A DNA stretch of 64,000 nucleotides from Sphingorhabdus sp. EL138 (lineage in GTDB: Bacteria; Pseudomonadota; Alphaproteobacteria; Sphingomonadales; Sphingomonadaceae): NCBI RefSeq assembly GCF_945890115.1, contig NZ_CAMDCK010000006.1, forward strand, positions 1-64,000, written 5' to 3'. A program made the position numbers and the translations under genes. Positions 1 through 64,000 of this stretch are shown one piece after another (within the stretch, counting starts at the first letter, position 1; every line of letters starts with the position of its first letter). The notes under the pieces were generated by a model. The model did not search any database. It saw only the letters and a list, made by a program, of their open reading frames with translations, and was not told where the DNA came from.

Positions 1-37
1 CGCGGCTGTCGGGTTGGATATTTGGGATGTCAGTCAT
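1..37 (-). CDS. Start of a cobS-like gene (partial)
   Basis: Only the first 12 codons are in the window, read leftward from an ATG at 37. The translation MTDIPNIQPDSR resembles the N-terminus of alphaproteobacterial CobS, the AAA+ subunit of aerobic cobaltochelatase, which commonly follows a J-domain gene in sphingomonads. The upstream J-domain gene ends 10 bases before this start, so the two are probably co-transcribed. So short a fragment cannot prove the assignment; the call rests on these few residues and gene order. Confidence 0.35.
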   Translation of the reverse strand, partial: MTDIPNIQPDSR

Positions 38-47
38 GTTATTCTCG

Positions 48-644
48 TCAAATGAAAGCGGGCGAAGTTTTAAGGTGCGTATAGGCAGCAATCACGTCTT
101 GCAAAGCCTTTTCATAAGAGCGGTTGCCGCCATTTTTGTCCGGATGATAAGCGCGCACCTTCGCCGAATAGGCGCTGCGCAAGGCGCGGCGGTCGGCATC
201 CTCTCCAAGCCCTAGCGTCCGCAAGGCTTTACGGTCCTCTGGCGACAGAAAATGGCCATCGGCCCGCTCTTTGGGTAGGCGCGACCGGAACCGTGTGGAG
301 ATAGCATCCAGCGGGTCTGTAAAATCCGCCCATTTCGGTGGCGAATCGACATTGCCATTGGCGCGAAAAGCGCGCGCTTCGCTGGGCCAGAATTGTGTCG
401 GACTTTGCGCCATGGAAATTTCATCTGCAGTCATGCCCGCAAACCAGTTATAGCCCGCGTTAAACTGCCGCACATGGTCAAGGCAGAGATATTGATAGTC
501 ACCCGGGCCGTTGGCCGATGCGGCCTGTCCCCGCGGATCAGGCGCGCGAAATTCCCCCGCTTCGCCGCAGCGCGGATAGACGCATTGCCGCCCCGCGCCG
601 TGAATGCGGCCGTGAAATCGGTCAGTGGAACGCTCGGAGGCCAT
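48..644 (-). CDS. J-domain (DnaJ-like) protein
   Basis: A 198-residue protein with its J domain at the C-terminus (about residues 145-195), including the HPD tripeptide in the segment VRAYHPDKNGG that stimulates Hsp70 ATPase. The N-terminal part has CVYPRCGEAGEFRAP, a possible metal-binding or structural segment, and no Gly/Phe or zinc-finger region, so this is a type III J protein, not DnaJ itself. I chose the ATG at 644 because a start further upstream (779) would run through the divergent bolA gene. It is transcribed away from bolA. The Hsp70 partner cannot be identified here. Confidence 0.85.
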   Translation of the reverse strand: MASERSTDRFHGRIHGAGRQCVYPRCGEAGEFRAPDPRGQAASANGPGDYQYLCLDHVRQFNAGYNWFAGMTADEISMAQSPTQFWPSEARAFRANGNVDSPPKWADFTDPLDAISTRFRSRLPKERADGHFLSPEDRKALRTLGLGEDADRRALRSAYSAKVRAYHPDKNGGNRSYEKALQDVIAAYTHLKTSPAFI

Positions 645-687
645 GATTTTCCTTGGCGAAAAACCTGCCATATGGGAAGAGCAGGTG

Positions 688-966
688 ATGAAAAAAGGTC
701 GTGCACAACTTGAAATGGAAATGCTGCTTGAAACAGCATTTGCGCCAACCCGCCTTGCCGTCATTAACGACAGCGCCAAACATCACGGCCATAGCGGCGA
801 TGATGGGTCGGGCGAATCCCACTTCACCATCGAAATTGAAAGCGCGGCCTTTACCGGCGTTGCCCGCCTGATGCGGCAGCGGATGGTGAACAAGGCGCTG
901 GGCGATATTCCCGGAACGCGCGTCCATGCGCTGGCGATCAAGGCTAGTGCACCCGGCGAGATTTAG
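688..966 (+). CDS. bolA: BolA family protein
   Basis: A 92-residue protein matching the BolA fold: LAVINDSAKHHGH followed by ESHFTIEIESAAF and a C-terminal helix ending VHALAIKASAPG. BolA proteins pair with monothiol glutaredoxins and share a [2Fe-2S] cluster through conserved histidines, acting in iron-sulfur trafficking. I prefer the ATG at 688, preceded by AGAGCAGG, over one at 643 that would overlap the divergent J-domain gene. Length fits the family. The glutaredoxin partner gene is not in this window. Confidence 0.88.
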   Translation: MKKGRAQLEMEMLLETAFAPTRLAVINDSAKHHGHSGDDGSGESHFTIEIESAAFTGVARLMRQRMVNKALGDIPGTRVHALAIKASAPGEI

Positions 967-1011
967 CTATTCTACGACAGCAAAACATCGGCCCAGATAG
1001 GAGACGAATAT

Positions 1012-1530
1012 ATGCCTAAATTGACTCAAGCTGTTCTTTTGGTTGCTTTATGCGCTTCGCCTGCTTTTGCCGCCGACACAAAGACAAACCGACCGAAGGT
1101 GTACACCGACATCGTTGCGTGTCGCGCCGTGGCAGATGCCACCGCGCGTCTTGCGTGCTTCGATGCGGCGACTAAGGCATTGGAAGATGCCACCGACAAC
1201 CGGCAGATTGTCATGCTGGACCAAGATGATGTCCGCAAAACCAAAAAGTCTTTATTCGGTTTTTCCTTACCCAAAATTCCGTTTTTTGGGGAAAGCGATG
1301 CAGAGCAGGAAGCCGAATTTAAACAGATAGAAGGCGATCTGGCGGGCGTACAATCCATTGGTGCCGGCAAATACCAATTCACCGTCAAAGATGCAGGGGT
1401 CTGGCAGACAATGGAAGCGACACCCTTGCTTTTGAAAGATGGCAAAGCCTTTATCATTAAACGCGGCGCGCTTGGCAGCTTCTTACTGGTGATGAACGGG
1501 CGGGGCATCCGCGTGAAGCGGGTTAGCTAA
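1012..1530 (+). CDS. Periplasmic protein of unknown function
   Basis: A 172-residue protein with a clear signal peptide (residues 1 to about 21, ending SPAFA-AD), so it is exported. The mature part begins with a two-cysteine motif, VACRAVADATARLACFDAA, which recurs in small exported proteobacterial proteins, then a linker with FGFSLPKIPFFG and a beta-rich C-terminal half ending GRGIRVKRVS. I do not recognise a specific family. GGAGACGA lies shortly before the ATG. It is followed after 18 bases by a hydrolase gene, with which it may share a transcript. Confidence 0.75.
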   Translation: MPKLTQAVLLVALCASPAFAADTKTNRPKVYTDIVACRAVADATARLACFDAATKALEDATDNRQIVMLDQDDVRKTKKSLFGFSLPKIPFFGESDAEQEAEFKQIEGDLAGVQSIGAGKYQFTVKDAGVWQTMEATPLLLKDGKAFIIKRGALGSFLLVMNGRGIRVKRVS

Positions 1531-1548
1531 GCAACAGGGCCAAAAGAC

Positions 1549-2463
1549 ATGATCGCACTTTCCCCGCATCGCCTGTCGCTGTCGACGGGCATAGACATGG
1601 ATGTATTTACGGCCGGTGATCCCAAGAATCCGACGATTATTTTCCTGCACGGGTTTCCCGAATCGTATCGCACATGGCGGCACCAGATCGCGCATTTTGC
1701 CGACCGTTTTTACTGCATCGCGCCCGATCAGCGCGGTTATCGCGGGACGTCAAAGCCCAAAGAGGTGGATGCCTACACCGCGGACAAGCTGACCGCTGAT
1801 ATCTTTGCACTGGCCGATGCCTTGCATGTGCAGGAATTCATCATCGCTGGCCATGATTGGGGCGGGGCGATTGCGTGGAGTGTTGCGTTAAATGGGCAAG
1901 CTGGCGCGTTCAATCCCGCGTGGGCAGGGCGGGTGCCGCGCGCGATTATCGCCAATGCCCCGCATCCCTATATTTTCCAGCGGCTGTTGATCACCGACAT
2001 GAATCAGCGCGAATCCAGCCAATATATTCGCGCCTTTCGCGATCCGGCCAATGATGCGTTGGTGCAGGAACAGGGCCTGACCGGCTTGATGTTGAAAACG
2101 ATTAAATGGGACAAGCCCAACGCGATGGAGCCCGAGGAGCGCGCCGCTTTATTGGCCGATTGGACCGACCGTGACACCTGTTTCGGGATGCTCAATTGGT
2201 ATCGTGCGTCTGCATTATATGTGCCAGCGATGGACGAGGATGTCCAAATCCCCGCCTTTGCTGCGGGCGCGTTTCCGCAGTTGATGATTCCGACCTTATT
2301 AATTTGGGCGATGGATGACCTGGCTTTGCCGTCCAGCAACATTGATGGCATACAAGAGCTTGTGCCCGACGTAACGATCGTACCGGTCGAAAATTGCGGG
2401 CATTTCGTGATTTGGGAACAGCCCGATGCGGTCAACGCGGCGATGGACGCATTTTTGGGTTAA
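1549..2463 (+). CDS. Alpha/beta hydrolase, epoxide-hydrolase type
   Basis: A 304-residue alpha/beta hydrolase. It has the oxyanion motif HGFPES (near residue 34), a nucleophile elbow GHDWGG in which Asp replaces Ser as in soluble epoxide hydrolases and haloalkane dehalogenases, and a late NCGHFVIWEQP carrying the catalytic His. The HGFPE segment and cap-region tyrosines favour an epoxide hydrolase, converting epoxides to diols by way of an Asp ester. The exact substrate is unknown. It lies between an exported protein and hisG and shows no link to the catabolic island further right. Confidence 0.85.
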   Translation: MIALSPHRLSLSTGIDMDVFTAGDPKNPTIIFLHGFPESYRTWRHQIAHFADRFYCIAPDQRGYRGTSKPKEVDAYTADKLTADIFALADALHVQEFIIAGHDWGGAIAWSVALNGQAGAFNPAWAGRVPRAIIANAPHPYIFQRLLITDMNQRESSQYIRAFRDPANDALVQEQGLTGLMLKTIKWDKPNAMEPEERAALLADWTDRDTCFGMLNWYRASALYVPAMDEDVQIPAFAAGAFPQLMIPTLLIWAMDDLALPSSNIDGIQELVPDVTIVPVENCGHFVIWEQPDAVNAAMDAFLG

Positions 2464-2561
2464 ACGTTCCCCGCGCAGAATAAACCCGACCCTAAATCAT
2501 AGGCGCCTATATTTTCTGCCATATTGCCCTTTCCGCTCGCGACCCGTAAAGCGCGGTCATT

Positions 2562-3218
2562 GTGACTGAACCAATCATCTTTGCAATCCCCAAGGGACGG
2601 ATTCTCGACGAGGCTTTGCCGTTGATGCACGCGGCGGGTATAGAGCCTGAAGCGGCCTTCTTTGACGACGCCAGCCGCGCGCTTTTGTTCGCGACCAATG
2701 ATCCGGCGATCAGCATCATTCGCGTCCGCGCGTTCGATGTGGCGACCTTTGTGGCCCACGGCGCGGCGCAAATTGGCATTGTCGGTTCGGACGTCATCGA
2801 TGAATTTGATTATTCGGAGCTGTATGCGCCGGTGGACTTGGGCATTGGCCGTTGCCGCATATCGGTGGCGATGCCGCAGGGCGTGCCTGACGATGTCAAT
2901 GGCGGGCATATCCGCGTGGCCACCAAATATCCCGGCACGACCAGCCGTTATTATCACGCGCGCGGTATTCAGGCCGAATGTGTGAAGTTGAATGGTGCGA
3001 TGGAACTTGCCCCTTCGCTTGGGCTTTCGGGGCGGATTGTGGATCTGGTGTCGTCGGGCAAGACGCTCGCCGAAAATGGCCTCGTCGAAACGGCGGTTAT
3101 TAGCCAAGTATCGGCGCGGCTGATTGTCAACCGCGCGGCGTATAAGATGATGAGCGGGACTATTCCGGCTATGGTGCAACGTTTCCGGGAATTGACGGGC
3201 GCACGTGCAGCGGCTTGA
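2562..3218 (+). CDS. hisG: ATP phosphoribosyltransferase, short form
   Basis: First enzyme of histidine synthesis: it joins ATP and PRPP to give phosphoribosyl-ATP. At 218 residues it is the short form, which lacks the C-terminal regulatory domain and needs the HisZ partner; hisZ is not in this window. The opening [15 protein letters not shown], the segment [14 protein letters not shown] and [19 protein letters not shown] are family hallmarks. Translation starts at GTG 2562. The 3' end overlaps hisD by 14 bases, indicating translational coupling. Confidence 0.96.
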
Positions 3219-4494
3219 TTCCTCTGACATTGGTTTTGCGGATGCATTTGACGCGTTGGTAAATGGCCGGCGTGAGGCGGACGCCGATGTGTCGAGCGCC
3301 GTGACGCAAACGATCCGCGATGTGCGCGCACATGGTGATGTGACGCTGGCGGAAATGACGCAGCGTTTTGACGGTTTTGACCTGAACAAAGCAGGGTGGC
3401 AGATTGACGCGGCGCAGTGCAAGGCGGCCTATGACGCGCTCGAGCCTGCATTGCGCGACGCGCTGACGCTCGCGGCAAAGCGGATTGAGGCCTATCATGC
3501 CGCGCAATTGCCAGAGGGCCGCGATTATCGTGACAGTGACAATGTGCGTTTAGGCGCGCGCTGGTCAGCGGTTGATGCGGCGGGGGTCTATGTCCCCGGT
3601 GGCCGTGCGTCTTATCCATCCTCCGTTTTGATGAATATCATTCCGGCCAAGGTGGCTGGCGTTGAACGCATCGTCATGGTCACGCCAACACCCGGCGGTG
3701 AAAGCAACCAGACCGTTATGGCAGCGGCTTATGTGGCGGGTGTCGACGAAATCTGGCGCGTCGGCGGGGCGCAGGCAATCGCGGCTTTGGCTTATGGAAC
3801 CGAACGTATCCGTCCCGTCGATGTCATCACTGGCCCCGGTAATGCTTGGGTGGCTGAGGCCAAGCGGCAGCTTTATGGTGTGGTTGGCATCGACATGGTG
3901 GCTGGGCCGTCGGAAATTGTCGTGGTGGCCGATGCGCAAAATGACCCCGAATGGATTGCAGCGGACCTATTAAGTCAGGCCGAACATGACCCGACGAGCC
4001 AGTCGATATTGTTCACCGACAATGCCGAATTTGCCACCCAAGTCGCGGCGGCAGTCGATGCGCAAATCGCGACGCTGTCCACGGGGGCGGTTGCGCGGGC
4101 CAGTTGGACGGACTTTGGCGCGATTATCGTGGTCGCTGATCTGGAAGGCGCAATGCCTTTGGTCAACCGGCTGGCGGCGGAGCATTTGGAGCTTGCGGTC
4201 GATGATGACCGCGCAGAACGGCTGTTTGACCTTGTTCGCCACGCTGGATCGGTCTTTTTGGGCCGTATGACGCCCGAGGCGATTGGCGATTATGTCGCTG
4301 GACCAAATCATGTATTGCCCACCGGACGGCGCGCGCGCTTTGCGTCTGGCCTGTCTGTGCTCGATTTCATGAAGCGGACCAGCTTCATTGCGCTCGATCA
4401 ACGCGCTATCCATAAAATTGGTCCGGCGGCAGCAACGCTTGCCGATGCCGAAGGTTTACCCGCCCATGCGGCGAGTGTCAGGAAAAGATTATGA
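3205..4494 (+). CDS. hisD: Histidinol dehydrogenase
   Basis: A 429-residue enzyme that performs the last two oxidations of histidine synthesis (L-histidinol to L-histidine, NAD+ and Zn2+ dependent). Seen: [32 protein letters not shown] and the zinc/active-site region [18 protein letters not shown], then [10 protein letters not shown] and [18 protein letters not shown]. Length is normal. It starts at GTG 3205 inside the end of hisG, and its TGA overlaps the nusB ATG (ATGA), so hisG-hisD-nusB form one unit. Confidence 0.97.
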
Positions 4495-4955
4495 GTGCGC
4501 ATAACGCCAGTGCCAAATCCAAATCCCGTTCGGCGGCGCGTCTGGCGTCGGTGCAGGCGCTATATCAAATGGATATGGAAGACATCGGTATCGCCCGCCT
4601 GTTAAATGAATTTCATTCGCACCGGCTGGGGCAGGAAATTGAAGACGCGCAATATGCCGATGCCGACCCCGATTTTTTCGATGATGTTGTCTCGGGCGTT
4701 GATGCGCGGCGTGTGGAAATTGACGGACTGGTCGATGGCAAGCTGGGTGAGAAATGGAAGATGGACCGTCTGGACAAGACGATGCTCCAAATCTTGCGGT
4801 GCGGTACCTATGAGTTAATCGCGCGGCCAGATGTGCCAACCGCGACGGTCATCGACGAATATCTCGACGTCGCCCATGCGTTTTTTGACAAGAAGGACGC
4901 GAAGTTCGTCAATGGCTTGTTGGACGCCGTTGCAAAGGACGTGCGCGTTCGCTGA
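4491..4955 (+). CDS. nusB: Transcription antitermination factor NusB
   Basis: A 154-residue helical protein that binds the boxA RNA element with NusE (ribosomal protein S10) and supports rRNA antitermination. It opens with ARLASVQALYQMDM and closes with the typical AHAFFDKKDAKFVNGLLDAVAKD. The ATG is embedded in the hisD stop (ATGA overlap), so translation is probably coupled. Gene order hisD-nusB-thiL is common in sphingomonads. Confidence 0.95.
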   Translation: MSAHNASAKSKSRSAARLASVQALYQMDMEDIGIARLLNEFHSHRLGQEIEDAQYADADPDFFDDVVSGVDARRVEIDGLVDGKLGEKWKMDRLDKTMLQILRCGTYELIARPDVPTATVIDEYLDVAHAFFDKKDAKFVNGLLDAVAKDVRVR

Positions 4956-5011
4956 ACGGCGCTGACTTGAATATGGTTCTGCATGTCCTCGCAATGCGGT
5001 AACGATTCCCC

Positions 5012-5929
5012 ATGACCACCGAATCCAGCTTCATCAACCTTTTGCGTGGCTTTGCCACTGACCCTGCGGCGCGTGGGTTAATGGATGACGCTGCGGTGAT
5101 CGACATCGGCGACGCGTCGTTGATTATTACGCATGACATGATGGCGGAGGGCGTGCATTTCCGGTCGAACGCCAATCCAGCCGATGTGGCGTGGAAGTTA
5201 TTGGCATCCAACCTGTCCGATTTGGCCGCAAAGGGGGCAGCGCCCATCGGCGTGCTGCTTGGCTTCATGCTGGGCGATGATGCGTGGGACAGGGCATTTG
5301 CCGCTGGCTTGGAAAAGGCACTTAAGCATTATAACGTCGCCTTGCTTGGCGGAGATACCGTTGCCAATCGCGGGGATAAACGTGCGCTTGGGCTGACCGC
5401 TTTGGGCAGGGCAACGCATCGTCCGGTCCCTTCACGGTCGGGTGCGCAAATTGGCGACATAATATATGTAACGGGGACGCTCGGCGATGCTTTGGCGGGA
5501 TTTGAGCTGATTGACGCTGGTTTTGACGAAGTTGGACCGCTGGCGGATGCGTTCAACCGGCCAGTCGCCCTGGTGGCCGACGGCCAAAAGCTTGCGCCGA
5601 TTGTCACCGCGATGATGGATGTGTCAGATGGTTTGCTGCTCGATGCCGAACGATTGGCGACCGCCAGCCAGATTGGCATAGAAATTGACCTTGCGTGCGT
5701 GCCCTTGTCGCCGCTCTATATCAGCTATCGTAGCGACAGCCTTGAAAGCCGGATGCAGGCGGCAAGCTGGGGCGATGATTATCAATTGCTGTTCACCGCA
5801 TCGCCCGAAGTCGCGATACCATTGCGCGCAACGGCCGTTGGCCATGTGGTTGCCGGCGGCGGCCTGATTTTAAACCAAGGCGGGAATCCGGTAAAACTGC
5901 CGTCCACCCTTGGTTATCAACATCAATAA
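5012..5929 (+). CDS. thiL: Thiamine-monophosphate kinase
   Basis: A 305-residue ATP-dependent kinase that converts thiamine monophosphate to the active diphosphate. Motifs of the ThiL/PurM fold are visible: LMDDAAVIDIGD, ITHDMMAEGVHF, ASNLSDLAAKGAAPIG, LLGGDTVANRGDK and MMDVSDGLLLDA, which contribute ATP and Mg2+ ligands, then WGDDYQLLF near the end. It follows nusB after 56 bases and is likely in the same transcript. Confidence 0.95.
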   Translation: MTTESSFINLLRGFATDPAARGLMDDAAVIDIGDASLIITHDMMAEGVHFRSNANPADVAWKLLASNLSDLAAKGAAPIGVLLGFMLGDDAWDRAFAAGLEKALKHYNVALLGGDTVANRGDKRALGLTALGRATHRPVPSRSGAQIGDIIYVTGTLGDALAGFELIDAGFDEVGPLADAFNRPVALVADGQKLAPIVTAMMDVSDGLLLDAERLATASQIGIEIDLACVPLSPLYISYRSDSLESRMQAASWGDDYQLLFTASPEVAIPLRATAVGHVVAGGGLILNQGGNPVKLPSTLGYQHQ

Positions 5930-6063
5930 GCCAAACCGGCTCACAAGGCCGTTTTATGGGTTGCGTCAGACTGCAAAGCCACCCTATACCGCAGCCGCTT
6001 GGGTGCCTTTTCGGGTACGCTGGGGAAAGTTTCTAGTTAAGAAAAACGGGGAAGGGACAGTTT

Positions 6064-8190
6064 ATGTCTTTGTCAATTATGGCTATACTGTGCGGGCTTG
6101 TTGCCGTGCTCTATGGAATTATAACAAGCCGCTCGGTGCTTGCTGCATCGGCCGGTACACCGCGGATGCAAGAAATTGCAGCTGCTATCCAAGAAGGCGC
6201 CGGCGCATATCTGGCGCGCCAATATCGCACTATTGCTATTGTTGGCGTGATCGTTGCGGTTCTGGTCGGTGTTTTCCTTGGCCCGCTGTCTGCGGTCGGC
6301 TTCGTGCTTGGCGCTGTGTTGTCTGGCGCGACAGGCTTTATCGGGATGAACATCTCGGTTCGCGCCAACGTCCGTACGGCGCAGGCTGCTAGCGAGAGCC
6401 TTCAAAAAGGCCTGACGATGGCGTTCAATGCTGGTGCGATCACGGGTATGCTCGTGGCTGGCCTTGCTTTGCTGGCGATTGCTGGTTTCTTCTATTATCT
6501 CACTGAAGTCACGATGAACCTTCCGAACAGCCGCCCCGTTATCGACGGTTTGCTGGCATTGGCGTTCGGTGCATCGCTGATTTCGATTTTCGCGCGTCTG
6601 GGTGGCGGTATCTTTACCAAGGCTGCGGATGTCGGCGCTGACCTCGTCGGTAAGGTCGAAGCAAATATTCCGGAAGATGACCCTCGCAACCCTGCGACGA
6701 TTGCCGATAATGTCGGCGATAACGTTGGCGATTGTGCCGGTATGGCGGCTGACTTGTTCGAAACCTATGTTGTGACCATTGGCGCAACTATGGTTTTGCT
6801 TGCCTTGTTGATGCCAGCCACGATGCCAGCGGCCGAACTGTTGAACCTGATGTCTTTGCCATTGGTTGTTGGCGGTATCTGCATTCTGACGTCGATTTTG
6901 GGAACCTTTTTCGTTCGTTTGGGCGGCGGTACCAACATCATGGGCGCCATGTATAAGGGCTTTTTGGTCACCGCAGTCACTTCGATTCCGGCGATTGGCT
7001 ATGTCACATACCAGACGCTCGGCGGCGATATGAATGCCGTAGTGACTTACAGCACCGGCGGTTTCACGGGTTGGGCATTATTCTATTCGATGATGGTTGG
7101 CTTGGCCGTCACCGGGCTTTTGGTCTGGATCACCGAATATTATACCAGCACCAACTATCGTCCGGTCCGTTCGATTGCCAAGGCATCGGAAACCGGTCAC
7201 GGCACCAACGTCATTCAGGGTCTCGCGATCAGTCTTGAATCAACCGCACTGCCAACTTTGGTCATCTGTGTCGGTATCATCGTTTCGTTCCAGTTGGCGG
7301 GCATTATCGGTATTGCGTTCGCTGCAACCTCGATGCTGGCTTTGGCCGGTATGGTCGTGGCGCTTGATGCTTATGGTCCAGTTACCGACAACGCAGGCGG
7401 TATCGCTGAAATGTCTGAAATGGACAAATCGGTTCGTGAAAAGACCGATGCGCTCGACGCTGTGGGTAACACTACCAAGGCTGTGACCAAGGGCTATGCC
7501 ATCGGTTCAGCGGCTCTGGCGGCGCTCGTTTTGTTTGGTGCTTATACCGCTGACTTGGCGTTCTACTCCGAGAAACTCGGCCTTGCAGAAGGTGGCGTCG
7601 ATTTCACGCTGATGAACCCTTATGTCATCGTCGGTCTGTTGCTGGGTGCGTTGTTGCCATATCTCTTCGGAGCAATGGGTATGACTGCAGTTGGCAAGGC
7701 TGCTGGTGAAGTGGTGAAGGACGTTCGTGACCAATTCGCCAACAATCCCGGGATCATGGATGGCACTTCAAAGCCCGATTATGCCCGCACCGTTGATTTG
7801 GTGACTAAGGCAGCGATCCGCGAAATGATCATTCCTTCGTTGCTGCCGGTACTGGCACCAATCATTGTGTATTTCGTGATCAGCTGGGTGGCTGGTCCGG
7901 CACAGGGCTTCGCTGCTCTCGGCGCGCTTTTGCTCGGTGTGATTGTCGGCGGTCTGTTCGTTGCGATCTCGATGACTTCGGGTGGCGGCGCATGGGATAA
8001 TGCCAAGAAATATATCGAAGATGGCCACCATGGCGGTAAAGGTTCGGAGGCCCATAAGGCAGCTGTAACCGGCGACACTGTGGGTGACCCATATAAGGAC
8101 ACTGCTGGCCCAGCCGTGAACCCAATGATCAAGATCACGAACATCGTGGCCTTGCTCCTCTTGGCGGCACTGGCCCATGGCGGCATGTAA
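6064..8190 (+). CDS. hppA: Proton-translocating membrane pyrophosphatase
   Basis: A 708-residue integral membrane protein with about 15-16 hydrophobic helices that couples pyrophosphate hydrolysis to H+ transport across the inner membrane. The substrate loops are intact: [39 protein letters not shown] and a C-terminal [19 protein letters not shown]. In the segment [14 protein letters not shown], Lys and Thr occupy the positions that mark K+-independent enzymes (K+-dependent ones have Ala and Gly or Ala). GGGAAGGGACAG precedes the ATG. A hairpin terminator follows, facing the convergent receptor gene. Confidence 0.97.
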
Positions 8191-8214
8191 CGCCTAAAGA
8201 AAATTAAGCTTTAA

Positions 8215-8249
8215 GGCCCCGCTGGAAGCAATTCCGGCGGGGTTTTTTA
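8215..8249 (+). terminator. Rho-independent terminator of hppA
   Basis: Stem CCCCGC (8217-8222) pairs with GCGGGG (8237-8242) across a 14-base loop with partial internal pairing, followed by six T. It lies 25 bases after the hppA stop. The left flank on the opposite strand is not T-rich enough to terminate the convergent gene well. Confidence 0.85.
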
Positions 8250-8266
8250 TACGCTGGCCCGATAGT

Positions 8267-10978
8267 CTAGAACCGCTTTCTGAAACTCAATTCAAATACC
8301 CGGCCGCGCGGGTCTGTGTAGCCCGGCTGATACCCCAAAGGTACGTTGCCATTCTGGTCGCGGACATCGACAATGTCGTTCAGAATATTTTCGACCCGGA
8401 ACGAAATGCGGCTACCTTTCAGCATCGGCAAGGCCTTTATGACGCGCGCTTGCTGATCCATGTTGATGAACAGAAATCCGCTAATGGCGGCAATGTCGCT
8501 AAACCGCAGGTCATTGCTGCCGACAAGGCCGGTGCCGTTGGCAGTTGTGGCGCTTTTGTAGGTCCCTTGCAGTCGGAAACCAAAGCCCTTGTGGAACAGG
8601 CCGCCTGAAAGCTCGACCTCATGCCGTGACGCGCCGCCATTGCTGCTGGTGGCTGAACCATTGAGCAGGTCGAGCACAGGCACGCCCGGACGGATACGGA
8701 TTTCGTCTTCTATGCGGTAGCTGTGGTATAAGGCGATGTTCCAGCGGCTGGGTTGGCCGCCGCTGGGTGCGCCAAAACGGCTACCGCCGCTGGACGCGCC
8801 AAAACGTCCACCGCCACCAAAGCCGCCGCCTGCAGCACGAGGCGCGCCGGGCGCACCTGACGCGGCAGCAGGAGGAGGGCCACTTGCTGGTCCACGTGGG
8901 GGCGTGACCGCGCCGATATTGCCTGACACGTTAAAGCCCCAGCGGATCCGCTGTGACGTTTCACGGTCGAAATTCACCGGACGTTGGTCGATGCTGACTA
9001 AGCGGCCATTGATATCACGCACGACGCGGCTGGCAAAGGCGGCTTCAATCTCTGGCGTCAGCAAGGGGAATGCGGCCGTTGTGTTGCGGCTGTTGTTCTT
9101 GAAATAGCTGAATTGCAGTGCGAAATCCTTGATGAATTCGGGATTCCAATTCGCGTTCAATATGACATCGCGGCGTTTTTCGCCGACCAAGGTTGAGTTT
9201 CCGCCCGTAATGACGTTGATGAACAGGCTTTCGCCGCGCGTAAAATCATAGGTTGCTACATTGGGCGTCACCAAAGTCGGGTTGCCCAACTGACCAATGG
9301 CTGGCGCATTTTCGTCACCTGTGATTGATGCCTGAAATGTCAGGTTGCGCGCAGGGGCCCAGCGCAGACCAGCGCCATATTCCAACAGCTTTCCGAAATC
9401 GGATAGGTCGCTATAGCCGATATTGCCATTGACCGACCATTCGCCAATCGCGGAGCCAAGGCCGAAATCGCGGCTCGTCAGCGGAAGTTCGGCGTTGACC
9501 GAATGGTTCATGATGTTCCGGCGCAAGGAGATGTCAGTCGTGACCCCCGAACGCCATGTTTCGCTGTCCAGAGTTTGCCGGGTAAGCCCCGACGCCAATG
9601 TGATTTGCACATCGCCTGCGGGCAATTTGAGCACTGTTCCAGCAAAGGTGCTGCGCAGGTCCATATTCTGGTTCAGGCTGTTGGCGAGATCAGGCGCCAA
9701 GAATAGCAAATTCGCACCGAAATCCCCAGCAAACGGGTTGATGGTTCCTGCAAGCACAGCAGCGCGCAATGCGGTAAAATCCGCGTTGCGCGTGGTGCGT
9801 GTGTCATTTGCGGTGCGGGCATAATTGCCCGTCAATGTCCAGCGCCACCCGCCGAACGCGTGGTTGAACGTGCTGCCCGTCTGGAACACATGTGTTTCGC
9901 TTTCGCGTTCAAGGGGGCGTGGCGTGTCGAAATAGCGGCTGAGTGTGACATCCTGGCCAAAGGGTGAAAACGGGCTGCTGCCGGGCAGGATGAAGCTTGC
10001 GCCGGGCAAACCCAACAAAGATTCGCTACCCCTGAGCGCATAATTGGCGTTCAACGACAATATTGTTTGCGGACCAAGTGACCGGCTCCATGTGCCGTTC
10101 ATTTCAAGCCGTTCGGTGCGGGGCAGCAATGTCCGGACATCGCCGATATTCCCGTCATTCAGGCGATTTGCCGTGCCGACAAATTGTGCCAAATTTGGGT
10201 TGGATAGGCCCAATGGGACGCCAGCCTTGGTCACATTGCCTCCGGCAAGCCTGCTTAAGGCGGGCGATATCTCTCCATTGAGTCCAAGGCCGCTGATATT
10301 GCCGCCACGCGCCAATACCGAACTATCCGAAGAAATCAGGTCGCGTTCGCTCTCGGTCAATGCCGTCGAGCGTTCCAGCTCAACATCCAAGTTAAACCTT
10401 GTGGTTTTGCCAATACGCGTCAGCGTCGTTTCAAATTCATTATTGGCAAAGCCACCATCTTGCGGCTGGGCATGTTCAAATTCCGTGGCGAAGGAGGCAA
10501 AATTGTCCTTCAAGATGAAGTTGATCACCCGTTGATCGGGACGGAAACCATATTTTAGCGCGACTTCTTCTGGGAAAATCTGAACCTGACGAATGGCTTC
10601 GGGCGGCAAGTCACGTAGCTCACGGAAACCGGATACGCGCTGGCCATTCAGCAAGATGATCGGCATGCCACCTCCGCGTCCACGCCCCGAATTGGCCTGC
10701 GGTGCAACCGCGGCGACAAGGTCCGTCAGCGATGACGCGCCCAAGGCCGTGATGTCTGCTTCGTTCAACTCCTCGACGGGCGGGACGTCGGTGTCCACAG
10801 ACCCCCTAATGCGTTCCGCCGTAACGACGATTTCGCGCGAAGGCGGGGCTTTTAAAGCTTCTTCGACATCATCATCGGCAATGGCGACGGTGCTGCCCGT
10901 GTTTTGGACGTCATCCAACGCCACAACGGGAACAGCGGTTGACGCGAGCAAGATTGCACTCAAACGGGAAATTGGCAT
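8267..10978 (-). CDS. TonB-dependent receptor-like outer membrane protein
   Basis: A 903-residue outer-membrane protein. An N-terminal signal-like stretch (residues 1 to about 20) precedes a Ton-box-like segment EIVVTAERIRG and a plug domain with SLTDLVAAVAPQ and MPIILLNGQRVSG; the rest is beta-barrel, ending in FELSFRKRF with a terminal aromatic. Around residues 690-745 (about 8745-8910) there is an unusual Pro/Ala/Gly/Arg-rich, low-complexity stretch with repeats such as GGGRFGASSGGSRFGAPSGG, probably a surface loop. The transported ligand is unknown. It converges on hppA and stands alone. Confidence 0.88.
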   Translation of the reverse strand: MPISRLSAILLASTAVPVVALDDVQNTGSTVAIADDDVEEALKAPPSREIVVTAERIRGSVDTDVPPVEELNEADITALGASSLTDLVAAVAPQANSGRGRGGGMPIILLNGQRVSGFRELRDLPPEAIRQVQIFPEEVALKYGFRPDQRVINFILKDNFASFATEFEHAQPQDGGFANNEFETTLTRIGKTTRFNLDVELERSTALTESERDLISSDSSVLARGGNISGLGLNGEISPALSRLAGGNVTKAGVPLGLSNPNLAQFVGTANRLNDGNIGDVRTLLPRTERLEMNGTWSRSLGPQTILSLNANYALRGSESLLGLPGASFILPGSSPFSPFGQDVTLSRYFDTPRPLERESETHVFQTGSTFNHAFGGWRWTLTGNYARTANDTRTTRNADFTALRAAVLAGTINPFAGDFGANLLFLAPDLANSLNQNMDLRSTFAGTVLKLPAGDVQITLASGLTRQTLDSETWRSGVTTDISLRRNIMNHSVNAELPLTSRDFGLGSAIGEWSVNGNIGYSDLSDFGKLLEYGAGLRWAPARNLTFQASITGDENAPAIGQLGNPTLVTPNVATYDFTRGESLFINVITGGNSTLVGEKRRDVILNANWNPEFIKDFALQFSYFKNNSRNTTAAFPLLTPEIEAAFASRVVRDINGRLVSIDQRPVNFDRETSQRIRWGFNVSGNIGAVTPPRGPASGPPPAAASGAPGAPRAAGGGFGGGGRFGASSGGSRFGAPSGGQPSRWNIALYHSYRIEDEIRIRPGVPVLDLLNGSATSSNGGASRHEVELSGGLFHKGFGFRLQGTYKSATTANGTGLVGSNDLRFSDIAAISGFLFINMDQQARVIKALPMLKGSRISFRVENILNDIVDVRDQNGNVPLGYQPGYTDPRGRVFELSFRKRF

Positions 10979-11158
10979 GGGGAGAAGCTCAGTTTATATC
11001 GATGCTAAGTTGTAAGCATAACGCGAAATTCAAGGCCGGGCGTCTAAACTGCTTCGCTTTTTCTCGCAATGAAGCGATTATACTGTAGCGCTTCCCTTTT
11101 TCCAACATTAGGTTTACAGGCGCTGCAACGTTGAATTTTTAAAGATTTAAGGGGCCGA

Positions 11159-11377
11159 ATGGCAAAAGAAGAATTACTCGAAATGCGTGGGACAGTGCGT
11201 GAATTGCTGCCCAATGCTATGTTCCGTGTCGAACTTGAAAATGGCCATGAAGTTTTGGGCCATACCGCCGGAAAGATGCGCAAGAATCGTATCCGCGTTC
11301 TCGTGGGTGACGAAGTGCTGTGCGAACTGACCCCTTATGATCTGACCAAAGGCCGGATCACGTACCGCTTTAAATAA
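11159..11377 (+). CDS. infA: Translation initiation factor IF-1
   Basis: A 72-residue OB-fold protein of exactly the usual length that occupies the ribosomal A site during initiation. It begins [19 protein letters not shown], has [20 protein letters not shown], and ends [17 protein letters not shown] gives a good ribosome-binding site before the ATG. It opens a run of four co-directional genes (infA, maf, RNase, yacG). Confidence 0.98.
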
Positions 11378-11404
11378 GGGCGGCAGACCTTGGGTCTGAA
11401 CCCC

Positions 11405-11971
11405 ATGCTCATATTGGCCTCATCAAGCCCGCGTCGCCGAGATCTTCTCGGGCGGTTGGGTATCACGCCTGCGCGCATCGCGTCCCCCGATATCGACGAG
11501 ACACCCCGCAAGGGCGAGGTCCCGCGTGTCTATGCGCTGCGCATGGCACAGGAGAAGGCGGTTGCCGTGCTCCGCGACGCTGGCGAGATTGTGGTCGCAG
11601 GCGACACTACGGTCGCCGTTGGCCGCCGGATATTGCCGCAAGCTGCCGATGCCGACATGCAACGCGGTTTTCTGAACCTGCTCAGCGGCCGCCGCCATCA
11701 TGTTCTCAGCGCCGTCGCCGTCATTGACGGAAATGGTCGGATGCGTAGCCGGATTTGCGACAGCATCGTGCGTTTCAAACGCCTGTCGGCAGACGAAATC
11801 GAAAGCTATATCGATAGCGGCGAAGGGTTGGGCAAGGCTGGCGGCTATGCCATTCAGGGCAGGGCGGAGGCGTTAATCGATTGGATGGCGGGCAGCCATT
11901 CCGGCGTGATTGGTCTGCCCTTATATGAGACACGCGCGTTATTGCGCGCTTCGGGCTATCCGCTTGACTGA
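11405..11971 (+). CDS. Maf-family nucleotide pyrophosphatase
   Basis: A 188-residue Maf/YhdE-type enzyme that hydrolyses non-canonical or unwanted nucleoside triphosphates to monophosphates. The signature MLILASSSPRRRDLLGRLG opens the protein, followed by DIDETPRKGE, VVAGDTTVAVGRRIL and YIDSGEGLGKAGGYAIQG. I place the start at ATG 11405 because homologues begin with this methionine; a TTG at 11390 is also in frame. The 3' end overlaps the next gene by 8 bases if that gene starts at TTG 11964. Confidence 0.9.
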   Translation: MLILASSSPRRRDLLGRLGITPARIASPDIDETPRKGEVPRVYALRMAQEKAVAVLRDAGEIVVAGDTTVAVGRRILPQAADADMQRGFLNLLSGRRHHVLSAVAVIDGNGRMRSRICDSIVRFKRLSADEIESYIDSGEGLGKAGGYAIQGRAEALIDWMAGSHSGVIGLPLYETRALLRASGYPLD

Positions 11972-12956
11972 TATATATCGCGATGATGCGCCGGGCGAGC
12001 GCCGCGCGGCGGTTGTCGAAAACGGAAATATCGTTGAAATCCATATTCAGCGCGACGCTTTATGGGCTTTGGGTGAATGTGGCATTGGCCGTATTGACCG
12101 CAAAACGCCGTCGGGCGCTTATGTGGTTGCCGACGATGGAAGCACGCTTTTGTTACGCAGCAAGATCAACCAGCCGGACGGCGCGCGCATATCTTTTGAA
12201 GTGACGCGCGAAGCCATAGCGGAGCCGGGGCGTATTAAGCCACCAGAGATATTATTGCGGGATAGCGCGCATGATGAACCCCTGATCGGCAAAGAGGCCC
12301 TGTGGGACGCGCGTGTGGCGTCTCTTGGTCAATCTGCAATCAACGCGTCAATCGCCGATGGCTTTGACGTCGCCATTGCTGGCCAATCACAACTCGGCGA
12401 CGTTAGCACAAGCTTTCAGCGCACTAAGGCTGGGTTGGTGTTCGACATTGACGGTATCGGTGATGCGTTCGCCATCAATCTGGTCGCTGCGACCGAAGTT
12501 GCGCGCCTGCTGCGTCTTTTCCAAGTGGGCGCGATGGTCCTGATCGATTTTGTGTCGATGGAGTCCAAGGCCCAACGCACGCAAATTGCCGAAGCCTTTG
12601 ATGCCGCGTCCTTGGCGGACCCGCGTCCGTTCGAGCGCACGGCCATTAATGGCTATGGCATGATGCAAGTCGTGCGGGCGCGGCCAAGGCCATCGATACT
12701 CGACCAACTGTTTGGCACGCGTATCGCTGCGCTGTCGGACGAGACACAAGCCTATTGGCTGTTGCGCGCAGTGGCCCAGTCAAAGGGCTTTGGCACGCGG
12801 ACGGTGACAGCGCAGCCTGAGGTTGCGACGTTACTGCAGTCCAAACAATGGGCGGGATGGCGCGCGGCAGCTGTCCGTCTTGCGGGCGCGGATATGGTCG
12901 TGGTTGCAGATGAAAAGGCCGCAGGCTATGGCCATGTCCATGTCGCGCAAAGCTAA
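11964..12956 (+). CDS. Ribonuclease E/G-family protein
   Basis: About 330 residues related to RNase E/G, which cleave single-stranded RNA in rRNA maturation and mRNA decay. Seen: the N-terminal LTDIYRDDAPGERRAAVVENG, the S1-like region GECGIGRIDRKTPSGAYVVA, and the catalytic-domain segment VGAMVLIDFVSMESKAQR, where Asp and Glu would bind Mg2+. It is shorter than canonical RNase G (about 490 residues) and lacks the C-terminal zinc-link region, a compact form seen before yacG in sphingomonads. The start is probably TTG 11964, overlapping maf; the open frame begins at 11910. Confidence 0.8.
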   Translation: MTDIYRDDAPGERRAAVVENGNIVEIHIQRDALWALGECGIGRIDRKTPSGAYVVADDGSTLLLRSKINQPDGARISFEVTREAIAEPGRIKPPEILLRDSAHDEPLIGKEALWDARVASLGQSAINASIADGFDVAIAGQSQLGDVSTSFQRTKAGLVFDIDGIGDAFAINLVAATEVARLLRLFQVGAMVLIDFVSMESKAQRTQIAEAFDAASLADPRPFERTAINGYGMMQVVRARPRPSILDQLFGTRIAALSDETQAYWLLRAVAQSKGFGTRTVTAQPEVATLLQSKQWAGWRAAAVRLAGADMVVVADEKAAGYGHVHVAQS

Positions 12957-13119
12957 TGTATGTCCACTCTGTGGAAAGCCCGTAGTGGCGGTATCCAAGC
13001 CTTTTTGTAGTCAGGGATGCAAGGACCGCGACCTGTTGAAATGGTTGGACGAAGGCTATCGCGTGCCGGGGCCGCTGGCCGATTATGAAGATAGTATCGG
13101 TTCCGACGGCGGCGACTGA
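12940..13119 (+). CDS. yacG: Zinc-ribbon protein YacG (DNA gyrase inhibitor family)
   Basis: About 59 residues with the four-cysteine zinc site CPLCGKP...CSQGCKDRDL followed by LLKWLDEGYRVPG, the YacG signature. YacG binds GyrB and inhibits gyrase in E. coli. ATGs at 12928, 12934 and 12940 are all possible; I chose 12940, giving MSRKANVCPLCGKP as in homologues. It overlaps the end of the RNase gene by 17 bases. Confidence 0.9.
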   Translation: MSRKANVCPLCGKPVVAVSKPFCSQGCKDRDLLKWLDEGYRVPGPLADYEDSIGSDGGD

Positions 13120-13186
13120 TTTTGCGCTTGCCAAGAGGCGCATCGCCTCTCTATAGGCTGCGCTCCCACGCGGTTTTCGCCGCGTA

Positions 13187-13261
13187 GCCCGAGTAGCTCA
13201 GGGGTAGAGCAGCGGATTGAAAATCCGCGTGTCGGTGGTTCAAATCCGCCCTCGGGCACCA
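13187..13261 (+). tRNA. tRNA-Phe (GAA anticodon)
   Basis: A complete cloverleaf: acceptor GCCCGAG pairs with CTCGGGC, anticodon stem GCGGA/TCCGC encloses loop TTGAAAA with anticodon GAA at 13219-13221, and the T arm is GGCGG-type with TTCAAAT. The discriminator A (13258) is followed by an encoded CCA (13259-13261). It lies 67 bases after yacG. Confidence 0.97.
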
Positions 13262-13298
13262 TTTTTCCGGTAAAGATATCAGGCGACAGTATTGCGTT

Positions 13299-13319
13299 AT
13301 CCCGAAACGAGTTCGGGAT
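13299..13319. repeat. REP-like palindrome 1
   Basis: Perfect 8-bp arms ATCCCGAA/TTCGGGAT around a 5-base loop, followed by GACG. A near-identical element lies at 13394-13414. Such short extragenic palindromes are frequent between genes in sphingomonads. This and the next one account for most of the 300-base gap after tRNA-Phe. Confidence 0.7.
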
Positions 13320-13393
13320 GACGAGGGGATAGTTTAATAGCGGTCATTCTTATGATCACCGCAATCGTGGGCCTCATAAACAACCCGTTCGTC

Positions 13394-13414
13394 ATCCTGA
13401 ATTTATTTCAGGAT
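13394..13414. repeat. REP-like palindrome 2
   Basis: Perfect 8-bp arms ATCCTGAA/TTCAGGAT around a 5-base loop, preceded by CGTC. It matches the element at 13299 except for a C/T (and paired G/A) change, a compensatory pair that keeps the stem. No gene is seen between 13262 and 13510. Confidence 0.7.
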
Positions 13415-13508
13415 AACAAGTGACGGCATTGCATCATTCCCGAGCCAAAGGCGTGCAGGGCACAAACAACTTCAAGATAATACGCGCGCTTATGCCGCCG
13501 CTAAAGAA

Positions 13509-13546
13509 AAAGCCGGAGCAGCGATGGCTGCCCCGGCTCCTTTTTA
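13509..13546. terminator. Terminator of the TonB receptor gene (bidirectional shape)
   Basis: Stem AGCCGGAGCAG (13511-13521) pairs with CTGCCCCGGCT (13528-13538) with one mismatch; T runs follow on both strands (CCTTTTT to the right, CTTTTTC leftward on the minus strand). It sits just past the stop of the receptor gene at 13565. Confidence 0.85.
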
Positions 13547-13564
13547 CCTGAAGAATTCAGGATA

Positions 13565-16207
13565 TTAGAACTTGTACTTCACCGATGCACCATAAAAGCT
13601 TGGTGGCGAAGGATAGCCCGACACGCTGCCAGCTTGAGCAACTGAAGGGAAAACCGCTGTATTATATTTGGGCTCGGTCAAGTTGCGGCCCCATATGCTT
13701 AATTCCAAGCCATTTTCGAGTGCGAAGGCAACGGAAGCATTTAGGGACTCTGGCGCTGCCTCGTTTGCTAGGCCGTTAGCGATCTGATAGGAACTGTTCC
13801 AAAGATAATCGGAATGCAGGATAATTGCATTACCGTTACCAGCATCAATTTTGTACGTTCCACCGACGGAAACGCTGTGCTTTGAAATGCCGCTTGGCAC
13901 TAGGCCAGTTAGATTAGTCGTAATGGTAGTTTTATTAGGACCAAATGCAGACCCACCGGTAAATTTATCGTATAGGGGGTCGAGATATGTATAAGCCACC
14001 GTGAAATCTAGCCCTTGTGCGGGCGAGATTGTCGCATCAATTTCAGCGCCCTTCGTGGACTGCTTTTCGGCATTCCCCAGAACAAAGCCTGTCCCGCGGA
14101 AAACATTGCTTTGGAACCCTTCCAATGCTTGTTTAAAGATTGCGAGGTTGAAGCCGAAGCCGTCGAATTTGCCCTTTAAGCCAAATTCATACACGGTTGC
14201 ATCTTCTGGCCCGGCAAGCCGCGAACCGTAGCTTTGATTGACGCGCAGCAGGCCGGCAGATGTCAGAGCAGCTTGATCTGCTGAACTTGGGCGGCTGTCT
14301 CGCGAGGTGTTTATCGAACTTGCTTTAAAGCCTGTCGCATAGCTTAAATAAGCATTGAGATTGTCACTGATCTCATACGCCAGACGGACGCTGTATGACA
14401 GGTCACCGTCATCCGTCTTACCATTTTCGACCGCATTCGGAAAATTCAAGAATGGCGGAAGAAATTGTAACGGCTTTAAGCCATTGAGCGGATTTGCCGC
14501 GGGAACGTTGGCGTTGGTCGCTGCAAATGACGTCGCCCCTGCATTTATGGCGTTATATGTTGGGTTAGTGGTCGGGTTTGTTGCAAATGCCGTTATCTGA
14601 GCAGCGCTAGCGTTGCCAGGTAACCCGAGAGCTGTTCCAACCCCCTTTGCCAAAGCACCCTGATATAAGAGTGTCTGCCGGAAACCTGCATAAGCTGGCG
14701 CATCGAAGTTGATGCCGGAAAAAACATCAGTCGAAACGACATTGCCGCTGAAGCGTTTCTTGTCCTTGGTGTAGTTAAAGCCACCAGTCAGTGTCAATCG
14801 GTCAGTAACCTCGAAATCGACTGTGCCAAAAATCGAATATGCTGTATCTTTCAAGGTGAAAGCCTCGTCCAAGCCTTGTCCAGCAGCTCCGAATTGACCT
14901 GCATATTTGGCAGCGTTTCCTTCAAACGTGCCAAACGCTCCTTCTAAAGTCGCATAGCTCAGTGCGCCAGAAGAAGCGCCTTGAATGAGCGCATTGCCAT
15001 AAGCGCGGAATTGAGCGCCATATTCAATATCGTTAGCGATGTCGATTTTCTCGTCGAAATAATACCCGCCCAGCAAGAAGTTAATAGGGCCATCAAAATT
15101 TGATGCCAATCGAAGTTCTTGAGTAAATGTCTTTATTCCAGTGTCCGAGGTATTTTTTCTTAATAGGTCGGCACTGGTGAAATCAGAATCCTGATTGGTA
15201 AGACTGTCAACACCCCTATATGCAGTGATGCTCGTCAGTGACAACGTATCACTTAATTCCAGATCGGCTTGACCGGAAAAGCCATAATTTTTAATTTTAT
15301 TCGTTGAGTCGAGATTCTGGAAGGTATCGTATGAAAAAGGCTGGTCGCCATTTATATTGCCACCGATGGCTTTGATAATGCCACCCGTGGCACCATTGAT
15401 AACATTGACTACGCCACAGCATTCCTCATCAAGCTTGTCGTAATCTGCAATTACGCGGAACTTCAGCGCATCGTTTGGTTCTATGAGCAATTGGCCTCGA
15501 ACGCCCCAGCGGTTGCGGTTGTTGGGGTTTGTTCCGAGATTGACGGCGTTCATGTACCCATCGCGTTTGTTGTAATTTCCTTCCACCGCAAAGGCAACGT
15601 TTTCGGCGATCGGCCCAGTTAAATTGGCACGAGCCACAATCGCGTTATAATTGCCGTAAGATACTTCGGCTCCACCGCCGAATTCATACTGGGGCGCTTT
15701 AGTTACAATGTTGATGATACCAGCGGATGCGTTTTTGCCAAATAGCGTTGATTGCGGACCGCGCAGCACTTCAACCCGGCTAATATTGGCCAAATCACCA
15801 ATTTGTGCTGCCGACCGCGAACGATACACGCCGTCAATGAAAACACCCACCGATGGTTCGATACCTGCGTTGTTAGCCCCGTTGCCGAAGCCGCGAATGA
15901 TGAAATTGGTGTTTGCCGAAGTTTGAAGCTGTGAAACCCTGAGCGATGGCACAAGTGTTTGCAAGTCGATTAGGTCGCGAACTTGCGAACGCGCAATTGC
16001 TTCTCCGCTTGTGACCGAAACCGAAATTGGCACTTCTTGAAGTGTCTGCTCGCGCTTCGTTGCAGTCACGATGATGACCTCTTCATCAACGTCGTCGCTG
16101 GCTTGTGGCGCGTTGTCTTGTGCAAAGGCAGCTGAACCAGCGCTCAGCGAAGCGATGCTGATCGTCGACAGCATGGCCGCCTTCAGCAGATGATTTCCCA
16201 GTTTCAT
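13565..16207 (-). CDS. TonB-dependent receptor
   Basis: An 880-residue outer-membrane receptor for active uptake powered by TonB-ExbBD. It has a signal peptide (about residues 1-30, ending GSAAFAQDN), a Ton box EVIIVTATKREQTLQEVPIS, a plug domain with FIIRGFGNGANN and RVEVLRGPQSTLFGKNASAG, and a 22-strand-type barrel ending FYGASVKYKF. The ATG at 16207 has AGGAGAG seven bases upstream, so the 34 extra residues of the longer open frame are not used. This subtype is abundant in sphingomonads and often serves hydrophobic or aromatic substrates. The ligand is unknown; it is about 1.7 kb from the catabolic island. Confidence 0.93.
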   Translation of the reverse strand: MKLGNHLLKAAMLSTISIASLSAGSAAFAQDNAPQASDDVDEEVIIVTATKREQTLQEVPISVSVTSGEAIARSQVRDLIDLQTLVPSLRVSQLQTSANTNFIIRGFGNGANNAGIEPSVGVFIDGVYRSRSAAQIGDLANISRVEVLRGPQSTLFGKNASAGIINIVTKAPQYEFGGGAEVSYGNYNAIVARANLTGPIAENVAFAVEGNYNKRDGYMNAVNLGTNPNNRNRWGVRGQLLIEPNDALKFRVIADYDKLDEECCGVVNVINGATGGIIKAIGGNINGDQPFSYDTFQNLDSTNKIKNYGFSGQADLELSDTLSLTSITAYRGVDSLTNQDSDFTSADLLRKNTSDTGIKTFTQELRLASNFDGPINFLLGGYYFDEKIDIANDIEYGAQFRAYGNALIQGASSGALSYATLEGAFGTFEGNAAKYAGQFGAAGQGLDEAFTLKDTAYSIFGTVDFEVTDRLTLTGGFNYTKDKKRFSGNVVSTDVFSGINFDAPAYAGFRQTLLYQGALAKGVGTALGLPGNASAAQITAFATNPTTNPTYNAINAGATSFAATNANVPAANPLNGLKPLQFLPPFLNFPNAVENGKTDDGDLSYSVRLAYEISDNLNAYLSYATGFKASSINTSRDSRPSSADQAALTSAGLLRVNQSYGSRLAGPEDATVYEFGLKGKFDGFGFNLAIFKQALEGFQSNVFRGTGFVLGNAEKQSTKGAEIDATISPAQGLDFTVAYTYLDPLYDKFTGGSAFGPNKTTITTNLTGLVPSGISKHSVSVGGTYKIDAGNGNAIILHSDYLWNSSYQIANGLANEAAPESLNASVAFALENGLELSIWGRNLTEPKYNTAVFPSVAQAGSVSGYPSPPSFYGASVKYKF

Positions 16208-16433
16208 ATTCACTCTCCTGTTGTTCATTCTATCCTGTTTTACCAGGGTTCTTATCGGGGATGAGATTTCAAATTGCCTCCAGCACCCCCCCGAGCCGCC
16301 GTTAAGCATTTAGAGGTATTAACGAGACAAATGCTGCGCAGCAATTGCTTAGTGTCATTCGCAAAAATATAGTCGCATATGCGATAAAAATGTAACGAAC
16401 TTTTTTACCGCCCCTTAGCGATCTGGATAGCAA

Positions 16434-16574
16434 ATGCCCAAAATGGTCAAAAAATCTGACCTTCCATCAAAAATATGTGCGGCCTGTGCAAAGCCGTTCG
16501 CCTGGCGTAAGAAATGGGCGAAGGATTGGGATAATGTTCTTTACTGTTCCGACCGGTGCCGCAAGGCGCGATAG
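16434..16574 (+). CDS. DUF2256 small zinc-ribbon protein
   Basis: A 46-residue protein with two CxxC-type pairs, [19 protein letters not shown] and [12 protein letters not shown], matching the tiny DUF2256 family of presumed zinc-binding proteins. Function is unknown; the family often lies near photolyase-like or flavoprotein genes. It ends 36 bases before the remnant etfA. Its small size makes it easy to miss, but the cysteine spacing and tryptophans are diagnostic. Confidence 0.85.
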
Positions 16575-16610
16575 ACGCACACCGGCAGAAAACCACTGAC
16601 TGGCCCAAAA

Positions 16611-17300
16611 ATGATGCGCGGTCTGAAAGTGGCGCAAGCCACATCGAACAGCAAGAACATCGCACCGCGCGTTGCGGCTTTGTTGGATGTCATGCAAATC
16701 TCGGACATCCTCAGCGTTGAAAGCGCGGACACGTTCACGCGCCCCATCTATGCCGGTAACGCAATTGCCACGGTTCAACCGTCCGATGCCAAGAAGGTCA
16801 TCACCGTGCGCGGTACGGCCTTTGCCAAGGCAGAAGAAAGCGGCGGTTCAGCCACCATCGAAGCTGTCTCGGGCAGCGGCGATGCAGGAACGTCGACATT
16901 CATCTCGGCGGAAATCGCCAAGCAGGAACGCCCTGAACTGACATCGGCCAAGATCATCGTATCCGGCGGCCGCGCGCTCAAGGACTCGGCGACGTTCAGC
17001 GACGTCATCCTGCCCCTCGCTGACAAGCTTGGTGCAGGCGTTGGCGCAAGCCGCGCTGCTGTCGATGCGGGCTATGTCCCCAATGACTATCAGGTCGGCC
17101 AGACCGGCAAGATCGTTGCCCCTGAAGTCTATATCGCAGTAGGCATCTCCGGCGCGATCCAGCATCTTGCGGGCATGAAGGACTCCAAGGTCATCATCGC
17201 CATCAACAAGGACGAAGACGCACAGATCTTCCAAGTCGCAGACATTGGCCTCGTTGGTGACCTGTTTACGGTCGTTCCTGAGTTGGTCGGCAAGTTGTAA
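16611..17300 (+). pseudogene. etfA: Electron transfer flavoprotein alpha subunit, 5'-truncated
   Basis: 229 residues that match the C-terminal three-quarters of EtfA (full length about 310), joining at [17 protein letters not shown]. The FAD domain is complete: [48 protein letters not shown] and [17 protein letters not shown]. The N-terminal 80 or so residues, including the MKTLVWVEH-type start, are missing; upstream in frame there is only unrelated sequence back to a stop at 16572, and no etfB lies nearby. ETF carries electrons from acyl-CoA dehydrogenases to the quinone pool; without its N-terminal domain it should not pair normally with EtfB. I infer a pseudogene left by deletion, though a short FAD-binding product is possible. 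Confidence 0.8.
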
Positions 17301-17323
17301 GGCACCATTCCGTCAAAATCTAA

Positions 17324-17350
17324 GCTCCTCCCAAACCGGCGGGGCTTTTT
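17324..17350 (+). terminator. Possible terminator after etfA remnant
   Basis: GCTCC (17324-17328) can pair with GGGGC (17341-17345), including a G-U pair, followed by five T. The stem is weak, but the position 23 bases after the stop is right. Confidence 0.5.
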
Positions 17351-17881
17351 GAGCTTAATGTTGAACTACGCCGTGGGAAGTTTCGCTATTAACGCTTTTT
17401 CAAAAATAGTGCGCTTGCATTTCAATTTGACGATTGCCAGGCTGCCTTCGATAATTATCAAATGATTTGAATTTAGGTTGAGAACTCTGATGGAATTGAC
17501 CGGCCCGCAATCAGGAGGGCGCCGCGATTGTTATTGCATAATCGCCTCCTTGGCCAGTGCTGGGCGAAGGTGGAGCGCAGTAGAACCGGAGGACGGAGAT
17601 GGACGGAACCACTTTGCTGTCAGTATAAACGATCCAATTGTCGTCAACTGGCTCCGTGGCACCAGTGCACGGGCAGGGACCATTTTCTTGTCTCAGTAGC
17701 AGTTAACCCCAGGTGTCGTTGGTTCCACCGCGGCCACATCTGAATTAGTCATTTTTGTGAAGATCGCAGCGGAACTGCCAAACAACTGTTTGTACATCGT
17801 GCCCGCGGAGAGTGTGGTTCAGTAGGATAAATGTGACGCAGGCTATGTTAACCCGATAAAGTTATGCGATGCAGAGCGGCC
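17351..17881. other. Gene-poor spacer at the island border
   Basis: About 530 bases with no reading frame I can assign to a protein. Its left part is AT-rich. An imperfect hairpin lies at 17513-17550: AGGAG and GCGATT on the left pair with AATCGC and CTCCT on the right. The spacer separates the core genes and etfA remnant from the first island gene (a P450 read leftward) and may hold decayed sequence. Confidence 0.6.
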
Positions 17882-19171
17882 CTATACATCCCAAAGCACA
17901 TGCAAGGCATCCGGTCCGCGCATATTTAGACCCCTGATCTCGGGATGTGCAAAAGCAGGATCAAAGCGGAGATTAGGTAGGTCGAGGATAGCATCAAGCG
18001 CAACCTCCATCTCCGCCAGCGCCATATGCATTCCCATGCACATATGAGGGCCAAAGCCAAAGCTAAGGAGCGGCCGCATTGGTCGTTTTAGCCAAAGCCG
18101 GTCGGGGTCTTCATAGCTTTCAGGGTCGCGGTTGGCCGCTGCAATCGAAAGGACCACTGCCGTTCCCTTGGAGACCGGCGTTCCATTGATTTCCATGTCT
18201 CTAGCCGCAATCCGCGCGACTGCACCTGCAGTCGGATCGCGCCGCATGGTTTCCATTACGGCTTTGGGAACCAACGTACGATCATTACGTACCTCTTCAA
18301 GTACATCGGGATTTTCGAGCAATTGCACGACCATATTGGCAATACTACGCGTTGTCGTCTCCCCGGCGGCGAGCAGCAGCATCCGAATGAAGGCTGCAAT
18401 CTCTTCATCGGTGAAGCATTGACCCTCATGTTCGACTTGCATCATATGACCGAGAATATCTACCCGCATCTCGCCGCGTGCGCGGTAGGCTTGCACTACG
18501 GGCAACAACGTATCGTACATTGATTGCCCGGCCACCATCGATTGCGGGACAGTGATTTTGGCTACCTCTGGATCGGCCTGCGGTGCAGCGACGACCTGAA
18601 TAGCCCAGCTTGCGAGGTTCGAGAGCAGTTCTTCCTCATGTGGGAAGCCGAAATAGGCGTATATCGCGCGGATCGGGAAGGGCAATGCAAATTCCCGCAG
18701 AAGATCTGCTTTACCGTTGGGCCGCAACCGGTCGACAAATTCATCTACCGCTACAGGACGGATCATCGTCTCTACCAGCTTGCGGATTTCGGACCGCATG
18801 AAGGGTTTTTGTAGCGTAGCGCGGAATTTGTCATGCTCTTCGCCATCCATTGCAGTGAGCAGCATGTTATCCACAGCCGCACCAAAGCCGTCGCCGACGA
18901 TATAGCTCAACCAGTCTTTCGGATTCACAAGGACGGCATGAATATCCTTATAGCGAAACAAGCTTATCGTCGGCCGGCCGGTCATCATATAATCGGCCAT
19001 GCTGGGGATCATATTTTCCAGTAGAATATCTCCGTGCATCACCGGACATTTGAGGCGTTTTTCGGCGAGCATGGGGTAAGGGTTGTTTGGCGCTTTGCCT
19101 GAATATCCGTTAGTGACCAGTGAATAATCGGCGACCATCTGGTCAAGCGGATCGAGTTTCACGTTGCTCAT
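17882..19171 (-). CDS. Cytochrome P450 (first)
   Basis: A 429-residue soluble bacterial P450. Heme ligand Cys378 lies in FGFGPHMCMG, the oxygen-binding I helix has LLAAGETTTRS, and the K-helix region has AVMETMRRDP (ExxR). It inserts one oxygen atom into a substrate using electrons from a ferredoxin and reductase; a ferredoxin (29769) and FAD reductase (26500) in this island are candidates. Start ATG 19171 was chosen to give MSNVKLDPLDQ, since the open frame further upstream has no family support. It stands alone, divergent from the hydrolase/flavin-reductase fusion, with a copy of the island palindrome 62 bases before the start. Confidence 0.95.
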   Translation of the reverse strand: MSNVKLDPLDQMVADYSLVTNGYSGKAPNNPYPMLAEKRLKCPVMHGDILLENMIPSMADYMMTGRPTISLFRYKDIHAVLVNPKDWLSYIVGDGFGAAVDNMLLTAMDGEEHDKFRATLQKPFMRSEIRKLVETMIRPVAVDEFVDRLRPNGKADLLREFALPFPIRAIYAYFGFPHEEELLSNLASWAIQVVAAPQADPEVAKITVPQSMVAGQSMYDTLLPVVQAYRARGEMRVDILGHMMQVEHEGQCFTDEEIAAFIRMLLLAAGETTTRSIANMVVQLLENPDVLEEVRNDRTLVPKAVMETMRRDPTAGAVARIAARDMEINGTPVSKGTAVVLSIAAANRDPESYEDPDRLWLKRPMRPLLSFGFGPHMCMGMHMALAEMEVALDAILDLPNLRFDPAFAHPEIRGLNMRGPDALHVLWDV

Positions 19172-19233
19172 GATCTGGCTTTCATATCCTGCTCTATTTC
19201 TGTTGTTAAAGCTGAGTCTAGCGCGCTCATGCA

Positions 19234-19249
19234 CCTGTCATAAGGTATG
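19234..19249 (-). promoter_or_regulatory. Island palindrome copy (P450 leader)
   Basis: CCTGTCATAAGGTATG, a 5-of-6 match to the CCTnTC-N4-GGTAGG form. It lies 62 bases before the P450 start at 19171 and 109 before the divergent gene at 19359. Candidate operator; see the regulon finding. Confidence 0.5.
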
Positions 19250-19358
19250 TTCGTTTGACGGCCGTAAAGTCCAATTTTGCTTGGATCGCTGGCTGTGTAC
19301 ATCGGCATTATGCAACGGTCGGAAATATAGGTTGCGGGTAGGTACGGAGTCGATTGTT

Positions 19359-20588
19359 ATGAGTTATATGCGTGAATTCAAGGGGTTCGCAGGTATTCGT
19401 ATCGAAGCTGATGATATTGGGTCGGCAGATGATCCTTCGATCTTATTGCTTCATGGTGGGGGGCAGACGCGAAAAGTTTGGGCGGATGTTGCCGACGCGC
19501 TGCACCAAGCCGGTCGCCATGTCATCAATCTCGATTTGCGTGGGCATGGCGGCAGCGAATGGCCAGAAGATGGACGTTATGACTTTGACGCCTACGTCGA
19601 AGATTTGCGCGCAGTTCTGTCGCAGATGCGCACAAGGCCGGTTGTCGTTGCCGCCATGCTGGGCGGATGGATCGCAACAATCGCGTTGGCAGACGAGGCT
19701 GCAACGCTGGCCGCTGGGCTCGTGCTTGTTGATCTGCCAGCGACAGATGATGTTGCGATGGCCAAAGCAGCGTCGGAAAAGCTTCGTGAGTCAGTGACGT
19801 CAAGTCTTGGCAACCCAGAATTTGATGTGCGGATTTTTGACCAGTTCGAGATGACTGGGGTGACCGATCGGATCGCGCTGGCGGCTCCGCAAATCAACAT
19901 CCCGGTTTTGTTCGTGCGTGGCGCGCTCAGTGAACTTGCAAATAGCGAGCAGGCAGCGGCCTTCGTTAGCCAGTTGTCCGATGCCGAATCTGTCGAGGTC
20001 GAAGATAGCGGTCTTCTTGTTACCGCCGAGCGTGTGGATAGCTTTAATGGTTTGCTGCTAGATTTTCTTGAACGCAAACAGCCGCGCTTTGTACCAGAAT
20101 TTCGTAAAGGTTCAGACGCACGAACGTTTCGCGACGCTTTGGGTTGTTTTGCCACCGGGATTACTGTCATCACTGCGATGGATCCGATGGGTAAACCCAT
20201 TGGATTGACCGCTAACAGTTTCACCAGCGTATCACTCGATCCGCCATTGTTGCTTGTTTGCATCGCAAACGCCGCTGGCAGCGCCCCAATCATGCGGAAC
20301 GCAGACCACTTTGCTGTCAATGTGTTGCAGATTGGTCAGCAACCAACGTCGAACCGTTTTGCCGGCAAAGGTGAAGACCGGTTCGCCAACACACCATGGG
20401 AAGTCGGCGAGTTCGGTACGCCGGTCCTCACAGGGTCTCTGAGCAGCTTTGAATGTGAACGCGATGCTTTGCACGACGGTGGCGACCACTTTATCCTTGT
20501 CGGTCGCGTGCTTAAGGCTATGTTTGAGCCCCGGCGTGATCCTTTGCTATATTTCCGCGGTAAATACCGTAGATTGCATTTTGCCTGA
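19359..20588 (+). CDS. Fusion: inactive alpha/beta hydrolase domain plus flavin reductase
   Basis: A 409-residue two-domain protein. Residues 20 to about 245 are an alpha/beta hydrolase fold (LLHGGGQTRKVW, NLDLRGHGGSEWPEDG), but the nucleophile elbow reads AAMLGG with Met100 where Ser is expected, and the late His position reads SGLLVTAERVDSF (Leu219). The related enzyme at 45194 keeps both (GASRGG, VGHMFTADRNDAF). Residues 255-409 are a flavin reductase of the HpaC/HsaB type (FRDALGCFATGITVITA, GLTANSFTSVSLDPPLLLV, DHFILVGRV), which supplies reduced FMN or FAD to two-component oxygenases. The HsaA-like oxygenase at 23815 is a likely client. The hydrolase part may now bind rather than cleave. 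Confidence 0.85.
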   Translation: MSYMREFKGFAGIRIEADDIGSADDPSILLLHGGGQTRKVWADVADALHQAGRHVINLDLRGHGGSEWPEDGRYDFDAYVEDLRAVLSQMRTRPVVVAAMLGGWIATIALADEAATLAAGLVLVDLPATDDVAMAKAASEKLRESVTSSLGNPEFDVRIFDQFEMTGVTDRIALAAPQINIPVLFVRGALSELANSEQAAAFVSQLSDAESVEVEDSGLLVTAERVDSFNGLLLDFLERKQPRFVPEFRKGSDARTFRDALGCFATGITVITAMDPMGKPIGLTANSFTSVSLDPPLLLVCIANAAGSAPIMRNADHFAVNVLQIGQQPTSNRFAGKGEDRFANTPWEVGEFGTPVLTGSLSSFECERDALHDGGDHFILVGRVLKAMFEPRRDPLLYFRGKYRRLHFA

Positions 20589-20606
20589 GGGTAAGCGAGC
20601 TAAAAT

Positions 20607-20622
20607 CCTGTCCCTTGGTAGG
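20607..20622 (+). promoter_or_regulatory. Island palindrome copy (P450/nitroreductase leader)
   Basis: CCTGTCCCTTGGTAGG, exactly 56 bases before the ATG at 20679. The spacing equals that of the copies at 32306 and 42733. Confidence 0.65.
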
Positions 20623-20678
20623 TAGCGATGCCGTTGGTATTGCATAAGTGTCCTCCATTGTATTGGGAGAAAATGGCC

Positions 20679-21896
20679 ATGCTTGGCGTTCAGGTTACCG
20701 AAGCTCCAGCCCACGTACCCAACGATCTGGTTCGCGACTATCCGATCAAAATGGGCGGCACTATAGATGAAAATCCGTTTGACCGGATCATTCCCGATAT
20801 TCACCGCACGATGCCACCGATCTTCTATTCTCTTGATGCGTATCCAGGTGGGACGCCCGCTTGGATTGTCCGGCGAGTTGAGGATTTGCAGACAATTTAT
20901 TACGATACTGACAGTTTTTCCAACAAGGATTTTGCGCCCTTTGCGTTGCTGGTGGGTGAGACGTGGAGCTCGCTTCCTGCCGAAACTGACCCGCCGATGC
21001 ATGCACTGTACCGTAAGTTCGTTAACCCCATTTTTACGCCCAAAAAAATCAACGTGCTGGACGAGAAAATCCGGCAATATGCCCGTGAATATTGCGCCGC
21101 GATTAAGGCGAAGGGCAGTTGCGAATTCATGGCTGACTTTGCTTTTGAATTCCCGATCAAAGTGTTCCTTGAACTGATGGGGCTTCCGCTTGAAATGACG
21201 GCTGAATTTCTCGAATGGGAAATGGGGCTGCTGCACACCAACGACCTGGGCGTCATCGCCGCGAGCACGCGCAAGGTCGTAGATTATCTACGTGGCGAGA
21301 TTGCCGACCGCAAGGCCAATCCACGCGACGACCTTATCAGCTACGGCGTCACCGCCGAAATCGACGGTCGTGCGCTGACCAATGATGAATTGGTTGGCTT
21401 CACTTTCAACCTGTTTATCGGCGGTATGGATACCGTATCAACCAACATCGCGTGGCAGTTCCGTCATCTTGCCGAACATCCCAATCATCAAAATACACTA
21501 CGCAACAACCCATCGATGATCCCCGATGCGATAGAAGAGTTGATGCGCGCTTATCCCGCCGTGACGACATTCCGGACGTGTGCAAAGCCGGTGACGGTCG
21601 CCGGCGTTACTTTCCAACCGGGTGACAAAATCGCGATGCCCACCAGCCTCGCCGGGCGCGATCCGGAAGCTTATGACAATGCCGATCAGGTGATATTGGA
21701 CCGCAAATCGCGTTATATGAGCTTTGGCTATGGCCCGCATCTGTGCGTGGGCATGCACTTGGCGCGCCGTGAAATGCGGATCGCGCTTGAAGAATTTCTT
21801 GCTACGATACCCGAGTTCCGCATCGCCGACGACGCGGTTGTTCAAACTCACACTGGCGGCATATTGCAGCCGGTAACGCTTCCCCTAGTTTGGTAA
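20679..21896 (+). CDS. Cytochrome P450 (second)
   Basis: A 405-residue P450 with heme ligand Cys356 in FGYGPHLCVG, the I-helix segment NLFIGGMDTVSTN (a variant of AGxxTT) and ELMRAYPA (ExxR). I chose ATG 20679 because GGGAGA lies eight bases upstream; ATGs at 20628 and 20673 are in frame but poorly placed. It should hydroxylate a hydrophobic substrate with ferredoxin-delivered electrons. The nitroreductase gene follows after 4 bases, so the pair forms an operon with its own copy of the island palindrome. Confidence 0.95.
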   Translation: MLGVQVTEAPAHVPNDLVRDYPIKMGGTIDENPFDRIIPDIHRTMPPIFYSLDAYPGGTPAWIVRRVEDLQTIYYDTDSFSNKDFAPFALLVGETWSSLPAETDPPMHALYRKFVNPIFTPKKINVLDEKIRQYAREYCAAIKAKGSCEFMADFAFEFPIKVFLELMGLPLEMTAEFLEWEMGLLHTNDLGVIAASTRKVVDYLRGEIADRKANPRDDLISYGVTAEIDGRALTNDELVGFTFNLFIGGMDTVSTNIAWQFRHLAEHPNHQNTLRNNPSMIPDAIEELMRAYPAVTTFRTCAKPVTVAGVTFQPGDKIAMPTSLAGRDPEAYDNADQVILDRKSRYMSFGYGPHLCVGMHLARREMRIALEEFLATIPEFRIADDAVVQTHTGGILQPVTLPLVW

Positions 21897-21900
21897 ACCA

Positions 21901-22470
21901 TTGGAGCTTTCCGGCCTGTTCAAAGATGCACGGACTTTCGGTGATTTTGAAGATCGAGCGGTTTCCCCCGAGCTGTTGCGGATCCTATATGATAGTCTAA
22001 AATGGGGACCAACCTCCGCCAATAGCTGTCCAGCGCGGTTTGTGTTTGTGACTTCGCCATTAGCAAAAGCCCGGCTGTTACCGTGCGTGAACGCGGGCAA
22101 TATCGAAAAGGTGAAGTCGGCTCCAGTGACGGCAATTATCGCGGGCGACACGCGCTTTTACGAATTTATGCCGCAATTATACCCAGCGCGCGATTTCAAA
22201 GCTTTGTTTCAAAATAACGAAGCATCAGCGAAAGATCTGATCGCGCGGAATGTACCAATGCAAGGCGCCTATATGATTATCGCCGCCCGCGCGCTCGGGC
22301 TGGATTGCGGACCAATGTCTGGTTTTGAATCCGAGAAAATTAATGCAGAATTTTTCCCTGATGGCCGCTGGAAGGTAAATTTTATCTGCAACCTTGGTTA
22401 TGGTGCAAAAGCCGGGCAACATTCGCGTAATCCACGCCTTACTTTCGACGAGGCATGTGTGATTGATTGA
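21901..22470 (+). CDS. Nitroreductase-family protein, RutE/HadB type
   Basis: A 189-residue flavoprotein close to the malonic-semialdehyde-reductase (RutE) branch of nitroreductases: FKDARTFGDFEDRAVS, LKWGPTSANSCPARFVFV, MQGAYMIIAARALGLDCGP and FFPDGRWKVNFICNLGYG. Such enzymes use FMN and NAD(P)H to reduce aldehydes or enones; the substrate here is unknown. The start appears to be TTG 21901, four bases after the P450 stop; no ATG fits. Tight coupling to the P450 suggests it acts on the P450 product. Confidence 0.87.
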   Translation: MELSGLFKDARTFGDFEDRAVSPELLRILYDSLKWGPTSANSCPARFVFVTSPLAKARLLPCVNAGNIEKVKSAPVTAIIAGDTRFYEFMPQLYPARDFKALFQNNEASAKDLIARNVPMQGAYMIIAARALGLDCGPMSGFESEKINAEFFPDGRWKVNFICNLGYGAKAGQHSRNPRLTFDEACVID

Positions 22471-22542
22471 TCGGATGGCCGATTCACACAATAGCGTTTT
22501 GGTATCACCTAGGTCACTCTGTGACATTCATGCCCCCTTGCA

Positions 22543-22564
22543 AATGCCTTTGATGGAAGGCATT
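22543..22564. repeat. Perfect inverted repeat before the DUF3089 gene
   Basis: Arms AATGCCTT/AAGGCATT (8 bp, perfect) around TGATGG, ending 31 bases before the ATG at 22596. It lacks a T run, so an operator or mRNA hairpin is more likely than a terminator. A second small palindrome, GTCAC-TCT-GTGAC, lies at 22513-22525. Confidence 0.55.
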
Positions 22565-22595
22565 CTTATTGAAATTTCGGTGAGAGGATAACGCT

Positions 22596-23726
22596 ATGAT
22601 TACGACGTTGCTTATTGCGGCGGCAGCAGCCACGAATCCGATTCCGAATGACTATAGTCTTGCGCAAAACTGGCTATGCCGACCCGGTCGCCGGGATGCG
22701 TGCACGGTCAATACCGACATCACCGCGATCGCAGCGGACGGAACCATCGCCGTCCGCAAATCGACAAAGGCTAGAAATCCCAAAGCTGACTGCTTCTTTG
22801 TCTATCCCACCTTATCTTCCGATGAGGGGGGTAATAGCGACATGGTTGCCAATGATGAGGAACGCAGGGTCATCGAGACGCAATTTGCCCGATTCGGTGA
22901 AACATGCCGGACCTTTGCGCCGATCTATCGCTCGGTGACGATCTCGGCACTACGCGCATTACTGATGGGAAAGCCAATTTCGACCGACCGCGAACTTAAT
23001 TATAACGATGTTCGGGATGCTTGGCGGCATTATCTTGCGACCGATAACCAGGGGCGGCCGTTTGTGCTCCTCGGTCATAGTCAGGGCGCGGGATTGCTAA
23101 AACGGCTCGTTGCGGAAGAAATCGATGGCAAGCCAACTCAGAAATTAATGCTCTCGGCGATGCTGGCAGGAACGAATGTGCTGGTTGCGAAGGGTAAAGA
23201 GCTGGGTGGTGACTTTAAATCTACACCGCTGTGCCGCAAGTCGGATCAAACTGGCTGTGTTCTGGCGTGGGTAACATTTAGGGAGGCTGCTGTTCCGCCT
23301 ATAAACGCAAGATTTGGACGTACTGACATTGCGGACCGCGAAGTCGCTTGCACCAATCCGGCTAAACTGAGTGGCGGCAATGCTCCTTTGCAAGCTGTGC
23401 TTCCAAGGGAGAGTGTCGGCGCTGACATGGCAGTGTCTCCGACATCGTGGACGAGTGACCAGAAGCTGATCACAACCGGCCACGTAAGCGTGCCCGGACT
23501 GTATTCAGGGCAGTGCGTTTCCGCAAATGGCGCAAATTATCTCGCCGTAAGGCTTAGCCTGGGGCTTCCAAATGGACGGGTCCTTGACCCGGGCGGCGAC
23601 CTAAAATTTGGTCCCATGATCGCCAAAGACTGGGGTTTGCATCTGCTTGATATCAACATCGTACAGCAGGATATGGTCGATTTAATCGGGATTCAACTAT
23701 CCGCCTGGGAAAAGAGCAGGCCGTGA
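22596..23726 (+). CDS. Exported DUF3089 hydrolase-like protein
   Basis: A 376-residue protein with a short signal-like N-terminus (MITTLLIAAAAATNP) and the DUF3089 core: CRPGRRDACTVNTD, ADCFFVYPTLSSDE, and the nucleophile elbow LLGHSQGAGLLKRL of an alpha/beta hydrolase. Members are thought to be esterases or lipases; the natural substrate is not known. AGAGGATAACGCT precedes the ATG. It is alone between the nitroreductase and the convergent HsaA-like gene. It could release a hydrophobic island substrate from an ester, which is only inference. Confidence 0.82.
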   Translation: MITTLLIAAAAATNPIPNDYSLAQNWLCRPGRRDACTVNTDITAIAADGTIAVRKSTKARNPKADCFFVYPTLSSDEGGNSDMVANDEERRVIETQFARFGETCRTFAPIYRSVTISALRALLMGKPISTDRELNYNDVRDAWRHYLATDNQGRPFVLLGHSQGAGLLKRLVAEEIDGKPTQKLMLSAMLAGTNVLVAKGKELGGDFKSTPLCRKSDQTGCVLAWVTFREAAVPPINARFGRTDIADREVACTNPAKLSGGNAPLQAVLPRESVGADMAVSPTSWTSDQKLITTGHVSVPGLYSGQCVSANGANYLAVRLSLGLPNGRVLDPGGDLKFGPMIAKDWGLHLLDINIVQQDMVDLIGIQLSAWEKSRP

Positions 23727-23814
23727 ATTAGTTGTTCCCGGGACGTACCAAATGCCGTTGCAGGGCAGGCTATGGGCCCAGCACCCCCTTGGGGCGCCGG
23801 GCCGATATTCAAAA

Positions 23815-25041
23815 TCAGTAAGCGCCAGGTGGCGAAATCTTGTCGCCCCCTGCGATATCGCGGCCATAGATCTCATAACCAATCGTTGGGATATTCTGGA
23901 TGTGGCGCAGGGCCATTGAGACATCCCTCCAATAGCGGCTGATGGGCTTATCAAGCATGAAGCCTGACGACCCTGTCTGAAACATCAGCGATTCCGATGC
24001 GCTGTGGATCATCTTGATCATCTGGGCACATTGTGCACGATGTCGGGCTTTGTCTGCGATTGTCAGCTCGGCACCGGTCAGCGCGACTTTGTCCAATTCG
24101 CCCACAAGATGGAACAGGACCAGCTTGGCGGTATCGAGCATGGCGGCTGCCTCACCCAGATCACGCATATATGCTCCCGAGCCGGTGCGCGGGCCAATGA
24201 GAGTAGTGAGAACAGGCTTGCCAGATTCTGCAGTTACGATTTCCAGCATGGCTTCAACCGCGCCGATCAACTGCGCGATGCCGGTGGTCCGCACAACCGG
24301 AACCACGGGCAGAACGTCCGACGGGGCACCAAAATGTCGCTTGGTTCGGTCAATCTGGCCCGCGCGCTCGTTCATTAACACCATCTGACCTTCGGGGATG
24401 AACACGTCGGTCGCGACGCTGATATCCGATCCCGTGCCCTGCATTCCGGTGACATACCAAGCGTCCTTGATTGTGAGATCCTTGAAAGGAATATAGCACA
24501 TGCTGATACCGGGAACGACCGGGCCGTCATAACCTTCCAGCACAACGCCCTGCTGAGCCCAAGTGGACTGGCGAGAGCCAGAGGTGTAGGGCCAGGAACC
24601 GTTGATGATCCAGCCGCCGTCAACTTTACGGGCCTTACCGGGTGGGTTATAAGCACCGCAAACGGTTGCCGGGCCATTTGCAAAGACGACATCCTGGACG
24701 CTGTCTGGCGCGAGGCTCGCGACCCAGCTGGTTCCATTAATGATTTGCGCCACCCAGCTTATAGACGGATCGCCTTTGGCGATTTCGATCTGCATTCTAC
24801 AAAAATCGGTCAAAGAAAGACCGACGCCACCGAGGCGCCTCGGTAACAAAGCGGATAGGATATTGTTGTCGAACAATGCTTTCTCCGCCGTCTTAGTCGG
24901 CGCGCGAAGTTTCTCGCCAGCGGCGGCTTCGGCCTGAAATAGCGGGCGGAGTTCTTTCGCCTTGGCAATCATCGCGTCGGCTGTGGCGCGATCGGCAAAG
25001 GTTGTAAGGTCTTCTGTTCTCAAGTTTGCAACGGTAGCCAT
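23815..25041 (-). CDS. HsaA-like flavin-dependent monooxygenase (acyl-CoA dehydrogenase fold)
   Basis: A 408-residue protein with the acyl-CoA dehydrogenase fold but of the class D oxygenase type: LLPRRLGGVGLSLTDF, ISWVAQIINGTSWVA, GGWIINGSWPYTSGS and a C-terminal LDKPISRYWRDVSMALRH. HsaA (3-HSA hydroxylase of cholesterol catabolism) and related enzymes use reduced flavin from a separate reductase to hydroxylate phenols or polycyclic substrates. The only flavin-reductase domain in the island is the fusion at 19359. The start ATG 25041 has AAGGAC upstream. It is the last gene of the operon that begins with the Rieske alpha subunit. Confidence 0.85.
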   Translation of the reverse strand: MATVANLRTEDLTTFADRATADAMIAKAKELRPLFQAEAAAGEKLRAPTKTAEKALFDNNILSALLPRRLGGVGLSLTDFCRMQIEIAKGDPSISWVAQIINGTSWVASLAPDSVQDVVFANGPATVCGAYNPPGKARKVDGGWIINGSWPYTSGSRQSTWAQQGVVLEGYDGPVVPGISMCYIPFKDLTIKDAWYVTGMQGTGSDISVATDVFIPEGQMVLMNERAGQIDRTKRHFGAPSDVLPVVPVVRTTGIAQLIGAVEAMLEIVTAESGKPVLTTLIGPRTGSGAYMRDLGEAAAMLDTAKLVLFHLVGELDKVALTGAELTIADKARHRAQCAQMIKMIHSASESLMFQTGSSGFMLDKPISRYWRDVSMALRHIQNIPTIGYEIYGRDIAGGDKISPPGAY

Positions 25042-25043
25042 AT

Positions 25044-25691
25044 TCAGTCCTTTCCTATGTCTTTCTGTTCTTGCGCGATTTTTAGCGCCCATTTCTGCAC
25101 ATTTTCGGCGGTATCGTTCCACACTTGCAGCCACTCATCGCTGGCGGGCACGAGCAAGGTGCTGAGCTGCATCCTGACCAGGGTTTCGACAAAGGCATCA
25201 CGGTTGAATGCTCCGCCGACCAATTTTTCAAGATAATCGAACACCGGATCGAGCGCATCGCGCACTGCGATTTTGTAGCGCCCGAACCGACTGCGGAAAA
25301 AGGCTAAGTGAAAGCCGGGCTCTACTTCAAAAACCCGATCTGGCGAGTTTTCGCTAGTGTAGCGTGCGTAGAATTGCATTACTGCTTTGAAGCGCTCGAT
25401 AGGGTCGGCGATGCCTTGCCCTGCGTCACGGATACCGTTCTCAAAACCAGTGCACACAAACTCGCTGACCGCCGCTAGCACTTCGTCTTTATTTGAGAAA
25501 TATCTGTACAGCGTGCCACGTGAAACGCCGCTTGTGTCGATGATATCGCTCATCGATAGCCGTCGCGCCCCCCGGTTGGCGATCACATCGATCGCGCCGC
25601 TAAGGATCTTAATGACGCTGGGAGAAAGATCGACATCATGCGCTATTGTGGGCCAGGGTTCAGGATATGCTTCGGCGGCGACCAGTCTCAT
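25044..25691 (-). CDS. TetR/AcrR-family regulator
   Basis: A 215-residue repressor. The N-terminal HTH (about residues 30-75) reads AIDVIANRGARRLSMSDIID followed by TSGVSRGTLYRYFSNKDEVL, the TetR signature; the remainder is a ligand-binding helical domain. It lies inside the Rieske operon, overlapping the SDR by 4 bases and ending 2 bases before the HsaA-like gene. The palindrome at 29706-29736, in front of the operon's first gene, is a reasonable operator for it, giving autoregulation. The effector is unknown. Confidence 0.9.
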   Translation of the reverse strand: MRLVAAEAYPEPWPTIAHDVDLSPSVIKILSGAIDVIANRGARRLSMSDIIDTSGVSRGTLYRYFSNKDEVLAAVSEFVCTGFENGIRDAGQGIADPIERFKAVMQFYARYTSENSPDRVFEVEPGFHLAFFRSRFGRYKIAVRDALDPVFDYLEKLVGGAFNRDAFVETLVRMQLSTLLVPASDEWLQVWNDTAENVQKWALKIAQEQKDIGKD

Positions 25692-26503
25692 GTGCCACCC
25701 TTTTCCAGTTCTTCGAGATTATGTGGAATACTCACATAACCGGGCAGATTTTGTCCGCCATCGACGTTGATCATTTCGCCGGTAACAAACCGAGACATTT
25801 CTGATGCGAGGAAGACGACTACTGGACCGATGTCCTTTTCGGGGTCGCCTGCGCGTTTAAGAGGATTGGAAGCCACAACAGTTTCCATAAACCCGGGAAC
25901 ATCTCTCACAAGCTGGGCAAACACCTGTCCAAGTCCGGTCGGGGCAATCGCGTTAACACGGATGTTGAAACGCCCCCACTCAACCGCTGCACTGCGGGTC
26001 AGTCCCTCAATACCAAGCTTGTTAATATTGTAGTCACTATGCAGCCATGCGCCGGTCTGGGCATCAATCGAGCTGAAATTTATGACTGATCCCCCGCCGC
26101 GCTTTTTCATATGTGGGAACGCCGCCTGCATCGCCCACCAATTGCCCCAAACGCCGATCTCCAGAGTCCGGCGTAACATCTCATCGGTCTTGTCCTCAAG
26201 AAGAACACCAGCGGAGAGCAGCGAAGCGTTATTGACGAGGATATCGAGGCCGCCAAAACTGTCGACCGCCGCCTGAACCATTGACAGAACGTCGTCCTTG
26301 ACGCCCATGTCACCTGCGAGGCCTATGGCTTTAGAACCAAAGTCACGCTCTATTTCGGCGGCAACGGCTTCCGCAGTTGCTCCGTCGCGTCCGCTGATCA
26401 GCACTGAAGCGCCTTCAGATGCAAGCGCGCGCGAAATACCATAACCTAGACCTTTTGCGCCACCTGTGACTATTGCGACTTTTCCTTCGAGCAATTTGTT
26501 CAT
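25688..26503 (-). CDS. SDR-family oxidoreductase
   Basis: A 271-residue classical short-chain dehydrogenase: cofactor motif TGGAKGLGYG, NNAS, catalytic Ser in INFSSIDAQTG and YNINK for Tyr/Lys. It oxidises or reduces an alcohol or ketone with NAD(P). It sits between the FAD reductase and the TetR gene with 4-base overlaps on both sides, so it is translationally coupled in the Rieske operon and may act as a dihydrodiol or hydroxyl dehydrogenase after the dioxygenase. The substrate is not determinable. Confidence 0.9.
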   Translation of the reverse strand: MNKLLEGKVAIVTGGAKGLGYGISRALASEGASVLISGRDGATAEAVAAEIERDFGSKAIGLAGDMGVKDDVLSMVQAAVDSFGGLDILVNNASLLSAGVLLEDKTDEMLRRTLEIGVWGNWWAMQAAFPHMKKRGGGSVINFSSIDAQTGAWLHSDYNINKLGIEGLTRSAAVEWGRFNIRVNAIAPTGLGQVFAQLVRDVPGFMETVVASNPLKRAGDPEKDIGPVVVFLASEMSRFVTGEMINVDGGQNLPGYVSIPHNLEELEKGGT

Positions 26504-27666
26504 GCCAGTTCCCCCACTTTTGTATCCATTTCCACACGCTGTTCGGTTTTTTGGCGGGTCAGAACATAGCCGCGAACAAAACCTCGATCGTCGATGAATA
26601 GATGTTTGTCGCCGTCTACATCACTTTCCACACTGTGCCATTCGCCGACACAATTGCGCGCGGGGGGCAGCAAGTTGACCGGCAGCAAAGTTGTTTTTAC
26701 TTGAACGGCCAAAGGCGGAAAGCGAATTTCAGTCGGTGTGCCGAGCGCACTTTGCGCAATCCCGCGTGCCGCCGCCATGATCGGAGTGACATAAGCGGAA
26801 ATGCCGTGCTGATATTCTGCACAATCGCCGATTGCGTAAACATCGGGGTCGCTTGTCTGGCCATATTGGTTGACCTTGATACCAATGCCGATGTCAATTC
26901 CGGCCTCTTGCGCCAGCGCAACATTGGGACGAAGGCCAACCGCCGAAAGTACGAGATCGGCTTCGATGTTGCTGCCATCATCCAGCGTTGCGACATAGCC
27001 TGCCCTATCGCCGACATAATTGATCGCTACTACTTTGCGGTCCAGATGCCATTCGACGCCTTCGCTTGCCAGCGCGTCGCGAACGCTTTCCCCTACAGCG
27101 GGCGGAACTAACTGCGCGAGGGGCAAGGTTAAGATATCAACAACTACGACCTGATAATGGTTCGTAATCAGGTCATTTGCGAACTCTGTTCCAACAAGGC
27201 CCGAACCCATTATCAATACGCGAGCTTGATCAGGAAGCTGCTCACGGAAATACGCGTAATGATCCAGCTGGTTCACCGAAATAGCCCGGTGCGCGGCGTC
27301 GCCTTCGATTGCGGGTCGGTAAGCAGCCGCGCCCATCGCAAGAATCAGCCTGTCATAGGGGATCGGGCCGCCTGTCGTACAGAGTGCCTTACCCGCCCGG
27401 TCAATCGATTCCGCCTCCCGACCGATACGCGCGTCGAGCTTCAACTGGGCGATCATCTTTTCGGCGCTTGAAGTCACTAAAGTTTCCGAGGTGTTGCCCT
27501 TGGCCAAAGCAGTCGACAGTGCTGGCTTTGAATAGAAATGGCCGTTCTCAAGCGTTACCATCGTCAGCTTGGCGTCGGGCGATAGTCTGCGCAATTCGCG
27601 CAGCACACCGAACCCGGCTAATCCGCTGCCGACAACCACAATCGAGGGTGGGGCGGTTTTTCCCAT
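26500..27666 (-). CDS. FAD-dependent reductase of the rubredoxin-reductase type
   Basis: A 388-residue two-dinucleotide-fold flavoprotein: FAD motif VVVGSGLAGFGVLREL, HFYSKPALSTALAKG, NAD motif ILIMGSGLVGTEFAND (one Leu/Met order uncertain in wording: LIMGSGLVGTEFAND), and DVYAIGDCAEY. This resembles rubredoxin/ferredoxin reductases that pass NADH electrons to small iron-sulfur proteins. It lies between the Rieske dioxygenase subunits and an SDR, so I infer it feeds the ferredoxin at 29769 and then the dioxygenase or the P450s. Start ATG 27666 is 5 bases after the beta-subunit stop. Confidence 0.9.
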   Translation of the reverse strand: MGKTAPPSIVVVGSGLAGFGVLRELRRLSPDAKLTMVTLENGHFYSKPALSTALAKGNTSETLVTSSAEKMIAQLKLDARIGREAESIDRAGKALCTTGGPIPYDRLILAMGAAAYRPAIEGDAAHRAISVNQLDHYAYFREQLPDQARVLIMGSGLVGTEFANDLITNHYQVVVVDILTLPLAQLVPPAVGESVRDALASEGVEWHLDRKVVAINYVGDRAGYVATLDDGSNIEADLVLSAVGLRPNVALAQEAGIDIGIGIKVNQYGQTSDPDVYAIGDCAEYQHGISAYVTPIMAAARGIAQSALGTPTEIRFPPLAVQVKTTLLPVNLLPPARNCVGEWHSVESDVDGDKHLFIDDRGFVRGYVLTRQKTEQRVEMDTKVGELA

Positions 27667-27671
27667 AAAGC

Positions 27672-28253
27672 TTAAAGAAAGACCGCGAGGTTAGACATAC
27701 CCAGAACAGACTGATCGACAATGACTTCACGCTTTACCAATTTGTAGGCTCCATCTACGTCGCGCCAAACGTCACGACGCTCAGCAGTCAGCCGTTCATT
27801 TTCCGGATTGTCTCCGCGGCTACGTTCTAAGAAGAGATAGCTGACGACTTCATATTCCCCTGCGGTTTCAAGTTCACCAATTCGGACATTGCTAACGAAA
27901 CGGCGGCAGCGGGAAGGCGGATCTTCCGCCCATGCACTCTTTTGCAAACGCCCCGTCCGCATCATGATCGACCCGTAATCTTCGTCGAAATGAAACATCG
28001 TACGCATAACATCGCGGTCACGATTTGGGCCGGTGCGGGTTAGGCGGATGGGCGCGGTGTAGATAAGCTCAGCGTCAAGCATCGCAGTCCAATCATCGAA
28101 ACGCCGTTCATCAAGAGCTGCAGCCTCATCATATAATGTCTCAAGCAGCGCATTATAAACCGACGAGCCCAAAAGCACACGCGAGCGTGACGCAAGGCCA
28201 CGAAGGATCGTGGTGGAATCTGGCGATGCCGTTGATTTTGTTTTCCAGGTCAT
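27672..28253 (-). CDS. Ring-hydroxylating dioxygenase beta subunit
   Basis: A 193-residue NTF2-fold subunit: YDEAAALDERRFDDWTAML, the basic RLTRTGPNRDRDVMRTMFHFDEDY-type region, and a C-terminal VWRDVDGAYKLVKREVIVDQ. Beta subunits form the structural trimer of alpha3beta3 Rieske oxygenases. It follows the alpha subunit by 16 bases. The alpha/beta pairing points to an aromatic or polycyclic substrate rather than the alpha-only (alpha3) demethylase type. Confidence 0.92.
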   Translation of the reverse strand: MTWKTKSTASPDSTTILRGLASRSRVLLGSSVYNALLETLYDEAAALDERRFDDWTAMLDAELIYTAPIRLTRTGPNRDRDVMRTMFHFDEDYGSIMMRTGRLQKSAWAEDPPSRCRRFVSNVRIGELETAGEYEVVSYLFLERSRGDNPENERLTAERRDVWRDVDGAYKLVKREVIVDQSVLGMSNLAVFL

Positions 28254-28269
28254 TACTTCGATCCTCCCT

Positions 28270-29658
28270 TCACGCTTCGCTCATCAGCTTGTGATATGCG
28301 AGCCACCAGTTCCACTGCGTATCGTCTTTGGTAAAACCGGGGTACAGCAAGCCTCCACCCTTCCAGCCTTCGGGCCGTTCATGCCCATGCAGCGCCTTGT
28401 ATTTCAGCGTCATATGCTTACTAACACCGCCGCGTGCATTGCGCATGATAACAGGCCAGACGTCGGCATCATCCTGTTCAATAGTACCCGATGTACCGGT
28501 CGATTGAATCGAATTTTGTAGCATGTCTCGCTTCATCTGCTCGGGCGCATCTTTTTCGGCAAAGATGAAGTTTACAAACTCGACTTTGTCCGGGCCCTTC
28601 GGCACATAAGTGTGTAGCGCAAGTGCACCTGACGATCCGCCGTCCATGCGTGGCGCAAAGATAAAGGCAATCAAAATATTGGGGAACATACCACCCACTT
28701 GCGGCGGAATGGTTGCGAGCTGTTCAACTTGATCTTCGGAAAGATTATTGAACAGCTGCGGGATCATTTCCTTGGTAATCCCAGGAGGTGTCAGCAAATT
28801 GAGCCGTTCGACAGTTGACTTGCCTTCAAACGAAATGTCGGCGAACATTTTGAAGGTTTTCTCTGCCTCTAGGCAGCGCAGCGAGTGGCCCTGTTCGCAA
28901 GACACATCAACACCGTACATGCCGGGAGCCTGATCATAGATCGACTCCGCCGTGCCGCCCATGATACCGCCCTCCATTAGCGAGCGGTGAAGAGTCAGTG
29001 TGTGAAAGCCATCCGAACCGGATTGTTCGCCAGGCACTTTCCAATTGCAAGGAATGACGAAACGTTGCGGTGGGCCGAGCAGTTCGAGGCCGTTATCGGT
29101 GCGACAAAATAGCTGATCGAGATAATATTTCATGTCGCCCAGATATTCGTCAAACGACGGGCCATCCAAATTCCAAGTCGCAAAAATCATCCCGCCATAT
29201 AGCGCAACGCGGGCTTTCTTGAGTCCGAGTGTCGCCTTATCAACGTCATTGCCGTGCATTTTTTCGCGCTCGACCGGCGCACCTATAAAATCACCATTCG
29301 GCTTGAACGCCCATCCGTGATAGATGCATTGGTGGATAGGCTTATTGCCTGCTTCGCCCAAACAAACGCGCATTCCGCGGTGCGGGCAGACGTTGAGCGA
29401 GACGTTGACACCACCTTCCCGGTCGCGTGCAATGATGACATTGTCTTCGGCCATGTCGCGAACAATGAAATCGCCGGAATTGGGAATTTCACTTTCGTGG
29501 CCGAGCAGCAGCCACGTTTTTGCAAAAATTCGCTCCATCTCGATGTCGTAAAGCTCTTTATCCGTCATCACGCGTAACGACACCTCGTTCGAGTCACGCA
29601 TTATAAGATCGTCGAGGGTAGTTCCGTCGCTAAGCGTAAGGCTAGATTTCTGAAGCAT
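28270..29658 (-). CDS. Rieske ring-hydroxylating dioxygenase alpha subunit
   Basis: A 462-residue catalytic subunit. The Rieske [2Fe-2S] ligands are Cys91/His93 (NVCPHRGMR) and Cys111/His114 (HQCIYHGW). The mononuclear iron site is seen in SDGFHTLTLHRS (two His; the Asp lies later). It adds O2 to an aromatic ring to give a cis-diol, or hydroxylates. ATG 29658 has AGGAGAT upstream, preferred over 29679. It starts a six-gene operon (alpha, beta, FAD reductase, SDR, TetR, HsaA-like) and is divergent from the ferredoxin gene. Confidence 0.95.
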   Translation of the reverse strand: MLQKSSLTLSDGTTLDDLIMRDSNEVSLRVMTDKELYDIEMERIFAKTWLLLGHESEIPNSGDFIVRDMAEDNVIIARDREGGVNVSLNVCPHRGMRVCLGEAGNKPIHQCIYHGWAFKPNGDFIGAPVEREKMHGNDVDKATLGLKKARVALYGGMIFATWNLDGPSFDEYLGDMKYYLDQLFCRTDNGLELLGPPQRFVIPCNWKVPGEQSGSDGFHTLTLHRSLMEGGIMGGTAESIYDQAPGMYGVDVSCEQGHSLRCLEAEKTFKMFADISFEGKSTVERLNLLTPPGITKEMIPQLFNNLSEDQVEQLATIPPQVGGMFPNILIAFIFAPRMDGGSSGALALHTYVPKGPDKVEFVNFIFAEKDAPEQMKRDMLQNSIQSTGTSGTIEQDDADVWPVIMRNARGGVSKHMTLKYKALHGHERPEGWKGGGLLYPGFTKDDTQWNWWLAYHKLMSEA

Positions 29659-29705
29659 GGCGTCATCTCCTAATCGCACATATTATTTGGCGTTGAGCGG
29701 AGTTA

Positions 29706-29736
29706 TACATATTGAATGAAATCTGTTCAAGATGTA
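29706..29736. promoter_or_regulatory. 31-bp palindrome between Rieske and ferredoxin genes
   Basis: TACATaTTGAA (29706-29716) is the inverted match of TTCAAgATGTA (29726-29736), 10 of 11 positions paired across a 9-base spacer. It sits 47 bases before the Rieske alpha start and 32 before the ferredoxin start. The size and placement suit a TetR-type operator; the TetR gene at 25044 is in the flanking operon. Confidence 0.65.
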
Positions 29737-29768
29737 ATATATAAAAAACAGAATCGTAGGAGATAGGA

Positions 29769-29981
29769 ATGTCGAACCAGGGCAAATTCAAAGTGGTGAT
29801 CAACAAGCCGGCATGTTGCGGTTATGGCGTTTGCGCAGAAATCTGCCCCGACGTCTTCAAGCTCGATGAAAACGGCATGGTCTATGTCGATGACGAGATC
29901 GTCCCCGGTGGCATGGAAGAGCTCGCAAAAGAAGGTGCCGACGCCTGCCCACAATCAGCATTGAAGCTGGTTGCGGTTTGA
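29769..29981 (+). CDS. Small ferredoxin ([3Fe-4S]/[4Fe-4S] type)
   Basis: A 70-residue acidic electron carrier with cysteines in PACCGYGVCAEICPDVF and a distal ADACPQSALKL. The C-x5-C-x3-CP arrangement with a distal CP is typical of single-cluster ferredoxins that serve bacterial P450s; a four-Cys set would allow [4Fe-4S]. AGGAGATAGGA lies before the ATG. It shares TGATG with the next gene and may deliver electrons from the reductase at 26500 to the P450s or the Rieske enzyme. Confidence 0.92.
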   Translation: MSNQGKFKVVINKPACCGYGVCAEICPDVFKLDENGMVYVDDEIVPGGMEELAKEGADACPQSALKLVAV

Positions 29982-31060
29982 TGCGGGAGGACCTTGCGCC
30001 GCTTTTCAAGGATTTTTCCTGTGGGCAGCTAACGCTCTCGAACCGGTTTGTAATGTCGCCGATGACGCGTCAATTTTCCCCAGATGGCGTTCCGGGTGAT
30101 GATGTCGCGGCTTATTACGCCCGGCGGGCTACAGCCAAGGTTGGACTGATTATTACCGAGGGCGTTGGGGTAGATCATCCTTCCGCGATCGGCCATGGGT
30201 CGATGGGCGAAGAAAATATCCCAATTCTGCACGGCGATGCGGCCTTGGTAGGCTGGCGCAGGGTGGTGGACAGCGTTCACCGCGCAGGCGGCAAAATCAT
30301 CCCGCAACTCTGGCATATGGGCGAATTGCGGACTGAAGGCACACCGCCGTTCCCTGATGCCAAATCCATGCGCCCTAATGACATGAGCGAATTCGAGATC
30401 GCCGACATCATCGCGGCGTTCGTACGCAGCGCCGTCAATGCGAAGGCTGCGGGCTTCGATGGCATCGCGCTACATGGCGGGCATGGCTATCTTATCGACA
30501 GTTTTTTGTGGGCAGGAACCAATACGCGCGCAGATGCGTATGGTGGGGACATATTGCGCCGCACGCGTTTTGCGACCGAGCTTGTCAAAGCAATCCGCGC
30601 CGAAGTCGGCCCCGATTTCCCGATCCTGTTCCGCATTTCGCAATGGAAGTTGCAGGATTATGATGCGATGCTGGCAAAGACATCTGAAGAGCTGGGCTTG
30701 ATAGTCGAAGCACTTGCAGCAGCAGGCGTGGACATATTCGACGTCAGCACCCGCGTGTTTTCGTTACCCGCCTTTCCTGGTTCCGAAATGGGGCTGGCCG
30801 GATGGGTGCGCAAACTGTCCGGTAAACCAACGATAACCGTGGGCGGGATTGGCTTCGACAAAGAGCTTGCGGCAAGCTTTGTTCAGCCGACACAGGCGAT
30901 CGATAATCTCGGTGATGTCGTGCGGCGGTTTGCAGCTGAGGAATTTGACCTCGTCGCTCTGGGCCGTGCGTTGTTAATGGATCCTGCATGGGTGCTGAAG
31001 GCGCAGGCAGGAATGCCATTCGAGCCGTTTGATATCTCGTCCTACAGTCGGCTTGACTGA
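29981..31060 (+). CDS. Old-yellow-enzyme-family oxidoreductase
   Basis: A 359-residue FMN TIM barrel: LSNRFVMSPMTRQFSPDG, LIITEGVGVDHPSA, QLWHMGE, ALHGGHGYLIDSFLWAGTN and TVGGIGF. It lacks the C-terminal iron-sulfur and FAD domains of dienoyl-CoA reductases. It should reduce an activated C=C bond of an enone using NAD(P)H. The ATG at 29981 overlaps the ferredoxin stop. An SDR converges on it with a 4-base gap. Confidence 0.9.
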   Translation: MREDLAPLFKDFSCGQLTLSNRFVMSPMTRQFSPDGVPGDDVAAYYARRATAKVGLIITEGVGVDHPSAIGHGSMGEENIPILHGDAALVGWRRVVDSVHRAGGKIIPQLWHMGELRTEGTPPFPDAKSMRPNDMSEFEIADIIAAFVRSAVNAKAAGFDGIALHGGHGYLIDSFLWAGTNTRADAYGGDILRRTRFATELVKAIRAEVGPDFPILFRISQWKLQDYDAMLAKTSEELGLIVEALAAAGVDIFDVSTRVFSLPAFPGSEMGLAGWVRKLSGKPTITVGGIGFDKELAASFVQPTQAIDNLGDVVRRFAAEEFDLVALGRALLMDPAWVLKAQAGMPFEPFDISSYSRLD

Positions 31061-31064
31061 ACCC

Positions 31065-31790
31065 CTAAAACCCCTCGGACGTCGCGTAGATATGCATCCG
31101 GGCCGCATTGGCGTTGCCAGTTTGCTCGCACATGAACAGGATAGCACGGGCTATGTCATCGCCGACCATCGGCGGGATATATTCGTCCCAGCCAGCTTGA
31201 CCATGCGCTTTCATATCATCGAAAATTTCGGTCGTGGTGGTCCCCGGTGCTACCAGTCCGACGCGCACACCGCTGCCGGCTAGTTCGATCCGCAATACCT
31301 CGGTGAAAGCATCCAGCGCGCGTTTTAGTCCTCCGTAGACCCCAGTTCCGGCGGAGGTGATGCTTGCACCGATGCTCGATAGGTTGACGATTTGACCGCT
31401 GCCGTTGGCCTTCATATGCCGCGCAAACAGGATGCTGTTGCGCACCACGGCGGAGTAGTTGATCGCTATCAACGGTTCCAATTCTTCCAGATCGAATGTG
31501 TCGACAGGACTGGTGCGCAATATGCCCGCATTGTTGACCAATATGTCGATAGCGCCGAGTTGCGCCACTGATTTATCGAGCAAAGCCTGCGCCGCGTCGG
31601 GGTGTGCCAGATCAAGCATTACAAAGCACGCGCCGTTACCCAACTCATTCGCCAGCGCTTCCAACCGCTCTGAACGCCGCGCCACCAGCATCACTCTGGC
31701 CCCCGCACCCGCAAGCCTTCGCGCAGTTGCCTCGCCAATGCCAGAAGATGCGCCAGTAATAACCGCTGTTTTTCGGCTAAGCGTTCCCAT
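31065..31790 (-). CDS. SDR-family oxidoreductase
   Basis: A 241-residue short-chain dehydrogenase with TGASSGIGEATARRLAG, NNAGIL, catalytic Ser in VNLSSIGAS, and YGGLK. I place the start at ATG 31790 (MGTLSRKTAVITG). The preceding NTF2-fold gene ends 10 bases upstream, so the two form a small leftward operon. NAD(P)-dependent alcohol/ketone chemistry; substrate unknown. Confidence 0.88.
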   Translation of the reverse strand: MGTLSRKTAVITGASSGIGEATARRLAGAGARVMLVARRSERLEALANELGNGACFVMLDLAHPDAAQALLDKSVAQLGAIDILVNNAGILRTSPVDTFDLEELEPLIAINYSAVVRNSILFARHMKANGSGQIVNLSSIGASITSAGTGVYGGLKRALDAFTEVLRIELAGSGVRVGLVAPGTTTTEIFDDMKAHGQAGWDEYIPPMVGDDIARAILFMCEQTGNANAARMHIYATSEGF

Positions 31791-31800
31791 GTACCCGTTC

Positions 31801-32229
31801 CTAACCAAGAAAAACCGGAACGAACTGCCGACGCGCAATTCGCCAGCCTGCGCCGGTGCGGATCAGTTGATCATCATAATAACCGATGCCGTGATGCACC
31901 GGGCCGCCGTCATTGATCGGCATCAGCAGCGCGTCGACATAGGACCGCGCATGCGCCTGTCCGCCTACCATTTCGGTCTCGATATTGGTTATCCGGTGCA
32001 GCGTCGGCCCGACGTCGGCGTGCACTTGCTTCATATATTGCACAATTGCGGCAGGACCGGTCCATTTGCCAAAACTGCCATAATCGCATTCGCAATCATC
32101 TGAAAAACACGCGCGCAATTTCTCCCAATCGCGCCGGTCAATCGCGCATCCGTAAGAGACAAGCAGCGCGCTGATCGCCCGTTCGTCTTGCGCGCTAAGG
32201 GCGTGGCCGCCGCTCTTCATGACATTCAT
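31801..32229 (-). CDS. NTF2-fold (SnoaL-like) protein
   Basis: A 142-residue alpha+beta cone protein: SAQDERAISALLVSYGCAIDRRDWEKL, CFSDDCECDYGSFG, HRITNIETEMVGGQAHARSYVDAL and GWRIARRQFVPVF. This fold covers polyketide cyclases, ketosteroid-isomerase-like enzymes and dehydratases, so the reaction cannot be fixed. ATG 32229 has GGAG six bases upstream. It is divergent from the luciferase-like gene. Confidence 0.8.
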   Translation of the reverse strand: MNVMKSGGHALSAQDERAISALLVSYGCAIDRRDWEKLRACFSDDCECDYGSFGKWTGPAAIVQYMKQVHADVGPTLHRITNIETEMVGGQAHARSYVDALLMPINDGGPVHHGIGYYDDQLIRTGAGWRIARRQFVPVFLG

Positions 32230-32305
32230 CCCGCTCTCCGCCACATTTTGGCCCACGCCTATTTTTGGTGCTGTCAGTAACTTAGGGCGTGCGCGCCAGG
32301 GCTGG

Positions 32306-32321
32306 CCCTTCTTTGGATAGG
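32306..32321 (+). promoter_or_regulatory. Island palindrome copy (luciferase-like gene leader)
   Basis: CCCTTCTTTGGATAGG, exactly 56 bases before the GTG at 32378; it also lies 76 bases before the divergent NTF2-fold gene. Confidence 0.6.
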
Positions 32322-32377
32322 CGTTTTGCCGCTAGCGAAGACGATTGTTGCGACTTGTTCTTTCGAGGGGATTTCGC

Positions 32378-33409
32378 GTGCTGATTTCAAGCCTGTGTAT
32401 GGTCGGTTATGACGGGGTTGCCCCGGGGCTTGAGATTTGGCCAGCCGAGCCGTCGTACTGCCACCGCGACGTCGCGCAGGCGTCGTTCAACCACAGCCTG
32501 AAAATGGCTACAAAGGCCGATGCGCTCGGGTTTGACTGGGTCAGCGTCTCTGAACATCATTACGCGCCCTATATCATGACGCCCAACCCGTGCGTGATGG
32601 CGGGCGCGCTGGCGCAGGTGACAAGCCGCGCCAAGATCGCTTTGCTCGGGCCGCTGGTGCCGTTGTCCAACCCCGTCCGCCTTGCCGAGGAACTGGCGAT
32701 GGTCGACATGCTGAGCGGCGGGCGCTTGATCGTATTGTTCCTGCGCGGCACGCCCAATGAACACCAAACCTATGATACCGATGCCGCCGCAACCCGCGCG
32801 ATGACGCAAGAGGGCATTGACCTGATAGTCAAGGCATGGACATCGGATCAGCCCTTTGCTTGGGACGGCGAACAATATCATTTCGGCACCGTCTCGGTCT
32901 GGCCAAAGACGGTACAGATCCCGCACCCGCCGATTTTTGGATCGGGCAATAGCGATGAATCCGTCTGCTTTGCCGCCGCGCGCCGCATGGGCATCGCCTT
33001 CTCCTTCGCCCCACCCGAGGTCGTGCGAAACTGGGTGAAGCTGTACCACGCCGAAGCCACCAAGGCCGGATGGCAGCCGGGGCCGGAACATGTTATCTAT
33101 CGCGGCATCGCTTATGCGGCGGAAAGCGATGCCAAGGCGCTTGACGATATGGGCGCATTCTTTGGTGCAAAAATGGCCGAGCAAGCGCACGTCCAGCAAA
33201 AGACCTTGGGCGGGCCGCCGGTGGTGCCATTGGTACTGGAACCCTATTTCGTCGGCGGGCCAGAGACACTGAAAGGCAAAATGGAAGCCATCCGCGATTG
33301 CGGTGTCGGCGTGGTCGATCTAGCCTGGGGGATCGGCGGGCCAGATCAGCGCGAGGCAGCGATGGAGTGCTTTGCGAAGGGAGTGCTTGGGGTGGCGAAG
33401 GGCTTGTAG
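32378..33409 (+). CDS. Luciferase-like (LLM) flavin-dependent oxidoreductase
   Basis: A 343-residue TIM-barrel protein of the bacterial-luciferase superfamily: GFDWVSVSEHHYAPYIMTPNP, PVRLAEELAMVDMLSGGRLIV, HPPIFGSGNSDESVCFAA. Members use FMNH2 for oxygenation or F420 for hydride transfer. The F420 genes at 61368 and 63702, under the same kind of leader palindrome, make an F420-dependent role plausible but not shown. I chose GTG 32378 because GAGGGG lies seven bases upstream; the frame is open further left without support. It is a single-gene unit. Confidence 0.88.
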   Translation: MLISSLCMVGYDGVAPGLEIWPAEPSYCHRDVAQASFNHSLKMATKADALGFDWVSVSEHHYAPYIMTPNPCVMAGALAQVTSRAKIALLGPLVPLSNPVRLAEELAMVDMLSGGRLIVLFLRGTPNEHQTYDTDAAATRAMTQEGIDLIVKAWTSDQPFAWDGEQYHFGTVSVWPKTVQIPHPPIFGSGNSDESVCFAAARRMGIAFSFAPPEVVRNWVKLYHAEATKAGWQPGPEHVIYRGIAYAAESDAKALDDMGAFFGAKMAEQAHVQQKTLGGPPVVPLVLEPYFVGGPETLKGKMEAIRDCGVGVVDLAWGIGGPDQREAAMECFAKGVLGVAKGL

Positions 33410-33635
33410 GGGATCAAGCCGTGCGCTGCCGTTCCGCCAACGCCATGCCCGAAATATAACCGGCCCGGCTTTCCCGGACGCGCGTGCCAAGTCATCAAGA
33501 CGCTTGAGCACTCGGCGAGGCAGAGCGCATCTGGGGGTGTTAGGGACTATCCCTAAAAGCCAGTGCGCTAATTCCAGAGGACAGTCCACGGTCCGCGGAA
33601 CAACTCCGGGTTTGGGACAGTCACTAGCATCGCCC
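33410..33635. repeat. Intergenic region with REP-like palindromes
   Basis: No gene seen. It contains AGGGA-CTA-TCCCT (33542-33554) and two same-direction copies of GGACAGTC (33579-33586 and 33615-33622), the first inside the palindrome GGAC-A-GTCC. This resembles extragenic repeats found near RAYT-type transposases; no transposase is present. It separates convergent luciferase-like and aldehyde dehydrogenase genes. Confidence 0.45.
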
Positions 33636-35123
33636 TCACCCAATCGGGTAAAACACCGATTTCTCATGCTGATATTCGCGCAGCCAGTTGGGGCCATACT
33701 CGCGGCCGATGCCTGAGCGTTTATAGCCGCCAATCGGTGCGAAGCTCATTGTGCCGGTTCCGCCGTTGAGTGCGACGCTGCCGGTGCGGATTTTCAGGGC
33801 CATTGCATAACCAGTCGCGGCGTCGGCGGTTTCGATGCAGCCGGCCAACCCGTAGCGCGAGTCATTGGCGATTTGCACGGCTTCCTTGTCGGTATCGAAC
33901 CCGATGATGCAGCCGACAGGGCCGAAGATTTCATCCTGCGCGATGGCCATGTCGTTGGTGACATTGTCGAACAATGTCAGGTCGGCGAAGAAGCCCCTGT
34001 CCAGCCCCGCAGGCCGTCCGCCGCCGCAGATCAATGTTGCGCCCGCCGCCTTGCCGAGGGCAATATAATGCTCGACCTTAGCGCGCTGGCTTTCGCGGAT
34101 TAGCGGCCCCATCGTCACGCTCGGGTCAGCCGCATTGCCAACCTTGATATGCGCGGCCATTGCTGCGGCCATTTGGACGAACGCAGGCCGGATACTGTTA
34201 TGCACCAGCAACCGCGTGGTAATCGCACAGCCCTGGCCTGCATTGACCGAAAGTATGCCCACCGCCATCGCGGCGGCGCGCTGTACATCGGCGTCATGAC
34301 GCACAATCATCGCTGATTTGCCGCCGAGTTCGAGATGCACCTTTTTTAGCGTCGGCGCGGCCTGCGCCATGATGCTTGCGCCCACGCCTTCGGAACCGGT
34401 GAAGGTGACCATATCGACGCGCTCGTCGGTGCAGAGCAGTTGCCCCTCTGGGATGCCGCCCGTGACGATATTCAGCACGCCCTTCGGTAGCCCAATTTCC
34501 TCGCAAATCTCGCCGAACAGCAACGCCGAATAGGGCGTGAATTGCGAAGGTTTCAGGATCATCGTGCAACCTGCCATCAACGCGGGGCCGATCTTGGCAA
34601 GGTTGAGCAGAAACGGGAAATTATAACCGGTAATCGCGCTAACCACGCCGAAGGGTTCGCGCACAACCGTCGTTCCTCCGATATTCTGCGGACCGTCTGG
34701 CGCAAACATATTGGGGTTGATGTCGATGGGCAGGCGTTCAGGTTCATCGCGGCGCGCATATTTGATTGTGGAGATCAGGTGGTTGATCGGGTTGGCGACC
34801 TGCATCATGTAGGTGATGCCCTGCGCGCAGCCGACTTCGGCGACGATCAACGCGGCGATATCGGCCTGACGCGCTTGCAGGGCTGCGACCATCTTGTCCA
34901 TATATCCGGCGCGTTCGTCCATCGTCATTGTCGGCCATGGTCCGTTGTCAAATGCCTCTCGTGCGGCGGCAATGCCGGCATCGACTTGCGGCATGCTTGC
35001 GATTGGGGCGTGGCCGATGACTTCCTCGGTCGCCGGATTGATGACGGCCTCGGTGCCGCCTTCGGGAGAAACCCAAGCGCCGTTCACATAAATTTGGTCG
35101 ATGCTAGTGTAAGGAATATTCAT
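33636..35123 (-). CDS. Aldehyde dehydrogenase
   Basis: A 495-residue NAD(P)-dependent enzyme that oxidises an aldehyde to a carboxylate. Motifs: YNFPFLLNLAKIGPALMAGC, FTGSEGVGASIM, LELGGKSA with the general-base Glu, and GQGCAITTR with the catalytic Cys. ATG 35123 overlaps the GMC oxidoreductase stop (ATGA), so the pair is coupled: alcohol to aldehyde to acid. The longer open frame upstream is an artefact of reading into that gene. Confidence 0.94.
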   Translation of the reverse strand: MNIPYTSIDQIYVNGAWVSPEGGTEAVINPATEEVIGHAPIASMPQVDAGIAAAREAFDNGPWPTMTMDERAGYMDKMVAALQARQADIAALIVAEVGCAQGITYMMQVANPINHLISTIKYARRDEPERLPIDINPNMFAPDGPQNIGGTTVVREPFGVVSAITGYNFPFLLNLAKIGPALMAGCTMILKPSQFTPYSALLFGEICEEIGLPKGVLNIVTGGIPEGQLLCTDERVDMVTFTGSEGVGASIMAQAAPTLKKVHLELGGKSAMIVRHDADVQRAAAMAVGILSVNAGQGCAITTRLLVHNSIRPAFVQMAAAMAAHIKVGNAADPSVTMGPLIRESQRAKVEHYIALGKAAGATLICGGGRPAGLDRGFFADLTLFDNVTNDMAIAQDEIFGPVGCIIGFDTDKEAVQIANDSRYGLAGCIETADAATGYAMALKIRTGSVALNGGTGTMSFAPIGGYKRSGIGREYGPNWLREYQHEKSVFYPIG

Positions 35124-36721
35124 GCGTTTGCCTTCGCTGAAAGAATGATGTCGGCGGCGTTCATGGCGATTGCCATAGCCGGCGCGTTGGTATTGCCAGA
35201 GACTAGTGTGGGCATGATCGAAGTGTCGCAGACGCGAAGGCCATCCACCCCGCGCACGCGCAATTGCGGATCTAGCACACTGCCTTCGTCCGCGCCCATC
35301 GCCGCCGTTCCAGCGATGTGAAAACTGGTGCCTCCAAGTTGGAGTAAGTTCGCAGCAATTTCTTCGTCCGATTGGAAGGCCGCGCCTTTCCCGGTTTCTT
35401 CGACAATCCAATGTGACAGCGCGGGTTGCCGGCCAAGGCGGCGTAACCATTTGAATAGGTCAACTGCCGTTCGCCGGTCAATTTCCTCGGCAAAATGATT
35501 GGCGTTGATTGCGGGGGATTCCGCCGGATCTTTCGAAGTGATGTGCGTCCAGCCCCGGCTTTCGGGCCGCGTAAAATAGCCGAGCACGCGCATTCCGGGG
35601 AATTTGTCGAGCACCGGCGCACCGTCCGCACCGATGGACATCGTGACCAGCATCGAACCGATCTGCGCATCGGGGCGGGTGATTTCTGCCCGCGTTTTGA
35701 TAAACCCGCCCACTTCATGCGCCGCATCAGTCATCGGGCCGGAACTGAGCAGGAAATAGCGCAACACCGCTGCAAGCAAGCTAAGCCCTTGCAAGTTACG
35801 GTTCGAGCTACCGCTTTTTACCTTCCAATCGACAGCAACATAGCGATGTTCCCGCAGATTTTCGCCCACCAGAGGGCTGTCCACTAGCGGCTCGATGCCA
35901 AGTGCCTGCAATCGCGCTTTATCGCCGATGCCTGATAGTTCGAGCAGCTTGGGGCTTTCCAAAGCGCCGGCGCTCAGGATGATTTCGCCATGGCAGGCAA
36001 TGTTGCGATCAGCCAACTGGATGCCAGAGGCGCGCTTGCCTTCAAAGAGGACGCGCTCGACGCGAACGCCGGTCAGGACGTCGAGATTGGCGCGGGCGCG
36101 CACTGGATCAAGGAACGCCTTCGCGGCGGAAAAACGTTTGCCCTTGTGCGTGGTCAGCACCTGATAGCCCATGCCCTGATCGGCGACTACATCGACGTGG
36201 TTGACGTCTTCGACTGTCGGCACCCCCATCTCACCGGCGGCATCCAGAATGGCATCGCACAACGGATTGTCCGATGGATGCTGCGATATTTTTAGTGGTC
36301 CGCCGGTGCCGCGCCATTCGTCAGCGCCAAGCACATGATCTTCAAGCGCGACATATTGCTTGCCGATCCGGTCCCAACCCCAATCGGTGCAACCTGCTTT
36401 TTCCCAATCGTCATAATCTTGCGGACTGCCGCGCATATATACCATGCCGTTGATCGAACTGGAGCCGCCGACTGTGCGACCTTTCAGCCAGATTTCCTCC
36501 GGCTGGTTGCCCGCTGGTGTTACCGGATAGGCATAAACATGCTCGTTACCCGGCGCGAGCAGCTTGCCGATACCGCGCGGCATATGGATGAACGGGCTTT
36601 TGTCGTCCGGCCCGCTTTCAATCAGCAGGACGCGGGTTTTCGGGTCCGCCGATAGCCGGTTTGCAAGCACACAGCCCGAAGAACCGGCGCCAACGATGAT
36701 ATAGTCATAACTCTCCATCAT
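35120..36721 (-). CDS. GMC-family FAD oxidoreductase (choline dehydrogenase-like)
   Basis: About 533 residues with the FAD motif YIIVGAGSSGCVLANRL, the GMC signature TVGGSSSINGMVYMRG, ILSAGALESPKLLELSGIG, and the C-terminal active-site region FHIAGTAAMG with its His. Such enzymes oxidise primary alcohols to aldehydes. Two consecutive ATGs (36721, 36718) are possible starts. It forms an operon with the aldehyde dehydrogenase and is divergent from the sulfotransferase gene, with an island palindrome between them. Confidence 0.92.
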   Translation of the reverse strand: MMESYDYIIVGAGSSGCVLANRLSADPKTRVLLIESGPDDKSPFIHMPRGIGKLLAPGNEHVYAYPVTPAGNQPEEIWLKGRTVGGSSSINGMVYMRGSPQDYDDWEKAGCTDWGWDRIGKQYVALEDHVLGADEWRGTGGPLKISQHPSDNPLCDAILDAAGEMGVPTVEDVNHVDVVADQGMGYQVLTTHKGKRFSAAKAFLDPVRARANLDVLTGVRVERVLFEGKRASGIQLADRNIACHGEIILSAGALESPKLLELSGIGDKARLQALGIEPLVDSPLVGENLREHRYVAVDWKVKSGSSNRNLQGLSLLAAVLRYFLLSSGPMTDAAHEVGGFIKTRAEITRPDAQIGSMLVTMSIGADGAPVLDKFPGMRVLGYFTRPESRGWTHITSKDPAESPAINANHFAEEIDRRTAVDLFKWLRRLGRQPALSHWIVEETGKGAAFQSDEEIAANLLQLGGTSFHIAGTAAMGADEGSVLDPQLRVRGVDGLRVCDTSIMPTLVSGNTNAPAMAIAMNAADIILSAKANA

Positions 36722-36751
36722 CGCAGATTGCTTCGGTCTTCCATGTTGAGA

Positions 36752-36767
36752 CCTTTCCACAGATAGG
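36752..36767 (+). promoter_or_regulatory. Island palindrome copy (sulfotransferase/GMC leader)
   Basis: CCTTTCCACAGATAGG, 52 bases before the sulfotransferase ATG (36820) and 30 before the divergent GMC start (36721). Confidence 0.65.
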
Positions 36768-36819
36768 GCCGCACATCGATATTTAAGAGCAGCACTGCTC
36801 GGAATAGGAGAGTGCCAAA

Positions 36820-37962
36820 ATGACTGAACATGATTCTGTCGACGCGATGATGGCTGCTGCTGGTCTGACTGGCGAGTTCGCAGCGGGAACGAGACCCGGC
36901 CTGGCCGCAGCACTTGACGCGCTTGAGGTCGAAAGCGGCTTGAGTAATGAGGGTAGGGACCGCGCGCTGGCTCAATTTCAGGATAATCTTGGACGGCTGG
37001 CTGCGATTGCAACGGACCGGGCGGCGCATCCTGAGATTGCCGATGTGGTGATTGATCGGCCCGTCTTCATTCTCGGCCTTCCGCGCTGCGGCACAAGCAT
37101 CCTTCATGCCCTGATTGGCGCTGATCCAGATGTGCGTACGCCGTTGCAATGGGAAGTCGCAGCGCCGTCGCCTCCGCCCGATGCAGCGACGTTCGATAGC
37201 GATTCGCGTGCTGAAGGTTTTGATGCCTATGTCGCCGCGAACTTTACCGGCGCTTGGGCCGACGTGCTGAAAGCGCATCCCATCGGTGCACGCATCCCTC
37301 AAGAATGCGGCATGATTTTGGAAACAGCGTTTCAAGGGATCAACCCCACCATGCTGTTCAGCCTTCCGGGGTATTATGAATGGTACAAAGATGCCGATAC
37401 GGCATTCGGCTATCAGGTGCATAAGATGTGGCTGCAACATCTGTCATGGAAAAACCCGCGCAAACGTTGGGTGCTTAAAGTGCAGGAGCATGCCTATCAT
37501 TTACCCGCTTTGATGGCGGTGTACCCCGATGCTGTTTTGGTGCAACCGCACCGTGATCCGGTGATAGTGATGGCGTCGATTTCGCGGCTAATTGAGGTTA
37601 TTCGTTCGGTGAGTTTCGACAAGATTGATCGCGCGGCATTGGGGCAGGAGTTGCTGCATTTATGGCATGATGGTCAGGTTCGTTCGATGACATTCCGCAC
37701 AGGAAACCCGCATGTGAAGGTGCACGACCTGCGCTTCAAGGATATTGTCGCCGACCCCATAGAGGCAGTGCGCGGCGTTTATGCGCATGCCGATATGGAG
37801 TTTTCAGCCAAAACCGAGCGCGCGGTGAGTGCGTGGTGGGCAGACAATCCGGCGGACAAGCACGGCCAGCACAAATATGAGCTTTCCGATTATGGGTTGA
37901 CCCGCGAACAGGTCGAAAACGTCTATGCTGATTATATCGCGACTTATCGGGATTATTTGTGA
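36820..37962 (+). CDS. Sulfotransferase-family protein
   Basis: A 380-residue protein with the PAPS 5'-phosphosulfate loop VFILGLPRCGTSILHALIG (about residues 82-100) and a 3'-phosphate-type segment VQPHRDPVIVMASISRL. Bacterial members of this branch transfer sulfate to alcohols, but in degradation clusters related proteins may do other chemistry on hydroxylated substrates. AGGAGAG lies before the ATG. Its stop overlaps the next gene's GTG (37959), so the two are coupled. No PAPS-synthesis gene is in the window. Confidence 0.85.
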   Translation: MTEHDSVDAMMAAAGLTGEFAAGTRPGLAAALDALEVESGLSNEGRDRALAQFQDNLGRLAAIATDRAAHPEIADVVIDRPVFILGLPRCGTSILHALIGADPDVRTPLQWEVAAPSPPPDAATFDSDSRAEGFDAYVAANFTGAWADVLKAHPIGARIPQECGMILETAFQGINPTMLFSLPGYYEWYKDADTAFGYQVHKMWLQHLSWKNPRKRWVLKVQEHAYHLPALMAVYPDAVLVQPHRDPVIVMASISRLIEVIRSVSFDKIDRAALGQELLHLWHDGQVRSMTFRTGNPHVKVHDLRFKDIVADPIEAVRGVYAHADMEFSAKTERAVSAWWADNPADKHGQHKYELSDYGLTREQVENVYADYIATYRDYL

Positions 37963-39122
37963 GCAATTGGGATGGTGACTTAGCCACATTCGGGCAGACC
38001 GGCGAATTGCTGGCGCTGCTCGAACGGACAGATGATCCGCAATTGACCGCAGAGGCGCACAAGTTATTCTATATGGCGCTAGCATCGGGCTGGTTCACCG
38101 CGTTTGCGGACCCAGATTTCCCCGATTTTGTGCCTGCGGTAAATACGCATCTCAACGCGGTCGGTACCAATCCTGATTTCATTTATGGCGCAGCCTCCAT
38201 CGACGGTAACGGCACATATTTAATCAGCGGCGAACGCGGTGACGGGTTGTTCCTGATGCTCGATATCGTCGCGGGCGGACTAGGCGTGATGGAGCAATTG
38301 GGGCCGTCGCTTGGCACGCTCGATTTTGATATGCTGGCGATTGACGATAATCTAAGGTTCGAAGTTATGCTCAGCACGCACCGGCCAGCTTGCTGGGACG
38401 GAAATTGGCATCCACTCGACCCATCAGCCCGCTCGCTGTCGCTGCGGCAGGCCAGTTATGATTGGGGCCGGGGTCGCGAGGCGCGTCTTGCAATCGAACG
38501 TTTGGACAAGGCACACGCACCTCGCCGCTGGTCTCCCGACGAGATCGCAGTGCGCCTCACCGCGCTTGCACGATATCCCAAGCGCCTTGCGGGAATGTCG
38601 CTTGGCTTTATCAAATCGCAGCGCGACAAGGGGCTGTGGAACGCGCTGGAGCCTGATGACTGGGCCGGACGCGGTGGGGTGCAAGGGCAGCATTATTACC
38701 AAGGGCTGTTTCGGCTGGAACCCGGGCAGGCTCTGTTGTTGGAAACCGACCTGCCGGAGACCGTGCGTTACTGGAATGTCCAATTGTCGGACATGATGTG
38801 GAACAGCATCGACTGGATGAACCGGCAATCGAGCTTGAACGGAGGGCAAGCGCGGATTGATCATGACGGCAAATTTCGTGCGGTAATCGCCGCTAACGAT
38901 CCCGGTGTTCCCAACTGGCTCGATACCGGCGCAAATAATGAAGGCGCAATCATGCTGCGCTGGACCGGTGCGAGTAGCGGGCCTGCGCCGATTTTAACTG
39001 TGGTCGATGCCGCCGAACTCAAAAGCCGCTTGCCAGCGGATACTCCTTCCGTTTCCAAAACAGAGCGCGAAGAAGCCTTGCGTGCGCGAAGACGAGCGGT
39101 TCAATGGCGGCGGCGCTGGTAA
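37959..39122 (+). CDS. DUF1214-like protein
   Basis: A 387-residue protein of unknown function. The C-terminal half matches the DUF1214 pattern (LETDLPETVRYWNVQLSDMMW, NSIDWMNRQSSLNGGQA, IAANDPGVPNWLDTG). It has no signal peptide or membrane segment. It starts at GTG 37959 inside the sulfotransferase stop; such pairs suggest that the two act on the same substrate. It ends 2 bases from the convergent PQQ dehydrogenase gene. Confidence 0.75.
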   Translation: MSNWDGDLATFGQTGELLALLERTDDPQLTAEAHKLFYMALASGWFTAFADPDFPDFVPAVNTHLNAVGTNPDFIYGAASIDGNGTYLISGERGDGLFLMLDIVAGGLGVMEQLGPSLGTLDFDMLAIDDNLRFEVMLSTHRPACWDGNWHPLDPSARSLSLRQASYDWGRGREARLAIERLDKAHAPRRWSPDEIAVRLTALARYPKRLAGMSLGFIKSQRDKGLWNALEPDDWAGRGGVQGQHYYQGLFRLEPGQALLLETDLPETVRYWNVQLSDMMWNSIDWMNRQSSLNGGQARIDHDGKFRAVIAANDPGVPNWLDTGANNEGAIMLRWTGASSGPAPILTVVDAAELKSRLPADTPSVSKTEREEALRARRRAVQWRRRW

Positions 39123-39123
39123 G

Positions 39124-41460
39124 CTATTTCTTTTTAGGGAGCGCGAACGCGACGAGTTGGTCGCTATAACCGGATAATATACCGCCGTGTCCGCCTGCCG
39201 CGATAACTACAAACTGACGTCCGCTTTTTGCCGACCAATAGGTCATCGGCGTCGCGTTACCACCTGCGGGCAGACGGCCTTTCCACAATTCTTTGCCAGT
39301 TTTTATATCATAAGCGCGGATCATATGTTCCTGCGTCGCCCCTATGAAGGCAATGCCAGATGAGGTGATAATCGATCCCCCAATATTGGGCGTACCCATC
39401 GGTATCGGCAGCCCAGTCTTTAGCAACAACGGCCCGCTATCGCGCGCTGTTCCAAACGGCTTTTGCCAAATTATCTTGCGTGTGTTGAGGTCAACCGCGC
39501 TAATCATGCCATAAGGCGGCTGAGTGCAGGGTGCGAGCAACGGTGACAGAAACGGTTTGATTGAAGCAGCATAAGGCGCGCCTTCTTGCGCAACGGGGCC
39601 GGCGATGTTCTCAAAACTCGGCTTTGGTATCGCTTTAAGGCCGATGGCATCCGCCTGCACACGCGTTAGCAATTGGTTGTAATTGATGACATGCGACGAA
39701 TTCACGATCATGATCCGGCTGACAGGGTCAACGGAAACACTGCCCCAATTTATCCCCCCCAGTGAACCGGGCCAGGTGATCGTGGGCTGATCGACGCCGA
39801 TGGGCGTGAGTGAGCCATCAAACCGCGCACGGCGAAATTGTAAGCGGCACCAAGCCTGATCAATCGGCGTAACGCCCCACATCGTTTTTTCACTAGGGCG
39901 GCTTCCGGCAAAGGAGGGCATCCCCGTTGAAAACGGCTGCGTGGGCGAAGATCGCTCTCCGTCCAGGCTGCTAACTGGCACGCGCTGTTCGGTGACTTCT
40001 GCGATTGGCTCACCAGTGCGGCGGTCGAGCATGAAAATCTCGCCGCGCTTGGTCGGCTGGAGCAGAGCAGGGCGGCCATCAGCAAGATCAATCAACACCG
40101 GCTGTGAGCCGACATCATAGTCCCAAAGGTCATGGTGTGTTGTCTGAAAGTGCCAGCGCGGCTTGCCTGTGTTTGCATCGAGCGCCACGACCGCGCTTGA
40201 ATATTTATCCATTTCGGGAGTGCGATGGCCTCCGTGGTAATCGGGCGTAGCGTTCCCCATTGGTGCAAAGACCAAGCCCAGTTTTTCGTCCGCACTCATC
40301 GGGGCCCAACTGTTTGGCGTGCCAGGAGTATAGGTTTCGTCTTCTGTAGGCTCGGTTTGCTTGTCAGGTCTGCCCATATCCCAAGCCCATGCAAACGCTC
40401 CGCTGACGGCATCAAATGCGCGGATAACGCCCGATGGTTCGCCGGTTTTCTGCCCGTCAGTCACCCAACCGCCGATAACCAGCATTCCATTGACCAGAGT
40501 GGGCGGCGAGGTGACGTGATAATAACCAGCGGGAGCGACGCTCATGCCTTTCAAGAGATTGACCGCGCCGCCCTTGCCAAAGTTTGGGCAGACTTTGCCT
40601 GTTGCCACATCCACCGCAATTAGGCGGCTGTCTATGGTTGCTGTATAGAGCCGTTCGGCGCAGATTGCCCCGGTAGCCGACGCTGCCACTTTGTAATAGG
40701 CTAAGCCCCGGCAGGTTTGTCCGAAAATTCCTTCGGTGTTGGCATGTGCCGCAAACCGCCAAACCTGTTTCCCGGTTTCGGCATCAATCGCTATAATGTC
40801 ATTATATCCCGAACAGACATACAGCCGCTCGCCGATTTTTAACGGAGTCGCTTCGAACGGCGCAGCCTCGCCGTTTGGTTCCTTTCCGAGAGAGAATTTC
40901 CAAGCGGGCGCCAACGCGCCCACATTATCAACGGTGATTTGCTTCAGCGGCGAATGGCGGTTGCCACCCAGCGTATTGCCGTAGTTGAGCCATTCTCCAT
41001 CTGCCGTTCTTTCACCCGGCAGCGAGGCCACGTCTGTGCCGCCATTGATCCGATCATTCCAGAAGACCCAGCTGGTCCCTGCAACCAAGCAAAGCGCGAC
41101 GATCAACAGCGCTGTTTTGGTCAGCAAAGTGGATACGCGAAGGCCAAGTGACCGTCGTACCCAGGGCATCAGCAGCCATACACCAATTCCGCTCAACAAC
41201 CCAAGACGCGCGGCAAGAGCCCATCCATTCAAGCCCGATTCCCAAATGCTCCAAACCAGAGTCACAAACCAAAGCACCGCGAATACTGTCAGCGCTTTGG
41301 GCGATTGCTTCCAAAGCCACCAAGCCGTGACGATGAGCGCAATGCCTGCGGGTAGATAATAAGCCGAACCGCCGGCCATCAGCAATTGCGCGCCCAGCCA
41401 AACAAGCGAGCCGCCCATCAGCAGCAATAGGACAGCTAGAACACGGTTCAGAAATGTCAT
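39124..41460 (-). CDS. Membrane-bound PQQ-dependent dehydrogenase (glucose dehydrogenase type)
   Basis: A 778-residue protein. The first 130 residues hold about five transmembrane helices, as in the quinone-linked membrane glucose dehydrogenase; the rest is an eight-bladed propeller in the periplasm with W-motifs such as GKQVWRFAAH, GAFAWAWDMGRPD, GKPRWHFQTTHHDLWDYDVGSQ and GKELWKGRLPAGGNA. It passes electrons from an alcohol or cyclic hemiacetal to ubiquinone. No pqq biosynthesis genes are in the window. The AveC-like membrane protein gene just upstream overlaps by 4 bases. Confidence 0.92.
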   Translation of the reverse strand: MTFLNRVLAVLLLLMGGSLVWLGAQLLMAGGSAYYLPAGIALIVTAWWLWKQSPKALTVFAVLWFVTLVWSIWESGLNGWALAARLGLLSGIGVWLLMPWVRRSLGLRVSTLLTKTALLIVALCLVAGTSWVFWNDRINGGTDVASLPGERTADGEWLNYGNTLGGNRHSPLKQITVDNVGALAPAWKFSLGKEPNGEAAPFEATPLKIGERLYVCSGYNDIIAIDAETGKQVWRFAAHANTEGIFGQTCRGLAYYKVAASATGAICAERLYTATIDSRLIAVDVATGKVCPNFGKGGAVNLLKGMSVAPAGYYHVTSPPTLVNGMLVIGGWVTDGQKTGEPSGVIRAFDAVSGAFAWAWDMGRPDKQTEPTEDETYTPGTPNSWAPMSADEKLGLVFAPMGNATPDYHGGHRTPEMDKYSSAVVALDANTGKPRWHFQTTHHDLWDYDVGSQPVLIDLADGRPALLQPTKRGEIFMLDRRTGEPIAEVTEQRVPVSSLDGERSSPTQPFSTGMPSFAGSRPSEKTMWGVTPIDQAWCRLQFRRARFDGSLTPIGVDQPTITWPGSLGGINWGSVSVDPVSRIMIVNSSHVINYNQLLTRVQADAIGLKAIPKPSFENIAGPVAQEGAPYAASIKPFLSPLLAPCTQPPYGMISAVDLNTRKIIWQKPFGTARDSGPLLLKTGLPIPMGTPNIGGSIITSSGIAFIGATQEHMIRAYDIKTGKELWKGRLPAGGNATPMTYWSAKSGRQFVVIAAGGHGGILSGYSDQLVAFALPKKK

Positions 41461-42230
41461 GGTACCAACAGGCTCGGCCCACCGAACAATGCACGGCCAA
41501 GCATTGCTGACCCGATGTTGAAGATGAAGAAACTAACCTGAAACAGGACTATCATGGCCCAGATACGAGCGAGTTCGCGTCGCCACCCGGCGGGCTTTGC
41601 CGCGATTCCCATTTTGACCTCATGCGGCCAAAATCCGTCGGTTTCGCGCTTGGCGAGCTTGGCCACGAAATACGCCGCCCATAAACCGAGCAACGCAGGG
41701 AAAATCAGCGGCAGTCGACCTTTTTCGGTTTGGAGCCCAGGGCCGATGACCACATCATAGGTCCACCAACCATTGGCAACCGAACTGCCCTCGACATAGA
41801 TCTGATACGCAAGGAATAACGGAAAGGCGATCAGCAAAGATAACCAATTGATAGAGAGTTTTGGGAACTTTTGGCCGAGCCAACTCACCAAAGTGACGAG
41901 TAAAGGGATCGATACCGCGAACCACCAGCCCCAGCTAAAGGGGATGAACAATGGCTTCACTGGCGTTGTAAAAGGCATCTCACCCCAGAAGGGCAGTCTT
42001 GCGAACGCGGGGTTCCACGCAACATATGCACCCCAGTCGCCAAAAAATTCTTGCCAAAAACTAGACGTGGCTGCGATCAGGCAGAGGCCGACGAGTGGCA
42101 GTCTCTTATTCTTCCATGTCAGCAATATCGTGACGACGACTAGAATACACCACAAATAAATACTGCCGGTTTCCATCATCCATGGGTTGACCGGCGGTGC
42201 CATTTGTTGGGCCATTTGCGGAACGCTCAT
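41457..42230 (-). CDS. Integral membrane protein, possibly AveC-like
   Basis: A 257-residue protein with about six transmembrane helices (starting near MMETGSIYLWCILVVVTILL) and conserved aromatic clusters, e.g. FWQEFFGDWGAYVAWNP and SWGWWFAVSIPLLVTLVS. The layout resembles the spirocyclase AveC-like family, whose founding member shapes the spiroketal of avermectin. I give that only as a possibility. It lies between an NTF2-fold gene and the PQQ dehydrogenase with 4-base overlaps, so the three are translated together and probably act on one membrane-soluble substrate. Confidence 0.6.
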   Translation of the reverse strand: MSVPQMAQQMAPPVNPWMMETGSIYLWCILVVVTILLTWKNKRLPLVGLCLIAATSSFWQEFFGDWGAYVAWNPAFARLPFWGEMPFTTPVKPLFIPFSWGWWFAVSIPLLVTLVSWLGQKFPKLSINWLSLLIAFPLFLAYQIYVEGSSVANGWWTYDVVIGPGLQTEKGRLPLIFPALLGLWAAYFVAKLAKRETDGFWPHEVKMGIAAKPAGWRRELARIWAMIVLFQVSFFIFNIGSAMLGRALFGGPSLLVP

Positions 42231-42682
42231 GCCGTCATCGCCTTGATATAGGCAGGTAGGTTATGGTCGTAACATTTCTTTTCTCGTAAGTGAGAAATGC
42301 GCCATCCATCGGCGGTCCGGCGGAATTCATGGATATACCAAAGGCCAAAGAATAATGTCTGCGGTTGCCCGTCATCGCCCGGCACCACCATCGGGTTGGA
42401 ACAGACGGTGCGCGTTTCAGCAATGTCACCGTCGATCTTATATTGGGTTGTGCTGACCGCGTGCTGAAAGTTGGTGATCGGAGCCAGACTGGTGCGCAGA
42501 AACTCTTTGATTTCGGCCAGCGACCCTTTGACCGGAACCATTTCGGTGTAATCGATCACTGCGTCATCGGTGAAATATTGATCGAGCGCATCGAAATCGC
42601 GATCATCGACGGCATAGCAATAGCCGACCATCAGGTCCTGAATCTCGAACCGGTCGGACATTTCTTGTAAAGATAGCGTCAT
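42227..42682 (-). CDS. NTF2-fold (SnoaL-like) protein
   Basis: A 151-residue protein: MSDRFEIQDLMVGYCYAVDDRDFDALD, YFTDDAVIDYTEM, ITNFQHAVSTTQYKIDGD and GWRISHLREKKCY. The fold includes isomerases, dehydratases and cyclases; catalytic residues are not certain. It opens the leftward operon with the AveC-like protein and the PQQ dehydrogenase. An island palindrome lies 50 bases before its start. Confidence 0.8.
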   Translation of the reverse strand: MTLSLQEMSDRFEIQDLMVGYCYAVDDRDFDALDQYFTDDAVIDYTEMVPVKGSLAEIKEFLRTSLAPITNFQHAVSTTQYKIDGDIAETRTVCSNPMVVPGDDGQPQTLFFGLWYIHEFRRTADGWRISHLREKKCYDHNLPAYIKAMTA

Positions 42683-42732
42683 TGGCTAATTCCTCTCCTC
42701 ATTTCAATCTAGCGGCTTATCGAATGCATCGC

Positions 42733-42748
42733 CCTTTCCGTTGGTAGG
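42733..42748 (+). promoter_or_regulatory. Island palindrome copy between two NTF2-fold genes
   Basis: CCTTTCCGTTGGTAGG, exactly 56 bases before the ATG at 42805 and 50 before the divergent start at 42682, so it could serve both. Confidence 0.65.
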
Positions 42749-42804
42749 TTGCGCGAGCAGGCCGGTCGGGAAAAGAACAGCTAACCAAACAAGGAGACTA
42801 TAAA

Positions 42805-43335
42805 ATGGCCGGACGTATCCCGCCCTTCACACTTGAAGATTTCAAACTTTCGCCCGAAAAGCGAGCGGAGATCACCGATGGTTTGACCGAGCGTCAAGCT
42901 TTTATGACCAATCAGTGGATGAACCTGCATGATAAATTGAATGTGGGCGATTGGGGTGGATTCGAAGAGTTCATGGATGTCCCGAACATGACCTATGATA
43001 ATCCTAACCGGCCGGACCTCGGAACATTTGAACAGTGGAACACCTCGCCGCGTGCACTGTTCGATACCTTCCCGCCAAGCGTATACCGCACGCTGAAAGC
43101 TTGGGGCAAAGGCGATGACGAAATCTGCGTGTTATGCCATCATCATGGCAAACACACCGGCGGCCCTTACATGGGTGTGCAGCCTACAGGCAATCAGTTG
43201 GACGTGCTTTGGTTTTCATGGATCAAGTTTAACGGCGACAAGATTGTGCACATTTATTCGATCTCAGACGTACTTTCGATGCTGATTGATCTGGAAGTAA
43301 TCGAAGCGCCGCAGCCGGTCGATCCTTACAAATAA
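42805..43335 (+). CDS. NTF2-fold (SnoaL-like) protein
   Basis: A 176-residue protein with an N-terminal extension (IPPFTLEDFKLSPEKRAEIT) and a SnoaL-like core: NQWMNLHDKLNVGDWGGFEEFM, MTYDNPNRPDLGTFEQW, CVLCHHHGKHTGGPYMGVQP. SnoaL-type enzymes catalyse ring closure or isomerisation in polyketide pathways. AAGGAGACT gives an excellent ribosome-binding site. It is a single-gene unit between a palindrome copy and a strong terminator, which suggests high expression. Confidence 0.8.
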   Translation: MAGRIPPFTLEDFKLSPEKRAEITDGLTERQAFMTNQWMNLHDKLNVGDWGGFEEFMDVPNMTYDNPNRPDLGTFEQWNTSPRALFDTFPPSVYRTLKAWGKGDDEICVLCHHHGKHTGGPYMGVQPTGNQLDVLWFSWIKFNGDKIVHIYSISDVLSMLIDLEVIEAPQPVDPYK

Positions 43336-43353
43336 GGCTCTTTGGGGGGAGCG

Positions 43354-43386
43354 AAAAGGGGAGGCCATTGTGCCTCCCCTTTTTTG
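43354..43386. terminator. Strong bidirectional terminator
   Basis: A 12-bp perfect stem, AAAAGGGGAGGC (43354-43365) with GCCTCCCCTTTT (43372-43383), with T runs on either strand. It separates convergent NTF2-fold and GST genes. Confidence 0.92.
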
Positions 43387-43387
43387 T

Positions 43388-44020
43388 TTAAGCCGGCGCA
43401 GCGAACTCGTAAGTTCCGCCACGTTCGATTGACCGGTGGAAAGCAGGGCGCGCATATAGACGTTTTTGCCATGCTGCGATCTTGGTGTGGCCTTTAAAAG
43501 CGCCGATTGCGTTCGCCAGTTCCGGAATGAAGCTCATCTGGATATCGGCTGCAGTGAACATATCTCCCATCAGCCACTCCCCATCGCCCAACATTTTTTC
43601 GATATATGATAACGCAGTTTCAAGCTCACCGGTTGCGGCGACATCCATCGGCGCGCCGGTCAAACCAAATGCACGGGCATATACCTTAATCATGATCGGG
43701 TTCATGCCAGCAGACACCGCGAAATACATGCATTCGACGAAACGCATATGATCCTGTCTTGTAGGATCAGGAGCTAGCCGGCCTCTGCCGTAGCGGGATA
43801 GAATATACTCGGTAATCGCACCCGATTCGCTTAGTAAATGGCCGTCTTCTTCAAGCACTGGCGATTTTCCCAGTGGGTGAAGCGCCTTAAGCGCGGGTGG
43901 TCCCATCAATGTTTGCGGGTCGCGCTCATAGTTGACGAGTTCATAAGAAAGTTTGAGTTCCTCGAGCAGCCAGAGGATTTTCTGCGAACGGGAATTGTTT
44001 AGATGGTGGAGCGTCAACAT
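43388..44020 (-). CDS. Glutathione S-transferase-family protein
   Basis: A 210-residue GST: thioredoxin-fold N-terminus (MLTLHHLNNSRSQKILWLLEE with a Ser near residue 10 as the likely thiol-activating residue, GKSPVLEEDGHLLSESGAI with the cis-Pro and Glu-Ser glutathione contacts) and a helical C-terminal domain. It may open an epoxide, isomerise or detoxify an intermediate. ATG 44020 is 2 bases after the preceding stop; the upstream part of the open frame belongs to that gene. It is the last gene of the leftward operon starting at 48622. Confidence 0.9.
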   Translation of the reverse strand: MLTLHHLNNSRSQKILWLLEELKLSYELVNYERDPQTLMGPPALKALHPLGKSPVLEEDGHLLSESGAITEYILSRYGRGRLAPDPTRQDHMRFVECMYFAVSAGMNPIMIKVYARAFGLTGAPMDVAATGELETALSYIEKMLGDGEWLMGDMFTAADIQMSFIPELANAIGAFKGHTKIAAWQKRLYARPAFHRSIERGGTYEFAAPA

Positions 44021-44022
44021 TG

Positions 44023-44448
44023 TTACATTGCCGCAGAAAGATCTTCGGCAGAGATGCCCATCTGCTGCATCACGTCGCCAGTGTCCCAATATTCGCGCCA
44101 TCCGGCAATCAGCCCGTCGTCGTTCATTTCAAACACCGCGCAGACCCGCGATCCGACTTTTCGGTCGCCTGCATGCAGCGTGACATGATCGGTCCGTTCG
44201 GTGAAAACAAACCGGCCAGTCGCTGCAGACGCATGAATTTCGCAACGGCATTCATGATAAGTCTGATATTGCTTTTCGAGCGCCGCAGAAATAGCCGCAC
44301 GGCCTGTCATGCGCGCGGTCGCGGGGACAAGCGGCTGATACCAACCGTCCTCAGCGAAATAGCTGGAAAGTTTTTGAAAATTGGGTGTGCCGCCAACGTG
44401 AAAGGCATCCAGAAATGCCATGACGTGGGCGTGATTACTGTTGCTCAC
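44023..44448 (-). CDS. Limonene-epoxide-hydrolase-like NTF2-fold protein
   Basis: A 141-residue protein. FVFTERTDHV and the later GWREYWDTG match the positions of the Arg-x-Asp and distal Asp that form the Asp-Arg-Asp triad of limonene-1,2-epoxide hydrolase, so epoxide hydration is a reasonable prediction. NTF2-fold relatives without this activity exist. It overlaps the SDR upstream by 4 bases and precedes the GST, an arrangement that fits handling of an epoxide. Confidence 0.72.
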   Translation of the reverse strand: MSNSNHAHVMAFLDAFHVGGTPNFQKLSSYFAEDGWYQPLVPATARMTGRAAISAALEKQYQTYHECRCEIHASAATGRFVFTERTDHVTLHAGDRKVGSRVCAVFEMNDDGLIAGWREYWDTGDVMQQMGISAEDLSAAM

Positions 44449-45197
44449 AGGCTGAATCCTCCATCAACAATCAATGTTTGTCCGGTTATGTAACTCGCGC
44501 GGTCCGATGCAAGAAAAGCAATCGCGTTGGCAATTTCATCGCCGCTGCCAAAGCGGCGCAAGGCGACGCACTTCTTCTGGTTTTCCCAGATTTCAGGCGA
44601 ATACAGCGTTTCAAGAAAATGGCTGCCGAGCCCTGCATCAATGATTCCAGGGGCGACCATGTTGGCGCGGATGCCGAACTTGCCTTCTTCCTTGGCAATT
44701 GCCCGACCCAACGCCTCCATTCCCGCTTTAGGGACAGAAGACAGCGCATCGCCGGGAGGAAAAGTATAATTGGCAACTGAAACAACAGTGACGAAATTGC
44801 CGAAGCCTTGCTCGCGGAACAATGGCAACGTGGCTGAAACCACGCGCATAAGGCCGATCAACTCGGTTTCGAGCACCTCGCGCCACTGGTCTTCGTTGAT
44901 TTTGCTGACAAAGGGCTGCTCGATAGCTACGCCCGATGCAAATACCATCGTTCCTATCGACCCGAAATGGTCGCGTGCTGTGACCAATGCCGACTGGATT
45001 GAGGATGCGTCGGTCAGGTCGCAGCGGACGGGCAGGCCAGTGCAATCAGCTGGGAGTTCGTTAGCTATGCTTTGGGCTTTTTCCGCACTCGAGCGATAGC
45101 CGATTGCCACCCCGTCCCAGTCACGGGCAAGCGCATGGCAGGCCGAGCGACCCAGCCCGCCAGTTGCACCGACGACGAATGCAGCGTTGTGGCTCAT
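44445..45197 (-). CDS. SDR-family protein lacking the catalytic Tyr
   Basis: A 250-residue short-chain dehydrogenase fold with cofactor motif VGATGGLGRS and C-terminal ITGQTLIVDGGFSL. The catalytic YxxxK is replaced: the segment ALSSVPKAGME keeps Lys157 but has Ser153 at the Tyr position, and the usual NNAG is FASG. It may bind NAD(P) without normal oxidoreductase activity, or use a different acid. ATG 45197 overlaps the stop of the upstream hydrolase (ATGA); the longer frame is not needed. Confidence 0.85.
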   Translation of the reverse strand: MSHNAAFVVGATGGLGRSACHALARDWDGVAIGYRSSAEKAQSIANELPADCTGLPVRCDLTDASSIQSALVTARDHFGSIGTMVFASGVAIEQPFVSKINEDQWREVLETELIGLMRVVSATLPLFREQGFGNFVTVVSVANYTFPPGDALSSVPKAGMEALGRAIAKEEGKFGIRANMVAPGIIDAGLGSHFLETLYSPEIWENQKKCVALRRFGSGDEIANAIAFLASDRASYITGQTLIVDGGFSL

Positions 45198-46042
45198 ATT
45201 GTCACCCGCGCAGGTATTCGCGCCAGACATTCGAGCAATTGCGCGGCAAAGGCGTCATTGCGGTCTGCGGTAAACATATGGCCAACCCCTTTTGCGGTAA
45301 TGACTTCGAGTTGCGGCGCAAGCTGCTGAAACCTCTCAACGCTTTCGTTGGTCAACAAATGAGAGAGCTCGGCCCTAACCAAAATTATAGGAGACTTGAC
45401 CCGCGCTGCCGCGGCGAGCAGAGCCTCACCTTCGCTTGGCGGATGTAGGAATTCGCGTTTGCCTGTCGCCGGGTCCCAGCGCCAATGCCAACGGCCCGCA
45501 TCATCCTTTCGCATGGCACGGCCAAGGCGGCTGGCATCATCCATTCTGAGCTGATTTAAATGGCGGGAAAGCGAATCCGCCGCTTCGTCGAGTGTAGCAA
45601 ATCCAGCCTCACCCTCAGCAAAGAAAGCTCTGATACCGTCAACGCCGTCGTCTCGCATCATCGGCGCTACATCGGCAAGCATGATCAGGCCAACGCGGTC
45701 CGGATGGCGTGACCCGCCGACCAACGCAGCTTGACCGCCGCGGGATGCACCAACTAGCGTCACTGGCTGATCGAAAGCTGAAATGAGGTTTTCGACATCA
45801 CGGCCAAAGGCATCCAGCAGATAGTCGCCGTCCGCCGCCCAATCGCTGTCGCCGTGGCCTCGTAAGTCAAAAGTGATGCCGTAATAGCCTGCCTCGGATA
45901 CCGTTCTGGCCGAACCCATCCAGGCATTGCGGCTCTGTCCGCCACCATGAAAAAAGAGGACGGGCGGAGCTGCCGGATCGCCATAAGCAGTTCCGGCAAG
46001 TTCCAGCCCATCCCCTTTAAAACGTATATTTTCCGGCGACAA
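45194..46042 (-). CDS. Alpha/beta hydrolase
   Basis: A 282-residue hydrolase with an intact triad region: oxyanion FFHGGGQSRNAW, nucleophile elbow VGASRGGQAALV and late KGVGHMFTADRNDAF. It is clearly related to the inactive hydrolase domain of the fusion at 19359, which makes it a useful reference for the losses there. Candidate roles are ester, lactone or C-C bond cleavage after ring fission. It is coupled to the SDR downstream and follows the VOC gene after one base. Confidence 0.9.
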   Translation of the reverse strand: MSPENIRFKGDGLELAGTAYGDPAAPPVLFFHGGGQSRNAWMGSARTVSEAGYYGITFDLRGHGDSDWAADGDYLLDAFGRDVENLISAFDQPVTLVGASRGGQAALVGGSRHPDRVGLIMLADVAPMMRDDGVDGIRAFFAEGEAGFATLDEAADSLSRHLNQLRMDDASRLGRAMRKDDAGRWHWRWDPATGKREFLHPPSEGEALLAAAARVKSPIILVRAELSHLLTNESVERFQQLAPQLEVITAKGVGHMFTADRNDAFAAQLLECLARIPARVTI

Positions 46043-46043
46043 A

Positions 46044-46595
46044 TTACGCTGCCAAGATGGGCGCTACTTCCGCATGGCTTGGATGCTCACCGGGGCCTTT
46101 ATAGGCAAACTTGCCGGGTGCGTGATGCCAATTGCCGTCGTTATGGCTCTCATAAGGCGAGGCGACTTCGATAAGACAGCCATGTGTGCTTTTGGCACCG
46201 ACCCAGCTCCATTTTTGCCATGTCATATCTGGGTCGTTGTAGGTCTCGCCATCGCCCGGCAGGTCAAGACCTTCGGCTTTCAGCTTGGCCATCGCGCCGG
46301 GTACATCATCGGTCGAAAAACACAGATGATGGACATGCTCACCAACCTTATCCAGTCGGCGACCCATCGGCGTTCCAGGGGCCGGTTGGATAAATTGGAT
46401 TTCGGTTGAGTATTCGTTGACGAATGTCGCCCATTTCATGCCGGCATCGGCTCCGCTGGAAAATTCGTCATATTTCACGATGCGTTTTTCAAGGCTTTGC
46501 GGATCAAGCACGCGCAGGATTTTGGTCCAATCCTCAATCGCTTTTTCCAAATCACTAACAACCATGCACACATGGGCAAAGGGACCACTTGGCAT
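46044..46595 (-). CDS. VOC-family protein (epimerase/glyoxalase type)
   Basis: A 183-residue vicinal-oxygen-chelate protein: FAHVCMVVSDLEKAIEDW, HVHHLCFSTDDVPGAMAKL and GCLIEVASPYE provide the His/His/Glu metal pattern of methylmalonyl-CoA epimerase-like enzymes. It may epimerise an alpha-substituted acyl-CoA or act on a diketone. Single-domain length argues against an extradiol dioxygenase. It lies within the leftward operon between MaoC and hydrolase genes. Confidence 0.82.
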   Translation of the reverse strand: MPSGPFAHVCMVVSDLEKAIEDWTKILRVLDPQSLEKRIVKYDEFSSGADAGMKWATFVNEYSTEIQFIQPAPGTPMGRRLDKVGEHVHHLCFSTDDVPGAMAKLKAEGLDLPGDGETYNDPDMTWQKWSWVGAKSTHGCLIEVASPYESHNDGNWHHAPGKFAYKGPGEHPSHAEVAPILAA

Positions 46596-46614
46596 TTTAC
46601 TTCTCCTTCAAAAC

Positions 46615-47004
46615 TTAGACTAATAATGTCGCTGTGCCGCTGTTGACGGCGCCGCGCCCAGCAACGTCCAGCGTAAATTCGCACGAAATGCGGTTGCCTT
46701 CAACGGCCGTAATTGCGCCCTGTGCTGTCACTTTATCGCCGCCGTAAACATTGTCCAGAAAGCGCGAATCCATCGCCTCGATGGTGGCACCCGGGAACGC
46801 GGCCATCAGCATGTTCATCATGAAGGCGACGTTCATTGGCCCCTGATTGATAACGCGATCACCTAACCCTTTTGCCTTTACCACTTCTACATCAAGGTGG
46901 ATCGGATTGGGATCGGCGAGAAACACCGCCCACGCCTTCATCGCTTCGGGACTTGCGCTTTCAACAACAAACGGGGGCAGGGCGTCACCTACAGCATAGC
47001 TCAT
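46615..47004 (-). CDS. MaoC-type dehydratase
   Basis: A 129-residue hot-dog-fold protein with the hydratase-2 motif FLADPNPIHLD (Asp and His catalytic) and GPMNVAFMMNMLM. It would hydrate a 2-enoyl-CoA or similar. The gene upstream encodes another MaoC-like half without the motif; together they resemble the two-subunit enoyl-CoA hydratases of steroid side-chain pathways. Its ATG at 47004 overlaps the upstream stop. Confidence 0.87.
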   Translation of the reverse strand: MSYAVGDALPPFVVESASPEAMKAWAVFLADPNPIHLDVEVVKAKGLGDRVINQGPMNVAFMMNMLMAAFPGATIEAMDSRFLDNVYGGDKVTAQGAITAVEGNRISCEFTLDVAGRGAVNSGTATLLV

Positions 47005-47459
47005 GCCGCCAACTCCTTGCGGGGTAGGACCCAGACATTGTCGGTTTCGAGAATGCAGGTTCCATCTGCCTGTCTATGCAGGCGCAGACGGTACGTCAGC
47101 ACATCCATCAGGCCCAGCTTGCGGCTTTGTTTGCGCACAAGGCTTAAAATTTCGCCGGTTACCTTATAGCTTTCACCGACCATCAGTTGCTCGGTAAATT
47201 TGACGCCCGACGATCCCATCATAGGGCCTTCTTCGACATCAAACTCGCAGGTCTCGCACACGCCCGCGACCGTTTTGCCCATCGCAACTTGCGTTGCGAT
47301 ATAATAATAGATCGGATGCGCGCTACCGTCGCTCGCAGGCTCTACTCCTGTCGAGCGACACAAAGCTGCGTTTTCTTCCAAGCTGATTGTAAAGATTTTC
47401 GTCCCGTCGAGCGATGTCCCCGCTACATTGGGGGCGGGAGGAAAGGCAAGTTCACTCAT
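47001..47459 (-). CDS. MaoC-like (FAS1-type dehydratase N-terminal) partner
   Basis: A 152-residue hot-dog protein: IFTISLEENAALCRSTGVE, PIYYYIATQVAMGKTVAG, GVKFTEQLMVGESYKVTGEI. The catalytic D-x-N-P-x-H is absent, as in the structural half of heterodimeric enoyl-CoA hydratases. It overlaps the active MaoC gene by 4 bases. ATG 47459 shares a base with the acyl-CoA dehydrogenase stop, so three enzymes of one beta-oxidation round are made together. Confidence 0.82.
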   Translation of the reverse strand: MSELAFPPAPNVAGTSLDGTKIFTISLEENAALCRSTGVEPASDGSAHPIYYYIATQVAMGKTVAGVCETCEFDVEEGPMMGSSGVKFTEQLMVGESYKVTGEILSLVRKQSRKLGLMDVLTYRLRLHRQADGTCILETDNVWVLPRKELAA

Positions 47460-48622
47460 CAGAATGACCGCGGCAGACCAAGATTTTCGGCAATCGAGTT
47501 GCGCACCATCTCGTTGGAAATGGGGGTCATCCGCAAGATGCGGTGGTCGCGCCAATACCGCTGCATATCAGTTTCCGCCGAATAGCCCATACCGCCCAAT
47601 ATCTGAATGCCAAGGTCAGCGGCCTTCACGGCTGCTTCGGTCGCGACCATTTTCAGCATGTTCGCCTCATTGCCGCACGGCATCCCCTGTGCCTGCATCC
47701 AAGCGACATTATAGAGCAGCAATTCGGTCAATTTTTGCGACGTCGCAATGTCCGCGACATAGTGTTGTAGGATCTGGAAACGGCCAATAATCCCACCAAA
47801 CGCCTTGCGCTGTTTCATATAATCCAGCGCATCTTCCAGCACGCCGTCGATTGCGCCCAGACATTGCGCACCGACCATGATCCGTTCATTGTTCAGCGTC
47901 GGCAGCATTGCATACCATGCCTTACCGGGCTCACCCAGCACATCGCAATCAGGTACGAACACATCGTCATAGGCTACCGAGCAGCTACCCATCGCGCGCA
48001 TGCCGAGCTTGGGTAAAAGGCTGGCGGTAATGCCGGGTGATTTGCCATCGACGAAGAACATCGTCAGACCGTGATGGTTCTTTTCGACATTCTTGTCCGT
48101 GCGCGCGAGAACGAGCAGCCGGTCGGCAACCTTGGCCCCGGTCGTCCACATTTTGGCACCGTTCAATTTCCAACCGCCATCGACCTTTTCGGCGAAAGTC
48201 TTCATCGCGCCCAAGACATCGGTGCCTCCGTCTGGTTCAGTCATTGAAAGCGAAACGCGCAAATCGCCTGCCGCCATTGGCCGCAACCAGCGTTCTTTTT
48301 GCTCGTCCGATCCCACCGCGCCAATCGTCTTTGCGCCGCCAAATGAAGTCAGGCCCCATACCCAAAGCAAGCCGCCAGCAGTGCGCGCCATTTCGCGCGC
48401 AAAAATCATCTGGGTGACAACATCGCCGCCAAGTCCGCCCCATTCTTCGGGGATGCCAACACCAAAAAAGCCCTGCGCCTTTAGCTTGTCCCAGATTTCA
48501 AACGGGTAGTTTTCCTCATCCGCCTCAAGCTTGCGCATCAGGTCTTTGGGGAGTTCCTCATTCACCCAGCGACGCACGACGTCGCGAAAGGCAATTTGTT
48601 CTTCAGATAGATTAAAGTCCAT
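47459..48622 (-). CDS. Acyl-CoA dehydrogenase (first)
   Basis: A 387-residue FAD enzyme: VGIPEEWGGLGGDVV, LSMTEPDGGTDV, KMWTTGAKVADRLLV and LGGMGYSAETDMQRYWRD. It introduces a C=C bond into an acyl-CoA; electrons go to ETF. At the usual MCAD-type Glu position near the C-terminus it has Pro (MTPISNEMV); a Glu in GVLEDALDYMKQRKAFG, as in long-chain-type enzymes, may be the base (inference). It heads a seven-gene leftward operon and is a close paralogue of the one at 56302. Confidence 0.92.
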   Translation of the reverse strand: MDFNLSEEQIAFRDVVRRWVNEELPKDLMRKLEADEENYPFEIWDKLKAQGFFGVGIPEEWGGLGGDVVTQMIFAREMARTAGGLLWVWGLTSFGGAKTIGAVGSDEQKERWLRPMAAGDLRVSLSMTEPDGGTDVLGAMKTFAEKVDGGWKLNGAKMWTTGAKVADRLLVLARTDKNVEKNHHGLTMFFVDGKSPGITASLLPKLGMRAMGSCSVAYDDVFVPDCDVLGEPGKAWYAMLPTLNNERIMVGAQCLGAIDGVLEDALDYMKQRKAFGGIIGRFQILQHYVADIATSQKLTELLLYNVAWMQAQGMPCGNEANMLKMVATEAAVKAADLGIQILGGMGYSAETDMQRYWRDHRILRMTPISNEMVRNSIAENLGLPRSF

Positions 48623-48656
48623 GGCACACCCATGCTATTTAAAAAGCAATTGGCAA

Positions 48657-48672
48657 CCTATCGAAGGTTAGG
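48657..48672 (-). promoter_or_regulatory. Island palindrome copy (acyl-CoA dehydrogenase operon leader)
   Basis: CCTATCGAAGGTTAGG, 34 bases before the start at 48622, placed in the short gap after the preceding SDR gene. Confidence 0.55.
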
Positions 48673-48675
48673 GAG

Positions 48676-49440
48676 CTAGATCGCCAAGCCGCCTTCAACC
48701 GGAATGACCGATCCGGTAACATAAGCTCCTGCGCGGCTGGCCAGATAAATTGCCGCTCCGGCCACATCTTCGGGCGCTCCGGTGCGTCCGCGCGGGACCA
48801 TCGATTCGACCATTTTCCGCATCGCGTCGTCGGTTATGACGGTCATGTCGCTTTCGAAGAAGCCCGGCGCTATGGCGTTCACGGTGATGTTATCGCTGCC
48901 GAGCTTCTTGGCGAGTGACTTGGTTAGCCAATGGATCGCGCCTTTTGATGCTTGATAGCTATACACTTCACGCGGCCCGATTTTGAGAGCGCCGACCGAA
49001 CCGATGTTGATCACATTGGAGGGGCGTTCTGCCGTTGCGCCAGCGCGCAGCAGCGGGAGCAGTTTTTGCATCAGGAAAAAGGGTGTTTTGAGGTTGAGAC
49101 CGATGACATCATCCCATTGGTCTTCGCTAAATGTATCGATGGGCGCGTCAGTCAAAGTCCCGGCATTGTTGATCAGGATATGCAGTGCGCCTTCGCGTCC
49201 GCTGATTTCGGCGACAAGTGCTGCGATGCCATCAAGTGTCGATACGTCCGCTGATAAGCCGATCACGTCACCGTCCATTTCAGACGCTGCCTTAGCGACT
49301 TTATCTGCCCCGCGTGCGCAAATATAAACGCGCGCACCTGCTGCCGCCAATCCGGTTGCAATCATTCGGCCAATGCCAGCGCTGCCGCCGGTCACAAGCG
49401 CAACGCGGCCTTTCACCGAAAAAAGGTTGGGGATGTCCAT
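48676..49440 (-). CDS. SDR-family oxidoreductase (RhlG-like)
   Basis: A 254-residue short-chain dehydrogenase with TGGSAGIGRMIATGLAAAG, INNAGTL, INIGSVGALK and YQASK. It is a close paralogue of the SDR at 54502 (shared LASRAGAYVTG/LSSRAGAYITG ends). Predicted NAD(P)-dependent hydroxyacyl or alcohol dehydrogenase. It ends the operon that starts at 54427 and abuts the hydrolase gene (1-base overlap). Confidence 0.92.
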   Translation of the reverse strand: MDIPNLFSVKGRVALVTGGSAGIGRMIATGLAAAGARVYICARGADKVAKAASEMDGDVIGLSADVSTLDGIAALVAEISGREGALHILINNAGTLTDAPIDTFSEDQWDDVIGLNLKTPFFLMQKLLPLLRAGATAERPSNVINIGSVGALKIGPREVYSYQASKGAIHWLTKSLAKKLGSDNITVNAIAPGFFESDMTVITDDAMRKMVESMVPRGRTGAPEDVAGAAIYLASRAGAYVTGSVIPVEGGLAI

Positions 49441-50165
49441 TAGCTCACGATGCCTAAGATCATGTCGGCTACGCCCTCCGGATCGCCAACATTAAACGCA
49501 TGATCGCCGGGATGGTCGTGAACCGGCCAGCCAAGCGAGCGCGCCCGGTCGTGCATCGCGTTCATGATCGTGTGCTTGGCAGCGATATAATCGACGGGCA
49601 ACGTGATGCTCTCCGCACCCACCGCAATCGCGCAACAAGTCGCGCGCATGGGTTGGTCGGAAAGATGATCGAGCAGCCAGTCCTGCCGCTCAGCGCTCAT
49701 CATGTGCGGATGCTCTTTGGCCATCGCGCGCTGTTGTTCGTGCACGCCCGATCCGATTGGACCTTCGCCCGCGTCGAGCATCGCGTCGAGCCCGATCATG
49801 TCGTCTTCGGACGCAAAGCCTAACAATGACCCGATCCGTTCGCCTTTGTACGGGATGATGGCATCGAGATAAATAACGCGCTTTATCCGATCGCCTGCCT
49901 GCGCAACCACGCCCGGGGCGACTGTTCCTGCGTAGCTATGCGCAACGAGGATAACGTCGCTTAAATCCTCATAATGCAACACGTTGACGATGTCCGTCAC
50001 ATGCGTCTCAATGCCGACATCACGACCAATCAAATGGCTACGCTCACCAAAGCCGGTAAAAGTCGGCGTAAAGACCTTATGCCCTTTGGCTTCGAGGATT
50101 TCGCGGACAAATTTCCACGTCCAGCCGCCCATGCCGCCGCCGTGCATCAATAGGAAAGTGGCCAT
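49440..50165 (-). CDS. Alpha/beta hydrolase (EstC/salicylate-esterase type)
   Basis: A 241-residue hydrolase with LLMHGGGMGGWTW (oxyanion), VAHSYAGTVAPGV (Ser nucleophile) and HDHPGDHAFNVGDPEGVAD (His). This group contains plant methyl-ester esterases and bacterial EstC-like enzymes. In an operon with an extradiol dioxygenase and an FAH-family hydrolase it may cleave a ring-fission product or an ester. Single-base overlaps join it to both neighbours. Confidence 0.88.
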   Translation of the reverse strand: MATFLLMHGGGMGGWTWKFVREILEAKGHKVFTPTFTGFGERSHLIGRDVGIETHVTDIVNVLHYEDLSDVILVAHSYAGTVAPGVVAQAGDRIKRVIYLDAIIPYKGERIGSLLGFASEDDMIGLDAMLDAGEGPIGSGVHEQQRAMAKEHPHMMSAERQDWLLDHLSDQPMRATCCAIAVGAESITLPVDYIAAKHTIMNAMHDRARSLGWPVHDHPGDHAFNVGDPEGVADMILGIVS

Positions 50166-51094
50166 TATACCGGTGTTCCAGGCTCAAGGTTTGCAACAAG
50201 TTCAGGCGGCACATCTGGCCCCCAAAGGTAAAAGCTGTCTTCGGGCGCGTGCTGTGCCGAGGGCCATTCGCAATCCGCCGGAATATAGTCGATGTCAGCC
50301 GAAAACTCGGCATAGCTGCCCCAGGGATCGCGGGCATAATAGAAATAATTGCCGCCCAGAACATGGCGGCCAACACCCCAGCCTTCTTTATATCCGGCCC
50401 GGAACATCTGTGCTGAACCGAGGCCTACGTCCTGAAACGAGCCGACGTCCCAACTGCTATGGTGCATCCCGCGATGGGTGGAGCCGACTAGCGCCAATAA
50501 ATGATGGTCGCTGCCATGCGGCCCGTGCAAAAACGCAACGACCGGGCCGCTGCCATCCGAAAGCCGCAAGCCGAGATTCGCTTCATACCATGCGGTGGCT
50601 GCAAGCACATCGGTTGTATAGATCGCAAAGTGCGACAAGGCGCGGGGATGGACCTTTGGCGCAGCGGAATTGAATATCGCACCCGATTGCCCCGCCGCTG
50701 TCGAAACAGTCGCAAACCGGGTCTTTCCATCTGGCGAGCATTTGTCGGCAATGCGGATGTTGATCGGAAGGCCGTCGAAACCCTCAATCCACAACCCGTC
50801 GCCAGCACCATCCATCCGCTTTATGCCGTTGCTATCGAGGTGGGCGGTAAGCGCAGCCAAGTCCTCGGCATACACGCCGAAACACAGACAGCTTAGTTGC
50901 TTGACCGGACCTTGCGTAAAGCGCGCCCATTGATGCGCATTGCCACGCGCATAGAGCGCCAGGCCACCATCTTCCTCCTTCACGTCAAGCCCGAAGGCTT
51001 CGTAAAAGGCGCGCGCGACCGCAAGGTCTGGCACTTGCACAGTGAAATGATCAATCGAATGGACGCCAAGGGCGCCCGCGCGTTTTAGCGGCAT
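50165..51094 (-). CDS. Extradiol ring-cleavage dioxygenase (two-domain VOC)
   Basis: A 309-residue type I extradiol dioxygenase-like protein. The first VOC module starts SIDHFTVQVPDLAVARAFY. The second provides the Fe(II) ligands: His in ALSHFAIYTTD, His in GMHHSSWDVGS and Glu in GSYAEFSAD. Such enzymes cleave catechols beside the hydroxyls using O2. Length matches BphC/HsaC (about 300). ATG 51094 was preferred over 51106. Neighbouring FAH and hydrolase genes fit a meta-cleavage pathway. Confidence 0.9.
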   Translation of the reverse strand: MPLKRAGALGVHSIDHFTVQVPDLAVARAFYEAFGLDVKEEDGGLALYARGNAHQWARFTQGPVKQLSCLCFGVYAEDLAALTAHLDSNGIKRMDGAGDGLWIEGFDGLPINIRIADKCSPDGKTRFATVSTAAGQSGAIFNSAAPKVHPRALSHFAIYTTDVLAATAWYEANLGLRLSDGSGPVVAFLHGPHGSDHHLLALVGSTHRGMHHSSWDVGSFQDVGLGSAQMFRAGYKEGWGVGRHVLGGNYFYYARDPWGSYAEFSADIDYIPADCEWPSAQHAPEDSFYLWGPDVPPELVANLEPGTPV

Positions 51095-51109
51095 CTCTCT
51101 CTCCAAAGA

Positions 51110-51949
51110 TTATTCTGCGACGATCGGGTTTACGAGCAACCCAACGCCCTCGATTTCAACTTCGCATATTTGTCCGGCCTTCATCCACACTTGTGGATTG
51201 CGGGCAATGCCAACGCCGCCGGGGGTTCCCATCACCAGCAAGTCGCCTGCCTCAAGCGTCATGAAAGTGGAAAGCAAGTGGATAGTTGTTGCCACGTCAA
51301 AAATCAGGTTCGACGTATTCGAGCTCTGCATCACGACACCGTCCAAGCGGCATTCGATTTTCAGCCCGGCGGCCCCTGCTGGAAGTTCATCTGGTGTCAC
51401 CAGCCACGGACCGATCGCGCCAGTATCATCGAAATTCTTGCCCGCCGTCCATTGCGGCGTTTTCATCTGATAGTCGCGGATTGAGGCATCGTTGAATACC
51501 GAATAGCCCGCCACGTGGTTCAGGGCATCGGCCTCGGCAATGTTTTTACCGCCTTTGCTTAATACGACCACCAGCTCTGCTTCCCAATCAAGCTGTTCGG
51601 AAACCTTTGGCAATATGATCGGCGCATTGTGGCCAATAAGGCTGGACGGGAAACGTGCAAAAAGCACTGGAAACTCGGGGATGCCAAGGCCTGCTTCTTC
51701 CGCATGGTCGCGGTAGTTGAGGCCGAGGCAAATTATTTTTGAAGGGCGCGTGGCAAGCGGGAAAAAGGTAAGATCTGTTTCAGCAACGGCTTCCCCTGCC
51801 AGCGCCTTCGCCCCTGCTGCAGCCAGCGTTCCCGCAGCAATATGGGCATCAAGGTCGGCAACTTCTGTGCCGTAAGCAATCGTGACGGCATCACCGTTTT
51901 TGGCGGCAAGGCCGATTTTTCCGTCTTTTGTTACTCGTGCGATACGCAT
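51110..51949 (-). CDS. Fumarylacetoacetate-hydrolase-family enzyme
   Basis: A 279-residue FAH-fold enzyme: ICLGLNYRDHAEEAGLGIP, DWEAELVVVLSKGG (acidic Mg2+ ligands), VFNDASIRDYQMKTPQWTAGKN and GDLLVMGTPGGVG. The family includes oxaloenediol hydratases, decarboxylases and acylpyruvate hydrolases acting after meta-cleavage. It immediately follows the SDR at 51973 and precedes the extradiol dioxygenase in one leftward operon. Confidence 0.93.
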   Translation of the reverse strand: MRIARVTKDGKIGLAAKNGDAVTIAYGTEVADLDAHIAAGTLAAAGAKALAGEAVAETDLTFFPLATRPSKIICLGLNYRDHAEEAGLGIPEFPVLFARFPSSLIGHNAPIILPKVSEQLDWEAELVVVLSKGGKNIAEADALNHVAGYSVFNDASIRDYQMKTPQWTAGKNFDDTGAIGPWLVTPDELPAGAAGLKIECRLDGVVMQSSNTSNLIFDVATTIHLLSTFMTLEAGDLLVMGTPGGVGIARNPQVWMKAGQICEVEIEGVGLLVNPIVAE

Positions 51950-51972
51950 GATAATCTCCGTATGATATGGTT

Positions 51973-52746
51973 CTATGTGCTGGCTTTTTGCCCGGTTCCA
52001 CCACCGGTGGCAGGCATCAGATTGTTACTCATTCCGCCGTCAACGACGATGTCGATGCCGGTAATGTGGCCGGCCGCAGGGCTGATCAGAAACAGGATCG
52101 CATTGGCGACATCTTCGGCCATTCCGAGCTTGCCGAGCGGGATCATCGCTTCACGCTGGGCGCGGCGGTCGGCGTCGTCATATCCCGCTTTGGTCATCGG
52201 TGTATAGGTCGGCCCGGGCGAAACCGTGTTGCAGCGGATGCCGTCCTTTCCCCATTCGAGCGCGAGTTGGCGGATCAGCATAAGCAAAGCGGCCTTGCTT
52301 GACGAGTAGAAGCCAAGACCTGGCGTCGGCTGGGTGGCTGACATCGACGCGGTGGCAACGAACGCGCCTTTGCTTGCTGCAAGATGAGGATAAGCGGCTT
52401 TGGCCAAAGCCCAGTTTGCTTTTGTGTTCACGGCATAAATCCGGTCAAAATCTACTGGCGTAAGGTCAACTAATGCACCTGCAGCGATAATCCCAGCATT
52501 GCTCACCACAGCATCAATCCCGCCCATATGCGCAATCGCTGCTGCAACAATAACATCGCCGCAATCATTGTCGGAAAGATCAACAACGCAGATTGCCGCA
52601 GCCGCACCAATTTTGGCGACAGCTGCCGCAAGGCCATCTGCATCGCGGTCAGCCAGCAACAATTGATGCGCACCGCCGTCAGCCGCCAGCAATTCTGCCA
52701 CGGATAATCCGATGCCGCTTGCTGCTCCGGTGATGACGACGCGCAC
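51973..52746 (-). CDS. SDR-family oxidoreductase
   Basis: A 257-residue short-chain dehydrogenase: VVITGAASGIGLSVAELLA, SNAGII, ATASMSATQPTPG and FYSSSKAALLML. The start is most likely GTG 52746, with GAGGAG upstream; that removes a nine-residue tail from the longest frame. It is 10 bases after the acyl-CoA ligase. Substrate unknown. Confidence 0.9.
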   Translation of the reverse strand: MRVVITGAASGIGLSVAELLAADGGAHQLLLADRDADGLAAAVAKIGAAAAICVVDLSDNDCGDVIVAAAIAHMGGIDAVVSNAGIIAAGALVDLTPVDFDRIYAVNTKANWALAKAAYPHLAASKGAFVATASMSATQPTPGLGFYSSSKAALLMLIRQLALEWGKDGIRCNTVSPGPTYTPMTKAGYDDADRRAQREAMIPLGKLGMAEDVANAILFLISPAAGHITGIDIVVDGGMSNNLMPATGGGTGQKAST

Positions 52747-52756
52747 AGCCTTCTCC

Positions 52757-54427
52757 TCAGTCAACCAAATCAAGTTCCTGCATCAGCTGCTGCCGAAGCT
52801 TGAACTTCTGGATCTTAGAGGCCGACATCGGCCATTCGTCAATGAACCGAATGTGGCGCGGGACTTTGAACGAAGCGATGCGTTCCTTTACGAAGCAGAT
52901 GAGCTCTTCTTCGCTGACGTCCATGTTGCCACTGCGTTCGATGAACGCCGCTGGTATCTCGGCAAGCCGCGCATCGGGAAGGCCGACGACCTGCGCCAGT
53001 TGGACCCCGTCATGCGTTGCCAGAACGGCCTCAACCTCTGCCGCGGCGACATTCTCGCCGCCGACTTTGAGCATATCTTTGAAGCGGCCGTGAAAGCGCA
53101 AATGTCCATAGGCGTCCAGCGATCCTATATCGCCGCTATGGTACCATCCATCCGCATCTAGCGCTTCAGCGGTTTTTTCAGGGTCGCGGTAATAGCCGTC
53201 GAGCAGGTTATAGCCCTTGATCAAAACCTCACCGCGTTCGCCAACGGGTAAATCCTCACCAGTCTCAAGATCAAGGATTCGCACATTTATCCCGGCCAAT
53301 GGATAGCCCAGTGTTTGGAAGCCCATCTCCGGGTCCATGTCGTAACCGCCAGTAGTCACGACCCCGCTTGCCTCGGTCATGCCGAATGTCCCGACCTGCA
53401 AAGCATCGGGCATTTTAACGCGGTAGGCGTCACCAACTGCTTGCGGCATCTGGCTAAAGCAGCTGTTCATCAGACGCACCGACCGCATATCGGTCTTGTC
53501 CCAATCGGGGTGGGCAATCATCGCCTGATGGAATGTGACGAAAGGCAGGAACAACATCGTTGCCCGTTCAAATTCGATTTGGCGCAGGCTTTCGCCCGCA
53601 TCAAAATGCGGCTGTCCGATAAATGTGCCACCAACTTCTACCGCGCCAATCATCGCCAGCATCGCGGCGATATGAAACAGCGGCATTGGTGACCATACCC
53701 GTTCGGCTTCGGTGAATGCCCAGCGATTGCGTGCTATGTTTGACGCCTCGCGGCAGATGGCCTCATGACTGAGCAAGCATCCTTTGGGATTTGCCGATGT
53801 GCCAGAGGTATAAAGGATCATACACGTGTCGCGAAGGCGGACGCCAAGCCGCGCGCGGTGGACGGCGTCTTCGCTGACCGCATCTGTAGCTCGGTCAAAT
53901 CCGTCTTGATCGACAAAACCTGCGGCTTTTTTCCCGCCAAACAAGATCAATTTTTTTAGCTTGGGGGCATCGGCGATATTAAGGGTCAGCGGATCGTCAT
54001 ATTCAGCGATCACCGGAAATGACTCATTCAATCGCGCAACAAAGTCGACGAAATCGTCGGCTTCGCTATTCGTGACGATTGCCACCAGATCAGCATTGTC
54101 AGTGACATAGGCGATTTCGGGTGCGCGGTACCGTGCGTTCATCAGCACCGAAATCCCGCCAACCATTGACACAGCAAATAAGGTTTCGACGAATTCGATA
54201 CCCGATGGCAGCAATATGCCGACATGGTCGCCCGGCTTAATACCCAGTCCGATCAGGCCACGTGCACGTTGGAAAACCGATTGAACCACCGCGTCATAAG
54301 ATTTGCGCCCGGTCGGGAAAACCAGCGCCTCTTTTTCGGGTACACGATCCCAAGTGCGCAGCAGCACATCCGCAAGCGGACTTACGTTGATACGCAGTTT
54401 TGCGAGATTTTCGCTATTGCCCAACAC
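52757..54427 (-). CDS. AMP-forming acyl-CoA synthetase
   Basis: A 556-residue adenylating enzyme that activates a carboxylic acid to its CoA thioester. Motifs: ILYTSGTSANPKGCLLSHEA (phosphate loop), FGMTEASGVVTTGG, WYHSGDIGSLDAYG, GRFKDMLKVGGENVAAAEVE, and the C-terminal catalytic Lys in PMSASKIQKFKL. It starts at GTG 54427 after GGGAGG. It heads the six-gene leftward operon (ligase, SDR, FAH, extradiol dioxygenase, hydrolase, SDR). Confidence 0.95.
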   Translation of the reverse strand: MLGNSENLAKLRINVSPLADVLLRTWDRVPEKEALVFPTGRKSYDAVVQSVFQRARGLIGLGIKPGDHVGILLPSGIEFVETLFAVSMVGGISVLMNARYRAPEIAYVTDNADLVAIVTNSEADDFVDFVARLNESFPVIAEYDDPLTLNIADAPKLKKLILFGGKKAAGFVDQDGFDRATDAVSEDAVHRARLGVRLRDTCMILYTSGTSANPKGCLLSHEAICREASNIARNRWAFTEAERVWSPMPLFHIAAMLAMIGAVEVGGTFIGQPHFDAGESLRQIEFERATMLFLPFVTFHQAMIAHPDWDKTDMRSVRLMNSCFSQMPQAVGDAYRVKMPDALQVGTFGMTEASGVVTTGGYDMDPEMGFQTLGYPLAGINVRILDLETGEDLPVGERGEVLIKGYNLLDGYYRDPEKTAEALDADGWYHSGDIGSLDAYGHLRFHGRFKDMLKVGGENVAAAEVEAVLATHDGVQLAQVVGLPDARLAEIPAAFIERSGNMDVSEEELICFVKERIASFKVPRHIRFIDEWPMSASKIQKFKLRQQLMQELDLVD

Positions 54428-54485
54428 GTCCTCTGCCTCCCGCTTGCCTTGACATTAGGACTGGCAAAGGCACGACGGCGTGCCG

Positions 54486-54501
54486 CCTTCCGCACGGTAG
54501 G
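54486..54501 (-). promoter_or_regulatory. Island palindrome copy (acyl-CoA synthetase operon leader)
   Basis: CCTTCCGCACGGTAGG, 58 bases before the GTG at 54427 and directly after the stop of the preceding SDR gene. Confidence 0.55.
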
Positions 54502-55284
54502 TCAGCTGCATCCGACGATCCCGCCGTCTACCGGAATTTCCGCTCCGGTGATGTAGGCACCGGCGCGCGAAGAGAGAAATACGATCGTGCCAGCGATTTC
54601 GTCGGCGCGGCCCATGCGGTGCATCGGGATTTTGTCGAGTAAGGCGCTATCCACCACTTCATCATCGCGCATATGCGCCGTCATGCTGGTTGGGAAAAAG
54701 CCCGGAAGCACGGCGTTTACGTTGATATTTCGGTCTGCCAAGTCACCAGCCAGATCCCGGCTAAGCATGTGCACGGCGGCTTTGCTCGCGGAATAGCTAT
54801 AGGCGCTTAGTTTCGCAGTCGTCGCTCCGGCAATCGAGCCGATGTTGATCACGCGCGCCGGATCGTCAGGCGTGCCCGCAGCAGTCAGTTCAGGCAAAAG
54901 CTCACGCACGAGCGTGAACGGTGTTTGGACGTTCACCATCATCACGCCCGGCCATGCTTTGTCGGGGAAGGTGTCGACCGTTCCACCCCACGTCTTGCCT
55001 GCATTATTGACCAACACGTGCAACGTGCCGCCGACGGTCTCGCGGTAGCGCTGTGCAAGGTCGACCGCAGCTTCTGGCGTGGACAGGTCGGCGGGCAGGG
55101 CGATGCATTTGCCCAGCGCCGCCATTTCGGACGCTGCTGCCTCACAAATATCGGCTTTGCGCGAGGTAATGGCGACCGTCGCGCCCGCACGAAGCAGGCC
55201 TTCCGCGATCATCCGGCCAAGCCCCTGCGCACCGCCGGTGACGAGCGCATTTTTGCCCGTTAAGTCGAATAATCCAGTGTTCAT
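54502..55284 (-). CDS. SDR-family oxidoreductase (RhlG-like)
   Basis: A 260-residue short-chain dehydrogenase with TGGAQGLGRMIAEGLLRAG, VNNAGKTWGG, INIGSIAGATTAK and YSASK. Paralogue of the SDR at 48676. It is the last gene of the operon acyl-CoA dehydrogenase - quinone-oxidoreductase-like - SDR, overlapping the middle gene by 4 bases. Possible beta-hydroxyacyl-CoA dehydrogenase for the product of the acyl-CoA dehydrogenase route; not proven. Confidence 0.92.
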   Translation of the reverse strand: MNTGLFDLTGKNALVTGGAQGLGRMIAEGLLRAGATVAITSRKADICEAAASEMAALGKCIALPADLSTPEAAVDLAQRYRETVGGTLHVLVNNAGKTWGGTVDTFPDKAWPGVMMVNVQTPFTLVRELLPELTAAGTPDDPARVINIGSIAGATTAKLSAYSYSASKAAVHMLSRDLAGDLADRNINVNAVLPGFFPTSMTAHMRDDEVVDSALLDKIPMHRMGRADEIAGTIVFLSSRAGAYITGAEIPVDGGIVGCS

Positions 55285-56282
55285 ATCGTAACCACGACTT
55301 TACCGAATTTGTGCGAGCTTTCGAGGTAGAGCAACGCTTCTTTGGCTTCTGCAAGCGGGAAGCTGCGTTCGATGACGGGCTTGATCTGGTGCTTTTCAAC
55401 GAACGCCAGCATGTCGCGGAAATCTTGCGGGTCGCCGACTTGGCTGCCGACAATGCTAGCGCTTTTCAGGAATATGCCTGTCGCCGTGATTTCGAATTTG
55501 TCCCCTGCGGTTGATCCGTAAATCACAATCCGCGCGCCTGGGTTGATTGCGCGCACATAATTGGCAAAGCTTGGGGCAGGGGCCCCATCCAGAACGACAT
55601 CAACGCCGCCCGTCAGCTTGCCGACTTGCTTGCGCCATTCGGGATCGGTGTAGAGCAAGCCACCCAGCGCGCCCATTTCTTTGGCACGAGCAAGGACATC
55701 TTCGCTTTCGCCGGTCACATAAACCTTGGCGCCAAGTGCCACCGCAAACGCCAAGCCAAAAGTCGCGACGCCGCCGCCAATGCCGCTGATTAAAAGCGTT
55801 TCGCCCTCTTTTAACTGTCCCTTGAACATCAATGCACGCCACGCGGTAAGGCCAGTCAGCACGGTCGCTGCGGCTTCTTCAAACGTCATGAAAGCGGGCT
55901 TTGGCGCGAGGCTTTCGGCCGGCACGCAAACATATTCGGCAATTGTGCCGCCGTGCGGCATTCCCAGCAGCCCGAATTCAGCTTGCGGCGCATGACGGTT
56001 GTTGCCCCAATCAAGACCTGGGTAAATCACCACCTCGTCGCCAACGCTTGGGCCAGATACGCCTTCTCCTAGCATATCTACTACACCTGCGCCATCGCAG
56101 CCCATCGTGGTCGGCAGGCTCATTCCAGGATAGAGGCCGCGTGCAATCCACATTTCGCGGTGATTGACCGACGCGGCTTTGATCGCGACGCGCACCTCAC
56201 CCGCTTTGGGTGTGGGCGTTTCTACTTCTGCCACGCGAACTGCCTCCGGGCCTTCGGTCGTTTCTTGGTAAAGTGCTTTCAT
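55281..56282 (-). CDS. Zinc-free MDR-family NADPH reductase (quinone-oxidoreductase-like)
   Basis: A 333-residue medium-chain dehydrogenase/reductase. It has GEVRVAIKAASVNHREMW without the catalytic zinc Cys, TTMGCDGAGVVDMLGEGV and the NADP motif LISGIGGGVATFGLAFAVALG. Zinc-free members reduce quinones or enones, including enoyl thioesters. ATG 56282 gives the usual MKALYQ start. It lies 19 bases after the acyl-CoA dehydrogenase. Confidence 0.9.
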   Translation of the reverse strand: MKALYQETTEGPEAVRVAEVETPTPKAGEVRVAIKAASVNHREMWIARGLYPGMSLPTTMGCDGAGVVDMLGEGVSGPSVGDEVVIYPGLDWGNNRHAPQAEFGLLGMPHGGTIAEYVCVPAESLAPKPAFMTFEEAAATVLTGLTAWRALMFKGQLKEGETLLISGIGGGVATFGLAFAVALGAKVYVTGESEDVLARAKEMGALGGLLYTDPEWRKQVGKLTGGVDVVLDGAPAPSFANYVRAINPGARIVIYGSTAGDKFEITATGIFLKSASIVGSQVGDPQDFRDMLAFVEKHQIKPVIERSFPLAEAKEALLYLESSHKFGKVVVTI

Positions 56283-56301
56283 GTTCGGCCTTTCGGATGT
56301 G

Positions 56302-57465
56302 TTAAAAGGAGCGGGGCAGGCCGAGCGATTCGGCGATGCCATTGCGGATCATTTCGTTGGTCACAGGGCCGATGCGCCACAGCCGGGAATCGCGCCAATA
56401 TCGCTGCATATCGGTTTCGGCCGAATAGCCCATGCCACCCATCATCTGGATACCGAGGTCGGCGGCTGCGTTGGCATTTTCCGATGCCATCAACTTCAGC
56501 ATATTAGCTTCTTTGCCAACATTCTCGCCCTTCGCCTGTTTGGCGGCGCAGTAATGCAGCATCAATTCGGTCGAGGTCTGCATCGTCGCAATATCGGCGA
56601 TGTAATGCTGCAGTATTTGGAACTGGCCTATATATTTACCGAATGCTTTGCGCTGCATGACATAGGCCAGCGCGTCTTCGAGCACGCCGTCAATCACACC
56701 GAGACAGAACGCCCCTACCATGATCCGTTCGTTGTTCAGCGTTGGCAGCAAAGTGTACCAAGCCTTGTTGGGCTCTGCGAGAACGTTTGCGTCGGCCACG
56801 AACACATTGTTGTAAACAACGGTACAGCTACCCATCGAACGCATGCCGAGCTTAGGCAAAGGCGTGATTTTGACGCCTTCGGATGCTGCTGGCACCCAAA
56901 ATAAAGTTAGCCCCTGATGCTTTTTCTCGACTGTTTTGTCGGTGCGCGCGATGCATAGGAGGTAGTCGGCCACATGCGCGGAAGAGCTCCAAATCTTTTC
57001 GCCGTTCAGCACCCAACCACCGTCAACACGTTCGGCGGCGGTGGCAAGATTGCCTAGCAGATCAGTACCACCACCGGGTTCGGTAAAGGAGATAGCAGCC
57101 TTCAATCGACCTGCCGCTATTTCTGGTAAAAACTTGGCCTTTTGTTCGGGCGAACCATAAAGTCCGATGGACTTTGATCCGGCGAAAGACGTGATGCCCC
57201 AAATCCACGCAAGGCCGCCAAGCGACCGCGCCAGCTCGCGTGCGAGGAGCATTTGCATCAGAACATCGCCGCCCTGACCGCCAAATTCCTCGGCGATACC
57301 CACCCCGTGAAAACCGGCTTCGGTAAACTTGTCCCAAAGCGCATGCGGATAGTTATGTTCGTCGGCTTCGAGCTTGCGCGACCATTCTTTGGGAATCTCG
57401 GTATCGACCCAACGGCGAACGACGTCGCGGAACGCTTGATGTTCCTCCGGCAGGTCGAAATCCAT
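56302..57465 (-). CDS. Acyl-CoA dehydrogenase (second)
   Basis: A 387-residue FAD enzyme paralogous to that at 47459: VGIAEEFGGQGGDVL, ISFTEPGGGTDLL, MGGMGYSAETDMQRYWRD and the same GLPRSF end. It too has Pro at the MCAD-type Glu position (IGPVTNEMI) and a Glu in GVLEDALAYVMQRKAFG. ATG 57465, with GAGGGTG upstream, is preferred over the GTG at 57474. It heads a three-gene leftward operon and is divergent from the LuxR-type regulator, with two palindromes between. Confidence 0.92.
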   Translation of the reverse strand: MDFDLPEEHQAFRDVVRRWVDTEIPKEWSRKLEADEHNYPHALWDKFTEAGFHGVGIAEEFGGQGGDVLMQMLLARELARSLGGLAWIWGITSFAGSKSIGLYGSPEQKAKFLPEIAAGRLKAAISFTEPGGGTDLLGNLATAAERVDGGWVLNGEKIWSSSAHVADYLLCIARTDKTVEKKHQGLTLFWVPAASEGVKITPLPKLGMRSMGSCTVVYNNVFVADANVLAEPNKAWYTLLPTLNNERIMVGAFCLGVIDGVLEDALAYVMQRKAFGKYIGQFQILQHYIADIATMQTSTELMLHYCAAKQAKGENVGKEANMLKLMASENANAAADLGIQMMGGMGYSAETDMQRYWRDSRLWRIGPVTNEMIRNGIAESLGLPRSF

Positions 57466-57550
57466 TTGGGTCACCCTCGCTTTTTGGCGCCTCCAAACGG
57501 GGCACTCTCTTTGATGGTGATGCTGTTGGCCAAAAGATATGGCGCGGCAA

Positions 57551-57566
57551 CCTATCCAGAGATAGG
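57551..57566. promoter_or_regulatory. Island palindrome, best copy (regulator/dehydrogenase divide)
   Basis: CCTATCCAGAGATAGG: perfect 6-bp arms. It lies 105 bases before the regulator gene at 57672 and 85 before the divergent acyl-CoA dehydrogenase start at 57465. A second copy is centred 31 bases away, about three helical turns. Confidence 0.7.
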
Positions 57567-57581
57567 AATATTTGCTTGCAG

Positions 57582-57597
57582 CCTATCTATCTAAGGC
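57582..57597. promoter_or_regulatory. Second palindrome copy beside the regulator gene
   Basis: CCTATCTATCTAAGGC: left half perfect, right half degenerate. Same face of the helix as the copy at 57551 (31 bases apart). Confidence 0.5.
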
Positions 57598-57671
57598 CGA
57601 TACAAATCTGATCGACAGTAAGCCCGGGCAATCGACCTTGGCGCTGCGAAGCGGAACGAGAGGATACCGAT

Positions 57672-60356
57672 ATGGGTGTTGTTTCTACAACCATTGCGCC
57701 GCCAAAGGTCGCGCACCAATATATTCTTCGCGATAGAGTCGAACGGCTCGCCGAACCCGTTGGCGCGGCGCGAGTGGTTATCCTCTCTAGTCCTGCAGGC
57801 TTCGGCAAAACGACCGCGATGCTCCGCTGGGCAGAAATTTTCAGAGACGAAGGGCGACCTGTGCTATGGATTGCCGCCCGTGCTGGCATCGACGGGCTCG
57901 ACTCGTTCTTGCAATCGTTGCGGGCAGCAGGTGTTGGTTCCTGGCTGGCAGAAGGCCTGAAGGATAGACATATTTCCGCGCATGACTGGCTAGTACATTT
58001 GTCGGTCAAGTCTGGCCCTCGGCCAGTGCTGTTCATTGATGACGCGCAGCTGTTGTCGCAGGAGATATGCGACTTTCTCGGCCAGCTTATCGCCAGCGCA
58101 AGAGATTCGATTACAACGGTCATAGCTTCGCGCGGCGGATCGCGCCTGAACGTTGCCCGCATGCGGTCGCTTGGTCACCTTGTTGAAATCGGTGTACGTG
58201 ATTTAAGTTTTGAAACCGACGAAGCCGTCCGCTTTATCCAGCAGGAAATAGACGGCCCGATTGCAACGTCTGAGGTCCAGCGGTTGGTTGTCGATACCCA
58301 AGGATGGGCTGCGGGCCTAATCATCGCGACCAAGGCCTGGCAACGCGACCAGCGCGAAGGGGTGCCGCCCGAAGGCGGAACGACCGGTTTGCGGCATGAG
58401 TTTGCCAGCTATTTCCATGAAGAAGTGTTCGAGCTTCAAAATCAGGAGGTTCGCGATTTTCTCGTCGATACCTCGATATTAGACGAATTGTCGCCCGCCG
58501 CCTGCGCGGCGGTGGTTAGCAACGCCAAGGCGCGGAACATACTTGAACAGGTTTTTGAAGATGGCTTATTCCTGTCCGATCTTGATCGGGAGCTTAGTCG
58601 CTACCGCTATCATACCCTGTTCCGTGAAATGGTGCTCGGTCGTTTAATGCGCCGGGCACCGGAGCGCGCTACCGAATTGCATCGCCGCGCCAGCACCTAT
58701 TTTGTCGAAACTGGTGATTTGTCGCGTGCGTTGGAGCACGCCATGTTGTGCGGGGATAAAATTTTCCTTGCCGATCAACTTGAGTTACTTGCCGAACCAA
58801 TGACCTACAGCGGCCTTTTGTACCGCATCGACGAGCTTGCAAGCGATCTGCCCTGGGAACTGCAATCGACCCGTCCTGCGCTATTGCTGGCGATGTCATG
58901 GCGCAGATCGCGCCGTCTGGCGTTTAAATCGTCTGAACGCCTCATTGAAGCAGCCGAAGCCGTCATTACCGCGCGCATAGAGAGTGGTGAATATAGCGAG
59001 TATCAACACGAACAGATGCTATTCCAAGTCAGGCATCGCCGCATCATGCTCGAAGCAGCGCGCGACAACATGGTCTATGTCGAACATGAATCGGAAACGT
59101 TGTTGGCCGATTTGGGTGACGACCATCCCTATTTGAGCTGCACGTTGCTTGCTCAGCTTCTGTCGGCCCGGCGCGAACTCTATCATTTTCATGACATGCT
59201 GCGGTTAGAGGCCGAACTTCGCAAAGCACTCGGAAGGCCCGGGTCGGATTTTGCGTCGATCGCGCTCAAATCTTCGGTCGCACCCACTCTGGTAGCACAG
59301 GGCAAAACACGTATGGCGCGACAATTCCTTGAAGAAGCGCATGAACTAGCGCGTGAAATGGATTGGCAGATATCCGGGCTTGCGGCGCTTCCCGCATTGC
59401 CTTTGGCCGAAATTCATTATGAATGCGGCGATCTCGACCGTGCCGGGGAGTTGGTAGAGCGTTATCTGCCATCAATAAGGCAATGGGGTTTCGTCGATCA
59501 GTTGGCATCAGGATATATCGTCAGGGCGCGTCTAGCGGCAGCCGATGGCGATTATCAAAGCGCGCTATCCGGTCTTGAAGAAGCGCAATTGGTAGCCATC
59601 GAATGCGGGCTCGACCGGCTTCGCGCGCTGATCCTTTCCGAACAGGTGCACATGCTTGTGAAGACCGGACAAGTCGAACAGGCCGAGCAATTATTCTATT
59701 CAAGCGACCTTTGCTTTGAAGGCGAGCCGGTTCCAACCATGAATCCGACGCGGCTCAACGAATGGATGGCGATTGCTTGGCTCCGGTTGGAAATGCACCG
59801 CTTCCGCCTTGTCTGTTCGCGCAAGATAGCCAAACGCTGGTTGGAATTTGTTCGGCGCAGAGGCGCGGTCCGTTCATCGGTGACCTTTGAACTGCTTTTT
59901 GCCCAGATTGCGGTGCTTTCGGGCAATCGTTCAGAGGCCAGACGTGCCGTGCGTGCCGCGGTAGAGTTGGCCGAACCCGGCGGCTGGGTGCGCCCGTTTG
60001 TTGATGAAGGTGAGGCGATTTCATCATTGTTGGTCGAAGCGTATGCCAACGGTCCTGAACTTGACACGCCAGTTGACCGCTTTGCAATGCACCTTGTTTC
60101 GGTAATGCGAGGCACGACGCAGGCCGACGCGGATGAAGAGGATGATGATTTCGGCTTAGGCAGCGGTCTTTCGTTGCGTGAGGTGGAAATATTGACGATG
60201 GTAAGCGGTGGCCTGCGCAATCGTGAAATTGGCGATCGGCTTGGCCTGACCGAAGGTACGGTCAAATGGTATATGCAGCAAATTTATGACAAACTCGGCG
60301 TCAGACGGCGACCACAGGCGGTTATTCGCGCGCGTCAGCTCGGGATATTGTCGTGA
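57672..60356 (+). CDS. MalT/AlkS-type LuxR-family transcriptional regulator
   Basis: An 894-residue regulator. The N-terminal NTPase has Walker A PAGFGKTT (residues 41-48) and a Walker B region VLFIDDAQLL; the middle is helical TPR-like repeat sequence; the C-terminal 60 residues form a LuxR HTH (LREVEILTMVSGGLRNREIG, then LTEGTVKWYMQQIYDKLGV). Large ATP-dependent LuxR proteins of this kind usually activate catabolic operons when bound to an inducer and ATP. It is the only pathway-scale activator in the island, and the palindrome shared by island leaders lies beside it, so I infer it controls them. It precedes the F420 operon. Confidence 0.92.
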   Translation: MGVVSTTIAPPKVAHQYILRDRVERLAEPVGAARVVILSSPAGFGKTTAMLRWAEIFRDEGRPVLWIAARAGIDGLDSFLQSLRAAGVGSWLAEGLKDRHISAHDWLVHLSVKSGPRPVLFIDDAQLLSQEICDFLGQLIASARDSITTVIASRGGSRLNVARMRSLGHLVEIGVRDLSFETDEAVRFIQQEIDGPIATSEVQRLVVDTQGWAAGLIIATKAWQRDQREGVPPEGGTTGLRHEFASYFHEEVFELQNQEVRDFLVDTSILDELSPAACAAVVSNAKARNILEQVFEDGLFLSDLDRELSRYRYHTLFREMVLGRLMRRAPERATELHRRASTYFVETGDLSRALEHAMLCGDKIFLADQLELLAEPMTYSGLLYRIDELASDLPWELQSTRPALLLAMSWRRSRRLAFKSSERLIEAAEAVITARIESGEYSEYQHEQMLFQVRHRRIMLEAARDNMVYVEHESETLLADLGDDHPYLSCTLLAQLLSARRELYHFHDMLRLEAELRKALGRPGSDFASIALKSSVAPTLVAQGKTRMARQFLEEAHELAREMDWQISGLAALPALPLAEIHYECGDLDRAGELVERYLPSIRQWGFVDQLASGYIVRARLAAADGDYQSALSGLEEAQLVAIECGLDRLRALILSEQVHMLVKTGQVEQAEQLFYSSDLCFEGEPVPTMNPTRLNEWMAIAWLRLEMHRFRLVCSRKIAKRWLEFVRRRGAVRSSVTFELLFAQIAVLSGNRSEARRAVRAAVELAEPGGWVRPFVDEGEAISSLLVEAYANGPELDTPVDRFAMHLVSVMRGTTQADADEEDDDFGLGSGLSLREVEILTMVSGGLRNREIGDRLGLTEGTVKWYMQQIYDKLGVRRRPQAVIRARQLGILS

Positions 60357-60364
60357 TGTGACAG

Positions 60365-60380
60365 CCTATCTTTGGAAAGA
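60365..60380 (+). promoter_or_regulatory. Island palindrome copy (F420 operon leader)
   Basis: CCTATCTTTGGAAAGA, left half perfect, 61 bases before the ATG at 60442 and 8 bases after the regulator stop. It resembles the copy at 32306 through the shared CTTTGGA core. Confidence 0.5.
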
Positions 60381-60441
60381 TGGTCAGGTGCACGTGCGGC
60401 CATAGCGCAACACGATAATTTGGATTTACGGGAATAATAAC

Positions 60442-61371
60442 ATGGCCAAAGGCAAGGTGATTATCAGTTGCGCTGTAACCGGAGCAATCCACACGCCATC
60501 AATGTCGCCGCATCTTCCGATAACCGCGAGTGAGATTGCCGAAGCTGCTATCGGTGCGGCGGAAGCCGGGGCGGCGATTATCCACCTTCACGCCCGCGAT
60601 CCCGAAAATGGCCGTCCCGATCAAAACCCCGATTTGTTCGAGCCATTCCTGAAAGTCATCAAGCAGCGGAGCGACGCGGTTATCAACCTGACAACCGGCG
60701 GACATCCGTCGATGACCTTAGAGGAGCGGCTTCGTCCGGCAACTACGTTCCAACCCGAAGTTGCTTCTTTGAATATGGGAACGATGGGATTTGGACTGTT
60801 CCCGATGCTCGATCGTTATTCCGACTGGAAATTTGATTGGGAACCCGCAACCCTTGCCGCATCGCGGGATTTGGTGTTCAAAAATACCTATAAGGATATC
60901 GAGGACCTATTGGTGCTGCTGACGCCGATGGGTACCCGCTTTGAATTTGAATGTTACGACACCAGCCACCTGTATAATCTCAAGCACTTTCTTGATCGCG
61001 GCCTGGTGAAAGCGCCGCTGTTTATCCAGACCTGTTTTGGCATATTGGGCGGCATCGGCAGTCATCCCGACGACATTATGCACATGAAACGGACAGCAGA
61101 TCGGTTGTTTGGCGACCAGTATGAATGGTCAGTATTAGGTGCCGGGGCAAAGCAAATGAGCATCATTGCAATGGCAGCGTCAATGGGCGGCAATGTCCGT
61201 GTCGGTCTTGAGGATTCGTTATGGGCAGGTCCGGGCAAACTGGCCGAAACGAATGCGCAACAGGTCAAAATGGCGCGCGAAATCATCGAGAATATGGGGC
61301 TTTCAGTGGCGACGCCCGATGAAGCGCGCGAGATTCTTGCGCTCAAGGGTGCGGATCGTACTAACATATGA
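60442..61371 (+). CDS. Beta-keto acid cleavage enzyme (BKACE, DUF849)
   Basis: A 309-residue TIM-barrel zinc enzyme: ISCAVTGAIHTPSMSPHLPI, AAIIHLHARDPENGRPDQNP (zinc His-x-His), INLTTGGHPSMTLEERL, ASLNMGTMGF and VRVGLEDSLWAGPGKLAETN. BKACE enzymes cleave a beta-keto acid with acetyl-CoA to give acetoacetate and a new acyl-CoA. It is the first gene of the unit that encodes FO synthase, overlapping it by 4 bases, which links the end of a catabolic route to F420 synthesis. Confidence 0.93.
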   Translation: MAKGKVIISCAVTGAIHTPSMSPHLPITASEIAEAAIGAAEAGAAIIHLHARDPENGRPDQNPDLFEPFLKVIKQRSDAVINLTTGGHPSMTLEERLRPATTFQPEVASLNMGTMGFGLFPMLDRYSDWKFDWEPATLAASRDLVFKNTYKDIEDLLVLLTPMGTRFEFECYDTSHLYNLKHFLDRGLVKAPLFIQTCFGILGGIGSHPDDIMHMKRTADRLFGDQYEWSVLGAGAKQMSIIAMAASMGGNVRVGLEDSLWAGPGKLAETNAQQVKMAREIIENMGLSVATPDEAREILALKGADRTNI

Positions 61372-63686
61372 AAACGTGGTGGAACCCTGTAGAGGCCCAA
61401 GACTGGCTGGCGACACTCGCTGACACGCCGTTGACAAAGCTGATGTCACAGGCCGAAATCGCTACCATATCCGGCCATGGAACAGTCGTAACATATTCGC
61501 GCAAGGTATTCATTCCGCTAACAAAATTATGCCGCGATGTCTGCCATTATTGCACCTTTGCGCATCGTCCTTCGCAATTGGCGGCGCCTTATCTTGATCT
61601 GGATGAGGTGCTGGCGATTGCCCGCGCTGGCGAAGCTACAGGTTGCCGTGAGGCGCTGTTCACGCTGGGTGACCAGCCAGAGACACGTTATGCCGTCGCT
61701 CGCGATTGGCTGGACGCGCGCGGCTATGCCAGCACGCTGGATTATCTAGCGGCAGCTGCTGAGGCAGTGTTGCGCGAAACAAGTCTATTGCCGCACCTCA
61801 ATCCCGGGCTGATGGGTGAAGAGGACTATGCTGCACTCCGTCCGCTCGCGGCGTCAATGGGACTAATGGTCGAGAGCACTTCGGACCGGCTCTGTGAAAA
61901 GGGCATGCCGCATTATGGCTCGCCGGATAAACAACCAGCGGCGCGGCTGGAATCGATACGCTTGGCAGGTGGCGCAAAAGTCCCGTTCACCACCGGGCTG
62001 TTGATCGGAATTGGCGAAACGCGGTTGGAACGGGTGGAAGCTTTGCTCGCGATCCGCGATCTTCACGCCCAATACGGGCATATTCAGGAAGTCATCATCC
62101 AGAATTTCTGCGCCAAAGATGCGACATTGATGGCAATGGCTGCCGAACCATCGCTTGAAGATCATTTGTGGACGGTTGCCGCGGCGCGGTTGATTTTGGG
62201 GCCGGACATGACAATCCAAGCGCCGCCGAACCTGCGCAACGGCGCGTTGGCGCAACTCATTCGCGCCGGCGTCAATGACTGGGGCGGCGTCTCGCCCGTC
62301 ACGCCGGACCATGTCAACCCTGAGGCACCGTGGCCGCACCTTGAAAAGCTTGAAACCGAAACCGAAGAGGCCGGGCGACATTTGCGGCAACGCTTGGCAA
62401 TCGGTCCAGCCTTTGCTCGCGACGTGACGGTATGGGCTGATCCCGCGCTGCAAACCTCGATACGCCGCGCAGTCGAAACGCGCGGATTGGTGCGTGAAGT
62501 CGATTGGCATCCGGGCAAGGGCGACGAAGCGCCAGAGCTTATGCCTTCACTGGTGACCGGTCGCGATCCGCAAATCGCCATTGCGTTAGGTTTAGTTGAA
62601 CAGGGCGAAGAGCTAAGCAAGGCCCAGATCGCTCGGCTGTTCACTGCCGAGGGTCGCGATTTTGATGCCATTCGCATCTTTGCCGATGAACTCCGCCAAG
62701 ACCGCGTGGGCGACACGATCACGCACGTCATTAACCGCAATATCAATTACACGAACATCTGCCTATATCACTGCGGCTTTTGCGCATTCTCCAAAGGTAG
62801 CACCAAAAAGGAGCGCGGACCGGCATATAATATCGATCATAGCGAAATCGCGCAGCGCACATTGGAGGCGTGGGAGCGCGGTGCGACTGAAGTATGCCTG
62901 CAAGGCGGCATCCATCCGAGCTATGACGGGCATACCTATCGGGCTATTGTCCAAGCGGTAAAGGCTGCGGTGCCGGACATGCATGTCCACGCGTTTTCAC
63001 CACTTGAAGTGCATCATGGTGCCACGACATTGGGGCTTTGTTACGAGGAATATCTTGGCGGTTTGAAAAATGCCGGTCTTGCGACTTTGCCTGGCACAGC
63101 TGCGGAAATCCTTTCCGACGACGTCCGTACGATTATCTGCCCCGACAAACTTGATACGCAGCAATGGCTGTCGGTAATGCGCGCCGCGCATTTAGTTGGC
63201 CTAAAAACCACAGCAACGATCATGTTCGGCCATGTCGAAACCTATGCACATTGGGCCGAGCATCTGTTGCGCGTGCGCGAACTTCAGAGCGAAACCGGCG
63301 GGTTCACCGAATTTGTCCCTTTGCCATTCGTACATATGGAAGCGCCGATCTGGCGCAAGGGTGGTACGCGTTCGGGGCCAAGCTGGCGCGAAGCGGTGTT
63401 GATGCACGCGGTCGCGCGTATCGCCTTGGATGGCGCCATTCCGAACATTCAGACCAGCTGGGTAAAGCTTGGCCCGGATGGTGCCGCAGCAATGCTGCAA
63501 TCTGGAGCGAACGATCTTGGCGGTACGTTGATGGACGAATCGATTACGCGCTCGGCAGGCGGAGTGAATGGCCAGAATTTTGATGTAACCGCGATGCGCG
63601 CGCTCGCCGCCAGCCTTGGGCGACCCTTGCGCGAACGAACAACCTTGTACCAAATGCGGGAAGCGCAAATGGACTATGCAGACTGA
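61368..63686 (+). CDS. fbiC: FO synthase, fused CofG-CofH (FbiC type)
   Basis: A 772-residue protein with two radical-SAM domains. The first has Cys55/Cys59/Cys62 (KLCRDVCHYCTFAHRPSQ), the second Cys465/Cys469/Cys472 (NICLYHCGFCAFSKGS), each binding a [4Fe-4S]-SAM cluster. It makes FO, the deazaflavin core of cofactor F420, from tyrosine and 5-amino-6-ribitylaminouracil. The CofG half comes first, as in actinobacterial FbiC, including LFTLGDQPETR and LPHLNPGLMGEEDY; the CofH half has EVCLQGGIHPSYDG and FVPLPFVHMEAPIWRKGGTR. It is coupled to the BKACE gene (ATGA) and followed after 15 bases by an F420:NADP oxidoreductase. Confidence 0.97.
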   Translation: MKTWWNPVEAQDWLATLADTPLTKLMSQAEIATISGHGTVVTYSRKVFIPLTKLCRDVCHYCTFAHRPSQLAAPYLDLDEVLAIARAGEATGCREALFTLGDQPETRYAVARDWLDARGYASTLDYLAAAAEAVLRETSLLPHLNPGLMGEEDYAALRPLAASMGLMVESTSDRLCEKGMPHYGSPDKQPAARLESIRLAGGAKVPFTTGLLIGIGETRLERVEALLAIRDLHAQYGHIQEVIIQNFCAKDATLMAMAAEPSLEDHLWTVAAARLILGPDMTIQAPPNLRNGALAQLIRAGVNDWGGVSPVTPDHVNPEAPWPHLEKLETETEEAGRHLRQRLAIGPAFARDVTVWADPALQTSIRRAVETRGLVREVDWHPGKGDEAPELMPSLVTGRDPQIAIALGLVEQGEELSKAQIARLFTAEGRDFDAIRIFADELRQDRVGDTITHVINRNINYTNICLYHCGFCAFSKGSTKKERGPAYNIDHSEIAQRTLEAWERGATEVCLQGGIHPSYDGHTYRAIVQAVKAAVPDMHVHAFSPLEVHHGATTLGLCYEEYLGGLKNAGLATLPGTAAEILSDDVRTIICPDKLDTQQWLSVMRAAHLVGLKTTATIMFGHVETYAHWAEHLLRVRELQSETGGFTEFVPLPFVHMEAPIWRKGGTRSGPSWREAVLMHAVARIALDGAIPNIQTSWVKLGPDGAAAMLQSGANDLGGTLMDESITRSAGGVNGQNFDVTAMRALAASLGRPLRERTTLYQMREAQMDYAD

Positions 63687-63701
63687 CGACGGGAACGCAA
63701 T

Positions 63702-64000
63702 ATGAGTAACAAGATTGCCGTCATTGGCGGAACGGGAAACCTTGGTAGCGCGCTTGCGTGGCGGTTGGCGCGGGCGGGACACGCCGTCGTTATCGGATCG
63801 CGCACTGCCGAAAGCGCAATGGCAAAGGCCGAGGAGTTGGGCCACGGCCTGACAGGCATGAGCAACGCAGACGCGGCGCAGGCCGCCGATATTGTGTTCG
63901 TGACCGTACCGTTTGCAGCGCAGACAGCGACGCTGGAAGACATCAAGCCGCATGTTGCGGGAAAGATCGTGGTGGATACGACAGTTCCGCTCGTCCCACC
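63702..64000 (+). CDS. npdG: F420:NADP oxidoreductase (partial, runs off the window)
   Basis: The first 99 codons of a gene cut by the window edge. The translation starts MSNKIAVIGGTGNLGSALAW, a GGTGNLG Rossmann motif, then RAGHAVVIGSRTAESA and ADIVFVTVPFAAQTATL and IVVDTTVPLVPP, as in NADPH-dependent F420 reductases, which exchange hydride between NADPH and F420. Proximity to FO synthase strongly supports the assignment over other NADP-binding families. GGGAACGCAAT precedes the ATG. The remaining F420 genes (cofC, cofD, cofE type) are not in view. Confidence 0.88.
   Translation, partial: MSNKIAVIGGTGNLGSALAWRLARAGHAVVIGSRTAESAMAKAEELGHGLTGMSNADAAQAADIVFVTVPFAAQTATLEDIKPHVAGKIVVDTTVPLVP

Follow-up and report, generated by a model that had tools for sequence, protein, structure and literature searches.

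The window analysed here is the whole of positions 1–64,000 of contig C6 (125,791 bp) of Sphingorhabdus sp. EL138, a contig that makes up 5.4% of the 2.31 Mb genome. A catabolic island runs from 17.3 kb in the window to the end of C6 (125.8 kb). The C6 genes scanned, which were called with a simple in-house caller, resemble those of polycyclic or steroid-like catabolism, and a substrate of steroid- or terpenoid-like nature is suggested by likeness of the predicted proteins, namely matches to KstD, to HsaA/XiaF and to Rieske dioxygenases. Three features of the island are needed at the outset:

57672–60356, + strand: MalT/AlkS-type (LAL) LuxR regulator, 894 aa, with TPR_MalT and a C-terminal GerE HTH (recognition helix KWYMQQIY)
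60442–64000, + strand: BKACE, bifunctional CofGH and the start of an F420-dependent NADP reductase, followed by CofE and CofD, on C6 to 66034
25044–25691, − strand: TetR-family gene in a dioxygenase operon without a palindrome, a rival regulator of that unit

The regulator carries the Pfam domains TPR_MalT (2e-27), GerE (1.1e-14) and nSTAND (7.2e-9), and its N-terminal NTPase module matches the MalT structure PDB 8bob_C (5.9e-32). With NTPase, TPR_MalT and GerE HTH all present it belongs to the LAL (MalT-type LuxR) proteins; its score against the MalT equivalog (NCBIfam PRK04841) is 237.6 bits, below the cut-off of 537. It is the only full-length match in the window genome. The regulators of G016 (same genus group) and of L042 (a named Sphingorhabdus MAG) are 99% identical to it, while G021, of the same genus, has only a 24% identical LAL protein. 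Since the regulator is at least 99% identical in just two of 25 same-genus genomes, the window genome included, and homologous islands lie on plasmids, one of them conjugative, horizontal spread of the island is suggested.

Copies of the palindrome

A palindrome with the consensus (A)CCTNTC-N4-GRNAGG(T), whose strong copies are of the CCTATC-N4-GATAGG type, recurs on the island. Copies were scored with a symmetric matrix trained solely on regulator-upstream sites from 43 loci of other genomes, 40 of which have a site with at most two mismatches (23 distinct strings). The copies in the window are as follows:

57551–57566: perfect palindrome CCTATCCAGAGATAGG, 105 bp from the regulator and 85 bp from the divergent acyl-CoA dehydrogenase gene 57465; matrix rank 1; conserved upstream of regulator relatives
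19234–19249: weak site resembling the putative operators, 62 bp upstream of P450 gene 19171 (−) and 109 bp upstream of 19359 (+); score 5.2, rank 43
20607–20622, + strand: putative operator, 56 bp before P450 gene 20679; score 12.3
32306–32321: putative operator, 56 bp upstream of luciferase-like monooxygenase gene 32378 (+) and 76 bp upstream of SnoaL-like gene 32229 (−); score 10.8
36752–36767: putative operator, 30 bp from GMC oxidoreductase gene 36721 (−) and 52 bp from sulfotransferase gene 36820 (+); score 18.3
42733–42748: putative operator midway between the divergent SnoaL-like genes 42682 (−), 50 bp, and 42805 (+), 56 bp; score 11.8
48657–48672, − strand: putative operator, 34 bp upstream of acyl-CoA dehydrogenase gene 48622 (−); score 16.7
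54486–54501, − strand: putative operator, 58 bp upstream of acyl-CoA ligase gene 54427 (−); score 10.8
60365–60380, + strand: putative operator, 61 bp before BKACE gene 60442; score 11.1

Beyond the window, matrix matches on C6 are:

66603, 81931, 97127, 98396, 100195, 107228, 113802, 116407, 120083 and 125067: further sites of the series
91627: weaker site
71756: site inside a called gene

A preliminary description of this DNA had listed ten 16-mers, and each is found once on the + strand of the window, where it was said to be. Eight are strong copies, the one at 19234 is weak yet well placed, and the one at 57582–57597 (+) is no copy at all. In the last, four of the six right-half bases differ (matrix rank 124); it occupies the stretch that separates the −35 box from the −10 box in the predicted regulator promoter and, the near-identical L042 excepted, is not kept among 29 relatives inspected. 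The spacing of 56 bases ahead of 20679, 32378 and 42805 is exact, and the further spacings of 52, 58, 61 and 62 belong to genes 36820, 54427, 60442 and 19171, respectively. The copy adjoining the regulator gene is indeed the best by matrix rank. The housekeeping part (1–17,200), whose GATAGG-type hexamers noticed earlier were described as having no paired half-site, has a sole match of at least 8, which lies within a gene at 264 (score 8.3). The 34 bp distance of the 48657 site recurs on a Croceicoccus plasmid (L098, site 11944, score 8.7), and in 37 of 56 named loci a site with at most two mismatches lies 2650–2900 bp past the regulator start, like that at 60365.

Enrichment against chance

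On C6 the pattern CCTATC-N4-GATAGG occurs six times with at most one mismatch, against none for a reversed-pattern control, and 14 times against six with at most two; at the one-mismatch level, spacers of 0–3 and 5–12 yield 0 or 1. The whole genome has eight sites with at most one mismatch and 61 with at most two (controls, 1 and 43), and six of those eight lie on C6 (binomial p 6.6e-7). The two others, C3:43155 and C23:19532, are taken as chance occurrences because the first lies within an ORF and the second overlaps an ORF end. Across 56 named loci (1.06 Mb), 42, 100 and 185 sites have at most 0, 1 and 2 mismatches, and the reversed control gives 0, 1 and 34.

A matrix scan had been proposed in the preliminary description, with equal frequency inside coding sequence as the outcome that would speak against an operator. 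Run with the matrix trained on other genomes, the scan gives 18 matches of at least 10.5 on C6, 16 of them intergenic, where intergenic DNA makes up 7.0% of the contig (p 5e-17); the sites are enriched in the intergenic DNA of C6, and equal frequency within coding sequence is not observed on C6. At a score of at least 8 there are 22 matches, 18 of them intergenic. Eight of the ten sites listed earlier are among the 18 strong matches. Permuting the matrix columns 999 times gave a mean of 0.24 intergenic matches and a maximum of 6; one permutation of 1000, which left the consensus unchanged and gave 16, was omitted. The reversed contig still yields eight matches of at least 10.5, against 18 on the real one.

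Two of the 18 strong matches, 71756 and 27414 (score 10.9), lie inside called genes, as does a weaker match at 18561 (9.0). For 71756 (score 12.4), which is counted as coding, an ATG 50 bp away was considered as the true gene start and rejected as out of frame; a GTG, 79 bp from the site and 17 codons ahead of the MFS domain, is the closest start in frame. On the Croceicoccus plasmid these 16 letters recur in intergenic DNA, whereas on C6 they lie within a gene as called. A match at 69491 lies within a gene and has identical letters in several relatives, and was set aside as coding conservation.

Placement relative to genes

Twelve of the 18 strong C6 sites stand 50–64 bp ahead of at least one start codon, and the remainder are 34 to 137 bp from a start or inside called genes. 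Several sites between divergent genes are nearly equidistant from the two (50/56, 52/57, 54/57, 57/63 and 64/63 bp). The claim that the palindrome marks most transcription units is roughly borne out: among gaps of at least 60 bp, a site scoring at least 8 is present in ten of 15 divergent and six of 12 tandem ones. Convergent gaps have none in 16, only five of these being at least 60 bp long. The further claim of a single pathway-wide operator would hold for most of the island. Control would nevertheless not be fully pathway-wide, because the Rieske-dioxygenase operon 29658–23815 and some other units are without a site; in the matrix scan of C6 gaps no palindrome was found in front of that operon, which starts at 29658, nor in the divergent gaps 78485/78557 and 29658/29769. 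The operon encodes an aromatic-ring dioxygenase alpha subunit, a rubredoxin-binding-domain reductase, the TetR protein listed above and an HsaA/XiaF-like monooxygenase, and the intragenic match at 27414 falls inside it.

On the NCBI-annotated plasmids of Croceicoccus marinus and Novosphingobium resinovorum, all six matches of at least 10.5 on each are intergenic, and at a score of at least 8 the counts are seven of eight and six of eight, respectively. One Croceicoccus marinus plasmid site lies just 14 bp ahead of the annotated regulator start.

Association with the regulator clade

Relatives of the regulator were taken from 55 loci (L043–L097), found partly through the peptide KWYMQQIY, which selects for the helix and not for the DNA site. 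L083, which gave no match, L076, with just 29 bp of sequence ahead of the gene, and L082, a protein fragment, were left out, and 52 remained. In 47 of these a site with at most two mismatches lies within 260 bp upstream of the start; the other five (L073, L077, L081, L087 and L091) have no such site upstream, though their helix is the same. Among 28 other LAL genes (L014–L041, 21–29% identical) none has an upstream site, three having a string with three mismatches. The site-bearing relatives share the helix (T/A/S)EG(T/S)(V/I)KWYMQQIY, which the other LAL genes do not have; in L094 the HTH is missing and the site is still there.

In four Burkholderiaceae loci (L089, L090, L096 and L097), whose regulators are 29–31% identical, the palindrome is perfect. 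No other C6 protein (at least 40% identity, at least 60% coverage) was matched in flanks of up to 10 kb at these loci, so the site appears to travel with the regulator and not with the pathway. Co-occurrence with regulator orthologues, which the preliminary description had named as a check, is thus seen, and the comparison of 47 of 52 relatives with none of 28 other LAL genes supports its proposal that the putative operator belongs to the 57672 regulator. L082, on a contig binned as Paraburkholderia, encodes a sphingomonad-like regulator fragment with the HTH and has two good sites; the contig is possibly mis-binned or a recent transfer.

Whole-genome counts point the same way, as a blunt measure. 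In a survey of 298 family genomes, in which at most three regulator candidates per genome were scored, the six with a regulator at least 50% identical have 8, 6, 10, 10, 22 and 14 sites, the 22 being the most among the 298 and belonging to a genome with three regulator copies. Three genomes with 31–32% identical regulators have 6, 8 and 4 sites against controls of 3, 6 and 6, which is no clear excess; the same-genus G010, where no regulator was found, has nine, and G108 has eight against a control of eight.

Predicted promoter anatomy

Dereplication of 128 sites on C6 and in relatives left 82, of which 55 have an A at the position 23 bases downstream of the palindrome (p 5e-16); among the C6 sites taken by themselves the count is 14 of 22. 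This A would be the −11 A of a −10 box, and the palindrome, its centre then at about −42.5, would take the place of a −35 box; the −10 signal rests mainly on this single base, the remainder of the box being weak. TTG at offset 9 is found in none of the 22 C6 structural promoters. In the regulator direction, 34 of 43 distinct relatives do have TTG there. The regulator promoter of the window is predicted to consist of:

57576–57581, + strand: predicted −35 box TTGCAG, corresponding to the TTG at offset 9 in relatives
57599–57604, + strand: predicted −10 box GATACA, after a 17-bp spacer; 14 of 43 relatives have [GT]A[TA]A at offset 32

From the offset-9 TTG and the −10-like word at offset 32, the regulator promoter seems to have its own −35 box, with the palindrome about 10 bp higher. 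L086 has an upstream site in one count and none in the promoter-offset count, for which different start codons were taken. A CTGCAA pattern from a free motif search of the downstream flank clusters at one offset and was discarded, as it probably reflects related promoters counted repeatedly.

The preliminary description had placed the palindrome in transcribed leaders. This is probably not the case: the +23 A, read as −11 A, would put the palindrome at about −42.5, so that 'leader' should read 'promoter', and the predicted leaders would be only ~16–30 nt long.

Alternative explanations and proposed mechanism

Comparison of loci shows that the motif co-segregates with the regulator clade and occupies predicted promoter regions, and that the two halves of the palindrome vary independently, as two half-sites read by a protein dimer would. 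On this evidence we consider it highly probable that the palindrome serves as operator for the LAL/MalT-type LuxR regulator 57672–60356, which would activate most island promoters.

TetR proteins bind palindromes, and three TetR genes (25044–25691, C6:78557–79249 and C6:107307–107948) lie on the island, so that the palindrome could be the operator of one of their products, repressing by promoter overlap. On both plasmids, too, the annotation has TetR genes next to the Rieske gene. Only the third island TetR gene, however, has an upstream palindrome (63 bp), and the gaps 78485/78557 and 29658/29769, two of the three expected to hold TetR operators, have none. Homologues of the three TetRs (at least 40% identity, at least 60% coverage) occur in 3, 0 and 0 of the 55 loci with flanks of up to 10 kb, whereas the palindrome precedes nearly all regulators of the 57672 type, and its predicted position, upstream of a −10 box and without a −35 box, fits an activator; a TetR operator is therefore quite unlikely. 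In an RNA reading, the copies would be 6-bp hairpins in transcribed leaders, acting as attenuators or stability elements. The sequence could fold as a stem with a 4-base loop, and the spacing of 50–64 bases ahead of start codons in 12 of the 18 strong sites would suit a leader. Pairing is not kept by compensatory change, however: across 21 C6 copies (weak ones and 71756 included, 27414 left out) it amounts to 81.7%, against 84.4% in shuffles, of which 482 of 500 are as high, and pair 4–13 is broken in 13 of the 21. Moreover, a site midway between divergent genes would lie in both leaders only if the transcripts overlapped, and the −10-like base lies downstream of the palindrome. We hold such a hairpin to be very improbable.

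The intragenic matches at 71756, 27414, 18561 and 264 are what might be expected if the palindrome were a repeat scattered over the island or had arisen there by chance. Against this stand the preference for divergent over convergent gaps (ten of 15 against none of 16, with only five of the 16 reaching 60 bp), the constant spacing from start codons and from the +23 A, and the finding that only the palindrome is common to the C6 sites, their flanks being different. We give this explanation hardly any credence.

For the regulator-operator reading, a mechanism can be sketched. A catabolic intermediate (together with ATP, as in MalT) would activate the regulator, and a dimer of its GerE domain would bind the palindrome at about −42.5, where the −35 box is missing, and recruit RNA polymerase. 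A symmetric site midway between divergent genes could serve both promoters. At the regulator promoter, where a −35 box appears to be kept, the palindrome would lie one helical turn higher (about −52.5), which may allow basal expression plus feedback. The regulon would comprise most of the island, the F420 cofactor genes included, and not every operon.

Relation to known systems

The Vibrio fischeri lux box has an outer ACCT...AGGT inverted repeat, is centred at −42.5 and is bound by a GerE-type HTH dimer. The C6 palindrome shares the outer ACCT...AGGT and would likewise be centred at about −42.5 and bound by a GerE-type HTH; it differs in its central bases, which is 4 bp here and 6 bp in the lux box. 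The regulators differ as well, since the 57672 protein is a large STAND/TPR protein and Vibrio fischeri LuxR is an acyl-homoserine-lactone receptor. In a class II layout of the lux-box type, the +23 A (55 of 82) and the missing offset-9 TTG (0 of 22) are the observed elements and the start is predicted. MalT of Escherichia coli is alike in its N-terminal NTPase module, TPR_MalT region and C-terminal GerE HTH. MalT boxes, however, are asymmetric and arrayed, whereas the sites here are single palindromes, and the 57672 protein falls below the equivalog cut-off.

Of the described systems, the nearest is that of AlkS from Pseudomonas putida GPo1 (PalkB/PalkS2). Excerpts of PMC8784404 present AlkS as a MalT-like LuxR protein that activates a catabolic cluster, has an inverted repeat for operator and is subject to positive feedback. 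According to the same excerpts, the AlkS repeat is 20 bp long and lies upstream of the target promoter, with an operator upstream of its own promoter too, and two AlkS proteins, 32% identical, each use such a repeat, one being able to activate the target promoter of the other (PMC8784404). In the 57672 system an inverted repeat likewise lies upstream of putative targets and of the regulator. As excerpted, PMC12740625 places the AlkS repeat upstream of a −35 box, whereas the structural promoters of the 57672 system appear to have no −35 box. AlkS acts on alkane genes, and the two are likened by layout; the AlkS operator letters were not found in the excerpts of PMC8784404 and PMC12740625.

TeiR/TesR of Comamonas testosteroni is, in excerpts of PMC8700777 and PMC6678751, a LuxR-type positive regulator needed for steroid-catabolic genes, and in this respect, as a LuxR-type regulator of testosterone/steroid degradation, it is like the 57672 protein. 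It differs in its description as a membrane protein that has kinase activity, and those excerpts name no operator (PMC8700777, PMC6678751). Elsewhere in the excerpted texts the steroid regulators are other proteins (PMC8700777, PMC6678751, PMC12882949) and the palindromes are other ones (PMC8700777, PMC12882949). In open-access papers, no description of the site was found among the matches listed, whether for its half-sites or for the part played by LuxR/LAL regulators in the catabolism of steroids or of sphingomonads. A lux-box/AlkS-like operator of this undescribed regulator clade looks new as a predicted element, the kind of switch being already familiar.

Predicted regulon and F420 genes

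The genes adjoining the sites encode P450s (20679, C6:98467), luciferase-like enzymes (32378, C6:100274), a sulfotransferase (36820), acyl-CoA dehydrogenases (48622, 57465), a CoA ligase (54427) and a KstD-like flavoprotein (C6:113874); the TonB receptor gene C6:116560 is 137 bp from a site. Downstream of the 60365 palindrome, F420 biosynthesis genes lie within the catabolic island. F420 genes follow the regulator on the plasmids of Croceicoccus marinus and Novosphingobium resinovorum too; on the latter CofH, NpdG and CofC are annotated, with no CofE or CofD in the stretch inspected.

To our knowledge, few binding sites are known for the LAL regulator family, and the putative operator would tie this family to a specific DNA code and helix. 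It would also turn an island of ~110 kb, mostly of unassigned genes, into one predicted regulon, whose members in dozens of sphingomonads should be recognisable by their sequence alone. Induction of F420 biosynthesis along with the pathway is a further prediction, and identifying the inducer would help to pin down the island substrate. More broadly, we lean somewhat towards the view that the KWYMQQIY clade, in Alpha-, Beta- and Gammaproteobacteria, reads one 18-bp operator and in sphingomonads runs mobile, partly plasmid-borne polycyclic-degradation islands, switching on F420 biosynthesis together with F420-dependent catabolic enzymes. If this is true, cofactor F420 would be made only when the substrate calls for it. 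Also on the island, 19359–20588 is a single frame encoding an alpha/beta hydrolase–flavin reductase fusion.
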